DNA of 64,000 nt from Brachycybe producta (Eukaryota > Arthropoda > Diplopoda > Playtdesmida > Andrognathidae): contig JAUPFP010000003.1 in assembly GCA_036925085.1 (NCBI GenBank), positions 12,836,675-12,900,674 on the forward strand, read 5' to 3'. Made by a program: the position numbers and the translations under genes. Every line of letters begins with the position of its first letter. Positions within the stretch are counted from its first letter, which is position 1. Below are positions 1-64,000 of the stretch, piece by piece. The notes under the pieces were generated by a model. It had not been told where the DNA came from. It saw nothing but the letters and a program-made list of their open reading frames with translations, and did not search any database.

Positions 1-141
1 TAACTTTTTCCGATTAAGAATTAATCGTGAACCCTACCAGATGTTTTTTTTTCTCTCAACTAAGTAAACAACATAGAGTACATTTTGAACTAAAAATCAT
101 AAACAGTGAGTGATGCTAATCTTTTAGTTAACTCTCAAATA

Positions 142-264
142 CAGTGATTTCCAAATGGTGTGCTCTGGCACACTAGTGTGTTGTGAGTTTTGCAAAGTGT
201 ACCATAATTTTTCAAGGCAAAACAAATACTGTGCCACGAGCAGAAAAAGGTTTGGAAACCACTG
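142..264. mobile_element. Short hAT-type MITE
   Basis: A 123-bp element with imperfect terminal inverted repeats of the type CAGTGATTTCCAAA at the left and CAGTGGTTTCCAAA at the right. It is flanked by an imperfect 8-bp direct repeat (CTCAAATA / CTTTAATA, 6 of 8 identical). CAGTG termini plus 8-bp target duplications are typical of hAT elements. It has no coding capacity. The rest of 1-640 shows nothing I can support. Confidence 0.5.
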
Positions 265-640
265 CTTTAATAGAAATGTCTTGCAAGGAATTTTGAGCAT
301 GAAAATCATAGATTTTTTACAGCTAGCAATGCATTTTATTTTGAAAGAATTTGTTTTAAATTGAAATTTAAGTCTACAGTTTAAGAGATTTTGTGCAAAT
401 GGTGTTATCTTATCTACTATCTCTTACCATCAGTTGCATTAATTTCATTGAGCAGTTGGAATGCAATCAATAGTAGGCTTACAGTTGACATAATGACTTT
501 TCCACACATTGTGGCACCTGAAACATTATTTACAAAGTTCAGTATGTTTTTTGTTAAATTCAGATATACGTGTGTTTAAAATCATAAAAAAATGTTCCTG
601 TCTTTAAAATATTATGAGTTATATACGAAAAGATTATATG

Positions 641-900
641 GATGGCCCCAGCCATGGTTGTTACCTGGTGCAGAGTGTTGCAGTGGCATTGTGCCACAGC
701 TCAAACATTCGATTATTTTCATTTAAATAAAGGTTTACATAACAAAATATTAAATAAGAATAAAATAATAATTTTGAGTATATGGTAGTTATGATTTTTC
801 TATGTTGTAAGCCTATAACACAACAATCAAGCCTTAATACATGTTGCAAACTGAATAATAATTGTTGTGGTTGCTACACTGCAACACACATGGGGCCACC
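641..900. repeat. Inverted-repeat element with GGCCCCA ends
   Basis: TGGCCCCAGCCATGG near 643-658 is mirrored by CATGGGGCCAC near 888-899, and GTGTTGCAGTG near 674 is mirrored by CACTGCAACAC near 877. This is the layout of a small foldback transposon. No clean target duplication was found. The stretch 901-1290 shows nothing recognisable. Confidence 0.35.
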
Positions 901-1291
901 TATGAAAGGTTGTGATTTTTACTTATAAAATACAATAATATAAAAATATAATATATAAAATATAATTTACTTATAAAAAATTCTTAGTATATATACACTT
1001 GCCAGTCTTACCTTTTAAATAAACCCTTAAAATAAGCTTGAAAGTTTCCGAGACTCCGATAAAGTCACTTCGAAGTGGGTTACAATATATACTTATATGA
1101 TAGTCTAAACAATCTACTGATTATTTATATAGTTCCTAGGTTTTTTTTATTATTATATTTTTAGCAAAGTGTTTTCAATTCATTATAGTTTTTGAAAGTT
1201 TTGGAGAAGACCGAATATAACCTTTTGAGGTAGATATAAAAGCTCCATGGTGAGTTTTTACCATGCATTCTCCATGCATGTTTACGTCATA

Positions 1292-1381
1292 TGCACTGTA
1301 CCACCAAGTGGTAACCCTTTGTTATAACAAAGGGTAACCACTTTGTTATAACAAAGGGTAACCACTTGGTGGTACAGTGCA
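1292..1381. repeat. Long near-perfect palindrome with inner duplicated palindrome
   Basis: The outer arms start TGCACTGTACCACCAAGTGG and are matched by their exact reverse complement at the right end. The core contains GTTATAAC twice, each centred in its own palindrome (AACCCTTTGTTATAACAAAGGGTT type), so the hairpin carries an internal duplicate of its own tip. The stretch 1382-1788 shows no gene. Confidence 0.85.
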
Positions 1382-1788
1382 TGCGTCATCTCCATACACG
1401 ATAATGCCATGTATACAGCTGCTTAATTCACTTAAAGGGTTCGTGCGTAAGCTCAATCAATCAACTTGGTTTTCTGACAAATAATGTAGATCCGTTTTTA
1501 ACTTTTCTAAATCTTTAAAATTTTAATCCCATTCGAAGTAATGGTAAACATTATCTGATTAAAAACTATGGGAGCACCACCACATCGACAAAAGTTCAAA
1601 ATTGGCGTCTTTTCATAAATGGAGAAAGCTGCATTTAATTTAACCCAAAATATATTGTTTTGCTGTTTGGCTCAAAAAAATAGAAAAATATATCGTAACT
1701 TAGAAAAAAATCGGCCTTCCACGCAGTTGAAAGACATCACCAATATGCCACCAGCCTGATTGAAACATGAACAAAATTGCGTTCAATT

Positions 1789-2180
1789 CAGGGGCGTAGC
1801 TAGGGAACCGCAAGACCCGCAAATGCGGGGAGAGGGGCCGCAGGAGGTTTGGGGGGCGCAAAAAAACGAAATGAAAGTCGACGTATTTTCGAAAATAAAT
1901 CGTCTTTCATTTCGTTTATTGTGAATAGAATTTTTTTTAGGGGGTGCTATTTTGATGAACGGCGGAACGGTCCGAACAAAGGTACGAACAGTCGGAAAAA
2001 TTGTAGGAACAGTCCGACGGTTTGGTTTAGTAAAATTAAGTTGTTGCAGGGGGTCTGGGGGGGGGGGGGGGGGGCGCAGACCCCGATTTTTTTTAAGAAT
2101 TATGAAAACAAATTAGTCCTATGTTCAGTCTGTTTCCTAATTTGTTCAATGGGAGGAACCATCGGAAAAATGGACTAATT
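1789..2180. mobile_element. hAT-type nonautonomous element, left part
   Basis: Starts with CAGGGGCGTAGCTAGG, the end found in complete copies at 4466-5204 and 44648-45339, and then carries the family-specific GAAATGAAAGT and GTAGGAACAGTC stretches. It includes a run of 18 G within 2057-2074. The right terminus is not present, so this copy is truncated. Its open frames are not genes. The stretch 2181-2841 shows no supported feature. Confidence 0.6.
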
Positions 2181-2841
2181 TGATTGAAGACGTTGTGGAA
2201 CTGACAAGCTTGTAAAAAACAACACAGATGGCGTTTAAATAGCTCCATCTTAGTCTTTGGCAATAACATAAAATTTACATAGTGGATGGAACTTTAAATT
2301 AATTAAACATAATTAAAAAAAATAATCAATTAATTGTGTGGTTGCATTTTTATATGGTTATGACTAGAACTAAATTAGTTATTTGAATTTGAATTTGGTA
2401 TATTTCAGGTCCTATGGACTTTAACATAGAGCAGTGAAATACACTTCAGAACTGCATGAATCACACAAAATCTACACAATGTACATTAAATCTAATGATT
2501 GTTTCACATAGCTGGGTTAATAAAGAATGGTGTGGCATGTTTGGTTTGTTTCATTTTAGTGTAAAATTAATTGTAAAATACATTTAACAAAACAACACAT
2601 TTTTACTTATTTGTTGTAGTCTCATTGTTATCTGACAACAGTTCCTACGTTTGTGATGTCATTTGGCACCAGATTTAAACTACAACTTAAAAACTGAACA
2701 TGAAAACTCTGAATGTTTTCTGAGAAATATATTTGTGTGAGGGTTTACTTTTATGTGTGCTGAGTATAATTAATTAATCCCTTAACTAAGAAAACTCCAG
2801 TGAGACAAAATTACTATTTAAGTATTATTATATATATAATA

Positions 2842-3363
2842 TCCCAGGTCTGTGTGTGTGTAACGTCGGAATTTATATAAATTTGAATAAATGAACTGCT
2901 TTTTTTTTTCTCAAGGTCAACTACAGTATATGTTGCACCCTTCCCATCCAAGAACCCCATGATATTAAATTGGAAAGGGGAAAAGGTTTATAAAGTGTAG
3001 AGGGAGGGAGAGAAACTTGGAGGGGGGAAGTGGGAGGGGGTGACTGAAATTGAAATGAAAGGAGTAAAAAAGGAACAAACGACGCGCATGCGCACACCAG
3101 AGAAAATGAAAAACTCATTTTCTCTTTCAAATATAAAAAGGAGTGGGTATAATAGTAGCAAAATAAAACTAGAATTTATCACAGGCAATTGTGCCCAGCA
3201 TTAGAATTTCTTTTGCTCAGCCCTTTTATGAACGTCATCAATTTCTAATTGGGTTTGTTACTTGGTGTGACGTCATAAAAGGGCGGAGGAAAAGAAATTC
3301 TAATGCAGGGCACAATTGCCTGTGAATTTTGCTCTCGTCATTTATGACGGGTTACCCCACTAG
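2842..3363 (+). mobile_element. Nonautonomous Helitron copy 1
   Basis: Begins TCCCAGGTCTG after an A and ends CTAG before a T. Eleven to twelve bases before the end lies the hairpin CCCGTCATTTATGACGGG. These are the hallmarks of a Helitron: 5'-TC, subterminal 3' hairpin, CTRR end and insertion between A and T. The body is noncoding and contains a (GT)n tract, a purine-rich GAGGGGGAGAGA block and GCGCATGCGC. It carries a nested MITE at 3181-3323. Confidence 0.8.
3181..3323. mobile_element. MITE of the ACAGGCAATTGTG family nested in Helitron
   Basis: A 143-bp foldback element with ~34-bp terminal inverted repeats beginning ACAGGCAATTGTGCCCAGCA. The arms contain GAAATTCTAATG and CCGCCCTTTTATGACGTC-type sequence. 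The same element sits at the same internal position in the Helitrons at 7309-7821 and 20403-20926, so it was amplified as cargo. Confidence 0.75.
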
Positions 3364-3377
3364 TTATATATATATTA

Positions 3378-3681
3378 AGCCAGGTCTGTGTGTGTGTGTA
3401 ACATCAGAATTTATATAAATTTAAATGAATAAATGAACTGCTTTATTTCTCAAGGTCAACTATATGTTGCACCCTTCCTATCTAAAAACCCCATCATATT
3501 AAATTGGAGAGGGGAAAAGGTTGGAAAGTGTAGAGAGGGGGAAAGAAATGTGGAGGGGGAAAAGTGGGAGGGGTGACTGAAATTGAAATGAAAGGAGTAA
3601 AAAAAAGGAAAAAAACGATGCGCATTAGCACAATTGCCTGTGAATTTTTGTCCCGTCATTTATGACGGGTTACCCCACTAG
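3378..3681 (+). mobile_element. Nonautonomous Helitron copy 2, head-to-tail with copy 1
   Basis: Shares body, 3' hairpin CCCGTCATTTATGACGGG and CTAG end with copy 1, and begins 14 bp after it in the same orientation. The 5' end reads GCCAGGTCTG, a subfamily variant also seen in the copy ending near 20926. It has no nested MITE. The stretch 3682-4457 has no feature I can support; its open frames are short and unlike known proteins. Confidence 0.75.
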
Positions 3682-4465
3682 TTTAATATAACCAAACAAA
3701 TAAAATGTATTAATATTAACAGAGCTGTTTAGTTCACAAAATAAATAAATAATGGCATTAAAATATGATTAAATAACCAACAAAATACAAATTGAATTTC
3801 TTGCACATGGTCAAGAGGAAATACATTTCAACTCAGTAATGGAGCCAAAAATGAAGTTAGGGTGTTCATGCAAACCAGTGTTGTTTCTTGCCAGAGTGGA
3901 TTTCATGAAATACCAGATGATTTGAAGTTAGGTTATGAGATGCTGCTTAGGATGAAAGATGATTGAAAATAGTTCATACTATGCTGACATAGATGAACAG
4001 TTGAAAATATAGTACACACATTGATGACTATTATGAAGCTCAAAAGGCTACACAATAATGAATGGTATAATGATGTACACCATGATGAAACAAAGCAGTA
4101 AATAGTTCCTGTACTGATGGTTTTAAAAAGACGAATCTGGCCCACAATTTAACTGGCACCCTCACAGACTTCCAGACGCAAGAATGAGGAAAAAGAAAAA
4201 AATTCCATCTCTTTATACACACTGGAACTGACCAATAATGTTATCATGTGACCAACAGAAAAACATTCCAAAAGTAAAAACATTCAAAAGTTACAAATTA
4301 AATTATTACCTCACTGGAATTTGATTATGTCATAGTTATTCATGACACATGACCCCTCATTATTTCTAATAACATAATAGGAATTTATGATTTCACAGAT
4401 ACCCTCACTATAATTAATTGATGACCTCATCAATACTAAACCATTGTTACTGTCAATCTGCAGCT

Positions 4466-5204
4466 CAGTGGCATAGCTAGGCACCCGCAACTGCGGGGGA
4501 GAGGATGCAGGAGGTTTGGGGGTGCAAAAAATGAAATGAAAGTTATGTATTTTCAAAAATAATTGAATAAATTTAGCGAGTGATTCCGAATCGCTCGCTT
4601 AATTTATTCAATTAATTTAAAAAATAAATCAACTTTCATTTAATATTTACTTTTAAAAACTATATAGTTGCACCAGTAAATCTTCATAGAGATCAATGGG
4701 CACGGAGGAACAACGGTAGGAATATTGTAACAAATTGTAGGAACAGTCGGAAGGTTATGTTTAGTTAAATTAAGCTCGTTGCAGGGTGGTTGGGGGCGCG
4801 CGCAGCCTCCAGTTTTTAAAGAATTATTCTTATTAAATCAAATTAGTCCATTGTTTGACTGTTCCCTAATTTGATTAACGGGAAGAATGGTCAGAACAAT
4901 GGACAAATTTGTTTTAATAATTCTTTCAAAAAATGGTGGCTGTGCCCCCAGACCCCCTGCAACATGATTAATTTCCTAACCTTCCTAACCTTCCGACTGT
5001 TCCTACTGTTGTTCAGACCTGTTTCGCTGTTCATCAAAATAGTACCCCCACCTAGTATGGGGGTATGTGGAGAGGAAGGTAAGGGGGCGCAACATTTTAA
5101 GTGGCGGGGGCGCAATGTTTTAAGTGGCGGGGGCGCAACATTTTAAGTGGCGGAGGTGCAATGTTTTAAGTGGTGGGGCGCAGCTAAGCCTAGCTACGCC
5201 ACTG
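4466..5204. mobile_element. Complete hAT-type MITE, CAGTGGC(G/A)TAGCTAGG ends
   Basis: A 739-bp element with terminal inverted repeats (CAGTGGCATAGCTAGGC left; reverse complement CAGTGGCGTAGCTAGGC right) and a perfect 8-bp target duplication CTGCAGCT (4458-4465 and 5205-5212). It contains a hairpin at about 4562-4618 and three to four tandem copies of a GTGGCGGGGGCGCAA unit near the right end. It is noncoding. Confidence 0.9.
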
Positions 5205-5269
5205 CTGCAGCTTACCTAGGCAATCTACAAAACCACCAAATTGTTAGTGATTCTTCAAAATTCAACACA

Positions 5270-5815
5270 TTTTAGGCAAATTTCAGTATTACTAAAACAA
5301 ACAGACAATCTGCATAAAGTCTAAAACACTACACAATGTTCAGAATACCTACACTTTTAGACAATGTGCATGATGCTTACATTAAACAGGCAATATGCAC
5401 ATTCACCAAACAGCTAGGCAAAGTGCAAATAATCAACTAAAATTGCAAAAAAAAAACATTCAGTCTTTGTGAAGATTGCCTTGGACCACTAGAAAGTGTG
5501 CACATTAGCGTGCAAAAATTGTAGGCAATGTGCTGAATTCTTAACTCTTTAGGCAATGTGTGAAATTCCTAACTTCAGGCAATGTGCAAAGTTCCTATTT
5601 TGTCAATCAATGTGCAAAATCACTAACTTCAGGCAATTTGCAAAGTCCTTAATGTTTCAGGCAATGTGCCAAATTTCTAACTTCTCAGGCAATATGGAAA
5701 ATCTAACTTTTCAGGCAATATGGAAAATCTAACTTTTCAGGCAATATGGAAAATCTAACTTTTCAGGCAATATGGAAAATCTAACTTTTCAGGCAATGTG
5801 CAAAATTTATCTGTG
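5270..5815. repeat. AGGCAAT(A/G)TG tandem repeat field
   Basis: Degenerate ~25-bp repeats built on AGGCAATGTGCAAAAT. Within the field, four perfect 26-bp units starting CAGGCAATATGGAAAATCTA run from 5686 to 5789, followed by a GTG variant. The stretch 5816-6450 shows only a short hAT-like scrap (TTAAGCTTGTTGCAGGG near 5845) and no gene. Confidence 0.85.
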
Positions 5816-6454
5816 TTCTTTAGTTAGGTGATGTTTTGGTAAATTAAGCTTGTTGCAGGGGGTTGGGGGATGCAGGCTCCAGCTTTGACGCAGAACTACG
5901 TCTTTTTTTTCCGATACATATGGGGTGTCATGACAGGCGAGGCCGTGTCACGAAATTGTAAATAATTTCAAATGCTCATCATTTCAAAACTATTGAAGAT
6001 ATTACAATGAGTGAGGTGGCATTGGATAGATAAAAGATGAAAGTTTCACTGGCAACAGTTTGGGAGAGAAGTGTATATTGTGCAATTGCCACCACAAATC
6101 AATCCACACACCGAACAATCACCGTGCATAGCAAACACACCGTGTAGCACAAAAACAAATGAGGTGTCAAATGATCCATCTTAACGAGATCTAATTGTAC
6201 ATTCTAAACAAATGTAAAAATGTGGCACTCACTACTGCTGAAACTTTCTAGACTTCTTAAACAGAAAAACATCAAGGGTTTCATAAATCCCTATGAACCT
6301 CCATTGCTTTAATATAGTCAGTTAATAAGTGATACCTCTGCCATGTTTCTCAATTCTATAGAGCCAGGATTGGACAAACATAGCAAATTAACAATTTGTA
6401 ATGACAAATTGTGAATTTGCTAAGTTTGTCTTTTACAAACTGTAGAATTCACTT

Positions 6455-7050
6455 GTATGACTAGACGGGATTTGCCCTATAGACACTTACCCTGAACCCA
6501 TTTGCCCTAAAACCATTTGCTCTAAAACCATTTGACCTAAAACCATTTGGCCTAAAATCATTTCACATAAAACCGGTTTGACCTTAAACTGGTTTGACCT
6601 AAAACCCATTTAACCTGAAACTGTTTGACCTAAAACCATTTGACCTAAATCTGACCTAAAACCATTTGACCTAAAAACCATTTGAGATAAAACTGACCTT
6701 AAAACTGTTTGCCCTAAAAACCATTTACCCTAAAACCTGTTTAATCTAAAAACTGTTTGACCTAAAACCATTTGACCAAAAAACTGTTTGACCTAAAATC
6801 CATTTGACCAAAAAACTGTTTGACATAAAACTGACCTAAAACTGTTTGCCTTAAAACCATTTGACCTAAAACTATTTGATCTAAAACCATTTTACCTAAA
6901 AAACTGTTTGACTTAAAACCGTTTTACCAAAAACTGTTTGATCTAAAACCATTTGCCCAAAAACTGTTTGACCTAAAACCATTAGCTCAAATGTCCCTTT
7001 AGGGTAAATGATTTTAGTGCAAATGTCCCTTTAGTGCAAGTGGTTTTAGA
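6455..7050. repeat. Degenerate tandem repeat AAACCATTTGACCTA
   Basis: About 600 bp of ~15-bp degenerate units (AAACCATTTGACCTA, TTTGCCCTAAAACCA). Near 6988-7045 it switches to the complementary orientation (GGGTAAATG, TTTAGTGCAAATG), so the whole is an inverted structure. The same motif recurs at 21960-22410, 39200-39405 and 54460-54650. Confidence 0.8.
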
Positions 7051-7089
7051 TGGTTTATTTTTTGCACATGCACATGTATGCATGTGTGC

Positions 7090-7294
7090 ATATGGTCGTT
7101 TTTTTTACTCCTTTCATTTAAATTTCAGTCACCCCCTCCCACTTTTCTCTCTCTCTCTCTCTCCCCTCTACACTTTCCAAAGGAAGAGTTCAACACATAG
7201 TTGACCTTGAGAAAAAAAAACTGTTCATTAATTCAAATTTATATAAATTCTGACGTGCTTCAATGATTTTATTACTCCACACACAGATCTGGGA
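7090..7294 (-). mobile_element. Helitron copy 3, 3'-end degraded
   Basis: Carries the Helitron family body (pyrimidine-rich block, AGTTGACCTTGAG, AATTTATATAAATTCTGACG) and ends in the 5' terminus CAGATCTGGGA on this strand. The hairpin and CTAG end are missing. It lies 14 bp from copy 4, in the same orientation. Confidence 0.6.
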
Positions 7295-7308
7295 TATTAT
7301 ATATATAA

Positions 7309-7821
7309 CTAGTGGGGTAACCCGTCATAAATGACGAAAGCAAAATTCACAGGCAATTGCGCCCAGCATTAGAATTTCTTTTCCTCCGCCCTTTTATGAC
7401 GTCAGACCAAGTAACACACCAATTAGAAATTGATGACATTCATAAAAGGGTGGAGGAAAAGAAATTCTAATGCTGGGCACAGTTGCCCGTGATAAACTGT
7501 AGTTTAATTTTGCTACTATTATCCCCTCCCCTTTTTATATTTGAAAGAGAAAATGAGTTTTTCATTTTTTTTCTGGTGTGCGCATGCGCGTCGTTTGTTC
7601 CTTTTTTTACTCTTTTCATTTCAATTTCAGTCACCCCCTTCCCCTTTTTCTCTCTCTCTCCCCCTCTACACTTTATAAACATTTTCCCCCTCTCCAATTT
7701 AATATCATGGAGTTCTTGGACGGGAAGGGTGCAACATATAGTTGACCTTGAGAAGAAAAAAAAGCAGTTAATTTATTCAAATTTATATAAATTCCGACGT
7801 TACACACACACAGACCTGGGA
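7309..7821 (-). mobile_element. Nonautonomous Helitron copy 4 with nested MITE
   Basis: Runs from CTAGTGGGGTAACCCGTCAT (reverse complement of the 3' end) to CAGACCTGGGA, flanked by A and T. The nested ACAGGCAATT MITE is at 7349-7490. The open frame across this block is a pyrimidine-tract artefact. Confidence 0.8.
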
Positions 7822-8244
7822 TATTATATATATAATAACATATAATATTATTATTGTTGACAGCTATTTTTATTCTAGAGAAATACCAACATATGGTTTT
7901 GTTTGTATTTCTTTAGAAATGTATTTTGGTAAATTATGTTTAAATGCCAATAGGACCTTGAGGCCCACATTATAGATTTACTGAGAAATACAAAGAATTC
8001 TTTGATTTTACCCTTTTGTTTTGACAACAATATATTAAATGACCGTTAATTACAATAGGGGTGTCTCATAGGCAAGGCATCATTATAAAGTAAAATAGTA
8101 ATTACTAAGAGCAGATGACAACGAGGCAAATGAGTGTTACAATATATGGCGTTAATAAAATTGTTGGAAATAATCTCACAATTGCTCAATGAAGATACAG
8201 TAAAGGGCAAACTGCAATACAAAGTATTGTTCTTTAAGTTCTTG

Positions 8245-9085
8245 CATTATATAAATTTTGAAAAGGTCCTTCTATTTTTAAATAAGGTTCAGTAGCATAG
8301 GTTTTTTTTTTAACTCCATGTTAAATCCCATTGGACCAAAAAAAAACCGTCCAACAAAAGTTAGAAGAACTCTCATTAAAAATGATTTAGAGCAATAAAA
8401 AAAAAAAGAAACGAGCACGTGCATTGACGTACTGACTTCATGATAATTCCTTTTTATAAGCTTATAGCACGTGAAATTATTTTTCTATTAATTATGTGAC
8501 TTCATACCTGGAGGAAAAAAAACCGTTAAAACCCATTTTTAAATCAAAAACGATCCAGCGCTTCAATTCGGAGAAATTTTGAATTTAACGCTGTATCTAT
8601 AGTTTTAATTCGAAGCGTTTAATTAAAAATTTCTCGGAATGTAGGCGCTGCGATCGTTTTTGATTTAAAAATGGTTTTTGAACGGTTTTTGTCCAGGTAT
8701 CGTTATACCTGGACAAAAACCGTTCAAAGTAAAAAAGTAATAGGACAATAATTGCACGTGCTAATTTTTTGTTATTGCTCTAAATCATTTTTAACGAAGA
8801 GGTCTTGAAACGTTTTTTGAATTATTTTTTGTTCCTATGAGATTTAACATGAAGTTAAAAATCGTAAAAAGACCTTTCCAAAATGAAAATAAAGTGACCA
8901 CGTGAAGCCAGTAAACATATGTAAGCACGTGCTATTTTTTTTATTCCTGTAAATCATTTTAATGAGAGTTCTTCTAACTTTTGTTGGACGGTTTTTTGGT
9001 CCTATGGGATTTAACATGGAGTCAAAAAAAGGTACGATTTTGAACCTTATTTTCAAATAGGACCTTTTCATAATTTATATTGGGT
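8245..9085. mobile_element. Long terminal inverted repeat DNA element
   Basis: Arms of ~200 bp (left with GAAAAGGTCCT and CCATGTTAAATCCCATTGG; right with CCTATGGGATTTAACATGG and AGGACCTTTTC) enclose a second inner palindrome at about 8505-8735 built on AACCGTTNAAAACC and GATCG. The outer part repeats near 26048-26420 and the inner part near 15505-15600. It is noncoding. The stretch 7822-8244 has no gene; TTGACAGCTATTTTTATTCT near 7857 recurs near 15428. Confidence 0.65.
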
Positions 9086-9224
9086 GTTATTTTGTATGTA
9101 TTAAATTGCAAGGGAAATCAGGAAATTTTTTTTTTTTTTAAAAAAATTCCAATTCCAGCTTCTGGGTAATGGTCTCTATATTGATGCGATTCACTAATCA
9201 GTGTGTAGAAAATCCGCTAATTAA

Positions 9225-10006
9225 AGCCTCGTATTCACGGCGATAGTTCTTTCATGAGAGTAGCTGTCATGAAAGTTGCGATAGTTCACTCTCACGATAG
9301 CAACTGTCTACATGTCTTGAAGTAAAGCCTTGTTTTCACGATGATAGTTTTCACGATTGTTGCTGTCATGACAGCAGCAACTATCGCGAGAACTATCATC
9401 GTGAAGACCTCATGTCACACTATCTTGTTTGACTAGATAGGTGATAGTACTGTCGCAATAGTAATAGTTGTTGAGTGACCGCTTGTAGGGGAAATATCCA
9501 CTTTGTAGGGAAATTTGGCTTCTGGAGGGAGAGGCAATACTGTTCTCGACTCGATGATATCCTATGAAGTAGACGTCAGACTGTCATGACTGAACTATCA
9601 CATAAAGCCTCGTTTTCACGGCGATAGTTCTTTCATGAGAGTAGCTGTCATGAAAGTTGCGATAGTTCATGCTCACGATAGCAAGTGTCTACATGTCTTG
9701 TTAGTAACGTGATAGTTCTGTCATGACAGTGTGACGTCTACTTTACAGATATCATTGAGTCAACAACCGTGTTGCCTCTCTCTCTCCCACCAGAAGCCAA
9801 ATTTCTCAACAAAGTGGCTATTTCTCTACAAGCGGTCACACAACTATTACTAGCGCGACAGTACTATCAACTATCTAGTCAAACGAGATAGTTGTGATAG
9901 TGCTATCGCAACAGTGTGACAGTGACTATCATGTGGTCTTCACGATAATAGTTCTCGCGATAGTTGCTGTCATAAACAGCAACTACTGTATCATGAAAAC
10001 GAGGCT
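9225..10006. mobile_element. Harbinger-like MITE with internal repeats
   Basis: The terminal repeat AGCCTCGT(A/T)TTCAC is mirrored at the right end as a shorter, imperfect GAAAACGAGGCT. The element is flanked by TAA on both sides (9222-9224 and 10007-10009). TWA target sites suggest a PIF/Harbinger-type element, which is inference. Internally the end recurs near 9326 and 9605, and CGATAGTT / AACTATCG repeats occur many times, so it looks like stacked copies. Confidence 0.55.
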
Positions 10007-10171
10007 TAAAAAGGAGCTCTCCAAGCCTCAACAGGACTCAGAAGTCCCAAAAAATATTATACTAGAAATAAATTCATAAAAATATTGATTTTAAATTATG
10101 GTTGTTAATAAATTCAAATAATATATTTTTTTAAATAAATAATTAGTTTATTTACTATGAAAAATCATTAT

Positions 10172-10456
10172 AGCACATCGGAATTTATATAAATTTGAAT
10201 AAATGAACGGCTTTTTTTCTCAAGGTCAACTATATGTTTCACACTCCCCATCCAAGAACCCCATGATATTAAATTGGAGAGGGGAAAAGGTTGGAAAGTG
10301 TAGAGGGGGGGAGAGAGAGAGAAACGTGGAGGGGGAAAAGTGGGAGGGGGTGACTGAAATTGAAATGAAAAGAGTAAAAAAAGGAACAAACGACGCGCAT
10401 GCGCACAATTGCCTGTGAATTTTGCTCCCGTCATTTATGACGGGTGACCCCACTAG
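10172..10456 (+). mobile_element. Helitron copy 5, 5'-truncated
   Basis: Keeps the body, the 3' hairpin CCCGTCATTTATGACGGG and the CTAG end but starts inside the element, lacking TCCCAGGTCTG and the GT tract. The paralogous flank around 16555 lacks it, so it arrived after the 10-kb/16-kb duplication. Confidence 0.7.
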
Positions 10457-10637
10457 TTCATTAATAATAATCCCAAATTGTTTGTGTTTTGAAATTCCTT
10501 AAACGTTTTGTCATTCAAATATTTATTCAAAATATTATTACAATAAAAGTGATTTATATAAGTCCAATGAATTGAATCTTTTATGAGAATAACAATGAAA
10601 CCAGCTCGTTTAGTGTTTCTCAATTGTTGTGCTGAGG

Positions 10638-12185
10638 GGCACTGTAAAGGTTGACCCACACTCGTCCCGGACGGAATCAGCTCGGCTCTGATAGTCGGAT
10701 GAGAATGCTAGGGAGCGGATTCGTGATCAGCATCTTTCCGATTCGGGTCGGACTGCTGTGTTTCAGAAGAATCCAGCTGTACAGCTTCTTCAGTGCCGGC
10801 CCTGGGTACCTGGCCGCCCATGTATGCAAACCTACTTTTTGCCGCCCGTTGTTTTGTTAAAATTATTTTTTTTTCCAAAATACAAAAATAGTAGTACATT
10901 TGCTAAAGACAGTATATATGTACGGAGTAGGGTTTCCATTACCGGTCATTTTATAGCATTAACGGTTTTTCGGTAATACCGGTAAATTTCGATAATAAAG
11001 CAAAAACTTTAATAAACGCTGTAAAAAAACCCTCAAAAATTGAAAAAAAAAATGTCCCATGTTAAAAAAATTAAAATAAATATAAATTCTTAACTAATAA
11101 TTAGATAAGAAAAAAAATAATCATGTTAAATAAAATAGGGTGGTTTTTATTTCGTCTCCTGTATATTCCAATTTTTTTTAGAATGTCACTTTTTTTAATA
11201 TTGCTATGTATAATAATTGTTTTATATGTCAGAAGTTTAACAAATGAAGATGTTGTTGCGTTCATTTAGTACCTAATGGTATTTTAACTGTACGAACATT
11301 TACGTTAGGACCTTACTGCGACTTTCGTAAACTGTTACAAGTGCATATGGATACCATTTTGTTGACTTCATTCAGTCTTTGAAAAAAATTCTTGGTTTCT
11401 ACGCATAATTATGTGAAATTTTAATTTTAAACTCAGTGGTTCTTAAATATTGGTCATTTCTTTTATCCAAATTAATAGAGAATTAGCGAAATTTCGTACG
11501 AAATAAATTTATTTACGAAATCCATTATTTTGACGTCATTTCCGGCCAATTTCGTTACAACACAAAGATTTCGTACGAAATGAGGCATTTATTTCTTTAC
11601 GAAATTATAAAATTATTTCGTAGTTTGATTTCGTAGAAACAAAATAAACGCGCATGCGCAGAAGAGGTGTATAACACCGTTTGAGAAACTTGAAAACGAC
11701 GCCATTTTTCCACTGCTTCGGTGGAAAACGACGCCGTTTTAAATCAAAAAGGACCACACAAATCGCCGTATAAGGTGAATGATTTCGTTTTCGGGTTGCT
11801 TCGCTAACTAAAATGACGAAAGTGAAAAGAAAACAAAATCACGAAATTTAAATATATAATTTTCGTGAAACTTAATTTCGTACGAAATTTCGCTAACTCT
11901 TTACCGAAAAACCGGTATTGAAAGGTCAATTTACCGGTAATACCGATGTAACAAAATAGACCGTTAATAGAAACCCTAGTATGCAGCAACATGTGTGGCA
12001 AACTCAAACGAGAGTTTATTTTATTATTTGCTGCATCTATTATTCGTTCTTAACTGAGACTGCAAGTAGCAGTGCACTCAGTTGATTGTGTTTTAAGCTC
12101 TTTATGTTTTTTTAACCTCTTTTGTTATGCAAATGCAAGCATGGCAGTACAGCTATAGCTAGTGTGGGTCAACCTTAAAAGTGCC
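10638..12185. mobile_element. Harbinger-like element with GGCACTGTAAAGG ends
   Basis: The left end GGCACTGTAAAGGTTGACCC is mirrored at the right as GGGTCAACCTTAAAAGTGCC. It interrupts a flank that is continuous at 17430-17455. It contains a hAT-like scrap (10793-10860, CAGTGCCGGCCCTGGG) and the nested element at 10928-11978. No intact transposase is visible. Confidence 0.55.
10928..11978. mobile_element. hAT-type element, TAGGGTTTC ends, with inner foldback
   Basis: Terminal repeats TAGGGTTTCCATTACCGG / TAGGGTTTCTATTAACGG are followed by subterminal TACCGGTAAATT. The flanking 8-bp repeats are imperfect (GTACGGAG / GTATGCAG). An inner foldback at about 11477-11902 has arms carrying TTAGCGAAATTTCGTACGAA on both sides and looks like a second nested MITE. 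Confidence 0.6.
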
Positions 12186-12293
12186 GTAAACTTTTGACTC
12201 TTATGTGCGCCCATTAATATATGAAATAAGGCGACGTGTGGTAATCGTGGTGACGTGTTAACCTACCAGCGTCTACCTAGGCTTTGAAGTATT

Positions 12294-15143
12294 TCACCCA
12301 TAAGATAAAACGCCTGGTAGTAATGCGGTTTGTAGGCATTCACTATGCGGTATGCAACAATCACCAGTGTCACCCCAAAATATGTATCCTTCAGCACACT
12401 CTTGTCCAACTTGACACTGACATGCAACCAGTATAAGTCCTATCGAACGGGTATTGCATACTGGAGGACATAGCACGCATGAACTATTAATTAGTGCATC
12501 AGGTACACAGTGTGGACCTGGAAAAAAAAAAGAAAGACATGTACATACACAAATACAAATTACATGTGAACTTTTGGAATCAAAAGAAAAACTTGAAAGC
12601 TAATTAACTTTTTGATATATCTAACATTGAAACCAGAGGCGGACTGGATTATCCCGGGGGGGGGAGGGCAATCGGGCATTTTTCCGATGAGCCGCAGACA
12701 GTGGCATAGTTGGTTTGTGCCGCCCTGGGTGGTGCTTGAGTTTGCCGCGAAAAACACAACACGATACACATCAGTGGCACAACCAGGATTCTCGTCTGGG
12801 AGGAGCCAAATGATATTGTCGATATCCAGTGATATAAATGGTTTATATAATTTTATATATAATATCCCAGTGTGTGTGTGGACTAACACTGTGTCAGAAT
12901 TTATATAAATTTAAATAAATGAAGAAATGAACCTCTTTTTTTTTTCTCAAGGTCAACTATATGTTGCACACTCCACATCCAAGAACCCCATGATATTAAT
13001 ATGGAGAGGGGGAAAGGTTGGAAAGTGTAGAGGGGGAGAGAGAGAGAAACGTGGAGGGGGGGGGGGGAAATTGGGAGGGGGTGACTGAAATTGGAGAGGG
13101 GAAAAGGTTGGAAAGTGTAAAGGTGGGAGAGAGAAAAACGTGGAGAGAGAACAAAGTGGGAGGGGGTGACTGAAATTGAATTGAAATGAAAGGAGGAAAA
13201 AAAGGAAAAAACGACGCGCATGCGCACAATTGCTTGTGAATTTTGCTCCCGTCATTTATGACGGGTTACTCCACTAGTTTTATATTAATTATGAAATTAT
13301 TCAATAAACCAGTAATCGGATTGCTGGATTGCAGAATACATTTTGCGAGTGCAGTGAGCTACAAAAATTTCATAATTTCTTCTTGGAACATCTTAAGAGA
13401 GTTTTATAAAGCTCCTTCTACAGTGTACTATCCCGACAGGAAAAAAAAAACTTTTCGTTGGTGTCGCCCCCTAGATTATCTAGTGGCCGCAGCGTTTGAT
13501 AGCCGGATTTACAATTATAGGGCTGAATTTAAATTAATGAAACGTAATATGAAAATTTAAAAATTGCTCAAAAATGGAAATACGTTTGGACGGTTTTAGC
13601 AATAAAAACTATCAAAAAAGAAAAGTTAAACTAAATGAAATATTTTTGTGTAACCCCTCCTCCTACTCAGTGGTTTAGAGAAAATTTCTCTTTTGCAAGC
13701 GAACGTTTTTTAGGAGGAACAAATTAAGAGGCTACATAGCAAAATTCCTTCGTAAAATCTCCACAAAGAGCACACTAGCATCGTTTTTCTATTGAGCCCA
13801 TAGACCCAATGTTAAAGAAGAAACGTTAATTTTTTTAAATACGAAGTCGCGGCTTTATGTTTATTTATTTTTTTTTATTTAAAGTTGTCCAATTTTGATG
13901 GTTCAAAGTGCAATCTGCACTTTTTAATATATGTAAATATTTAAAAATGGCGAATTTTAACTCTTTATGTTAAACGTCATTGAGTGAGAAAAACGACCAT
14001 TAAAATGTTCATAAAAATTCCTAAAATAATTTTCAAAAAAAAATTGATAAAAAACAGCACGTGTGCCAGTGTGTTGGCTTCACTGTGGTTTATTTTATAG
14101 TTTTTTTGGGTGTGTTTTTAGGAAAAAACGTATTACAAAACGTTTGCTTTGGATTCTGTGGATCGCACTTTATGACTTCGCGTGTGGGCAGGAAAATTTG
14201 TGCAATTATGTGAACTGCACGGAAACAGTACACGGAAACGAACAACTGAGGCCGAGAAGCTCAGTTATCCGCGACCTGGACAAACATGTCCGTGTGTGTG
14301 TGTGTGTGCGCGTGGTCGCGCCCGCCGTCTTCTCCTACACATGGTGCTCAGTTTTCGTTCGATTTTAGTGCGGGAACAGTGTTCGCAGAGTTTAATTCCG
14401 CAAAACTGAGTGGGGAAAAAACGGTGCTCAAAACTGTATTGTGTTTTATTAAGTTAAAAAAATTTTCTATTTTCTTTTTTTCCTTTGGTTTTATTAAGTT
14501 TGGATCAACCTTAAAATATTCATGATATTTTGCGTGAAATTCGGTTCGGAGACGATTTTTGTGTTAACGTCTGAATAAACAGACAAGAGACAAACGGACA
14601 AGAATAACGCTCGCACAAAGTAAAGAATCTAGCGGGCTGCGAAGGCGTGCGGGTAAGTAAATTCCAAGTTTGTCAAAAGTCTGACCTTGTGTGACTTATT
14701 AATAGTCATAGCAAAAGCATGCTAAAACCTTGAATTTTAATTTTCTATCGTGCATGACGTAATCCCGCAGTAACCAATCACAGTTTTACGCTCGTAGTTA
14801 TATGGTTACGGAAACGCGGCGGAATTGGGTTTTGTTGCGTTTGGAAATGAATTGTTAGGAGGCGCCGGGCTGCCAAATTTGCGTGGCCATGGCCCATGGG
14901 CTGCGCCGGGCCTAAAACCTTGAATTTGATGTCACTGTCGTGCGTGACGTACCGCGCATGACGTATTTCAGAAATAGCCAATAGCTTTAGGGTTTCGACG
15001 GTCAGACAGTCGGTTGGTTCAACCCAATTATTATGTTAATTTCGATTCAATTTATTTAACTTACGTCTAAATACTGGCACCGAATAGCTACACAAGACGA
15101 CCGCCAGAATGATAACGGCAAAGACTGTGAACAGTTGTTTCAT
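12294..15143 (-). CDS. Secreted 10-Cys peptide, two exons (TIL-like)
   Basis: Coding exon 1 is 15065-15143 and exon 2 is 12294-12517, giving 100 aa. Exon 1 (26 codons plus one base) encodes a hydrophobic signal peptide starting MKQLFTVFAV and ends at a GTAAGT donor. Exon 2 follows a pyrimidine tract and CAG acceptor. Both borders are phase 1, so the frame joins cleanly. The mature part has C-x9-C-x2-C-x3-C-x11-C-x1-C-x5-C-x12-CC-x5-C. Family: spacing resembles trypsin-inhibitor-like (TIL) domains but the CC pair is unusual. Inference: exported disulphide-rich peptide, possibly inhibitor, defence or venom. The 2.5-kb intron holds a Helitron and hAT scraps. Closest sister: the gene at 17595-19119. 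No expression evidence is available. Confidence 0.75.
12630..12795. mobile_element. hAT-like scrap in intron
   Basis: GC-rich segment with GGCGGACTGGATTATCCCGGGGG and GTGCCGCCCTGGG, resembling the CAGGCGGACTGG / CCGCCCTG ends of other hAT MITEs in this window. No target duplication was identified. Confidence 0.35.
12865..13277 (+). mobile_element. Helitron copy 6 in intron of the 12.3-kb peptide gene
   Basis: Starts TCCCAGTGTGTG after A and ends with hairpin plus CTAG before T. The purine block (GAGGGGGAGAGA to GGGTGACTGAAATTG) is duplicated inside. It lies antisense to the peptide gene. The stretch 13278-14700 shows no supported gene, although 14281-14400 is GC-richer and a GTAAGT donor-like site sits at 14651. 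Confidence 0.8.
14722..14950. repeat. Direct repeat flanking a GGCGCCGGGC segment
   Basis: CTAAAACCTTGAATTT followed by a TCGTGC(A/G)TGACGTA block occurs at about 14722-14762 and again at about 14911-14950. The segment between includes an inverted pair, GGCGCCGGGCTGCC and GGCTGCGCCGGGCC, with GGCCATGGCCCATGGG, so it is probably a MITE plus a duplicated flank. Confidence 0.5.
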
Positions 15144-15428
15144 TGCAGTTAATTATTGTTGCAAAGCTTAACGTTGTGAATTTTAACGTATTTTATCGAT
15201 CAGCAAAGAAGTGCACTTTAATGAAAAATAAAATTGATTACAAATAAAAAAAACTATAGAATATACAATAAAAATGGCCTACTCTTTAATTAACTAGTTT
15301 GCAATTACCTTTTTAATTGTCCTTAATGTTCTTTTTTTAACGGTTGCAGTCAGTTAGGTTACCTTTTGGTTTATCTTGGTTATGATATGACACCTACTTG
15401 GATGTTTAGTATTATATCAATGTTATTG

Positions 15429-15640
15429 TTGACAGCTATTTCTATTCTAGAGAAATACCAACATATGGTTTTGTTTGTTTAGGGAAAGCCTTGTAAATAT
15501 CAAGTATTTCTCCGAATATAGGCGCTGGTGATCGTTTTTGGTATAAAAATGGTTTTTGTCCCGGTATGGAAGTCACATAAAAATGAATATAAAAAGTAAT
15601 CAGTATGAATGAAGCCAAAACATTATTGCACGTGAAAGGG
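15429..15640. repeat. Fragments of the 7.9-9.1 kb element
   Basis: TTGACAGCTATTTCTATTCT is near-identical to 7858-7880, and AGGCGCTGGTGATCGTTTTT with AAAAATGGTTTTTGTCC matches the inner palindrome near 8640-8690. The stretch 15144-15428 has no recognisable feature. Confidence 0.5.
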
Positions 15641-15824
15641 GACCAAAAAAGAGCAAAAATGAAAACACATTTAAAGAGACCCATATACTATAGTACACAT
15701 CTGTTAATTTAAATGCATTTAAATAATAAACGTGTTCTACAGAGCCCTGTGAAGGGCAAACAAACAATATGTCGAATTCAATTTATTCAGTTAATAATTA
15801 TTATTATTTTATATATATATAATA

Positions 15825-15835
15825 TCCCAGGTCTG

Positions 15836-15869
<34 letters not shown>

Positions 15870-16120
15870 GAGTAACAAAACCATTGAAGCACGTCGGAAT
15901 TTATATGAATTTGAATAAATGAACCGTTTTTTTTTTCTCAAGGTCAACTATATGTTGAACTCTTCCTTTGGAAAGTGTAGAAGGGGGAGAGAGAGAGAGA
16001 AAAGTGGGCGGGGGTGACTGAAATTCAAATGAAAGGAGGAAAAAAAGGAAAAAACGAGGCGCATGCGCACAATTGCCTGTGAATTTTGCTCCCGTCATTT
16101 ATGATGGGTTACCCCACGAG
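15825..16120 (+). mobile_element. Helitron copy 7
   Basis: Starts TCCCAGGTCTG after A and has a long (GT)n tract. The 3' hairpin is slightly mutated (ATGATGGGTT) and the end reads CGAG instead of CTAG. The purine block is shortened. The stretch 16121-16430 shows no feature. Confidence 0.75.
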
Positions 16121-16653
16121 TCTGAAAATATTGAGTTAATACTGAAATCTAATATCTAAGCTATTGACAAAATATTGATTTAGTATTTCAATTTAAAATA
16201 TTAATAAATAAAGTCAATTTTTATTTGGTTTACGTCCTTAACTGGATTCCGTATAATTCACCTTAATTTGAATTCATTACCCTAGGAATTTTTTGGTGAA
16301 ATATTGGACATCACGATTCAAGAGTAACCCAACGATTACCAAAATAATTTTTAAAATTAAAAAGAAGTCAATAAAATCATAAAAAATTAAAAATGAAGGA
16401 CTTTTCTCGGTCTCTTTAATTGCTCTAAAAAAAGGGGCTCAAGAGAACTCAGTGGAGCTCACTGGTCCCCAAAAAAATAAAAATGATTTACTTTAAATTG
16501 CTGTTAATAAAATGCAAATAATGAAATTCTTTTAAAATAATTAGTTTAATAACAATGAAAAATCATTCCTTAACAACAACCCCAAAATGTTTTTGTTTTG
16601 AAATTTCTTAAACGTTTTGTTATTCAAACATTTTTGGCAAAATTGTATTACAT

Positions 16654-17362
16654 TAAGGCATTGTTTCCAATGGGGCGACAATTTTCGCCGTTTAAGAATT
16701 TCAACTGTTGAAAAATAACAGTGTTTCCTATGGAGAAGTGAGCTAATGCGCATGTCTATTAGTTGGCTAATATAACATCACCAATAGGAGAAAAGCCATT
16801 CAATAGAATTGTCCTCAATTCCGAAAAGTACAAATATTTGCCAAAAAAAGAGGTTGAAAAAAAAAAAGTTGAAATTGATTCAACTTTTATTTAAACCTTC
16901 TTTTTGGTGGAATATTTGTGCTTTTTGCGTTTTTAGAGTCGCCATCTTTCTTTTCTCTTCGTTTTTGGTGTTTTTTCATCGATTTTGTTTTTCAATTTTT
17001 CTTCATTTTAGGTTAATTAATGTATTTTAATTGGTTGTAGGATATATTTAACTATAATTTTACATAAAAATAACGCCGTTTCGATGTAAATATTATTGAG
17101 AAACGGCAATTTATGGTTTAGTTAAAGTGGTTCAACGAATGTGGTTTTCTCACTTCAATTGGCCTAACATAAGGAACCAAACCATAATAATGAATAATCG
17201 GGGGCCACGTTTGTTCTGTTATTAGTCGCCGTATATCGAATTTCTTTTCTCTTACTAATAGAAATGCACACTTTTTTCCATAGCAAAACCCTGTTATTTT
17301 TCACCAGTTGAAATTTTCACTGAGTACAAATTTTCTCCACAATGGAAACAATTAAGGTCTAA
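16654..17362. mobile_element. Long-TIR element, TTGTTTCCA ends
   Basis: Left arm AAGGCATTGTTTCCAATGGG and right arm with CCACAATGGAAACAATTAAG. Both arms also carry AAAATAACAGTG / CTGTTATTTT. It interrupts sequence that is uninterrupted at about 10545-10560. An inverted, partial relative lies at 43340-44520 and 58820-60005, sharing GTGGTTTTCTCACTTCAATT and AACGCCGTTT. No transposase is seen. Confidence 0.6.
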
Positions 17363-17594
17363 AAGTTGTTTTATAAAAATCCAATTGAATTGAATCTTTT
17401 GTGAGAAGAACAATGAAACCAACTAGTTTAGTGTTTCTCAATTGTTGTGCTGATTATTGCAGATCAAAGAAAATTTATAAGTTTTTTTTGTTGTTGTCAT
17501 TTTTAATTGACGTATGAATTAAGGCTAGGTGACATATAATCTACCGGCGTCCACGTAGGCGCCTAGGCTTTGAAGTATTTTTCCCGTGTCCAAC

Positions 17595-19119
17595 TCAGTC
17601 AAATGTAATGCCTGCAAATGTTGTGGTTTGTACGCATTCGCTGTTTGGTATGCAGCAATCGTCGGCGTCACCCCAAAATATGTATCCCGCAGCACACTCT
17701 TGTCCAACACGACATTCACATGCAACAAATATGTTTCCTATCGAATGGTAATTGCATATTGGAGGACATAGTACGCATGAACTGTTAATTAGTGCCTCGG
17801 GTACACATTGTGGACCTGAAAAGAAAAAACACGACATGCTGCTTTGTAAATGTTGAATACAATTTAAATCTTGCAGCTCTAAGCTGGCTCTTTTCTATTT
17901 CATGTATAAGATTAACTCGAAAAGAATTCCAAATTGGTGAACAATATTCTAATAGTCGTCTGACAAGAGTAAAGATCGATTCACGTTATACGAATCGTCA
18001 CCTTCACGGAACGTATCCCCACAGTCACGTCAATTAATGTTTCGTCATTCATGACGAGCTGTGACAGTGTCGGTCACACTTTCAGAATTGATCATCAACG
18101 TCACGGACCGACACACGTCAGTCACGTCAAAACATTCTTTTTGACGTTCCGTGACGGTACTGGTAAAATGTGAACGTTGCCCTAGAGAAAAACATTGTAT
18201 AATTGTTTGACGGGATGGTGATGGTACGTCCCGCGATGGTGACGGGCCGTGTCATGTGTAATCCGCTTTAAAACAACAGACCTCTTTTACATTTTCTTTA
18301 CAATATTTCAAAGTTTGCTGTACGAACAATGCAGCCTTTGATTGGCTTTGCTTACTGATTTTGTTATGCTTCTTCAAAAAGAAGTCTTTGGAGAAATTTC
18401 AACTGAGATTTTTAAAGCTGAGCGACCACTAAATCGGTGACGCGACGTGATGCAGCGCAGAGGAAAATGGCTCCCAAACGAAATGCCCATTGCCCCGTTC
18501 ATTAGAGTGGAAGAGCGGAGAAGGGCGTTGTGGCAAGACGTGGCACCGCTCTGGAAAAAAATCTTGAACTTCTTGAAGTCGGTGTTTTTCCACGCCATGC
18601 CACACTTCTTCGCGCTTCTGCCCTAATGGACGGGAGAGCAGAGTGGAATTTATCACGTTCCTTCCATAGTAAACCACACGTCCTCTTCTGCCGCCGCCAC
18701 TGTGGCCCAAAAAAACACTTCCTCGTCACTACTCACGAGTCATCACTGTATCCATGAATACTGTGGCGCATACTGGAGGAGGAAATAGGAATGGAAGGGA
18801 CAAAACTGCGTCGTGGCGTGCCGTGCCGCGTTCATAGTCGGACGAACCTTTACTTGAAAACTATGCGCCACGCCGTGTCGCGTCACCGACGTAATGGACG
18901 CTTACCTTAAAAGTATGGGAATGGACCTAAAAAGAAATCAGCCCTGAAAATGTTATTTTTTCAGAACTATGAAAAATTCCAAAATGTCTCTTTAGAACAA
19001 ATTGGAATGTATAGCAAACAGACAAACAAATTTCACTTACTGGGATTTGTTGGAAATGAATTGCTGCACATTATGGCCGCAAGAATAACAACGGCAAAGA
19101 TTGCGAGCGGTTGGTTCAT
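17595..19119 (-). CDS. Secreted 10-Cys peptide, two exons (TIL-like)
   Basis: Coding exon 1 is 19041-19119 and exon 2 is 17595-17815, giving 99 aa. Exon 1 starts MNQPLAIFAVVILAAIMC, a clear signal peptide, and ends phase 1 at GTAAGT. Exon 2 begins after TTTTTTCTTTTCAG. Cys pattern: C-x9-C-x2-C-x3-C-x11-C-x1-C-x5-C-x12-CC-x5-C, identical spacing to the 12.3-kb gene, with shared VPxALINSSCVLCPP and GYIFWGD stretches. A strong acceptor-like CTTCTTCGTTGCAG 47 bases upstream of ATG suggests an extra 5' UTR intron (inference). The intron carries two transposon insertions and LINE scraps. Function is not determined; probably an exported disulphide-rich peptide. Confidence 0.78.
17905..18375 (-). mobile_element. 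LINE fragment interrupted by an insert
   Basis: 17905-17975 (CCAAATTGGTGAACAATATTC) and 18283-18375 (CAGACCTCTTTTACATTTTC, GCAGCCTTTGATTGGCTTTG) match adjacent parts of the LINE at about 37120-37270. The ~300 bp between them, rich in GTCACG / CGTGAC, is an insertion of unknown type. Confidence 0.55.
18417..18906. mobile_element. MITE with TCGGTGACGCGAC ends
   Basis: The left end GCTGAGCGACCACTAAATCG and the right end (reverse complement GGTAAGCGTCCATTACGTCG) both continue into GTGACGCGAC. TTAAA flanks both sides (18412-18416, 18907-18911). GC is higher than the surroundings. Overlapping open frames on both strands are consistent with a fragment of foreign sequence rather than a gene. Superfamily uncertain. 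Confidence 0.55.
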
Positions 19120-19576
19120 ATTATATGCTGAACGTAACGTAGTGACTTTTATGAAAACCTGCAACGAAGAAGTGCAATATGTGACAATAAATTGCATATA
19201 AATTGAAACTAGAATATAAAGCAATTGTTTTTATATCTTGCATTTACCTTGTTTGCATATGTCCACCATGTGTGCTTTGCAGTCGTTGCATATATCAACT
19301 GTCATTATGTTTTATCACTTGATTGATGTCTTGTTTTATATGACACTTTTGTGAAATTTATTTCGTAGAATATCGTCAATGTTGTTGACAAATGTTTCAA
19401 GAAAAATATGATCATTCATTTTTCATATGTGTGTGTGTGTGTGTATTTCGCTAGAATTGCATTGTTGTATGGACATGTTTGTGAAGTAATTACTTCACTT
19501 AATCATACATTGCAAGATATACAAGGGGATACTAGGAACATTTTCGTTGTCTCTTTTGTTTTCACAATATATTTTT

Positions 19577-19674
19577 ATACTCTTATGTGCTCTATTATTA
19601 TAATATTATTAATATTATTATACTCTTATGTGCTCTATTATTATAATATTATTAATATTATTATACTCTAATGT
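19577..19674. repeat. 43-bp tandem duplication
   Basis: TACTCTTATGTGCTCTATTA and the TA-rich run after it are repeated twice with a third partial unit. It is simple AT-rich sequence. The stretch 19120-19576 has no supported gene and contains a (GT)n tract near 19428. Confidence 0.8.
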
Positions 19675-20002
19675 GAGATTAATGAGAGTGTGACAGAAAT
19701 GCTTTCAGAGTTTGGTTGTCACAGTTTACTTGCAACGAGGACAGATTTTAGTCTCAACATTTTTAAACGGATGATAGAAGGCTCTTCCCAGCTGGAAATG
19801 TTCTGCAGAATTTTTATAAATAATATCTATTGTTTTTCTGCAAAAAGTCACAGATAAAAACTGCAGTTTTCTACAGAATTTCCATGCAAAATTGGCACCT
19901 CTAATCTACAAAAAAAACTGTAGAATCACTCATGTAGTTACAGAACTGAATATTATAAATATACTTATAAACTAATGGATATTTAGAATTAATATTTCCA
20001 TA

Positions 20003-20353
20003 CTAGTGGGGTAACCCGTCATAAATGACGGGAGCAATATTAACAGGCAATTGTGCGCATGCGCGTCGTTTTTTCCTTTTTTTACTCCTTTTATTCCAAT
20101 TTTTGTCACCCCCTCCCACTTTTTTCTCTCCCCCCCTCTACACTTTTCAACCTTTTCCCCCCTCTCCAATTTAATATCATGGGGTTCTTGGATGGGAAGG
20201 GTGCAACATATACTTGACCTTGAGAAGAAGAAAAAAACAGTTCATTTATTCAAATTTATATAAATTCCGATGTGCTTCAATGGTTGTACAGCGTTATCCC
20301 AGAAAGAGAGAAAGATATATACATGCAGAAAGACACACAGAGACACAGACCTG

Positions 20354-20355
<2 letters not shown>
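20003..20355 (-). mobile_element. Helitron copy 8
   Basis: Starts CTAGTGGGGTAACCCGTCAT (3' end on this strand, hairpin intact), and the 5' end is CAGACCTGGC. It is followed by a (TA)n run to 20402 and then directly by copy 9 in the same orientation. Confidence 0.75.
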
Positions 20356-20402
<47 letters not shown>

Positions 20403-20926
20403 CTAGTGGGGTAACCCGTCATAAATGACGGGAGCAAAATTCACAGGCAATTGTGCCCAGCATTAGAATTTCTTTTCCTCCGCCCTTTTATGACGTCAGC
20501 CCAAGTAACAAACCAATTAGAAATTGATGACGTTCATAAAAAGGCTGAGCAAAAGAAATTCTAATGCTGGGCACAATTGCCTGTGATAAACTGTAGTTTA
20601 ATTTTGCTACTATTATCCCCTCCCCTTTTTATATTTGAAAGAGAAAAGGAGCTTTTCATTTTTACTGGTGTGCGCATGCGCGTCGTTTGTTCTTTTTTTT
20701 ACTCCTTTCATTTCAATTTCAGTCACCCCCTCCCACTTTTTCCCCCTCCACGTTTCTCTCTCTCTCTCCCTTCTACACTTTCCAACCTTTTCCCCTCTCT
20801 AATTTAATATCATGGGGTTCTTGGATGGGGAGTGTGCAACATATAGTTGACCTTGAGAAAAAAAGCGTTTCATTCATTTAAATTTATATAAATTCCGATG
20901 TTACACACACACACACAGACCTGGCT
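20403..20926 (-). mobile_element. Helitron copy 9 with nested MITE
   Basis: Complete: CTAGTGGGGTAACCCGTCAT to CAGACCTGGC. The nested ACAGGCAATTGTG MITE is at 20443-20584. It is part of a head-to-tail pair with copy 8 across a (TA)n spacer. The stretch 20927-21359 is AT-rich without a gene. Confidence 0.8.
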
Positions 20927-21359
20927 TAATATATATAATAAAATTTTTAAAGGGACTAATTATAATATATATTTACATTTAATTTTCACTTTGCCTAAAA
21001 GTCTAGTTGTTTTGCAGATCGCCTATCAAATTGGTGGTTCGATCTTTTTAAATTATTAAAAAAAACTAGTGAATCTGCCTAATTAACATTGCCTGATTTT
21101 GCACATTAAATTTACATAGAATTAACTAGAATGTTAACGAGAAACAATTTTATCTCAAATTATTCATTTAAAAATTGCTGGACATTTATATATACCACTG
21201 TTTTTTGTAGATTACATTCGATATATATTTTGTGGAATTTCCATCACAAATTATTTATATAAATACTGTAGAAATTTTGCAGTTCTGTAAACTGCAGTTT
21301 TGAACTTCGAATAATCTGTAGAAAATTTGCAGATTGCAGATTTCAGGGCAGTATATTTG

Positions 21360-21455
21360 GGTTGGGGTGACCACTTTTAACAAAATTAGAGAGATTTTTG
21401 CATGGACCTGATTCATATTACTGGTCATTTGTTCCTAGGGTTGTAAGACAATGGA
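21360..21455 (+). mobile_element. LINE 3' fragment
   Basis: GGGGTGACCACTTTT to TTGTTCCTAGGGTTGTAAGACAATGG resembles 40787-40990 and encodes a VPRVVRQWN-like tail typical of the end of a CR1/Jockey-type reverse-transcriptase ORF. It directly abuts the RTE fragment that follows. Confidence 0.5.
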
Positions 21456-21466
21456 ACTCAAAATAA

Positions 21467-21808
21467 ACATGACCAGCTATGCTGTATGGGTCAAAATGTT
21501 GAGCAGCCAAGAAGAGGCAAAAGGATAGACTGAAGGTGGCTGAAGTGCGAATGCTAAGGTTTATGTGTGGGGTAACAAGAAAGGATAGGATCAGAAATGG
21601 CTTTATCAGAGGGAGTCTAGGGGTAACAAGCACAATAGAAAAGATTCAGGAAAATAGGCTGAGGTGGTTTGGGCATGCAGCTAGAAGTGGGGAGGATGAG
21701 CTGCTTAAACAGGTGATGAATTTGGACCTGGGAAGTAAAACAGGTAGAGGGAAGTCCAAACAAGCTTCGAATCTGGTGGTAAAGTGGGATATGGATAAAT
21801 TTCTAATA
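21467..21808 (+). pseudogene. RTE reverse transcriptase C-terminal fragment
   Basis: Matches the tail of the RTE-type LINE at 32510-32830. Translation shows MLRFMCGVTRKDRIRN and ENRLRWFGHAARSGE, which parallel MLRFMSGVTRRDMIRN and ENRLRWFGHVLRSGE in that element. Only the last ~110 codons remain; the catalytic domain is absent. It is cut off on the right by the hAT element at 21817. This is retrotransposon debris. Confidence 0.8.
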
Positions 21809-21816
21809 GTATTAAC

Positions 21817-22492
21817 TAGAGGTGGGACGAATCCTAAATTTTCTCGAATCCGAATCCAAGTTCTAAAAGGTTCTCGAATCCCTCGAATTTCACTAATCTC
21901 GAATCTCTCGTATAAGAATCCTATATTATTAATTCAAAAGATACAAATGGGTGTGAGACATTTGCCCTAAAGCCATTTGCCCTAAAAGGACATTTGTCTT
22001 ATAGACCCTTGCCCTAAAACCATTTGCCTTAAAGGGACATTTATTTGCCCTAAAAGGACATTTGCCCTAAAGGGACATTTGCCCTAAAGGGACATTTGCC
22101 CTAAAGGGACATTTGCCCTAAAGGGACATTTGCCCTAAAACCAATTTCATTAAAGGGACATTTGCAATAAAACCACTCGCCCTAAAAGGGTATTTGCCCT
22201 ACTTAGTAGTGTAGATTCACGTCATTTGGCATTTTTTGTATGCCGCAGGCACACAAAAACATTCAACATACTCCACCAAAAGACACTAAACCATATGAAA
22301 AGAGAGAACAAAAAAGTGGTTTTAGGGCAAATGTTCCTTTGGGGCAAATGGTTTTATGGCAAACGTCCTTTTAGAGCAAATGGTTTTTGGACAAATGTCC
22401 CTTTAAGGCAAAAAGCGCAAAGATTCGAGTTTTCAAATCTCGTATATTTCTCAAGATTTGAGGGATTCGAGGATTCGAATGGCCCGTCCCTA
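21817..22492. mobile_element. hAT-type element, TAGAGGTGGGACGAATCC ends
   Basis: Terminal repeats TAGAGGTGGGACGAATCC / TAGGGACGGGCCATTCGAAT are followed by CTCGAATCC repeats. The 8-bp target duplication is GTATTAAC / ATATTAAC (7 of 8). The interior is filled with (GGGACATTTGCCCTAAA)n, inverted on the right half (TTTAGGGCAAATG). Noncoding. Confidence 0.75.
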
Positions 22493-22529
22493 ATATTAAC
22501 ACATTCAATGTAAATTAATTATCTTAATA

Positions 22530-22617
22530 TCCACAATGGCACAACTAGGAACACGCATGGCACACTCAGTACATCATTTACATGTACTGTGGCACGGCAC
22601 ACCCATTGAAAATCATT
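22530..22617. mobile_element. hAT-like scrap
   Basis: CATGGCACACTCAG and GGCACGGCACACCCATTGAA with CATTGCT at the end resemble the CAATGATTTTCAATGGGTGTG end type. No complete element is visible. The stretch 22618-22870 shows no other feature. Confidence 0.35.
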
Positions 22618-22870
22618 GCTCTATCCATCTTGATTTAAATACATCATTGTATTATTTGGTTCCTCTGCCACAGGCCCTCCTCTGCGCCGGATGCTTCCAT
22701 AGAAAATTATTGAAAGTTTAAAAAAAACTGACAAAAACTGAAAACAATTCACGACAATTTATTTTTTTCAAATTAAATGTAATTTTTGAAATCTTTTCTT
22801 TTTTACAATTATAAAAAATGAAACACTTCAAATTTTAAAAAACTTAAATTGTCACAAAATTTAAATTAAT

Positions 22871-23070
22871 TCATGTTTTAGGACACTTTTTAGGAGTCAC
22901 ACAACAGGTAGAATTTAGTAATACTAATCCTTCCGAGCGGATTGGAAGAAGGGGTTGTCCACGTATGCAATTTTCACAATGATCACCAGGAAGCTTGTAA
23001 TTCTGACACGTTTTCTGGCATGATACACAACCTGTTCGTATTGGAGGCTGGTCACAAGTTATATGAGATG
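22871..23070 (-). pseudogene. Second exon of a Cys-rich peptide gene, one Cys missing
   Basis: 200 nt: a phase-1 acceptor (TTCAAAATAG) followed by an open frame of 65 codons to TGA. Cys pattern: C-x8-C-x2-C-x3-C-x9-C-x2-C-x20-CC-x5-C, i.e. nine cysteines. The Cys normally found 12 residues before the CC pair is lost, although LVLLN, the equivalent of the family's YVLLN, is kept. CQKTCQNYK and TCCVTPKKC closely match the 33.5-kb gene (CPKTCQNYK, TCCVTPNKC). No signal-peptide exon was found upstream on this strand within the window's nearby sequence. It is either a decayed copy or a gene with a distant first exon. Confidence 0.55.
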
Positions 23071-23332
23071 CTATTTTGAATAAATCAAGTCATTAAAGAA
23101 ATCATATGAAACTCTCAAAACAATAACAATTTATAAAAGGACCATGGTCCTCTTTGTTCTTGGTCCACTCTTTTGCTCATTGTTTTGTACTACGTCGATT
23201 CTAATTCCGTATCACATCATGGGCACGTGGACGCACCTTTGTTTAATGAAATTCATTCTTGTAATGTTAATGTTTCTAGCCAAGAATGAATAAAGTGTTT
23301 ACAATGTGAAACTGCGTTGTCGTTATGTTCGG

Positions 23333-23592
23333 TAACTAACTTTCTCTGAGCAGGCCGGAGACACCATAGGGCAAGAAGACATATGGATCCCTTATGGAGC
23401 AACGAGTCTTCAATCAGGAAGAAGAAACACCACGGCGACTAGAAGTGGGATGGTAACCATCCTTCTGAGAGATTACACCCCTACTGAGGAGGACGACTAC
23501 GATCCATCACCATCCTCCTACTTTGGTAACTCTAATCTTTCTCGTGTGGTTACCACGCGATTGAGAGAAGTGACGAGCTACCGGAAAAAGTA
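23333..23592 (+). other. Open frame with acceptor-like start, unrecognised
   Basis: An open frame without early ATG runs to TAG at 23590-23592. TAACTAACTTTCTCTGAGCAG just before 23353 looks like a branch point, pyrimidine tract and acceptor. The translation is polar (IPYGATSLQSGR, TPTEEDDYDPSPSSYFG) and matches nothing I recognise. AATAAAG at about 23288 precedes it. It may be an LTR or retroelement remnant rather than a host exon. Confidence 0.25.
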
Positions 23593-23764
23593 GAGAAGTC
23601 GTCATTTGCTCACAATTGGGATGACAATATGCAGGGTTGCTAAACAATGAACAGGTGTTTCTGTCAAAAATGCATCAAAATTTTGAAATAAATGAATTAC
23701 TGGATAACAAATGATTTAAGCAAATTTGAAAGTCGACCAAATTCTATTAACTATACTGAGATGA

Positions 23765-23772
23765 TATAAAAG
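23765..23772 (+). promoter_or_regulatory. Candidate TATA box
   Basis: TATAAAAG lies 115 bp upstream of the ATG of the 23.9-kb peptide gene on the same strand. No transcription start can be fixed from sequence. Confidence 0.35.
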
Positions 23773-23886
23773 AGGCTCATCTTGTGTATTTTGAAACATA
23801 AATTTCATTTAACACTGCATCCTGAATAGCAGTCATCAAAACCAACATAATTACAGATAAAATTCTACAAATATAAAACTTTTAAA

Positions 23887-25216
23887 ATGAGTTTGAAATG
23901 TTTCATTTTCCTGTTCGTTGTAATTAACATGGCAGATATTGTTTGTAAGTAGCAGATAATGTTTTTTTTTTAGTCTTGTAAATATTTATCGATCTTCTCG
24001 TTGATTTATTGTTGATTTTCTAAAGATGATAAAACTCTGGTTATTTTGTCTTTGAGAAGAGCGAAATTAAGAGAAATTTGAAAGTGTTTTAGAAACTAGA
24101 AGGGTAACTCGTAAAGAGGCCATTACGTCCAGAAATTTCTTTTTAAAACATTGTCAAGACTTACTCAATGATTGCCAAAACGATTTTTTAAATTTAAATT
24201 AAGTCATTAATATAATTTAAAAACTAAAAATCAGTTAACTTCCTATAAATGGACTTTATCAGATAAATGCGCCACCAAACAACAGACATTGGCAATAAAA
24301 AAACAACAAAGTATACTCCTCTACTGGAATTTTGATGTTGTCACCTCACATTATAGGCCTACTTTTAACTCCCTATTCAAATACATGTATTCCCTATTCC
24401 TATGAAAGTATTATGTATTTAATATTTGAATTATGCCACTTGCCACGTGGCTCTAGAGTTGATTGGAAGGTTGTTTTGAGTTTTAATATGACTAGAGAAT
24501 ACATGCATTTGATTAAGGAATTATGGAAATGTGAGGTGACAACATTTGCCACCATAAATTGAAGGGTAGACATTCGTTTTTTCGAAATTTAAAATGGCGT
24601 TGTTTGGTGACTCATAAAAGTCACTTCGTTTATAAATTTTTTTTATGATTTTAACGAATTATTTTCAATTTTAAAAATCATTTTGACAATATTTCAACAA
24701 AAAAATTCCTGGGTAGTACTGGTCTCTTTTAAGTGATTGCGGCGCTACCCTTCTAGTTTCTAAAACCCATTCAAGTTTCTTATTCATTTTGGTATGTGGA
24801 AGACAAGGATCACTCAAGAGTTTGAGAGAGGCCCCGTTTTACACTTTTAAATTTATACCAATAAATATTTCAACCTTCCTACAGTAAGTGGGCCCACCTA
24901 TGAAAAAGTTTGAGAACCGCGTGATTTATAATTGATAAGTTTAAAATATGAAGCATTGTTTTCGTATACGCAAATTTGATTAATAGTTTCAGATAAACCG
25001 GTAGTTTGTGATCGGAATGCAACATTAACAGCGTGCGGTGGATGTGCGAAAACGTGCGCAAATTACCAATCTCATTTCGAATGTCCCGATATTTGTTCGT
25101 TGGAAAGGGAATCTTATGGGTGTCCGGCACCATACGTATTGCTTGCTGCCGGTGGAAACTGTTGTGTTGCAACAAGTAAATGTCCCCATATTCTTAAACC
25201 ACCGTTAACATTGTAA
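23887..25216 (+). CDS. Secreted 10-Cys peptide, two exons (TIL-like)
   Basis: Exon 1 is 23887-23944 and exon 2 is 24993-25216, giving 93 aa. Exon 1 is MSLKCFIFLFVVINMADI plus V and a phase-1 base, a pure signal peptide, with donor GTAAGT. Exon 2 follows TTAATAGTTTCAG and continues in frame through Y. Cys pattern: C-x8-C-x2-C-x3-C-x8-C-x3-C-x8-C-x12-CC-x5-C with PYVLL before the CC. TATAAAAG at 23765-23772 is a candidate TATA box and AATAAA at 25296-25301 a candidate poly(A) signal. The 1.05-kb intron contains a foldback MITE. Likely an exported disulphide-rich peptide; function is inference only. Confidence 0.78.
24070..24785. mobile_element. Foldback MITE, AAACTAGAAGGGTA family, in intron
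   Basis: Left arm GAAACTAGAAGGGTAACTCG is mirrored by GCTACCCTTCTAGTTTCTAA; the homology extends outward through AAGTGTTTT / AAAACCCATT. The same family lies in the intron of the 33.5-kb gene and beside exon 1 of the 50.2-kb gene. Confidence 0.7.
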
Positions 25217-25295
25217 TTGAATTCTCATTCATACAAGACAATTTTTTTTTATTTAAGATCTTGAAAAATTTCGTTCACTGTGTTTTCTTATTTGA

Positions 25296-25301
25296 AATAA
25301 A
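25296..25301 (+). promoter_or_regulatory. Candidate poly(A) signal
   Basis: AATAAA 80 bp downstream of the stop codon of the peptide gene at 23887-25216. Confidence 0.4.
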
Positions 25302-25384
25302 TGATTTTAATTTCTGTCATATCTCTACATTTTGTTTGTGTGTTTGTTTTCAGACTGGCACGGTATTGAATACCCTACTTAATA

Positions 25385-25590
25385 ACAGGCAATTAGAAAA
25401 CGGGACAAACAGAAGTTGGTTCCGCGCTTTTTATGACGACCAGCAACTTCTAATTGGTTGGTTATGTAGTCTGACGTCATATGCTCCGCCCTTTTCAACG
25501 TCGAAACACACAGCAAACCAATTAGAAGTTGCCGGTCGTCATAAAAAGGGCGGAGCCAACTTCTGTTTGTCCCGATTTCTAATTGCCTGT
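25385..25590. mobile_element. Complete MITE of the ACAGGCAATTAG family, perfect TSD
   Basis: 206 bp with terminal inverted repeats ACAGGCAATTAGAAA(A/T)CGGG and a perfect 8-bp target duplication ACTTAATA (25377-25384, 25591-25598). The arms contain CCAATTAGAAGTTG and GGGCGGAGC. Relatives: 45980-46184, 61479-61683 and fragments at 38167-38235, 46659-46790 and 62162-62275. Superfamily not assigned. Confidence 0.9.
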
Positions 25591-25604
25591 ACTTAATACG
25601 ACTG

Positions 25605-25762
25605 GTCGTTGGCGAGATAGCGGTGGTCAATTTGAATTTGCCAATAGGAACGCAGTACTTTATTTTTGCAGCGTATAAAACCCACTGTTCAGTAGCGATT
25701 ATTCTAATACTGCGTTCCTATTGGCTAAATTCAAATTGACCACCGCTATCGCCAACGACGGC
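25605..25762. mobile_element. Foldback element, CGTTGGCGATAGCGG arms
   Basis: GTCGTTGGCGAGATAGCGGT is mirrored by ACCGCTATCGCCAACGAC, then CAATTTGAATTTG / CAAATTGACC and CCAATAGGAACGCAGTA / TACTGCGTTCCTATTGG. The MITE at 25385 lies inside its extended left arm. A degraded relative is at 47497-47600. Confidence 0.7.
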
Positions 25763-26047
25763 CTTCAATACGTACGGTATGGTGTCTGAACGCACATGAA
25801 ATCCAGTATGCAATGCTGGAATTGGTTATAAGTCCACCTCCTGAGGTTGAATTCAATACTGAATTCAGCTAAGTGCACACACCCATCATGCTTTGCAAAT
25901 AAAGCCGAGTTACGAGCCTAGATACACCTCCATCTTGTTGTTTTGAGCAGACGACAATGATACATACGAGTTTTACTAAAATTAAAATTGCAAGAAATAG
26001 TCTCACAATCGTTCAGTGAAGATGCAGTAAAGCGCAAAATGCAATAT

Positions 26048-26420
26048 AAAGTATTGTTCATTAAGTGGTTGCTGTATATCAATTTTGAAAAGGCCTTTCT
26101 ATTTTTAAATAAGGTTCAAAATCGTACGTTTTTTAACTCCATGTTAAATCCCATAGGCCCAAAAAAAACGTCCAACAAAAGTTTGAAGAACTCTCGTTAA
26201 AAACGATTTAAAGCAGTAACAAAAAAATTGCACATGCTTTCATGTATTGGCTTCACGCTGATTGCTTCTTATAAGCTTAGCACGTGCAATTATTTTTCTA
26301 TTAATTTTTATGTGACTTCATACCTGGACAAAAACCATTCAAACGCCATTTTTAAAACAGGAACGATCGCACCGCCTACATTCGGAGAAATTTTGAATTA
26401 AACGCTGTATGTAGGATCTT
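26048..26420. repeat. Partial copy of the 8.2-9.1 kb long-TIR element
   Basis: TATTTTTAAATAAGGTTCA, CTCCATGTTAAATCCCATAG and CCAACAAAAGTTTGAAGAAC match 8270-8370, and GGAGAAATTTTGAATTAAACG matches 8571-8591. The right half is missing. Confidence 0.65.
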
Positions 26421-26847
26421 AAGGCACTTCAGTTAAAAAAACACAAAAACCATCCAATGTAACATACACTGTAGCATTGAACAGGAATATAAATATGTTG
26501 TTTACAACTTTAGGGCTTTGTACTTGAATAGGGTGACCACTTTAATGAAATTAGAAACATTTTTGCAAGGATCTATTCATATTACAGTGGTTTTCTTGTG
26601 TTTTCTGTTGTATGTTTCTGTATGTGTGTCCAGGCCTGACTTAATTTGCGAGAAAACAGCAAAAAAAAAAATTAATCCAGGGACACACATGCAGAAAACG
26701 TAAAAGAAAACATGTAAGAAAACAGACAATTCTTCTGTTTTTCAAGAGCAAGAAACAGAACAGAACCTGAGAGAGAACTTTGTTCTATCTTTTTTGTTCT
26801 TTCCTGCTTTCTGTTATAAATGAACCAATAGGATTGTAGCTTGCATG

Positions 26848-27365
26848 CAGGGCCGATTCTAGGCGTAGGCGACGTAGGTGGCACATTCTTAAGGGCAGCA
26901 TTTTCTGGAGCAGAAAATATAATAAGGCTTGCGGAGACGTCTTAACATTGGAAGTTGTGATCCACGAAGTGTCTTTGAATATTTATGCAAATGTAACGTT
27001 GTTGAATCATTCCATAATCTCTTTGTAGCGCTTCGAATAGCGCTAAAGTTGCCTATCACAGTTGCCAGTGCTGAACGAAGCTTTGCAAAGCTGAAACTCA
27101 TCGAATTATATCTGAGATCACAAATGTCTCAGTCTCGTTTAGGCGGTCTAGCCACGATTTCGATCGAGAAGAAAACTGCAGATCAACTAAATATGGAAGA
27201 GCTAATTCGAGAGTTTGCAGCATTGAAAGCCAAAAGAATGAATTTCTCATAAATAATGACTATAATGTCAACTATTGAAACTTTATCGTATTACATTGTT
27301 TGTGCGTGGGGGCGGCAACATTACATCCCACCCACTTACGAAAAAAAAACATAAAATCGGCCTTG
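26848..27365. mobile_element. hAT element remnant with transposase C-terminus
   Basis: Ends CAGGGCCGATTCTAGG / CAAGGCCGATTTTATG with an 8-bp target duplication CTTGCATG / CTTCCATG (7 of 8). The interior at about 26929-27252 (+) encodes a hAT C-terminal dimerisation domain: LPITVASAERSFAKLKLI, then YLRSQMSQSRLGGLATIS. The DDE core and N-terminal zinc finger are gone, so it cannot be autonomous. It resembles ZMYM-type hAT transposases. Confidence 0.8.
26929..27252 (+). pseudogene. hAT transposase dimerisation-domain fragment
   Basis: About 107 codons remain of a hAT transposase. In this family the dimerisation domain lies at the very C-terminus and carries the A-S-V/A-E-R-x-F-S/A-x-L-K motif, visible here around residues 44-53. 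No catalytic residues are included. The TAA stop lies just inside the element's right end, as expected for the native C-terminus. Confidence 0.75.
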
Positions 27366-28528
27366 CTTCCATGACATCTTCAAAACGTTTTTGTAGACTC
27401 AAAGCAAACAACATGGCTGACAATTGCTACTGTCAAACGTTTCAAAAGAGAAAATTCGAAACTATTGAATGAATTGTTTCTTTCTCAATGCACCCACACG
27501 CCATCTATTGTGAAACATAGACAATATGTGTTACACAGGCTAATTAATATGGATGATCAAACAGTAGTCGCAATTGCGACTACTGAACAAATACAGCTGT
27601 TAGCCATTTTTTAAAAGAATGCTACAGCAAACAATCGGAGCCCAGTCACCTTCAAACTGTGGTTCTCGACATCACACAAGAAATACGCCTCCACCTTTTC
27701 TGAAAGCCATGATTCAGAGCCAAAAAGAATATGGGCTCCATAGCTTTCAACTGCTTCTCTTAATTCAATACTTTTTTAAAATTAGTTTTAAGTGAGTTCC
27801 TAAAATAATTTGAATTAATTTTAGTAGCAGCAGTTTGCATTTCACGACTGTTTAATACATTAGAAATTGGTTGTTTTTCTGAACATTTTTAAAATTTTCC
27901 TGAACATGCCTGCTGACAGATTTCTGTAGAACAGAGCTCAAGACACGCTTACCAGCAGTAGTTGATTGCAGCCATCTTGCAAGTCTAGTTAAGAAAAGAT
28001 TAATGGCTTACTTTGTTCAGCTTTTCAAGTGCAAAACCCGTTTTAATTATTCACAATATCAGTTTAATTGGCTCCCTCGCAAAAATGGATTGAGAATTTG
28101 AGATAGAAAAAAAAAGCAACTTTAAACTCATTTTCCTCAAAAACATGTTTTTTAGCGGATGAGCACTGATTGGGAAAAACTTCTACAGAAATGGGAAAAA
28201 TCCTAAACTTATTCCACCAAAAAGTATTCTAAATTGACTCCAATGGACCCTTTATATTTTCGTTCCGACTCGTACCGTTCCCGAAATAGTCCCATATCTA
28301 TGTGATTATATCGATGTGATCATATCTCTATATGATTATATCATCGATTTTTCGATCTTTCGTTTTTTTTTTTTCGATTTTTTAGTTCTTTCAATTTTTT
28401 ATTTTTTTTTTTTATTTTTTAGTTTTTTCAATTTTTCGATTTTTTTCGATTTTTATCGAGTTTTTTCGATTTTTCGATGTCAATATGACCATTGCGATAT
28501 ATCGATATAAGTACATGTATATGATTAT

Positions 28529-28660
28529 ATCAATAAAGTCATGTCGATATATCAATAAAGTCATGTCGATATATCAATAAAGTCATGTCGATATATCAAT
28601 AAAGTCATGTCGATATATCAATAAAGTCATGTCGATATATCAATATAGTCATATCGATAT
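28529..28660. repeat. 22-bp tandem repeat
   Basis: Five to six units of CGATATATCAATAAAGTCATG(T), preceded by a TTTTCGAT low-complexity run (28360-28480). The 62-64 aa open frames here are artefacts of composition. Confidence 0.85.
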
Positions 28661-28885
28661 ATTGATAGTCATGTCGATCGATTTTTCGACGTTTTATAAT
28701 CATATATATATCATCGATCATTTTAATTTTTCGATTTTTCGATATTGTTGTATTCATATCGGTAAAATCGTATCGATATATCAATACAATTATACCGATA
28801 TGAATATATCTATTTGGTGAAACCAGTTTTAGACTTTTCCCATTTCCGGTTTTCGGTCTGTAACATCGTTAAGGTTGACCTCATC

Positions 28886-28970
28886 GAAAACTCGTCCCGT
28901 TTCCAAAATACTGTCAAATACAGTCGTTATGGACTGTATTTGACAGTATTTCGGAAACGGGACGAGTCCT
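28886..28970. repeat. Hairpin, ~36-bp arms
   Basis: ACTCGTCCCGTTTCC and ACTGTCAAATACAGTC are matched by GACTGTATTTGACAGT and GGAAACGGGACGAGT around a six-base loop GTTATG, with a single mismatch region near CAAAA / TTTCG. Confidence 0.85.
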
Positions 28971-29003
28971 AACGAAAAGGGGTCCACTGGAAGCCATTTA
29001 GAG

Positions 29004-29404
29004 CAGTGGTCCCCAACCTCCGGGCCGCGGACCGGTACCGGTCCGTGGATCAAATGGTACTGGGCCGCAACCAAACAAAACAACGGAATAAACTGGACAT
29101 AAGCAACACACTTTGGGTGTCATTGTCTACTATTACCCCCAGATGGAACCGTCTTGTTGCAAAGAAACAAGCTCAGGGTTCTCATTGATTTAGCGTTCTA
29201 GTGAGTTAAAATGTTAAATCACTTTATATTATTTTTTGATGTAACTGTATTTTATTTTGAAGGCATGTTTAAATACAATTAAATTAAAATTATTAAATCA
29301 AAACAATCTAAAATATAAACAATCAACGTCCCCCCCTCAGTGGGCCGCGGTAAAATTATCAAACGTTGACCGGTCCGCGGCGATAAAAAGGTTGGGGAGC
29401 ACTG
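29004..29404. mobile_element. hAT-type MITE, CAGTGGTCCCCAACCT ends
   Basis: 401 bp with ends CAGTGGTCCCCAACCTCC / CAGTGCTCCCCAACCTTTTT, subterminal CCGCGGACCGG, and a perfect 8-bp target duplication ATTTAGAG (28996-29003, 29405-29412). This terminus type is well known for Charlie-like hAT elements in many animals. Noncoding. Confidence 0.92.
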
Positions 29405-29436
29405 ATTTAGAGTACTCAGAATTAAAACAAGTTTTC

Positions 29437-29568
29437 CAGGCCCGGACTGGCCCGGCCGGCTGACCGGTGATCGCCGGTCAATTGGGGGCCAGAAATAAAT
29501 AAATTAAAAAAAATGGGGCCAACACAATTTCATAGCCGGGGGGCCAACCACTAGCCAGTCCAGCCCTG
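29437..29568. mobile_element. hAT-type MITE, CAGGCCCGGACTGG ends
   Basis: Left CAGGCCCGGACTGG, right reverse complement CAGGGCTGGACTGGCTAGTG. Nearly identical to the element at 48588-48735, but no target duplication is seen here. Confidence 0.65.
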
Positions 29569-29659
29569 TGTAAAACCCAAAACTTTTAGGTCCATTTTGC
29601 TGAAAAACCGTAAAACAGTCTGAACGAAAATTATACCTTTCCCAATCAGTCCATTGGAT

Positions 29660-32600
29660 GTTGTATATATATATATATCCCGTGGGGGTAGTTGGTCCCC
29701 TATCGGGTGCCTCCCCAGGTGGCGGATAGGGGAATGCCCGCCAGATATGGAGGGTACTGAGGGCATAAAATACTCAGGGCAGACCAAAACCAAACCACGC
29801 CATTGCCGGTCTCCCAGCCCGGGTGCAAAAGTGGAGGGTCGATGTCAGGTTGGCAGCCGGTTGTGTAAAGATTTGCCAAAACATATGATGTTGGTTCGAA
29901 ATAGTATTCCGATTATGGCTAGGGCGTCCCCGCCATAAGCGACGCGCAGCTGCAACACCCGGTGGCTGTGACAAATTGGCAAGGGCTACCCCACAGTGGA
30001 CGGGTGGGGCTAAAGAAGCGAGTCCAGCATCAACAACAAGGAGGTCTTGGAAGTAATGGTAGAAGTGGAGGTACTAAACTTAGGTTTGGCACCTGGAATA
30101 TAGGGAGTTTAACAGGGAAGACTAGGGAGTTATCTAGTGTTCTAAAGGCTAGGAGGGTAAATGTTGCATGTCTGCAGGAGACAAGATGGAAAGGGGATAA
30201 ATCCAGGGACATTGGGGATGGGTATAAATTAATTTATGCAAGTAGTGAGGAGGGTAGAAATGGAGTGGGAATTGTCCTAGATCAGGAACTCAGACAGTGT
30301 GGTTGAGGTTAGGTGGATAAATAGTAGGCTGTTAGTAGTAAAGGTTGTTTGGGGTGGCATTGTTATAAATGTAGTTAGTGCATATGGCCCCCAGGTTGGA
30401 TTAGATACAGCCAGGAAGCTAGCATTCTGGGAACAGTTTGATGACCTAATGTTGGGCCTGAGTAGGAAGGAACGGGTCATAATTGGTGGGGACTTTAACA
30501 GACATGTAGGTAGAGGTAGGGAAGGGTATGAAGAGGTACATGGTGGGTGGGGCTATGGAGAGCGAAATAAAGCAGGGGAGAGTATCCTGGAGGCAGCAGT
30601 GGCACATAAGTTAATTTTAGCAAACACACTATTCCAGAAGCGAGAGGAACATTTGATTACTTTTAAGAGCAGGGCAGGAGAATCCCAGATTGATCTCTTC
30701 ATGATTCGGAGTGAGGATAGAAACGAGTGCAAGGATTGTAAAGTGATACCGAGTGAAAACTTAGCGGGACAACATAGGCTAGTAGTGTTAGACCTAAAAC
30801 CTAGGGGTGCAAAACAGGTGGTCAGACATAGAGGAGAGACAGCAATTTGGTGGTGGGCATTACCAGACAAGGTGGAAGAGTTTAAGAAAATGGCAGGTAA
30901 GATAGCATGGGATTTAGATGGCACTGCAGGAGAGCTGTGGACAAGGGTAGCACAACAGATCCGTGATTGTGGAAACGAGGTACTAGATACAGTACGAGTA
31001 GGGGGTCTCGATTAGACAGAGAAACTTGGTGGTGGGATGAGGAGGTACAGATGGCAGTTAAAAAGAAGAAAGATGCTTTCAAGACTTGGTGGCACGATGG
31101 AAGTAGGGAGGCCCAGAAAGAATACAAGCGTGCCAAGATAGAGGCCAAACAGCAGGTAGCCTTAGCAAAGCATAAGAAATATGGGGACATGTATGCCAAG
31201 TTAGGTACCAGAGCAGGAGAAATGGCAGTATATAGAATAGCTAGGGCTCGGGAGAATAAAGGCAGAGATATTGAAAAGGTGGTGAGTGTTAAGGATAATG
31301 GGGGCAAAGTATTGTGGGGTAGGGAGCCAGTACGGAACAGGTGGGGGGAATATTTTAGTAAGCTTATGAATGAGGGGGTAGAGCAGGAGCCTTTCAGTGG
31401 AAGAAAAAATGATAGAGAAGAAGTGGAGCAGGTTAGGGCTGAGGAAATTGTTCAGGCATTGCGAAAAATGAAGCTAGGGAAGGCTTTAGGGCCAGATGGG
31501 ATACCAGTAGAGGTGTGGAAGGTCTTGGGGAATGTTGCCATTTCCTGGCTCACAAAGTTATTCAATAGATTGGCTATGGGGGATAGAATGCCAGGTGCAT
31601 GGTGGGACAGTTGGTTAGTGCCTATTTTCAAAGGGAAGGGTGATGTTCAGGAATGTGGGAACTATAGAGGTATTAAATTGATGAGTCATTGAGTCATACG
31701 ATGAAGCTTTGGGAGAGAGTAATTGAAGCTCGACTACGGGGTAAAACTGCAATTGGGGGAAGTCAGTTTGGGTTTATGCCAGGAAAATCCACAATGCATC
31801 CTATTTTTGCCGTAAGGCAAGTTATTGAGAAGTTTCGGGCTGCCAAGAAAGAGTTACACATGGTATTTATAGATCTAGAGAAAGCCTATGACAGAGTACC
31901 ACGGACGTTATTGTGGGAGGTCTTACAGAAGAAGGGGGTGGGTGAGAGTTATATAGATATGGTGAGGGACATGTATAGGGATGCACGGACAAGCGTTAAG
32001 ACTGCCTGGGGGTTCTCTTACAGTTTTCGTGTTAGGATTGGTGTGCACCAGGGCTCAGCACTTAGTCCATATCTATTTATTTTGGTCCTGGATGAGTTAC
32101 TGGCAAGGGTGAGGCAGGAGGTCCCCTGGTGTATGCTGTTTGCAGATGACATAGTCTTAGTTGGGGAATCCAAATTGGAACTCGAGATAAGGTTAGAGGA
32201 GACTAGGAATGCCTTGGAATCAAAGGGGTTGAAAATAAGTAGGGCAAAAACGGAGTACATGAGATTTCAGTGGGATGGGAAAGAACAGTTGAATGAGGGG
32301 ATTAGACTTGGGGACAGTTTAATGCAGCAGGTGCATGACTTCAAATATTTAGGATCTGTGCTGCAAGATGATGGGAGCTTAGACTTAGACATCACAAACC
32401 GGATAAAAGCAGGTTGGCATAGGTGGAGGCAGGCTAGTGGGGTTTTATGTGACAGGAAGTTACCTATAAAATTGAAGGGAAAGTTTTATAGAACAGTAGT
32501 CAGACCAGCTATGTTGTATGGGTCAGAATGTTGGGCAATCAAGAAGGTGCATGAGGATAGAATGCAGGTAGCTGAGATGAGAATGCTAAGGTTTATGAGT

Positions 32601-32936
32601 GGGGTGACCAGAAGGGATATGATCAGAAATGATTTTATTAGGGGTAGTGTAGGGGTAACAAATATAGTAGAAAAGATGCAGGAAAATAGGCTGCGGTGGT
32701 TTGGGCATGTCCTCAGGAGTGGAGAAGATGGGCTGCTGAGACAGGCAATGAACTTAGACCTGGGAATAAAACGGGGTAGAGGAAGACCCAAGCAAACCTG
32801 GGATGTGGTAGTAAAACGGGATATGGTGGCATGTGGGGTCACTGGGGGCTTGGTGCAAAATCGGAACGAGTGGAGAGTTAGAACCAGCAAGGCCGACCCT
32901 GCTGCTTGCGGGATAAGGTACAGGAAATGATGATGA

Positions 32937-32937
<1 letters not shown>
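29660..32937 (+). mobile_element. RTE-type LINE, near full length, inactivated
   Basis: 5' UTR-like GC-richer leader (from about 29679), endonuclease, reverse transcriptase, then an ATGATGATGAT tail running into (TA)n. RTE elements typically end in short tandem repeats rather than poly(A). It sits between TA tracts, so a target duplication cannot be read. Codon use and GC are clearly higher than the host sequence. A truncated relative is at 21467-21808. Confidence 0.85.
29962..32930 (+). pseudogene. RTE ORF: APE endonuclease plus reverse transcriptase, three frameshifts
   Basis: The endonuclease part shows TWNIGSLTGK, CLQETRWKG, VSAYGPQ, GGDFNRHVGR and a final AGQHRLVVLDL, matching APE-type motifs. 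The reverse transcriptase shows FIDLEKAYDRVPR, GVHQGSALSPYLF and LFADDIVLVGES (catalytic ADD), then ENRLRWFGHV. The frame breaks near 30295, near 31010 and at 31681-31697, where TGAGTCAT is duplicated. Each segment is otherwise free of stops, so inactivation is recent. The product would nick DNA and copy its own RNA; this copy cannot make one continuous protein. Confidence 0.85.

Positions 32938-33009
<72 letters not shown>
32937..33009. repeat. (TA)n microsatellite
   Basis: Over 70 bp of uninterrupted TA following the RTE 3' tail. The stretch 33150-33475 shows nothing beyond AT-rich sequence. Confidence 0.95.
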
Positions 33010-33010
<1 letters not shown>

Positions 33011-33475
33011 TGTGGTATATAGGTGGTATATCCGTATGTAGTAGCCAATCATTGTCGGGTATGAGACTGTTTTAGCAGTCCAAAAAAAAACACTTTCCCA
33101 AACAGTCCATTTAGCGAATTTAGCGGAAGTTTTTCCCAATCACTTTGGGTTACAGCTGTCCTAAGTGAATGTTTGACAAGGAAATAACCTCATGAAATTC
33201 AAATACACTTATTATTTAGTTTCCTTCAGTTGAATTTTACACATGTACATAGCCACATACAATATTAACTTAGCAAGCTGGTCTTATTTAGCTGCCATCC
33301 AATCATTTCTACTGAAACATGACAATTGAATGTAATGATCCTGAAAAAACGAACAATTGGACGTCACTACAATGTGACTGACTGATAAGCTGGCATTTTT
33401 CTTCATTTTCTTCATCTTCTAAATTAATTTACAGTTTTAGAAACAAAAGAAAAGAAAGTTTAATTAGAAAAAAAA

Positions 33476-34545
33476 ATGACTTATTATTCTTTTTTCAAAC
33501 TACTTATTTGGTTGATGGTTGCAATTAACATTGCAAATTATGTTTGTAAGTATTTTTTTTTTAAATTTAAGTAAATTTCAGGCGTGGCGTTCCTAACCTT
33601 TTTCTTCTCACAAATTGCCTGAGAAAAAGAACATTAATTAAGATGGTTTATGAATGGCAGATTTTCAACCTCTTGCTTATTTCTGTCTTAAGAGAAACTA
33701 GAAAGTGTTGGTAGAAAACTAGAAGGGCAAAGCTCAATCACTTAATCAATGCATAAATTAAAAGAAATATAGTGAGCTAAGCATCATCTGTCTATCTGCT
33801 TAAAGTATGTTCATTTTCAAACTGACATAAAAAGCTTTATTTTGGAAGACGTCAACATGAAAATAGCCTTTTAAGTGATTCAGTTACCCTTCTAGTTTCT
33901 AAAACACTTTCTTGTTTCTCTTAATTCTGTTCCTGAGAAAACAATTTAAAGTGTAAACCGCATGTCGAAATCTGATTATTGTCTTTCAGGTGTAAAATGA
34001 AGAAGAAGAAACTAGAAAATGTTATAAACATCTAGAATTGTAGCTGAATCACTTAAGTGTATATTTTGCGTTTTGATTATCTTTCAAAATAAGCTTTTTT
34101 CTTATGTGAGTTTGAAAATGATCGAACTTTTACGCAAGCGATGTCTTTTAGTGGAGCAAAATGATGAGAAACTAGTGGGGTAACCCGTCATAAATGACGG
34201 GAGCAAAATTCACAGGCAAGTGTGCGCATGCGCGTCGTTTTTTTTTTACTCCTTTCATTTCAATTTCAGTTACCCCCTCCCACTTTTCTCTCTCTCTCCC
34301 CTTCTACACTTTCCAACCTTTTCCCCCTCACCCCCTCCCACTTTTCTCTCTCTCTCTCCCCTTCTACACTTTCCAACCTTTTCCCCCTCGCCCCCTCCCA
34401 CTTTTCTCTCTCTCTCTCTCCCCCCTTCTACACTTTCCAAAGGAAGAGTTCAACATATAGTTGACCTTGAGAAAAAAAAATGGTTCATTTATTCAAATTT
34501 ATATAAATTCCGACGTGCTTCAAGGGTTTAGTACAGTGTTACTCC

Positions 34546-34582
<37 letters not shown>

Positions 34583-36188
34583 TACATACACAGACCTAGG
34601 ATATTATATATATAACTAGAACATGCTTTATACCTTGTACACACATGAGTTAAATGAATTCAAATTAAATGTGTTTAGGTGAGTTATACGGAATCCCGTT
34701 AAGGACTATTTTATATATTATATTTAAGTATTAACTCAATATTTTGAGATTATTAACTGAATAAATTGAATTCAACATATTGTTTGTTTGTCTTTCACAG
34801 AGGGCTATGTAGAACACGTTTATTATTTAATTGCATTTAAATTATCAGGTGTGTACTAGGTATTAGAAGCTAGAAAAGTAGCTCCATCACTTAAAGGAAT
34901 TTTCACGTTGACATATTTCAAAATAAACTTTTTTTATGGACATAAATTAAAAAATATGGTTTGATGAGCGTCGTCTGAGCTGCTTAAAGATATCATCTTT
35001 TGAAAGATATCAACATGAAATCTCCTTGAAGTGATTGAGCTACCCTTCTAGTTTCTAAAGCACATTCAGAGTTTCTATTCATTTTGTTCTCTTTAAATAG
35101 AAAAGGAGTTCGAATGAGGCTTTTAACCTTTAAAGCCACTTTTAATGAAAATTCTGGGTAACAAAAGATAAGAATAGTCATTAATTAGTGACTATTATAT
35201 GACGACTGGTCTCTTGAGTGAACATTCAGCACTGGCTTTAACTACAATAGAAATAATTTTTTTTGGCTTCCAGTCACTACAATGACCAGGCCCGGATTAA
35301 CACTTTTGGTGGCCCTGTGCCAAGTATAACCTCTGGGGGCCCTTAGAAGTTAGTTTTCCAAGTCTTCAAACACTGCATCCTGGTTATTGTCATTGACATT
35401 GCTTATGGTTAATAACTGTTCTGGTACTTTTAAGAAATGACGTCATTTTCTGGACGTAGATCTGCACAACAGAACGTTCTTTGCGGCTTGTTTCTTCTTT
35501 TAGCTTTCTCTTGAGAGCACCACTAAGATATTACCGCTGCATTATTCAGGCTAATGGTACCGTCTGCAGATATGTTGTATTTCTGGTTTGCCAGAAGCAT
35601 ATGTTGCATTGATTTATACACACACGGACTGTCGGACTCATCGTAATACCAGGGCACCAGTGCCGCTAGCGGCCCATATCCGGTACAAGAAATGAAGAGA
35701 CAAGAGGGATCCGATTAGGGAATTTCTAGTTTAGTTTGGGACAAATTTTACGAAAAAAACATGAAAATATTAAAATATTGAAATTTAATATTATCACAAA
35801 ATAAATATGACAAGTCAAAGTGATTTATTTGCGGGGCGGGAAGGGGCCCCTAAACCTCTGGGGCTCTATGCAGGGCACTTTTGTTACATAACTTAATGCA
35901 GCCCTGACAACGACTGGTCATTGGTGATTGGTAAACCAATATGTGACGTGACACTCCTGTTTTAAGATGTGACATATATATTTTTTTTTTATAGATTGTG
36001 ATCCAACTTGTGACAAATCTGCAACAAAAACTTGTGGATGTCCTAAAACTTGTCAGAATTATAAAACGCATTCTTCTTGCGACATATCATGTTCCGATGA
36101 CAACCTTTCCTACATATGTCCGCAAGGCTACGTATTGCTTAATTCGGGTTCAACCTGTTGTGTAACTCCTAATAAATGTTCTAATTAG
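33476..36188 (+). CDS. Secreted 11-Cys peptide, two exons (TIL-like)
   Basis: Exon 1 is 33476-33545 and exon 2 is 35995-36188, giving 87 aa. Exon 1 starts MTYYSFFKLLIWLMVAIN, a signal peptide, with a phase-1 end and GTAAGT donor. Exon 2 follows a run of T and ATAG, joining through Y. Cys pattern: C-x3-C-x7-C-x1-C-x3-C-x8-C-x3-C-x8-C-x12-CC-x5-C, one Cys more than its relatives, placed near the N-terminus. GYVLLN precedes the CC pair. Closest relative: the exon at 22871-23070. The 2.4-kb intron holds AAACTAGAAGGGTA MITEs, a Helitron (34172-34601) and a hAT element (35287-35906). Exported disulphide-rich peptide is inferred; activity is unknown. Confidence 0.78.
33688..33925. mobile_element. 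Foldback MITE, AAACTAGAAGGGTA family
   Basis: Arms AAACTAGAAGGGCAAAGCTC / GTTACCCTTCTAGTTTCTAA, extended by AAGAGAAACTAGAAAGTG / CACTTTCTTGTTTCTCTT. Lies in the intron of the 33.5-kb peptide gene. A half copy is at 33998-34065. Confidence 0.75.
34172..34601 (-). mobile_element. Helitron copy 10 with triplicated body block
   Basis: CTAGTGGGGTAACCCGTCAT to CAGACCTAGGA, flanked A/T. The CACCCCCTCCCACTTTTCTC to CCTTTTCCCCCTC block (~63 bp) is present three times. A (CA)n tract precedes the 5' end. Overlapping open frames are low-complexity artefacts. Confidence 0.8.
34866..35080. mobile_element. Foldback MITE, AGAAGGGTAGCTC family
   Basis: Left AGAAAAGTAGCTCCATCACTTAA and right AAGTGATTGAGCTACCCTTC, with inner GTTGACATATTTCAAAATAA / TTGAAAGATATCAACATGA. 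Third copy of this family in the same intron. Confidence 0.75.
35287..35906. mobile_element. hAT-type MITE, CAGGCCCGGATTAA ends
   Basis: Ends CAGGCCCGGATTAA / CAGGGCTGCATTAA with subterminal GGGGGCCC / GGGGCCCC. The 8-bp target duplication is ACAATGAC / ACAACGAC (7 of 8). Located in the intron just upstream of the second exon of the 33.5-kb gene. Noncoding. Confidence 0.8.
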
Positions 36189-36628
36189 AAATATGGTTTT
36201 TGGTTGTTAAAAGTGTGGCTTAAAAAAAGATGGTTGTTGGAATATAAATCAATTGAAAATTAATTTGTGAATATCGAAAATTAAGTCCTGCTTAAAAAAA
36301 TTAAGAAGACCCACTTACACTTGTCATTAAAAGATGTATTAAAAATATTCAGCATATTATGTTTGATCTTAATTTTTTTTTTTTCATTTGTATGAGGAGG
36401 TTTCTGCTTTTGCTAGATTGTGTGAAGTTAGTAGGTAATCTTTTAGCTAGATAATTAGAAACAAGTGTGGAATATCTATATTAGTGTATAGGTAATGTTG
36501 TGCATGTAAACTGTGACACCCTGTATTTCTGCTTTTTTTATAAAAAAACACAAGCCTTTTGGGCCCCACGCCCCAATTCCTCCCACCCCCACTACTTCCT
36601 TTAGGTCAAGGTGATTTAATGAACAAAT

Positions 36629-38165
36629 TAATTCAATTCAATTCAATTCAATTAGATACACCTGCAATCAGCTTGAAAGCCATGTGGCAGGGGGGATTGC
36701 TCCCAATCATGAGTGATTGTCATTATTTAAAAATAAGACATCATCACAAAATTGAAATCGTCCTAACAAAGAACTATTCACAGGAAGAGAATTCCATAGT
36801 CTAACAACATTAGGAATAAAAGACCAAAAATATGCATCAGTCCTAGCCATTAATTCTTTGAAAGTCTTTGAATGCCCAAATCTACCTTTACGAGGATTTC
36901 TAGTTAGTAAACCATTAAGCAGAGTAATGTTATCATCAGACAGCAAACTACCCAGAAGAGCGAGGCTTTGCTCATTTCTTCGGACTGCTAATGTTTCCCA
37001 TTCTAGCTCTTGAAGCATAGATGATACGCTGTCAGTATATGCATACCATCCCTTTACAAATCTTGCAGCCCTACGCTGCACCATTTCTATTTCTTGTTTT
37101 AGGTTATTTCTAAATGGGCTCCAAATTGGGGAACAATATTCTAAGATAGGTCTAACTAGGGTAAAGTAGCAGACCTTTTTTACATTTTCATTACAATGTG
37201 AGTGCGTTGGACAAACCGCAGCCTTTGATTAGCTTTTGCAACTGCTTTGGTTATATGATCTTTCCAAAGCATGTCTTTTACAAAGTTAAGCCAAGATATT
37301 TAATGTATCAACATGAGTTAGCTGAACATCTCTCATGCAAGATTCTTGCTTTCGGGAAACTCGCATAACATTGCATTTACTCCTATTGAGTTGTAAATGC
37401 CACTCAGCACACCATTCTTCAACACTGTCTAGATCTCTTTGGAGGACTTCACTATCCTCATTATTCCTAATCCTCCTGTACACAACAGCATCATCTGCAA
37501 ACAAGCGCATTGTACTGTTGCTTCTATCTGCCAGATCGTTAATGAACAGAAGGAAAAGTAGTGGTCCAAGAATGCTACCCTGAGGTACACCAGATGTTAC
37601 TTTAGCCCAGTCCGACACAGCACCATCAATTTGGACTTGCTGTTGTCTATTTCATAAGAATTATGATGTCCACAAAATTACTTGTTTAAGTTAAAAGTCA
37701 CCAAAAATACCAAGTCAAATTCGCCATTACTATCCAAGCCAGATTGTATGTCTTGGATGAATAGTGCTAACTGTGTATCACATGATCTGCCTTTTCGAAA
37801 ACCATGCTGGTTTTCATGAATTAATTTATGGGTTTTTAAATGCTTGATTGTATTAGAATAAATTATATGCTCGAGAGTTTTACATACAATGGAGGTTAGA
37901 GAAATGGGTCTAAGTTCTTTGGACAATGTTTATCTCCTGTTTTAAAAATTGAGCAGATATTTGCTTGCCTCCATGCCATAGGCAGTATGCCGCTATCAAG
38001 GGAATTTTGGAAAAGATTACTTAAAAAAGGGCTAACTTCTATGGCCATCTCTTTTAGCAAACATGGCGAAATTTCATCTGGACCAGCAGATTTATTAACA
38101 TCTAGATTATAAAGCATTAATAACCTGGTCAAAACGTAAATTGGAAAATGGATATCAGTTGAGAC
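36629..38165 (-). pseudogene. 5'-truncated CR1/Jockey-type LINE reverse transcriptase
   Basis: On the minus strand, fragments run in order: NKSAGPDEISPCLLKE and LRPISLTSIVCKTLEHII (fingers), HGFRKGRSCDTQLALF, GVPQGSILGPLLFLLFINDL and LFADDAVVYRR (palm with catalytic ADD), then RRAARFVKGW and VVRLWNSLP at the C-terminus. Several frameshifts separate them, and the endonuclease is missing (5' truncation at about 38165). The 3' end is an (AATTG)n microsatellite at 36629-36655. Clade assignment within CR1/L2/Jockey/Daphne is uncertain. The stretch 36189-36628 has no feature. Confidence 0.85.
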
Positions 38166-38166
38166 A

Positions 38167-38235
38167 CAGGCAATTAGAAATCGGGACAAACAGAAGTTGA
38201 CTCTGCCCTTTTACATCGTTCAACCACAGCAATTG
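38167..38235. mobile_element. ACAGGCAATTAG MITE fragment
   Basis: ACAGGCAATTAGAAATCGGG and the following GACAAACAGAAGTTG match the left arm of the element at 25385. The right half is missing. The stretch 38236-38564 shows no other feature. Confidence 0.7.
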
Positions 38236-38573
38236 TGAGTCTATGGAATCTGGGAGAACGGTCCCCCAGCAGCAAGCTCGATCATGTCTACACATATATC
38301 TAAAGGCGAATCTAAGGCGGTTCCCGTCCGAAAGGAAGAGAGTTCCAACCCGAGTCCAATAACATGCTGGGGCTCTGCGCTGTTACAAAACACTTCAAGA
38401 ATATGCATTTCTTGAAGGTTAGCTACTAATTTTGCACCTGTAAATGAGATAAATGGTAATTTTTCAGTTGGTGTTTTGTTGTACTGATCAGTATTTCGAT
38501 AGATGGTGAAATATACTGGATGCAATCATAAAAACAATAAGAATGGAATAAAAATGTTTGTACAGCCATACTT

Positions 38574-39107
38574 GGGTCAGGATAAAAAGATGAACGAATG
38601 AACGGGATGAACATTGGGGTAACTCTAATTAGATGAACACTATATTTTAATTAATGAACACACATTTTAAAGGGATAAACAGAGAGAAATAAAAGGATGA
38701 ACATACTTTAAAGGGATGAACATGGGTTTAAGGGGGATGAACATGGGTTTAAGGGGGATGAACATGGTTTTAAGGTGGATGAACCTGGGGTTAAAAGGGA
38801 TGAACATGGTTTTAAGGGGATGAACATGATTTTACAGGGTTAGGTTAGGTTTGGTTCGGTTGGGTTAGGTTCGGTTACCTAACCTAACCTAACCTAAACT
38901 AAAACCATGTTCATCCCCCCAAAACCATGATCATCCCTTTAAAGTATGTTCATCCTTTTATTTCTCTCTGTATATTTTTTTAAAATGTGTGTTCATCTAT
39001 GATATAGTGTTCATCTTATTCTATATGCATTCTGTGTCGGGTTTTAGAGTTACTCTTATGTTCATCCTGTCCATCCCGTTCATTCGTTCATCTTTTTATC
39101 CTGACCC
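38574..39107. mobile_element. Mutator-like MITE with 9-bp TSD and TTAGG-rich hairpin tip
   Basis: 534 bp with terminal inverted repeats starting GGGTCAGGATAAAAAGATGA and a perfect 9-bp target duplication GCCATACTT (38565-38573, 39108-39116). The arms contain tandem GGATGAACATGGTTTTAAGG units. The centre (about 38838-38898) is a hairpin of (TTAGG)n / (CCTAA)n-like repeats. Nine-bp duplications suggest Mutator; that assignment is inference. Confidence 0.8.
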
Positions 39108-39671
39108 GCCATACTTTGCTTAACAATAGGAATACGTCCATGAAAATCATTATAACTGAATCATCAGTGGAGTAAAGACACATGTAAACGAGTTTCTAAG
39201 CAAAATGTGTGGGACATTTGCATTAAAAACACTTGCCCTAAAGCCATTTGCCCTATAGACACTTGTCCTAAAATCATTTGCCATAAAGGGACATTTGCCC
39301 TAAAACACTTGCCTTAAAGACACTTGCCCTTAAATGGACATTTGCCCTAAAATCATTTGTCCTAAAACTATTTGCCTTAAAACTATTTGCCCTAAAGGGA
39401 CAGTTGAACTAATGCTAGAGGGCTACAACCAGCCTGCAGCAACCAGCAGCCGGTAAACCAGCCTTGTGTGCATGCGTCATTAGTGAGAACTTACTCCTAG
39501 TGCCAGAGTAAATACTCCTTTTACTTAAAGCAACTTTATTCGTACGAAAAGGAAGTAAATTCTCATTTCTTGAGAAGTTACACTGCTTTTTGTTGAGTTA
39601 CTCGTGAATAAAAAATGATCAACTTTATTACTACAACTCATTATGTTTTTCCAGGTATTCCTGTCTTAAGC

Positions 39672-40110
39672 CGCGTACAGACCAGAATTAGATGTTCGCG
39701 AACCGCTCGGGAACTGTTCGAGAGCTGCTCGCTAGCATAACGGCTACTTCAAAAAAATTAGCGTATTCACGTTCGCATGGCGAACAGCTGTTGAGATTTT
39801 GTTTGTTAGTTCGTTCGCTTTGTTAAATTTGTTTGTAATAAGTTAGCACTCAATTGTTTGTAATAATTCTAAACTGGCGAGACGAGCTTACTGACGTCTA
39901 AAGACCGGGTTTTCTGTTCGGCAGATGTCCGAGAACCAACCCTTTGATGTACCGCCTCAAGAGCGAACTTTCTATACCGGTTTGCGAACAGCTCTAGATT
40001 TGTTCGCGAGCTCCCGTCTAAACCGGGTTTCTGTTTCTTTTTGCAAACTGGCCCCGAACTGTTCGCAAACTCTTCTAGAACGGCTCGCGAGCTTGGTCTA
40101 TACGTGGCTT
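39672..40110. mobile_element. Harbinger-like MITE, GCCGCGTACAGACC ends
   Basis: TTAAGCCGCGTACAGACCAG at the left is mirrored by TGGTCTATACGTGGCTTTAA at the right, with TTAA at both borders. Internal GTTCGCGA and TCGCGAGC repeats are inverted. In copy B (54917-55615) the interior has lost ~75 bp and gained a hAT insertion. Confidence 0.6.
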
Positions 40111-40188
40111 TAAGAGACACTCTGTACTTTTGAAGTTAATTAGTTTGTAATCAGTAATTAAAAGGCATTTTTTTTTATAATTTTTTTT

Positions 40189-40194
40189 TTTATT
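40189..40194 (-). promoter_or_regulatory. Candidate poly(A) signal
   Basis: AATAAA on the minus strand, about 100 bp after the stop codon of the peptide gene at 40295-40676. The equivalent TTTATT is also present downstream of copy B. Confidence 0.4.
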
Positions 40195-40294
40195 TACCAC
40201 ATAACAAGAATTATATTCTAACATTTGAATAAGACATCTGCTATTACGTGAAATTAATTATTTAACTTCCATTAATGACCTGACAAATACCCGT

Positions 40295-40676
40295 TTATAA
40301 GGGTGGGCAGGAATCGACACAGCAATGGCTGTCGATACTTAGCAACTTATAAGGTTCAGTGCAGGTATATCCATCTCGACATCCTTTAGGACAAGTGATG
40401 AACACATTTCCTACAATTCCACATCTTGCTGGACATAGAGTACTACAATTATTGTAGACTGCTGCTCCTTCAATACATTTTGGAGGAGCTGGAGTTGAAG
40501 TTGACTCTAGAAATTATAGAAATAAGGTTAATTTTAAATAATTTAAATTGACACAAATGACTGATGTCACACTTACCACTGGTAGTACTCTTAATACCGT
40601 CTGTACTATCTGTTGGCACGGAAACAACGATGTATACCGCTGCTGCCAGGATAAGAATTAAGCATGTTGGATTCAT
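40295..40676 (-). CDS. Secreted 10-Cys peptide, two exons, copy A
   Basis: Exon 1 is 40577-40676 and exon 2 is 40295-40506, giving 103 aa; the intron is only 70 bp. Exon 1: MNPTCLILILAAAVYIVV signal peptide, then a short Ser/Thr-rich linker, ending phase 1 at GTAAGT. Exon 2 continues the linker (STSTPAPP) and then C-x9-C-x3-C-x3-C-x9-C-x3-C-x5-C-x12-CC-x3-C. The Thr/Ser/Pro linker is unique to this subfamily and could be O-glycosylated (inference). TTTATT at 40189-40194 is a reverse-strand AATAAA. A TTTTTAG 18 bp before ATG could be an acceptor of a 5' UTR intron. Near twin at 55781-56183 differs mainly by amino-acid-changing substitutions. Confidence 0.82.
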
Positions 40677-40786
40677 TGTTCGTGATAATTATTGCTAAAA
40701 ATATAATATAATTGTTATTGTGGGGGTCTTTTTTTCATAGGCCGGCTGCTAGTACACTGTGTAAAGCGCTATATACATGGGTAAGG

Positions 40787-40990
40787 GTGACCACTTTAAG
40801 AAATTAGGAGATTTTTGTGCAAACAGACTCGTGTATTTCTGGTGTCATTTGTACCTAGCATCATTCGACAATGGAATTTGGTTCCAGAGGATGTTGTGCC
40901 ATTTGGGAATGTTATGATTTGGAGGAAAATTCTTAGGGGTTTGCTCTCGTTGTAAATTGTGAGATCAAAGGTGACCTTTACTGTAACCCA
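40787..40990 (+). mobile_element. LINE 3' fragment upstream of the peptide gene
   Basis: GGTGACCACTTTAAGAAATT to GATCAAAGGTGACC encodes a degraded tail resembling the WNSLP-containing C-terminus of the LINE at 36.6-38.2 kb (GACAATGGAATTTGGTTCC). The equivalent is at 56290-56482 in copy B. Confidence 0.5.
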
Positions 40991-41467
40991 CGTGGGTTAA
41001 TTTATTTTTTTGAAGCAAAAATCGTGATGCAATAAAGGAAGCTTTCATGGCTGACAGCTTGGCTTGCCACCTTTCCTATTTTGTGGAGGACAGGCCTCCA
41101 TTCAGAGGAAATGTCCTCCAGCCAGGACCTCGTCCTCCATGAAGGCAAACATGTCCTAAACACAATAAATTGTATAAAAACTTAAATACGTTCGTGGAAA
41201 TATGGTCCTGGCCGGAGTATAGTTCTTCCGAATGGAGGACTGTCCTCCACAGGTGGCATTAAGCCTACTGACAACTTTATACATTCAGAAGTTCTGGTGA
41301 AATTTGATGATTTTTCACAAAAATGAGGTAAATGGAAAAAAAAAATTGAAAATTCTAATGTAGCCTATACCAAGAAGCCAATCTAAAGATGTGCATACTG
41401 GTTAATTTTTCACGATTCTAGAGTGTGTAGTTTCCGAGAACATTCGTGCACAAAGGGAGGGAGGGAG

Positions 41468-41469
41468 AG

Positions 41470-41527
<58 letters not shown>
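41468..41527. repeat. (GA)n microsatellite
   Basis: About 60 bp of GA repeats; only ~12 bp at the equivalent place in copy B (56957-56969). The stretch 40991-41467 contains only paired GAGGACNGTCCTCC motifs and no gene. Confidence 0.95.
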
Positions 41528-41529
<2 letters not shown>

Positions 41530-41555
41530 TCAGCCCTTACCAAATTATGATATTA

Positions 41556-42830
41556 GATGCTTTGCGATTTTTCATCTAAAAAATACACGAAATAAAATGA
41601 AAACGATATATTTTAAATTAATTTCGTTTTTGCATTTATTTCGTATTTAAATTTCGTTAATGGTTTGCGTTCTGCCAAAACGAAACAAATTAAAATAAAA
41701 CACGAAATATCACATTTTTGGCTACAATTAAAACCTAAAACAAAAAGTACCTATGTGCATTACTAAAACCAGAAATTACCACGGCGACAACAAGGGATGG
41801 AAATGGTAATAACAGCAAATAAATAAAATTTAACAATATAAACAATACATGCTTTGCGCACTACAAAACGAAATGTTAGAAAATACGAAATACATTAAAA
41901 ATACGATATACAATATTTAAAATTATTTCGTATTTTCAGTCTAATTTTAAGTGTCGTTGCGATATTTTTTTTTTTTCGTGATGAAAGATTTCTTGTATTT
42001 TGTTGCCACGAAAAAGTCGCGCATTCGTGTTTGTTGACATTTTGAGTAAAAAAAAAGCAGCCATTTTTTTTCCCACTTCAAACGAACAATAGAATATTTT
42101 GAAGAAATTAGTAAATGTAATCTCCAGGAAAGTATTAAATTTGCTCAACAAAGAGCAGCAGGTGTTAGGTTAAAGGTAGGTTATAATATTTTAATTGTTT
42201 ATTGTTACTTTTTATTTATTTGCTGTTATTGCCATTTCCATCCCTTGTTGTCGCCGTGGTGATTTTTGGTTTTAGTAATGCACATAGATACTTTTTGTTT
42301 CAGGTTTTAATGGTAGCTAAAAATGTCATTTTTCGTGTTTTATTTTAATTTGTTTCGTTTTGGCAGAACGCAAACCCATTAACGAAATTTAATTACGAAA
42401 TAAATAAAAAAAAAAGAAATTAATTTAAAATATATCGTTTTCATTTTATTTCGTGTATTTTTGGACGAAAAATCGCAAAGCATCTAATTAAATATTATAA
42501 CCTACTTTTAACCTAACATCTGCTGCTTTTTGTTGAGCAAATTTAATACTTTCCTGGAAATTACATGCACTCATTTCTTCAAAATATTCCATTGTTCCTT
42601 TGTAGTGGGGGGAAAAATGGCTGCTTTTTTTTATTCAAAATGTCAACAAACACGCATGCGCGACATTTTCGTGGTAACGAAATATAAGACATCTTTCGTC
42701 ACGAAAAAAATAAAAAAAATATCGTAAAACGACATTTGTAAAATTAGACTGAAAATACGAAATAATTTTAAGTATATCGTATTTTTAATGTATTTCGTAT
42801 TTTCTCACGTTTAGTTTTGCATCTATTAGA
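41556..42830. repeat. Interleaved inverted repeats X-Y-X'-Y'
   Basis: Arm X (about 41565-41835, containing GCGACAACAAGGGATGG) is inverted at about 42200-42490 (CCATCCCTTGTTGTCGC). Arm Y (about 41873-42185, ACGAAATACATTAAAAATAC) is inverted at about 42500-42825 (GTATTTTTAATGTATTTCGT). The order is X, Y, X', Y', so the arms cross rather than nest. Copy B (57301-58315) lost most of Y. No coding potential; the similar 65-71 aa open frames are mirror images of each other. Confidence 0.8.
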
Positions 42831-43339
42831 ATATTAATTATGTATTCTACAGTATATAATTAACCCACTTACTCTAAACGGTCCGTATTATTGTCCCAGC
42901 CTTCCAAACGTAGATTCTCGTTTGATGCATTTTTGTTTCTGCTATTTATATGAAACCTTTTATTTGATTTTCTTACTAACTTTTAATTTAATTGTGATTG
43001 ACTTCTGGCTTGTGTTACACATGCGTCTTTCAGAATATTATTGTATTTTATGTAAAACAATAAAAAAACCTTGCCAGACATTGTAATAAATACACATTTA
43101 CATTACTTGTGTAGATAATTGAGTGTATTGTGTGTGCAATTGTACAGTGAACACCTATGCAAGCACTTACTTTTTATGTCACTTTGCAGAACATATGTTA
43201 TTAAAAATTAGATTGTAAAACAAACTTAAGTGCGTTCTGAAACCATGTGCAGCTTAATTTGCTAAGGCCCAACTTTTTTTTTCTGTCTCCCTCTCTGTTT
43301 TTTTGAACGCGAGTTTTGTCCGAAATGACTAACTCTTAA

Positions 43340-44520
43340 GGCCTTGTTTCCACCGGAGTGAAAATTTGTATTCGGGGGAAAATTTCAACTGGTGAAAAAT
43401 AACATTGTTTCCTATGGAGAAATTGTGTTAATGCATTTCTATTGGTAGGAAAAAAGAAATTCGATACGGTGACTAATAATAGACCAAACGTGGATCCCGC
43501 CTACACTGTTAAAACAAAAGGTGCCTTAGGGGTGCCATATGACCCTTAAAAGTGCCTAATTTCACCCAAACAGTATCTTAGTGGCACCTTCAACATCCAA
43601 AATCATTTTTAATGGAAAAATGTACAAATTTATTAATTGTAGTAAGTTATGGATGTAATGCATTTGACAACTTGAATTAAAAACATAAGAAAACATATGT
43701 TTCACTCAAATTCAGTGTATTTTGATGAAGTAAAATTCACAACTATGGCATCTTGTTTTAGAAGTGCCATTAGGCACCTAAATTGGCGTAGGGGTATGCT
43801 AACTTTATTTAAGTTTGAATTCAACAAATATCAAACAAGATAACAATCATATTTATAAGTAGCTAATACTTCCATTTATCTCATTTATCTCAATTTTGCA
43901 ATGGAAGAGTTGGTGTGAAATTTGTGATTTAAATTGTTCAAGAATTATTTATAATTTGGATCTAGTTTTTGAAGTGGTAAGAATTACCTTTAGTAAATTT
44001 TTACTTTCATTTGTATTTGTAATTTCCAAATATTACAATTTCGATTTTAAAATTAATTTTTTTTTTCTTTTTAGGACATTTTTTTTTAATTTTTTGATTT
44101 CCAAAAACACATTTTAAGTTACTTTTAAATTTTTTTTTTCACACTAATAGTAACAATACCTTTTTGGTTCTCTTTTTACTTTATATTTCCAAATATTATA
44201 ATTTCAATTTTAGCAATAATTTTTTTTACTTTTTAGGTCTTTCTTTTATTTTTTGATTTCCAAAAACACATTTTAAGTTACTTTTAAAGTTTTTTTTCCA
44301 CGCTAAATATACCTTTTTGGGTTCTCTTTTTACTTTCTGTTTCCATATATTAAAATTTCAATTTTAACATTAATTTTTTTACTATTATCGGTTGTTCGTT
44401 ATGTTAGGCCAATTGAAGTGAGAAAACCACATTCGCTCTACCACTTTAAACCATAAATTGCCATTTCTCATCAATATTTACATCAAAACGGCGTTATTTT
44501 TTTGTAAAACTATAGTTATA
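43340..44520. mobile_element. Long element with tandem T-rich block
   Basis: Begins with CTTGTTTCCACCGGAGTGAA, related to the 16654-17362 element, and ends in TTAGGCCAATTGAAGTGAGA to AACGGCGTTATTTTT, the inverse of 17048-17180. Inside are a GGTGCC(T/A)TAGG inverted pair (43525-43790) and a ~150-bp unit (CCAAAAACACATTTTAAGTT) repeated two to three times. No gene is visible. Confidence 0.5.
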
Positions 44521-44647
44521 TACTGTGTCATACAACTAATTAAAATACAATAATTAACCTGAAATGATGAGAAATGGAAGAACAATCGATGAAAAAAACA
44601 CCAATTGAGAAGTTCCCCAGGCATCACAGTTTCTATAGACTCACGAC

Positions 44648-45339
44648 CAGGGGCGCAGCTAGGCAACGGCAAGACTAGCAACTGTGGGGCGCAGCTAGGC
44701 AACGGCAAGACCAGCAACTGCAGGGGCACAGGTTTGGGGCACAAAGAACGAAATGAAAGTTATGTATGTTCAAAAATAATTGAATAAATTGAGTGATTTC
44801 AAATTGCTTGCTTAATTTATTCAGTTAAATTGGAAAATAAATCGACTTTCATTTAATATTTACTTATAAAAGCTTGCAACAGTAAATCTTCATAGAGATC
44901 AATTGGCACGGCGGAACGGTAAGAACAACGGTAGGAATAGTCGGAAAAATAGTAGGAACAGTTGGAATCTTAGGTTTGGTTAAATTAAGCTTGTTGCAGG
45001 GTGGTTGGGGCACAGCCTCCAGTTTTTAAAGAATTATTAAATCAAATTAGTCCATTGTTCGATTGTTTCCTAATTTGATTAACGGGGGAACGTTCGGAAC
45101 AATGGACAAATTTGTTTTAATAATTCTTTAAAAACTGGGGGGCTGCACCCCAGACCCCTGCAACAAGATTAATTTCCTAACCTTTCCTGACCTTCCGACT
45201 GTTCCTACTGTTGTTCAGACCTGGTCTGCCACTCATCAAAATAGCACCCTCACCCAGTATGAGAGCTTATCAGAGATGAAGGTAAGGGGATGCAAAGTGA
45301 TAAGTGGCGGGGGCACAACAACGCCTAGCTATGCCACTG
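44648..45339. mobile_element. hAT-type MITE, CAGGGGCGCAGCTAGG ends (copy A)
   Basis: Same family as 4466-5204. Left CAGGGGCGCAGCTAGGCAAC, right reverse complement CAGTGGCATAGCTAGGCGTT. The 8-bp target duplication is CTCACGAC / CTCACGAG (7 of 8). The left end is itself duplicated (GGGGCGCAGCTAGGCAACGG twice). Confidence 0.85.
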
Positions 45340-45979
45340 CTCACGAGACCTGCAGTTTCCAGAGACTAACGGGGCCGCGCAGTTTTGAAAACATCCTGTC
45401 TAAATCACAATTTCTAGAGGCTCCTGCTGGCTTGTTTATTCAATAACTTTTTTTGTAATTTTTAACTAATATAGCTGAAATTTCGTATACTTGTATTTTA
45501 TTATGTTGTTAACAACTAGCTTAAAATACAGAAATGTGGCTGTTCTGGTTTTTAAAATACGTATTTTTTCAAAAAAAAAAACTCATGTTACATGCACCAC
45601 TTGGCAGTGTATAAATTTGGATGTTTGGCACACCAGGGCCTAGAAGGACCGGTGCAGGCAGCAAATGCCGCCTTCCCGCCTGAGCCAGTATATGGCTGCC
45701 CGTGCTGCTGACTAAACATTTTATTCCTAGGGTCGGCCCTGCTGCGACTGTGCTATTTTAAAAACTAACATTGTTTCTTTAACATCGGGCCTATGTGTTC
45801 AATATATAAAAACGATTCTAGTGCTCTTTGTGAGACTCTTGCAATTTTAGTAGTAACACCATATAGTAACACTCATTTGTGTCATTGTTGTCTGCTGAAA
45901 ACAACAAGATGGAGGACGTGTATCTAGGCTTTTAAAATGGGGTACCCCCCCTATGCTGCCCATTAATCCAGTCAAAATC

Positions 45980-46184
45980 ACAAGCAGTTAAAAATCGGGG
46001 AGAACTTCAGTTGTCTCCGCCCTTGTTATGACGAACGCAACTTCTAATTGGTTGGTTATGTAGTCTGACGTCACATGCTCCGCCCTTTTCATCGTCGAAC
46101 CACACAACAAACCAATTAGAAGTTGCCGGTCGTCATAACAAGGGCGGAGCCCACTGAAGTTCTTCCCGATTTTTAACTGCCTGT
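45980..46184. mobile_element. ACAGGCA(G/A)TT MITE, copy A, 9-bp TSD
   Basis: 205 bp with ends ACAAGCAGTTAAAAATCGGG / ACAGGCAGTTAAAAATCGGG and a perfect 9-bp target duplication GTCAAAATC (45971-45979, 46185-46193). Arms contain GGGCGGAG and CCAATTAGAAGTTG as in 25385-25590. The stretch 45340-45979 has no gene; CAGGGCCTAGAAGG (45629) to GGTCGGCCCTG (45731) looks like another hAT scrap. Confidence 0.88.
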
Positions 46185-46449
46185 GTCAAAATCCAATAAA
46201 GACAACTTGTTGAATGATACTAGCTTTTTATTGTACAACCATGATGTTGAATACGTACATAAAATTACAAATACACTTTAATATTGAAGAGTATATACAC
46301 AGTGAGTCGGAAGTCTCCCGGAGAGGTCTGACTAAAAAAAATTAGTTTTCTGTAAATCGCCAACATGTCAAAAGTGATATCTTTTCACGTCAATGTTAGG
46401 CAGAGTATGAACTCACAAGAACAAGCGCACTGGGAATTTCCACGAGCAT

Positions 46450-46660
46450 GCATATTGACGGGCATCTCTGCCCAGCACTAAAGTTTTGTTTGCCCCATGC
46501 ACCCTTTTATGAGCGTCATCAATTTCTGATTGGTTAGTTACTTGGTCTGATGTCACATGCCTCGCTCTTTTTAATTTCTAATTGGTTGATATTTGGTCTG
46601 ATGCTCGTAAAAGAGCGGGCCCAACAAAATTTTACTGCTGGGCAGAGATGTCTCTCCAGA
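46450..46660. mobile_element. Foldback MITE, CATCTCTGCCCAGCA arms
   Basis: GGCATCTCTGCCCAGCACTA is mirrored by TACTGCTGGGCAGAGATGTC. The inner arms carry GAGCGTCATCAATTTCT and TTGGTCTGATGCTCG. It is followed by a partial ACAGGCAAATT element (46659-46790). Both recur in copy B at about 61952-62275. Confidence 0.7.
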
Positions 46661-47025
46661 TGACAGGCAAATTGGTGTGTGGTTCGACGTTGAAAAGGGC
46701 GGAGCATGTGACGTCACACTACATAAAAAGGGCGGAGCCAACTTCTGTTCGTCCCGATTTCTATTTGCGTTTGTCCAGATGCCGGTGCATCACCTTTTAT
46801 AGAGTAGGGACAGTCCACTTCCACCAAAAAGGGGGTGGCCATTCCCAGTCTCGTACAATGGGATCTCCCAGAATCTTGCTCAGCCAAATAAATTGAAAAT
46901 GTAAAGGAGAAGTAAGGACGAGTTAGAAAGGGTATCGATAAAGATATCGAAATCTACGACACTAGATATGAAAACAGCTGGCGGTAAATTATAAGCACAA
47001 TGATAATATGGCAGGCCAAAGCGAC

Positions 47026-47189
47026 ACAGGCATCTGTAGATAGCTTCAGAATTTCTTTGGCTCTGCCCTTTTATGAGCGTCATCAATTTCTACTTGGTTG
47101 ACAATTAGTTGATAATTGGTTGATATTTGGTCTGACGCTCTTAAAAGGGCGGAGCCAAAGAAATTCTGAAGCTGTCTACAGATGCCTGT
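47026..47189. mobile_element. ACAGGCATCTGTAGA MITE next to peptide exon
   Basis: 164 bp with ends ACAGGCATCTGTAGATAGC / ACAGGCATCTGTAGACAGC and flanks CAAAGCGAC / CAAAGAGAC (8 of 9). It ends 25 bp after the stop codon of the second exon at 47215, so it probably lies in the 3' UTR. In copy B the arms extend further (CAGTCTCTTTG), meaning part of the UTR is also present in inverted form. Confidence 0.75.
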
Positions 47190-47214
47190 CAAAGAGACTG
47201 GTAACATTAATTAT

Positions 47215-50214
47215 TTATATCTTTGTATTTGGACAATTTTTGCTAAGAACACAACAGACACTATTTTTATTGAGCAACACATATGGTTCGTCGCACACAA
47301 ATCCAATTTGACATGGTTGGCCACATGGGAAAAGGAAGTCGGACTCACATGTAGCAGGACATCTGACACATGCACTGAAGTTTAATGCATCGACGACACA
47401 TTTTGAACGATCAACTGAAATAACATTATAACAATTACTTTTAAAAAAAATATTTGTATTGCTACCTCACTATAAGTTTGAAGCTTGTGACGTCTGAGAG
47501 AGGGCGTTGGCGAAAGCTTTGGTCAATTTTAATTTGTCCAATAGGAACGCAGTATAAGTCTCAGAATCAATAGTATTCTAAACAGATGACGTCACAAGAT
47601 TCCTGTGAAAGCCTATAGTTACACACTTGGATACAAATTACAAAGTCATGCCGCAATGTATCGGGATTGTCTAGCAACTGTTGCGAGACTTTGTATCATC
47701 GCGCGTCCACACCTGGAGCCTTGTTATATGGTCATATCTAGCTCATCGAGCGGTCTGAAAGTGGTTGCCTAGGCCACTTATTCTATCCTGGTTCGGGAGG
47801 AAGGGAGCAAAATAGTCCCTTTCGTTTCCTCACAAGTTCCTCTACAAGAATCTTTACAGTAAAAAAGATCTTTTAGCTGTCTGTTATTCCTCGGACTTTC
47901 CCCCGACTAAAAGCTGGTTGATCGTGATGTCTTCGTCAGTTTCATCTAGTATTGGAGATCCAGGTTTGCACCTGGATTGACAGTTCTAGATGATAAAAAG
48001 TTAGAACTCTTCGTTTTATTCAATATGTATTAAAATACGACTGTAGCCACTTTTTGTACATAACAGTTTATTTCTTTAGCATCATTAAATTTCTAAACAA
48101 ACATGAGCATAGATTCGTTGTCTCAAGAATGCTTAAATTACATACAAACACACGTCCTTTTATACCCAAAAAGAGGATACTGAGAACACTTTCTCAGAAT
48201 CCTCCAATTGGCTATAAACAAAAGTAAAAACCAAATTGGCCAATCAAAAAACGATTGACCAGTGGTCACCAAAAATATTAGAGATGATTCATCCGTTTTA
48301 AAAGGGTAAAACTTCAAGTTAAAAAACATAAAATCCACTCATGTGGAAGGGCAATACAATAGCTATGAGGAGAGGAATGATAAGGTCAACTCTAAAAATA
48401 GAATCTGGGTCAATCGGTACCTTAAAGTACCCAGTGGCCCAGAAGCTACAACAAAATTCAAGGTGTCAACAAAAGTTAAAAAACCCACACTAAAACGGCG
48501 CTAAATAAAAAATAAAAGACTGGCTGCCCCAAACGTCTCAATATGACTATCATAAAATAATAGAGCATATAAGCAATGACATCATCACAGGCCCGGACTG
48601 GCCCGGCCGGCTGACCGGGGATTGCCGGTCAACTGGGGCCAAAAGAAAATGGGGGCCAAAAATAAATAAATTAAAAAAATGGGGCCAACACAATTTCATA
48701 GCCGGTGGGGCCAACCACTAGCCAGTCCGGCCCTGCATCATCGGGTATGATTGTCACATTTTTATGACTTTTTTCTATAAGGAAGCCCCTAATATCTAAA
48801 TCAGTGTTATCAGTCTTTTCTGCAAATTCTCTATCAGATTCAGAGTTTTATCAGTGGTCCACGTGTTCAGTTTTTGCACATTAGAAACTGACTGACGAGT
48901 TTTGTGTCTCGCAACACGTCCACACTACGAAATGTTGCACAACATTGTTTCATGTTTTCCATTTTGCGTAGGATACAAGTGACACATGAGAATTTCGTAT
49001 CGCAACAGTTTCACGAAACGGACAGTTTAGCAACTGTATCTCGACAATCGCTAGACAAGGCCAGGTGCAAGTGTCGCGCAACTTTGTATCCAAGTGTGAG
49101 ATAAAATGTGCAATGTGACATGCAACTTCATTGTTTATAGTCTGCTATAATATGCAACATGATAAAACTTTCCTTTTATCTAGTGTGAGACTCTAGTCTT
49201 ATCGAGTTGAACTGGTTCAACTTTGAAAGCTGACTTTTCAAGTTAACTTTCTGACAAACAACCAATCAGGCCATTGGCCTTCCTGTTTTTGAACTTCCTG
49301 TCAGTGGATCACAATTAGACCTGTGCGCCGTAGCATATTGATCGGCGGCGGCGGGCGAGGGTAAATACGAGCAGCGGCGGTGGCGACTACTGGCGTCTGG
49401 AATTGAACATATCGGAATGTGGTAATTATCGATATAAATTGAAGTCGATAAATATCGAATATGGTATCATTTCATTCCTATGGCAGATTTTGAAACCAAA
49501 CAAAACAAATTTGAATTTGGCGGCCGCCAGTCATACACCGGCGGCGAGTGGCGGCGGGTTTTTAAAAAAAAGTACAAGCGGTGATCGGCGGCGTTTTTAG
49601 CTTCAAAAACACCGGCGGCGGCGGTTTCGCCCGGCGGCGCACAGGTCTAATAACAATATCGACACAAACCAAGGGGGCAGACATTGAAGAAAATCATGGA
49701 CACTTTTCACTAAGATTCACAGCAGAGCGTGTGGATGGAAAGTCCTTTTACTTTTTAGCTGCATTTTACTGTATTATCCAGAATAGAATTGAAATTTGAA
49801 AATTCAGTAATTCCGATACCGTACGAGATTCACCCGAATGTCGGCCCCTTGACATAAACGAAGTTTTGAAAACTTGATTGGCAACTAGGTTGCATAGTGT
49901 GATATAGAAGTTTATTACAAAGTTCTAGTTGCAAGTCACATCACCAGTTGCATTGCAAGATGAATTGCATTAGAGGATGCTAGTGAAGTACCGGCTTTAG
50001 GCTGTGCAGTGAAATTACTACTAAGAGGGTTCCAATATAAAAAAAAAATTAAACTGTCGGAAACTCTGTGCAGCATGCAGTTGAAATGATTATAATGGAC
50101 AAGTCCACACATCATGTGGAACCGGTATTAATTAAACTTACATCTTTCGTTTAATGCATACGAGAAAGTGAACGAGATTGCTACCAGAGTGACAATAATC
50201 AGTATTTGGCTCAT
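47215..50214 (-). CDS. Secreted 10-Cys peptide, two exons (TIL-like)
   Basis: Exon 1 is 50142-50214 and exon 2 is 47215-47414, giving 90 aa. Exon 1: MSQILIIVTLVAISFTFSYA signal peptide, phase-1 end, GTAAGT donor; ATG directly follows TTTTTAG, so a 5' UTR intron is likely. Exon 2 follows TTATTTCAG and joins through F. Cys pattern: C-x9-C-x2-C-x3-C-x7-C-x3-C-x5-C-x12-CC-x5-C, with CPATC and PYVLL. This copy is the most TIL-like of the set. The 2.7-kb intron contains the right border of the segmental duplication (48285), so copy B (62727-62926) has only the second exon. Role: exported disulphide-rich peptide, inferred. Confidence 0.78.
47497..47665. mobile_element. Foldback element remnant, GGCGTTGGCGAAAGC
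   Basis: Relative of the 25605-25762 element (CCAATAGGAACGCAGTA shared). In copy A the segment between GAAGCTTGTGACGTCTGAGA and TCGGGATTGTC is present; in copy B it has been replaced by a perfect hairpin of the left arm. Confidence 0.5.
48588..48735. mobile_element. hAT-type MITE, CAGGCCCGGACTGG ends
   Basis: 148 bp, left CAGGCCCGGACTGGCCC, right reverse complement CAGGGCCGGACTGGCTAGTG, target duplication CATCATCA / CATCATCG (7 of 8). It lies in the intron of the 47.2-50.2 kb gene, just outside the duplication border. Confidence 0.85.
49316..49649. mobile_element. CGG-rich hAT-type MITE
   Basis: TAGACCTGTGCGCCG at both ends (inverted), target duplication ATCACAAT / ATAACAAT (7 of 8). Packed with GGCGGC / GCCGCC triplets around an AT-rich core containing ATCGATAT. 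Inverse-oriented twin at 52153-52520. Its open frames are artefacts. Confidence 0.88.
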
Positions 50215-50299
50215 CTAAAAATAGATTAAAAAAAGAAACATCTTGTGACAATATTTTAAGTTCACTTGTAAAGTAAAAACATCTAGAAACATTCCAGAA

Positions 50300-50745
50300 A
50301 AAACCTGAACGTGTTTTAGAAAGTAGAAGAGTAACTGAATCACTTAAGAATTTTTTTTTAATAAACATTTGATTTTCAAACTTTGATTATTCTGTCTTTC
50401 AGAAGAGCAAAAATCAATAGAAACTGGAGTTCGTTTTTAGAAACTAGAAGAAGGGTAGTTGTTAATCACTTAAGGAGTAGCGCCGTGTTGATATCTTTCA
50501 AAATACACTTTTTATTGACTAAAAATTCAATTTAGTCTATTTAAAGTTGGATCATTTCCAAACTCACATAAAAAGCTTATTTTGAAATACATTATATCAA
50601 TATGAAAATACATGTAGTTGATTGAGTTACCCTTCTAGTTTCTAAAACACGTTGAAAATGTTTCTTTATTTTGACTCCTGAAAGACAATAAAAGTTTGAA
50701 ACCACCTTAAGTGATTCATTTACTCTTCTAGTTTTTTTTTTTTTG
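50300..50745. mobile_element. AAACTAGAAGGGTA foldback MITEs
   Basis: A half copy (50311-50350, TTAGAAAGTAGAAGAGTAAC) and a complete one (about 50431-50660: AGAAACTAGAAGAAGGGTAG to GAGTTACCCTTCTAGTTTCT), then another half near 50720. They lie 90-530 bp upstream of exon 1 of the 50.2-kb peptide gene. Confidence 0.7.
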
Positions 50746-51091
50746 GAATTTTTCATTTGCAAATTTAGCAAAGTCTTCTAATTAGAAAAAATACATAGTT
50801 TTCAAAAGGAACACAACCACTTGGGTTGCATAACATTTTGAACAATATGTATTTTCTAAAATATGAAATTTTAAGTTGGTTTCAAATTTTTTTAACAAAA
50901 AACATTTTTTGTATATCAGATTAGATTCTAGTTTTCTTATCAATTTTAAACTTACTGTAGGATCTTTTGTTTGTCACAGGAGCTGAAATGTTGTTGAAAT
51001 TTTTTAGTTAAGTTTTGAGCTATTTGACACCTGGGATTTTCTTTTTATATGGTTTCAATTATTTGCATTTATGGTAAATAGTAATGTGTAA

Positions 51092-51168
51092 TATTCAATA
51101 CGTCTCAAATTGTTTTGTGTAATATTCAATACGTCTCAAATTGTATTGTGTAATATTCAATATGTCTG
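51092..51168. repeat. 31-bp tandem repeat
   Basis: Three units of TGTGTAATATTCAATACGTC plus CTCAAATTGT-type sequence. The stretch 50746-51600 otherwise shows AT-rich sequence with GACTATCGACT repeats near 51510-51555 and no gene. Confidence 0.8.
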
Positions 51169-51603
51169 TAAGATTCGTTTGTTTTTCAAAAATAGACATT
51201 AATTAATAAAAGTAATATTGAAACAGTCGTCCAAACACACAGTATTTTTAAAACATATTTTATTTCAATAGTTATGATTGTTTTGTTTTAAATCAACATC
51301 TTTTAATTCACGCAATCTTTTATTTTAAAAAAATCGAAAATATTGTTATAGCTTCCTCCTTGGTTTCCTTGAATGTGGCAACCATCTTAAATAAATAGAG
51401 GCAAGAAATTAGCTTCAAAATGGTTTATGAACAGCTGATTTTCGAACTCTTAATTAATCTGTCTTTCAGAAGAGCAAAATGTAGAGAAACTTAAACTAAC
51501 GACTGTCGACTGGCTGACCGACGAGCGTCGACTATCGACTAACGATTATCGACTTCAAATATATTTCTGATTTTGTGTCTTAAAAACTTTGGAAATGTTC
51601 TAA

Positions 51604-51680
51604 ATCAAGCATGTCAAACTTAAAGGCTAAGACGGGCCATATAAACAATGGTCTAAGTTTATGTGGGCCGCAAAAAAAAA
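51604..51680. mobile_element. hAT-like scrap, CATGTCAAACTTAAAGGC
   Basis: AAGCATGTCAAACTTAAAGG followed by GGGCCAT and TGGGCCGCAAAAA resembles the end of a widespread hAT (Charlie-like) family. The other end was not identified. The stretch 51681-52152 shows a poly-G run near 51817 and no gene. Confidence 0.45.
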
Positions 51681-52152
51681 AAAAAAACTTCAATTTTTAT
51701 AGAAACGTTAAATTTATTTCAAAAAGTACAGTAGAAAAAGAACAAGGACAATGGTAAAATTATTGTTTTCTCCCTGACACTTGGCATCTCTTCTCTACTA
51801 CAATATTTCCTACTTGGGGGGGGGGGTCATTTTTTGTAATTAAAAAATAGCATTAATAGTGAATTGTAAAAAAATGTAATAAAGCTGGAATATAAAGTTC
51901 ATTCATTTATTTTTTTCTTTTTAATTGAAAAAGTACCATTTATGAATTTTATGATGCATAATTTCTATGCAATTCCTGTGTGAAAAGTGATTCTAACATG
52001 GCCTGCTTAGGGTACAGAAGATTGCGCCACCTATTGGTTTAGCAGACGATAAGGACTCCATACTTTTTCTCAACATTACTATTGAATTTGAAGAAAATGA
52101 GCAGGCCTTTTGGATAAGGAGGTTACACAAGTAGCACATTTCGTATACCCAA

Positions 52153-52520
52153 CTAGACCTGTGCGCTGCCGGGCGAAACCGCCGCCGCCGGTGTTTTCGA
52201 AGCAAAAAATGCCGCCGCTCGCCACTTGTACTTTTTTTAAAAAACCCGCCGCCACTCGCCGCCAGTGTATGACTGGCGGCCGCCGAATTCAAATTTGTTT
52301 TGGTTGGTTTTGTTTCAAAAACTGCCATAGGAATGAAATGATACCATATTCGATATTTATCGATTTCAATTTATATCGATAATTACCACATTCAATATAT
52401 CGATAAATCGATATATTTGTTCGGTATGTTCAATTCCGAACGCCAGTAGTCGCCGCCGCCGCTGCTCGTATTTACCCTGGCCCGCCGCCGCCGATCAATA
52501 TGCTACGGCGCACAGGTCTA
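52153..52520. mobile_element. CGG-rich hAT-type MITE, perfect TSD
   Basis: 368 bp, TAGACCTGTGCGC at both ends (inverted), perfect 8-bp duplication TACCCAAC (52145-52152, 52521-52528). Same family as 49316-49649 but opposite orientation. The core contains an ATCGATAT / ATATCGAT stretch. Confidence 0.93.
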
Positions 52521-53512
52521 TACCCAACATTGGCCCAACGTATGGTTGCATTGGCAATTGGTCAGCATCGGCAATCAACGTTGGCCCAATGTCGAACCTA
52601 CTGTGGTTGGCCAACGGTGTGATTGCCAACATTGGCCCAACATCGGAAAGCATACCATTGGCCAACCACAGTTGTTTCAACGTTGGGCCAATGCTGTTTT
52701 TCCAACGTTGAGCTAATGATGTATTCCCAACGTTGGCACGGTGTTGGAAAGCATACTGTTGGCCAACCTCCTTAGAAATAAAAATGAATTATTTAAAAAT
52801 AGAAATGAATTTATTAGAAATAAAAATGAATTAATCTCCTCCTCTACACTTTCCAACCTTTCCAATTTAATATCATGGGGTTCTTGGATGGGAACGGTGC
52901 AACATATAGTTGACCTTTTATTTTAGTTTTAATTCGTTAATTTTATTTTTAATTAGTTATTGATATGCTAATATTATATTAATACTAATATATCAATAAA
53001 TAATTGATAATTTTCTAAAATGGAACGGAATTTCTATTTCTAACAAAGAAAAGGACAGTTCGTAAGTTTTTATAAAGCCTAATTTAGCAATCTCCAAATA
53101 AGATGTCATTGTGGCCTAGTGGGTAAGTGACTGGATCTGTACATTGGTGGGCATGGAGGACACAAGAGTTTTAAGCGTTTAAAGTGTTGAAAAGTGTGTC
53201 ACTGGCTTGGTATGTAAGGGCAGCTTGGACAATTAAGATTATTATTTTTACTTTTTTAAATTAATATTCTTAAAAATAATGACTAATGACATTGGAAACA
53301 AGTTTTAACCAACGTTATGCCAACATTGGGCTTGTCCACGGTAGCCAACGTTGGCATGCAGTTGGAAAAGTGTCATTTCTGTCTGTTGGCCCAATGTTGG
53401 ACCAACTTTCTCAAACAACGTTGGACCAACAGTACACCAACAAATGAGCAACGTTGGCCCAACAGTACACCAACAAATGAGCAACGTTGGCCCAACTAAT
53501 TTGTGCTACTTG
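52521..53512. repeat. TTGGCCCAACGTTGG repeat field, interrupted
   Basis: Repeated, largely self-complementary AACGTTGGCCCAAC / GTTGGGCCAA units occupy 52525-52770 and 53310-53512. Near the right end a 36-bp unit (AACAGTACACCAACAAATGA plus GCAACGTTGGCCC) is repeated twice. The middle contains a Helitron scrap (52832-52917) and AT-rich sequence, including a tRNA-like TGGCCTAGTGG at 53112. Confidence 0.75.
52832..52917 (-). mobile_element. Helitron internal fragment
   Basis: CTCCTCTACACTTTCCAACC to CATATAGTTGACCTT matches the Helitron family body; neither end is present. Confidence 0.7.
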
Positions 53513-53524
53513 GGATCAAGAGAG

Positions 53525-53588
53525 TTTCCCTTCTGTGTAACTTTTTATTGTGACCATGGTCACAATAAAAAGTTACACAGAAGGGAAA
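53525..53588. repeat. Perfect 64-bp palindrome without loop
   Basis: Arms starting TTTCCCTTCTGTGTAACTTT are perfectly self-complementary around CCATGG at 53554-53559. Part of the arm (GGGAAATTACACAGGGGGGAAA) is echoed just to the right. Confidence 0.95.
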
Positions 53589-53779
53589 TTACACAGGGGG
53601 GAAACTCTATGTGGGATCCTTTGATGTTGTAGTTGATAGAAAGCCAAGCATCAAGTCGCCATCTTGAAACTGGGGGCAGAGTTGGTACAGGCGAATCTTT
53701 AACTTAGAACTTATCAGGAAGTCTTAGTTTAACCGGTTACTTGATCGAACTAGGGGCAGAATCGGTATATAATCTAAAT

Positions 53780-53988
53780 AGCTGGGTTTACACGAGCCAA
53801 GTAAAGTTGGTTAACTCACTTGAATTCATTTGACATGAACGCTAATTGAATGTATAAATCCAATAACTCATGTCAGTTGATCATTTGAATGGAATCAACT
53901 ATGAGTTTTAGACGCTCAATTCGCGTTCATGTCAAATGAATTCAAGTGGATTGATCAACTCACTTGACTTGTGTAGACCCAGTTTTTA
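53780..53988. mobile_element. Foldback MITE, CTGGGTTTACACGAG(C/T)CAAGT ends
   Basis: CTGGGTTTACACGAGCCAAG is mirrored by CTTGACTTGTGTAGACCCAG. Inner arms share GAATTCATTTGACATGAACG / CGTTCATGTCAAATGAATTC. No clear target duplication. Confidence 0.7.
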
Positions 53989-54007
53989 TGGAGACCCTTT
54001 TCATTAC

Positions 54008-54203
54008 ACAGACATCTGTAGACAGCTTCAGAATTTCTTTGGCTCAGCCCTTTTATGAGCATCAGACGAAATATAAGGCCAATTAGAAATAAAAAAAGGG
54101 CTGGGCATGGGACATCAGACCCAGTAACAAACTAATTAGAAATTGATGACGCTCATAAAAAGGCGGAGCCAAAGAAATACTGAAGCTGTCTACAGATGCC
54201 TGT
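54008..54203. mobile_element. ACAGGCATCTGTAGACAGC MITE
   Basis: Ends ACAGACATCTGTAGACAGC / ACAGGCATCTGTAGACAGC with arms CAGAATTTCTTTGGCTC and GGCGGAGCCAAAGAAAT. Same family as 47026-47189. It lies inside an outer inverted pair (GCCATCTTGAAACTGGG near 53659 and CCCAGTTTCAAGATGGC near 54208). Confidence 0.8.
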
Positions 54204-55100
54204 TTACCCAGTTTCAAGATGGCGGTGCCCAAAAATAAGAAAAACATCCTACAAAAAGTATGTGGTGCCGCCGCACATGCGCAGAAGAAACTCTGGCAAC
54301 TATAATTGGTCGAATCCTGTTCATCCCGTTCATTCGTTCATCTTTTTAGCCTGACCCGCCATACTTTGCTTAACAATAGGAATACGTCTATGAAAATCAT
54401 TACAACTGAATCATCATTGGAGTAAAGACACATGTAAACGAGTTTCTAAGCAAAAGGTGTGGGACATTTGCATTAAAAACACTTGCCCTAAAGCCATTTG
54501 CCCTATAGACACTTGTCCTAAAATCATTTGCCATAAAGGGACATTTGCCCTAAGACACTTGCCTTAAAGACACTTGCCCTAAAAGGACATTTGCCTTAAA
54601 ACCATTTGTCCTAAAACTATTTGCCTTAAAACTATTTGCCCTAAAGGGACAGTTGAACTAAAGCTAGAGGGCTACAACCAGCCTGCAGCAACCAGCAGCC
54701 GGTAAACCAGCCTTGTGTGAATGCGTCATTAGTGAGAACTTACTCCTAGTGCCAGACAGAGTAAATACTCCTTTTACTTAAAGCAACTTTATTCGTACGA
54801 AAAGGAAGTAAATTTTCATTTCTTGAGAAGTTACTCTGCTTTTTGTTGAGTTACTCGTGAATAAATGCTCAAGTTTATTAATACAACTCATTATTTTTTT
54901 TCCAGTGATTCCTGTCTTAAGACGCGTACATACCAGAATTAAATGTTCGCAAACCGCTCAGGAACTGTTCGAGAGCTGCTCGCGAGCATAACGTGTACTT
55001 CAAAAAAATTAGCGTATTCACGTTCGCATGGCGAACAGCTCTTAAGATTTTGTTTGTTAGTTTGTCAAGAGTTCGCTTTGTTAAGTTTGTTTGTAATAAG

Positions 55101-55394
55101 TAGGGCTCGGATTTTTATGCAATATTGAGCAAATTTTTCTCAATTTGTGGCCCAAGTGCCAATTATGAAGTAATCATTTGAGCAAACTGCAATTATGCTT
55201 TTTCTAATAAAAAATGACGGGTTAGAGGCTAGATGCCTTGTTAACTACAGTTTTAGCCTCTAACCAGTGTTTTTAAATGAAAAAAGAAATTATAATTGAT
55301 GGTTGATTTAAACAATATTGTTACTTCGTAACTGGCTCTTTGGCCAAATATTGAGAAACGTTTGCTTTGATATTGCATAAAAATCCGAGCCCTA
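55101..55394. mobile_element. hAT-type MITE present only in copy B
   Basis: 294 bp, ends TAGGGCTCGGATTTTTATGC (inverted at the right), perfect 8-bp target duplication GTAATAAG (55093-55100, 55395-55402). The empty site GTAATAAG is seen once at 39835-39842 in copy A, so it inserted after the duplication. Confidence 0.95.
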
Positions 55395-55780
55395 GTAATA
55401 AGTTAGCACGAATTGTTTGTAATAATTCTAAACTGGCGAGACGAGCTCACATTAACGTCTAAAGACCAGGTTTTCTGTTCGGCAGATGTCCGAGAACCAA
55501 CCCTTTGATGTTACCGCCTCAAGAACGAACTTTTTACCGGTTTGCAAACTGGTCCCGAACTGTTCGCAAACTCTTCTAGAACGGCTCGCGAGCTTGGTCT
55601 ATAGGTGGCTTTAAGATTTGAAGTTAATTAGTTTGTAATCAGTAATTAAAAGGCATTTTTTTTTTCTAATATTTTTTATTTACCACATAACAAGAATTAA
55701 ATTCTAACATTTGAATAAGGCATCTGCTATTACGTGAAATTAATTATTTAACTTCCATTAATGACCTGACAAATACCCGT

Positions 55781-56183
55781 TTATAAGGGTGGGCAGGTAT
55801 CGACACAGCAATCGCTGTCGATACTTAGCAACTTATAAGGTTCAGTGCAGGTATATCCATCTCGACATCCTTTAGGACAAGTGAAGAACAAATTTCCTAC
55901 AATTCCACATCTTGCTGGACATAGAGTACTACAATTATTGTAGACTGCTGCTCCTTCAATACATTTTGGAGGAGCTGGAGTTGAAGTTGACTCTAGAAAT
56001 TGTAGAAATAAGGCTAAGTTTAGATAATTTAAATTGACACAAATGACTGATGTCACACTTACCACTGGTAGTACTCTCAATACCGTTGGTAGTACTCTCA
56101 ATACCGTCTGTACTATCTGTTGGCACTGAAACAACGATGTATACCGCTGCTGCCAGGATAAGAATTACGCATGTTGGATTCAT
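55781..56183 (-). CDS. Secreted 10-Cys peptide, two exons, copy B
   Basis: Exon 1 is 56063-56183 and exon 2 is 55781-55992, giving 110 aa; the intron is 70 bp, as in copy A. Signal peptide MNPTCVILILAAAVYIVV. A 21-bp tandem duplication in exon 1 repeats GIESTTN-like linker sequence, adding seven residues. Cys pattern as copy A: C-x9-C-x3-C-x3-C-x9-C-x3-C-x5-C-x12-CC-x3-C. Against copy A I count six amino-acid-changing and one silent substitution in coding sequence; in the mature domain all four changes alter amino acids (V to L, I to F, H to D, S to T). Frame, splice sites and stop are intact, so both copies look functional. Confidence 0.82.
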
Positions 56184-57010
56184 TGTTCGTGATAATTATT
56201 GCTAAAAATATAATATAATTGTTAGTATGGGGGTCTTTTTTTCATAGGCCGGCTGCTAGTACACTGTGTAAAGCGCTATATACATGGGTAAGGGTGACCA
56301 CTCCTAAGAAATTAGGAGATTTTTGTGCAAACAGACTCGTGTGTTTCTGGTGTCATTTGTACCTAGCATCATTCGACAATGGAATTTGGTTCCAGAGGAT
56401 GTTGTGCCATTTGGGAATGTTATGATTTGGAGGAAAATTCTTAGGGGTTTGCTCCCATTGTAAATTGTGAGATCAAAGGTGACCTTTATTGTAACCCATT
56501 GAAGCAAAAAACGTGATGCAATAAAAGAAGCTTTCATGGCTGACAGCTTGGCTTGCCACCTTTCCTATTTTGTGGAGGACAGTCCTCCATTCAGAGGAAA
56601 TGTCCTCCAACCAGGACCTCGTCCTCCATGAAGGCAAACGTGTCCTCCACACAATAAATTGTATAAAAACTTAAATACGTTCATGGAAAAATGGTCCTGG
56701 CCGGAGGATAGTTCTTCCGAATGGAGGACTGTCCTCCACAGGTGGCATTAAGCCTACTGACAACTTTATACATTCAGAAGTTCTGGTGACATTTGATGAT
56801 TTTTCACAAAAATGAGGTAAATGGAAAAAAAAATTGAAAATTCTAATGTAGCCTATACCAAGAAGCCAATCTAAAGATGTGCATACTGGTTAATTTTTCA
56901 CGATTCTAGAGTGTGTGGTTTCCGAGAACATTCGTGCTCAAAGGGAGGGAGGGAGAGGTAGAGAGAGAGAGTCAGCCCTTACCAAATTATGATATTAGAT
57001 GCTTTGCGAT

Positions 57011-57292
57011 CAGTACCGTCTTTACTATAAGAGCACACGGGGCCCGTGCCCAGGGCCCCCGACCTCACGGGGGCCCCGAAAGGCCGATATATTCGCTTAC
57101 ACGAAAAAAAGGAGTTCAATTTGTTTTCTATTTTTAGGTAGATACCTACTAAGAATTTCCGTCAACATTTCTAAATTGAAATGTTAATTGGACACCAGAT
57201 CAGATTTTTAAATTTTTTCTAATTTTTACTATCCAACGGGGCCCCCAATTCTTGTGTGCCCAAGGGTCCCGACATGCCCTAAGACGGCCCTG
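57011..57292. mobile_element. hAT-type MITE present only in copy B, GGGCCC-rich
   Basis: 282 bp, ends CAGTACCGTCTT / CAGGGCCGTCTTAGGGC, 8-bp target duplication TTTGCGAT / TTTGAGAT (7 of 8). The uninterrupted site TTTGCGATTTTTCATC is at 41562-41577 in copy A. GC-rich block GGGCCCGTGCCCAGGGCC near the left end. Confidence 0.92.
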
Positions 57293-60142
57293 TTTGAGAT
57301 TTTTCATCTAAAAAATACACGAAATAAAATGAAAATGATATATTTTAAATTAATTTCGTTTTTGTATTTATTTCGTATTTAAATTTCGTTAATGGTTTGC
57401 GTTCTGCCAAAACGAAACAAATTAAAATAAAACACGAAATATCACATTTTTGGCTACAATTAAAACCTAAAACAAAAAGTACCTATATGCATTACTAAAA
57501 CCATAAATTACCACAGCGACAACAAGGGATGGAAATGGTAATAACAGCAAATAAATAAAATGTAACAATAAACAATACATGCTTTGCGCACTACAAAACG
57601 AAATGTTAGAAAATACGAAATACATTAAAAATACGATATACAATATTTAAAATTATTTCGTATTTTCAGTCTAATTTTAAGTGTCGTTGCGATATTTTTT
57701 TTTTCGTGATGGCAATGTTATTGCCATTTCCATCCCTTGTTGTCGCCGTGGTGATTTCTGGTTTTAGTAATGCACATAGGTTCTTTTTGTTTCAGGTTTT
57801 AATGGTAGCCAAAAATGTCATTTTTCGTGTTTTATTTTAATTTGTTTCGTTTTGGCAGAACGCAAAACCATTAACAAAATTTAATTACGAAATAAATAAA
57901 AAAAAAAGAAATTAATTTAAAATATATCGTTTTCATTTTATTTCGTGTATTTTTGGACGAAAAATCGCAAAGCATTTAATTAAATATTATAATCTACTTT
58001 TAACCTAACATCTGCTGCTTTTTGTTGAGCAAATTTAATACTTTCATGCACTCATTTCTTCAAAATATTCCATTGTTCGTTTGTAGTGGGGGAAAAAAAT
58101 GGCTGCTTTTTTGATTCAAAATGTCAACAAACACGCATGCGCGACATTTTCGTGGTAACGAAATATAATAAATCTTTCTCACGAAAAAAATATAAAAATA
58201 TCGTAAAACGATATTTGTAAAATTAGACTGAAAATACGAAATAATTTTAAGTATATCGTATTTTTAATGTATTTCGTATTTTCTCACATTTAGTTTTGCA
58301 TTTATTAGAATATTAATTATGTATTCTACAGTATATAATTAACCCACTTACTCTAAATGGTCCGTATTATTGTCCGAGCCTTCCAAACGTAGATTCTCGT
58401 TTGATGCATTTTTGTTTCTGCTATTTATATGAAACCTTTTATTTGATTTTCTTACTAACTTTTAATTTAATTGTGATTGACTTCTGGCTTGTGTTACACA
58501 TGCGTCTTTCAGAATATTATTGTATTTTATGTAAAACAATAAAAAAAAACCTTGCCAGACATTGTAATAAATACAAATTTACATTACTTGTGTAGATAAT
58601 TGAGTGTATTGTGTTTGCAATTGTACAGTGAACACCTATGCAAGCACTTACTTTTTATGTCACTTTGCAGAACATATGTTATTAAAAATTAGATTGTAAA
58701 ACAAACTTAAGTGCGTTCTGAAACCATGTGCAGCTTAATTTGCTAAGGCCCAACTTTTTTTTTTCTGTCTCTCTCTCTCTGTTTTTTTGCACACGAGTTT
58801 TGTCGGAAATGACTAACTCTTAAGGCCTTGTTTCCACCGGAGTGAAAATTTGTATTCGGGGGAAAATTTCAACTGGTGAAAAATAACAGTGTTTCCTATG
58901 GAGAAATTGTGTTAATGCAATAGTTTACCAAATGCAGACCAAATGCAGACCAAACGTTGATCCCGCCTACACTGTTAAAACAAAAGGTGCCTTAGGGGTG
59001 CCATATGACCCTTAAAGGTGCCTAATTTCACCCAAACTGTATTTTAGTGGCACCTTCAACATCCAAAATCATTTTTAATGAAAAAATGTACAAATTTATT
59101 AATTGTAGCAGGTTATGGATGTAATGCATTTGACAACTTGAATTAAAAACATAAGAAAACATATGTTTCACTCAAATTCAGTGTATTTTGATGAAGTAAA
59201 ATTCACAACTATGGCATCTTGTTTTAGAAGTGCCATTAGGCACCTAAATTGGCGTAGGGGTATGCTAACTTTATTTAAGTTTGAATTCAACAAATATCAA
59301 ACAAGATAACAATCATATTTATAAGTTGCTAATACTTCCATTTATCTTATTTATCTCAATTTTGCAATGGAAGAGTTGGTGTGAAATTTGTGATTTAAAT
59401 TGTTCAAGAATTATTTATAATTTGGATCTAGTTTTTGAAGTGGTAAGAATTACCTTTAGTAAATTTTTACTTTCATTTGTATCATTTTTTTTTTCTTTTC
59501 TCTTTTTACTTTCTATTTCCAAATATTACAATTTCGATTTTAAAATTAATTTTTTTTTTCTTTTTAGGACATTTTTTTTAATTTTTTATTTCCAAAAACA
59601 CATTTTAAGTTACTTTTAAATTTTTTTTTCACACTAATTGTAACTATACCTTTTTGGTTCTCTTTTTACTTTATATTTCCAAATATTATATTTTCAATTT
59701 TAGCAATAATTTTTTTTTACTTTTTAGGTCTTTCTTTTATTTTTTGATTTCCAAAAACACATTTTAAGTTACTTTTTTAAAGTTTTTTTTCCACGCTAAA
59801 TATACCTTTTTGGGTTCTCTTTTTACTTTCTGTTTCCATATATTAAAATTTCAATTTTAACATTAATTTTTTACTATTATCGGTTGTTCGTTATGTTAGG
59901 CCAATTGAAGTGAGAAAACCACATTCGCTCTACCACTTTAAACCATAAATTGCCATTTCTCATCAATATTTACATCAAAACGGCGTTATTTTTTTTGTAA
60001 AACTATAGTTATATACTGTATGTCATACAACTAATTAAAATACAATAATTAACCTGAAATGATGAGAAATTGAAGAAAAATCGATGAAAAAAACACCAAT
60101 TGAGAAGTTCCCCAGGCATCACAGTTTCTATAGACTCACGAC

Positions 60143-60838
60143 CAGGGGCGCAGCTAGGCAACGGCAAGACCAGCAACTGCGGGGGCGCAGCTAGGCAACG
60201 GCAAGACCAGCAACTGCAGGGGGCGCAGGTTTGGGGCACAAAGAACGAAATGAAAGTTATGTATGTTCAAAAATAATTGAATAAATTGAGTGATTTCAAA
60301 TTGCTTGCTTAATTTATTCAGTTAAATTAGACAATAAATCGACTTTTATTTAATATTTACTTATAAAAGCTTGCAATAGTAAATCTTCATAGAGATCAAT
60401 TGGCACGGCGGAACGGTAAGAACAACGGTAGGAATAGTCGGAAAAATAGTAGGAACAGTCAGAATCTTAGGTTTGGTTAAATTAAGCTTGTTGCAGGGTG
60501 GTTGGGGCACAGCCTCCAGTTTTTAAAGAATTATTAAATCAAATTAGTCCATTGTTCGATTGTTTCCTAATTTGATTAACGGGGGGGAACGTTCGGAACA
60601 ATGGACAAATTTGTTTTAATAATTCTTTAAAAACTGGGGGGCTGCACCCCAGACCCCTGCAACAAGATTAATTTCCTAACCTTTCCTGACCTTCCGACTG
60701 TTCCTACTGTTGTTCAGACCTGTTCTGCCACTCATCAAAATAGCACCCTCACCCAGTATGAGAGCTTTTCAGAGATGAAGGTAAGGGGATGCAAAGTGAT
60801 AAGTGGCGGGGGCACAACAACGCCTAGCTATGCCACTG
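60143..60838. mobile_element. hAT-type MITE, CAGGGGCGCAGCTAGG ends (copy B)
   Basis: Counterpart of 44648-45339 with the same target duplication CTCACGAC / CTCACGAG, so it predates the segmental duplication. The left-end duplication is shared. Confidence 0.85.
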
Positions 60839-61478
60839 CTCACGAGACCTGCAGTTTCTAGAGACTAACGGGGTCGTGCAGTTTTGAAAACATCCTGTCT
60901 AAATCACAATTTCTAGAGGCTCCTGCTGGCTTGTTTATTCAATAACTTTTTTTGTAATTTTTAACTAATATAGCTGAAATTTCGTATACTTGTATTTTAT
61001 TATGTTGTTAACAACTAGCTTAAAATACAGAAATGTGGCTGTTCTGGTTTTTAAAATACGTATTTTTTCAAAAAAAAACTCATGTTACGTGCACCACTTG
61101 GCAGTGTATAAATTTGGATGTTTGGCACACCAGGGCCTAGAAGGACCGATGCAGGCAGCAAATGCCGCCTTCCCGCCTGAGCCAGTATATGGCTGCCCGT
61201 GCTGCTGACTAAACATTTTATTCCTAGGGTCGGCCCTGCTGCGACTGTGCTATTTTAAAAACTAACATTGTTTCTTTAACATCGGGCCTATGTGTTCAAT
61301 ATATAAAAACGATTCTAGTGCTCTTTGTGAGACTCTTGCAATTTTAGTAGTAACACCATATGGTAACACTCATTTGTCTCATTGTTGTCTGCTGAAAACA
61401 ACGAGATGGAGGACGTGTAGCTAGGCTTTTAAAATGGGGTACCCCCCCCCTATGCTGCCCATTAATCCAGTCAAAATC

Positions 61479-61683
61479 ACAAGCAGTTAAAAATCGGGGA
61501 GAACTTCAGTTGTCTCCGCCCTTGTTATGACGAACGCAACTTCTAATTGGTTGGTTATGTAGTCTGACGTCACATGCTCCGCCCTTTTCATCGTCGAACC
61601 ACACAACAAACCAATTAGAAGTTGCCGGTCGTCATAACAAGGGCGGAGCCCACTGAAGTTCTTCCCGATTTTTAACTGCCTGT
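61479..61683. mobile_element. ACAGGCA MITE, copy B
   Basis: Counterpart of 45980-46184 with identical 9-bp target duplication GTCAAAATC (61470-61478, 61684-61692). Confidence 0.88.
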
Positions 61684-62536
61684 GTCAAAATCCAATAAAG
61701 ACAACTTGTTGAATGATACTAGCTTTTTATTGTACAACCATGATGTTGAATACGTACATAAAATTACAAATACACTTTAATATTGAAGAGTATATACACA
61801 GTGAGTCGGAAGTCTCCCGGAGAGGTCTGACTAAAAAAAATTAGTTTTCTGTAAATCGCCAACATGTCAAAAGTGATATCTTTTCACGTCAATGTTAGGC
61901 AGAGTATGAACTCACGAGAACAAGCGCACTGGGAATTTCCACGAGCATGCATATTGACGGGCATCTCTGCCCAGCACTAAAGTTTTGTTTGCCCCATGCA
62001 CCCTTTTATGAGCGTCATCAATTTCTGATTCGTTAGTTACTTGGTCTGATGTCACATGCCTCGCTCTTTTTAATTTCTAATTGGTTGATATTTGGTCTGA
62101 TGCTCGTAAAAGAGCGGGCCCAACAAAATTTTACTGCTGGGCAGAGATGTCTCTCCAGATGACAGGCAAATTGGTGTGTGGTTCGACGTTGAAAAGGGCG
62201 GAGCATGTGACGTCACACTACATAAAAAGGGCGGAGCCAACTTCTGTACGTCTCGATTTCTAATTGTGTTTGTCCAGATGCCGGTGCATCACCTTTTATA
62301 GGGTAGGGACAGTCCACTTCCACCAAAGAGGGGGTGGGCCAGTCCCAGGTTCGTACAATGGGATCTCCCGGAATCTTGCTCAGCCAAATAAATTGAAAAT
62401 GAAAAGGAGAAGTAAGGACGAGTTAGAAAGGACATCGATAAAGATATCGATCTCTACGACACTAGACATGAAAACAGCTGGCGGTAAATTATAAGCACAA
62501 CGATAATATGGCAGGCCAAAGCGATACAGTCTCTTT

Positions 62537-62701
62537 GACAGGCATCTGTAGACAGCTTCAGAATTTCTTTGGCTCCGCCCTTTTATGAGCCTAATCAATT
62601 TCTACTTGGTTGACAATTAGTTGATAATTGGTTGATATTTGGTCTGACGCTCTTAAAAGGGCGGAGCCAAAGAAATTCTGAAGCTGTCTACAGATGCCTG
62701 T
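62537..62701. mobile_element. ACAGGCATCTG MITE, copy B, with extended arm
   Basis: Counterpart of 47026-47189. Here the left arm is preceded by CAGTCTCTTTG, the reverse complement of the CAAAGAGACTG that follows the right arm, so the palindrome is 11 bp longer on each side. Copy A lost this 12-bp piece between two ACA triplets. Confidence 0.75.
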
Positions 62702-62726
62702 CAAAGAGACTGGTAACATTAATTAT

Positions 62727-62926
62727 TTATATCTTTGTATTTGGACAATTTTTGCTAAGAACACAACATACACTATTTTTATTGAGCAACACATATGGTT
62801 CTCCACACACAAATCCAATTTGACATGGTTGGCCACATGGGAAAAGGAAGTCGGACTCACATGTAGCAGGACATCTGACACATACACTGAAGTTTAATGC
62901 GTCGACGACACATTTTGAACGATCAA
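62727..62926 (-). CDS. Orphan second exon of a 10-Cys peptide gene, copy B
   Basis: 200 nt, open from the TTATTTCAG acceptor to TAA, with all ten cysteines in the pattern C-x9-C-x2-C-x3-C-x7-C-x3-C-x5-C-x12-CC-x5-C. Compared with 47215-47414 it has two changed residues (A to V, D to G) and three silent changes. The signal-peptide exon of the parent (50142-50214) lies outside the duplicated block, and no replacement is visible between 62927 and 64000 on this strand. It may use a first exon beyond the window, or be a stranded exon. Confidence 0.6.
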
Positions 62927-62989
62927 CTGAAATAACATTATAACAATTACTTTTAAAAAAATATTTGTATTGCTACCTCACTATAGTTT

Positions 62990-63036
62990 GAAGCTTGTGA
63001 CGTCTGAGAGGCCCTCTCTCAGACGTCACAAGCTTC
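62990..63036. repeat. Hairpin scar, 21-bp perfect arms
   Basis: GAAGCTTGTGACGTCTGAGA(G) and its exact reverse complement around a GCCCT spacer. It replaces ~190 bp present at the same place in copy A (about 47480-47670). Looks like a rearranged transposon end. Confidence 0.9.
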
Positions 63037-63662
63037 GGGATTGTCTAGCAACTGTTGCGAGACTTTGTATCATCACGCGTCCACACCTGAAGCCTTATTA
63101 TATGGTCATATCTAGCTCATCGAGCGGTCTGAAAGTGGTTGGCTAGGCCACTTATTCTATCCTGGTTCGGGAGGAAGGGAGCAAATTAGTCCCTTTCGTT
63201 TCCTCACAAGTTCCTCTACAAGAATCTTTACAGTAAAAAGGATCTTTTAGCTGTCTGTTATTCTTCGGACTTTCCCCCGACTAAAAGCTGGTTGATCGTG
63301 ATGTCTTCGTCAGTTTCATCTAGTATTGGAGATCCAGGTTTGCGCCTGGATTGACAGTTCTAGATGATAAAAAGTTAGAACTCTTCGTTTTATTCAATAT
63401 GTATTAAAATACGACTGTAGCCACTTTTTGTACATAATAACAGTTTATTTCTTTAGCATCATTAAATTTCTAAACAAACATGAGCATAGATTCGTTGTCT
63501 CAAGAATGCTTAAATTACATACAAACACACGTCCTTTTATACCCAAAAAGAGGATACTGAGAACACTTTCTCAGAATCCTCCAATTGGCTATAAACAAAA
63601 GTAAAAACCAAACTGGCCAATGAAAAAACGATTGACCAGTGGTCACCGAAAATATTAGAGAT

Positions 63663-64000
63663 ATGGTTTTGCATGTGAGTCACGTGGTTAGTAAGTCTGG
63701 CAACACTGTAAAATGACCTTTACTGTAAAAAATGGCGACCGCTTGGATTGAATATTGAGACATTATTTCATTTTTAAGTTATTGATTTTGTTACTTTTTG
63801 TTGTGGTTTTTTTTTAGTTTCTTGTGGAAAATCGTGTCTAAAAGTGTTAATTTCTCGTATATCTCCTGTATAATCTACATTTAAACGTCTTTCAATGGTG
63901 TAAGTGACGATAAATTAATTAATCTTGTGAGCTTTTGATGATGAGCTTATTATGATGTTTTCCATAGCTCGTTTCTTCTCCTGATCGCGCGGTGACCGCA
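63663..64000. other. Unassigned sequence after duplication border
   Basis: Unique relative to the rest of the window. Contains no open frame, splice-flanked hydrophobic exon or recognised repeat that I can support. Confidence 0.5.

Follow-up and report, generated by a model that had tools for sequence, protein, structure and literature searches.

What are the small cysteine-rich peptides encoded in this 64,000-nucleotide stretch of the Brachycybe producta genome (hereafter the window, on contig JAUPFP010000003.1, here C3), and are they protease inhibitors? A sequence-only reading had described nine loci sharing a two-exon plan and had left their origin between an offshoot of the TIL (Ascaris-type) inhibitors and a separate family. 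Seven two-exon genes (g1 to g7) hold; the other two loci, g8 and g9, are incomplete.

Gene models in the window

The features are as follows, with the signal peptides being predicted ones.

15065..15143, minus strand: g1 exon 1, putative signal-peptide exon (MKQLFTVFAVIILAVVLCSYSVPVFR); GTAAGT donor, phase 1; similar exon 1 in L034/L035
12294..12517, minus strand: g1 exon 2, 10-Cys CC domain; C5-C6 loop of one residue
19041..19119, minus strand: g2 exon 1, putative signal-peptide exon, from its junction, the blind scan and likeness to g1 exon 1
17595..17815, minus strand: g2 exon 2, 10-Cys CC domain; C5-C6 loop of one residue; dN/dS against g1 0.178/0.413
22874..23062, minus strand: g9, lone degenerate exon-2-like frame with 9 Cys, exon 1 not found; probable pseudogene
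23887..23944, plus strand: g3 exon 1, putative signal-peptide exon, from its junction and the blind scan; matches g4 exon 1
24993..25216, plus strand: g3 exon 2, 10-Cys CC domain; P2-P1-P1' = PDI
33476..33545, plus strand: g4 exon 1, putative signal-peptide exon, from its junction and the blind scan
35995..36188, plus strand: g4 exon 2, 10-Cys CC domain; P2-P1-P1' = DIS; extra Cys immediately N-terminal to the domain
40577..40676, minus strand: g5 exon 1, putative signal peptide and start of a Ser/Thr linker, from its junction and the blind scan
40295..40506, minus strand: g5 exon 2, 10-Cys CC domain; P2-P1-P1' = PKG (P1 Lys); intron of 70 bases
50142..50214, minus strand: g6 exon 1, putative signal-peptide exon (MSQILIIVTLVAISFTFSYALNER); close copies in L011, L012 and L013
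47215..47414, minus strand: g6 exon 2, 10-Cys CC domain; P2-P1-P1' = GQP
56063..56183, minus strand: g7 exon 1, duplicate of that of g5, with a linker 7 residues longer
55781..55992, minus strand: g7 exon 2, 10-Cys CC domain; P2-P1-P1' = PKG (P1 Lys)
62727..62926, minus strand: g8 exon 2, copied from that of g6; own exon 1 not found in the flank (L010, L011)
39064..48285, no strand: segmental duplication copy A, carrying g5 and g6 exon 2; partner 54314-63662
54314..63662, no strand: segmental duplication copy B, carrying g7 and g8

The first exon is hydrophobic and signal-peptide-like, and exon 2 carries one ten-cysteine domain. The splicing pattern proposed earlier was found at every junction: all seven have a GTAAGT donor and an AG acceptor, all seven introns are in phase 1, and joining gives an ATG-to-stop frame of 87-110 amino acids in each gene. 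C-x12-CC is likewise present in all eight intact window domains, and the last cysteine, expected 3-5 residues after the CC, follows 3 or 5 residues on (8/8). In-frame joins in every complete gene had been called hard to get by chance. A blind scan of both strands of the 64-kb window for an ATG followed by 14-49 codons that encode a hydrophobic core and by a phase-1 GTAAGT returned seven start exons, precisely those claimed, against a mean of 0.3 (maximum 3) in 20 order-2 Markov simulations.

Leaving aside a dinucleotide repeat, the diverged pair g1/g2 is alike in DNA only in exon 1 (77% identity over 62 bases counted from the ATG) and in exon 2 (78% over 278 columns); g3 and g4 share 86% of 35 bases in exon 1 and have intronic stretches in common too. 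Exon-2 dN/dS is below one for g1/g2 (0.178/0.413), for g3/g4 (0.496/1.3, near saturation) and for g6/g8 (0.016/0.092, on 6 changes only). Between g5 and g7, exon 2 has 4 nonsynonymous changes and no synonymous one; differences this few do not decide on selection in this pair, and positive selection was rejected on that ground. Six of the seven genes (all but g6) have a poly(A) signal no more than 400 bases from the stop, and four have a TATA-like box no more than 200 bases from the ATG, both counts being without a chance control.

The segments at 39.06-48.3 kb and 54.3-63.7 kb are 92-98% identical, and g8 is the copy of g6 inside this segmental duplication. Because of it, g5/g7 and g6/g8 are not independent, which brings the intact domains of the window down to six independent lineages. 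For g8, no separate exon 1 turned up in L010 or L011, which lie 394 bases apart. The g9 frame has nine cysteines, the seventh being absent, and a search for an exon 1 found none; it is probably a decayed exon, that is, a pseudogene.

A wider cluster and its descent

The extent first proposed, nine loci in 50 kb, was far too small: the cluster comprises roughly 50 exon-2 places spread across ~450 kb. On C3, 37 were read, window included, and the CC was seen by eye in all 36 with a readable C-terminus, the remaining one being a fragment without it. Thirteen further, weaker places (E 2e-5 to 0.006) were located and left unread; six of these are interrupted by a stop in one or more alignments. Similar exon-1 candidates lie upstream of 10 of the 27 loci scanned outside the window, again without a chance control. 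The window covers one part of this cluster, which probably grew by tandem duplication and whose small peptides are predicted to be secreted. The cluster is apparently unannotated, presumably because of its short exons, and it may represent a large secreted-peptide set missing from annotation: profiles of the window members drew no homologue from the protein collection.

Are these peptides related to TIL inhibitors? The PF01826 profile, suggested in the sequence-only reading as a check, gave a divided answer. Across the genome 16 matches exceeded the cut-off, 11 of them in the C3 cluster, flanking the window to either side, and all 11 have the CC pattern; one of the paralogues outside the window, L005, reaches 38.8 bits (cut-off 24.5). 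None of the seven full window proteins passes the curated cut-off (best E 0.0076; any TIL match in five), and none of the eight window domains does (cut-off near E 3e-5; best E 0.0035; any match in four). A profile of the window domains matched two TIL inhibitors of solved structure over their full length, BSTI (1hx2, E 8.4e-7) and AMCI-1 (1ccv, E 0.005). These full-length matches and the paralogues above the Pfam cut-off favour the TIL offshoot.

Pairwise hhalign comparison of the window domains gave 90% for AMCI-1 and 83% for its Apis florea homologue. Among 300 column shuffles that left the cysteines in place, the best scored 14.3 against AMCI-1, where the real score is 20.3, and 14.9 against the Apis florea protein, only slightly below the real 15.2; in neither case did any shuffle equal the real score. 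All eight intact window domains keep TIL cysteines 1-6 and 8-10 in TIL order and with TIL-like spacing, in addition to the new cysteine; the gaps differ from those of BSTI and AMCI-1 by a few residues, C5-C6 being one residue in g1 and g2.

Complement-control domains also appeared in the window-profile PDB search, some (E 0.0025) above AMCI-1, and g6 alone found complement receptor 1 first, at E 3e-5, a sum of weak pieces none of which passes singly, with AMCI-1 only at E 4.6. A complement-control identity was rejected because these matches span 23-48 residues or are such sums, and never cover the whole domain. AlphaFold models were too poor to read, with a mean pLDDT of 56.1 for the eight window domains and 48.3 for the same domains with two Apis TILs; a Foldseek search with the better but poor model (pLDDT 56.1) gave no PDB match. 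Searches for the CC form in a protein collection were made with window members, which are less TIL-like than some other cluster members: a profile of the seven full proteins gave 200 candidates, none at E 0.01, and one of the eight domains 24, none at E 10. Viral and prokaryotic contig collections, which prove little here, yielded no confirmed relative.

The exchanged cysteine

The CC pair and the lost C-x-C had been singled out as distinctive, and both features recur in every cluster domain readable to its C-terminus (36/36 for CC). For comparison by column, 29 domains were aligned, chosen from 38 hits to a pattern that requires CC, so that CC in this alignment is partly there by construction; C3 12577056 (8 Cys), 12816689, 12830778, g9, the fragment 12961029 and the canonical C36 were left out. 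At the TIL Cys7 column none of the 29 has a cysteine (usually it is Tyr or Phe), against five of five canonical TILs. At the column directly before Cys9 the counts are reversed, 29/29 against 0/5. Taking Cys7 out of BSTI and substituting a cysteine for the residue that precedes Cys9 makes its spacing correspond to that of the window domains.

The canonical TIL pairing is 1-7, 2-6, 3-5, 4-10 and 8-9 (as given in PMC10004685 and PMC3606364). Since Cys7 is absent, the Cys1-Cys7 bond is impossible in cluster domains. The moved cysteine probably rewires one disulfide bond: secreted peptides with a TIL fold would keep five disulfides, the new cysteine replacing Cys7 as the partner of Cys1. A tree of 56 columns that excluded the two exchanged ones did not recover the cluster as one clade (3 changes), but a one-clade constraint was not rejected (p-AU 0.185), so that the tree is compatible with one origin of the exchange as well as with several. 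Its canonical rows numbered five, without the Apis florea TIL, BSTI and a partial C30 match at 2382128.

Binding loop, function and known systems

TIL inhibitors bind proteases through the loop between Cys V and VI, which bears P2, P1 and P1' (PMC10004685 and PMC3606364). This loop has three residues in 26 of the 29 distinct cluster domains and in six of the eight window domains; the exceptions are g1 and g2 (one residue) and one distant member (four). It is the least alike segment among the six window lineages. Eight different residues occupy P1 in the 29 domains (Lys, Gln, Asp, Ile, Leu, Ser, Ala, Glu). The P1 entropy of 2.87 bits over these 29 is high yet not above that of some other positions, so it does not point to selection on the reactive site, and hypervariability of that site was dropped as a candidate.

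Judged from sequence, the window genes probably descend from TIL inhibitors, with an exchanged cysteine, and most of them probably still encode inhibitors. Most members would be standard-mechanism serine protease inhibitors acting through the three-residue P2-P1-P1' loop, with a specificity expected to vary with P1; the Lys at P1 of g5 and g7 predicts trypsin-like targets. The one-residue loop suggests that g1 and g2 have probably lost this activity. We also put forward, more tentatively, a compensatory exchange fixed in a whole TIL lineage (the partner of Cys1 moving to the new cysteine beside Cys9), followed by a radiation to ~50 loci in which a part dropped the protease-binding loop for another function.

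Could the peptides have ceased to be inhibitors altogether? The disulfide scaffold would then have been kept while the loops diverged toward other targets (channels, microbial surfaces, receptors), as in venom and immune peptide families. The shortened C5-C6 loop of g1/g2, the Pro at P1' in g6/g8 and the Asp, Ile or Gln at P1 of other members would fit this, and so would lacewing venom TIL-like genes described, in PMC12758981, as being without canonical disulfides, one derived paralogue being without the domain; an Ascaris-type KCNQ1 inhibitor stands in that paper's reference list. However, 26 of the 29 distinct domains separate Cys5 from Cys6 by exactly three residues, just as functional TIL inhibitors do, and g5/g7 have a classic basic P1, which makes general loss of inhibition rather unlikely.

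It is very improbable that the cluster, though real, is mostly decaying, with many window copies untranscribed or pseudogenes. The degenerate g9, the missing exon 1 of g8 (L010, L011) and the purely nonsynonymous changes in g5/g7 point that way, but seven genes have undamaged frames and splice sites, dN/dS is below one in three pairs, and g1/g2 similarity is restricted to exons, all of which speaks against it. Least probable, and already disfavoured, is a separate cysteine-rich family resembling TIL by convergence, such as the arthropod single-domain VWC proteins, which also end in CC-x4-C: the C-terminal CC is foreign to TIL and the window genes fall below its cut-off, but the paralogues grade up to 38.8 bits with the CC pattern common to all, shuffles that keep the cysteines lose the TIL score, and Pfam gave no VWC-type family at E up to 10 for the seven window proteins or for eight window and eight cluster domains (beyond E values of roughly 0.1, most matches are lost to the filters of HMMER).

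The preferred reading, TIL descent with inhibition mostly kept, sets the cluster beside AMCI-1 of the honey bee, BSTI of Bombina, C/E-1 of Ascaris and PF01826 in general, which are likewise single-domain peptides with ten cysteines in a closely similar spacing. TIL and Ascaris-type inhibitors and most cluster members have the three-residue Cys5-Cys6 loop in common; those inhibitors have Cys7-x-Cys8, whereas the cluster lacks Cys7 and has a new cysteine directly before Cys9, and its window members fall short of the Pfam cut-off. The disulfide patterns of small secreted peptides are usually taken to be invariant within a family. Because one genome here contains both canonical and exchanged TIL forms, how a disulfide moves, and whether the move alters specificity, can be asked directly.

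Altered cysteine sets are known from other TIL domains. Silkworm BmSPI38 and BmSPI39 and Cotesia CvT-TIL, as PMC10004685 describes them, are eight-cysteine TIL inhibitors in which P1 affects specificity; BmSPI38/39 are without the whole Cys2-Cys6 pair, whereas in the cluster one cysteine has moved and the count is still ten. The green lacewing N-TIL-like-1/-2 and Neuropterin-1 are TIL-derived paralogues that likewise have an altered cysteine set and a conserved signal peptide and exon structure; likened by description (PMC12758981), they lack canonical disulfides or the whole domain, whereas the cluster keeps ten cysteines. Pteromalus puparum, also compared by description (PMC5691223), has clustered TIL genes of similar exon-intron structure, five on one scaffold against about 50 places here. 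The usual pairing (1-7, 2-6, 3-5, 4-10, 8-9) is given in that paper, and against it the exchanged cysteine stands out as a feature of the cluster places read here.

Gene models and duplications in the window

The sequence-only reading had proposed seven two-exon genes (g1 to g7), each with a signal-peptide exon joined in frame to a ten-cysteine exon, and both the genes and the joins stood up. Each of the seven introns begins with GTAAGT and ends with AG, and interrupts in phase 1 a frame that is open from ATG to stop. The window was also scanned, blind to second exons, for first exons (an ATG, then 14–49 open codons that include a hydrophobic core, then GTAAGT in phase 1). GTAAGT occurs 25 times on the two strands; the scan returned seven exons, all of them those claimed, and 20 simulated windows gave 0.3 on average and never more than 3. 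Poly(A) signals lie within 400 bases downstream of six of the seven genes and TATA-like boxes upstream of four, both counts being without a chance control.

Two lone second exons had been proposed as well, and these are weaker. Nine exon-2-like frames in the window exceed the inclusion threshold of a profile built from the seven genes, namely the seven themselves and these two (g8, a copy of g6, and g9), but g9 has nine cysteines. A search for an exon 1 of g9 found none. Nor was one belonging to g8 found in loci L010 or L011, where the sole match (C3:12903211; C3 is the contig that holds the window) is upstream of the gene after g8.

One segmental duplication accounts for the pairs g5/g7 and g6/g8; the older lineages in the window number six. 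Features of the region are:

39064–48285 and 54314–63662: segmental duplication, 92–98% identical, offset about 15.25–15.5 kb; in copy B the match ends at 63662, the counterpart of the g6 intron
29923–32930, forward strand: non-LTR retrotransposon remnant with endonuclease (PF14529) and reverse transcriptase (PF00078)
36707–37651, reverse strand: non-LTR retrotransposon remnant, a reverse transcriptase piece
38838–38897: short head-to-head array of units like TTAGG, the usual insect telomere unit (GGTTA, then CCTAA x4), which hints weakly at an arthropod host
6470–6983, 21957–22412, 39213–39397 and 54463–54646: related minisatellites with ATTTGCCCTAAAA-like units; the last two belong to the segmental duplication, one in each copy

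The DNA of g1 and g2 is still similar in both exons, the rest having diverged apart from a dinucleotide repeat; in g3 and g4 the similarity takes in exon 1, part of exon 2 and also intronic stretches. In exon 2, dN/dS is below 1 for g1/g2, g3/g4 and g6/g8, and g5/g7 is uninformative.

Extent of the cluster in the genome

The window occupies C3:12836675-12900674. The 295-Mb assembly (442 contigs) was searched with the Pfam TIL family, a query not biased towards the CC pattern (in the window, C-x12-CC near the C-terminus). This gave 16 matches, all above cut-off: 11 on C3, four on contig C30 and one on C36. Those on C3 flank the window on both sides (eight at 12.58–12.63 Mb, three at 13.00–13.01 Mb). 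As queries, g6, g1, g4 and g7 found places on C3 only, from 12.557 to 13.009 Mb. Five other cluster members brought up 13 weaker places within this 450 kb, of which six are interrupted by a stop in one alignment or more; outside it they gave weak matches at C3 11.54 Mb and on C9, and those already known on C36 and C30. The cluster holds at least about 50 exon-2 places; 37 on C3 were read, and with the C36 match 32 of 38 have the complete ten-cysteine CC pattern.

Second exons of loci L011–L013 (C3 12.903, 12.914 and 12.923 Mb) are identical over 219 bases and are presumably very recent copies. L049 (C3:12577056-12576769) is a CC-type paralogue whose domain has only eight cysteines. Two relatives of g1 have further cysteines shifted or lost: L034 (12.830 Mb) has nine, and L035 (12.816 Mb) has CC at the first cysteine. 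On C30, L068 (about 2365940–2369998) has an open frame, 1353 aa or longer, in which a canonical TIL domain precedes a GDPHY motif, which we take to mark a protein probably of von Willebrand D type.

Exon 1 was scanned for at 27 loci elsewhere, with a looser donor, a 1.5 kb flank and no chance control. Candidates were found at 11 (that of L014 runs into exon 2 and was left out of the count) and at 16 there was none, possibly because only 1.5 kb was scanned. The candidates upstream of cluster genes are hydrophobic and phase-1, and several plainly resemble those of the window: MSQILIIV (g6 type) in L011–L013, MNHQLFAIF (g1 type) in L034/L035 and MNPACLIV (g5 type) in L018. Another, with GTAAGA donors, is common to L005, L007 and L024 (C3 12.610, 12.631 and 12.617 Mb); in these, one candidate lies upstream of paired CC-type TIL exons about 260–280 bases apart, and they may be two-domain or alternatively spliced genes.

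Relation to TIL inhibitors

The earlier suggestion of a TIL offshoot is well supported, through the cluster paralogues rather than the window genes themselves. Against Pfam TIL, five of the seven window genes (best E 0.0076) and four of eight window domains (best E 0.0035) give some match, all below cut-off. The eight-domain profile matches three solved TIL inhibitors over full length (BSTI, E 8.4e-7; AMCI-1, E 0.005; C/E-1, E 0.25), with complement-control domains ranking among them over shorter stretches; a search with g6 alone puts complement receptor 1 on top and gives AMCI-1 an E of 4.6. With cysteine columns fixed and other gapless columns permuted, the best of 300 shuffles scored 14.3 against AMCI-1 and 14.9 against its Apis florea homologue, below the real scores of 20.3 and 15.2, so the likeness exceeds cysteine spacing. 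Within the cluster TIL bit scores are graded, from L005 (38.8) through L029 (31.9), L021 (27.7) and L060 (24.5) to L018 (19.9), and L035, L047 and L011 have none. L005 matches von Willebrand factor (E 3e-8), presumably in the TIL domains of that factor, and AMCI-1 (E 2.2e-7).

Cysteine exchange, predicted binding loop and known systems

Canonical TIL cysteines pair 1-7, 2-6, 3-5, 4-10 and 8-9 (PMC10004685; PMC3606364). We aligned 29 distinct domains of the cluster with five canonical TIL domains, of which C30/C36 supplied four and honey bee one. Cys7 is present in all five canonical domains and in none of the 29, which have Tyr (17), Phe (4) or others (8) in its place; the column preceding Cys9 is Cys in no canonical domain and in 29/29 cluster domains, these having been chosen by a pattern that requires CC. 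Read by eye without such selection, all 36 readable C3 C-termini have CC, which bears out the CC pair originally described. Cys1 remains while its canonical partner does not; most simply, the new cysteine would then pair with Cys1, and either of the two adjacent cysteines could be the partner. Predicted structure models of the domains are too poor to choose between them.

P2, P1 and P1' of Ascaris-type inhibitors make up the loop between Cys V and VI (PMC3606364). This loop has three residues in 26 of the 29 cluster domains, P1 being Gln (6), Leu (4), Lys (4), Asp (4), Glu (2), Ile (2), Ser (2) or Ala (2). In the window the residues are:

g5/g7: P-K-G
g3: P-D-I
g4: D-I-S
g6/g8: G-Q-P

With P-K-G, g5/g7 should prefer trypsin-like enzymes; g1/g2 have one residue between Cys5 and Cys6, so protease binding through this loop is unlikely. 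The pattern fits a putative secreted inhibitor family that diversified through duplication, some members of which may be drifting away from an inhibitor role.

Among the literature matches listed, no title or abstract opening describes such an exchange of cysteines in TIL, a weak negative. A silkworm survey gives TIL four or five cysteine pairs (PMC3278429), and TIL domains without some cysteines are described in BmSPI38/39 (PMC10004685) and lacewing N-TIL-like genes (PMC12758981). Pteromalus has five clustered TIL genes with a common exon structure (PMC5691223). Unlike the canonical TIL domains aligned, those of the millipede cluster lack Cys7 and have a cysteine just before Cys9.
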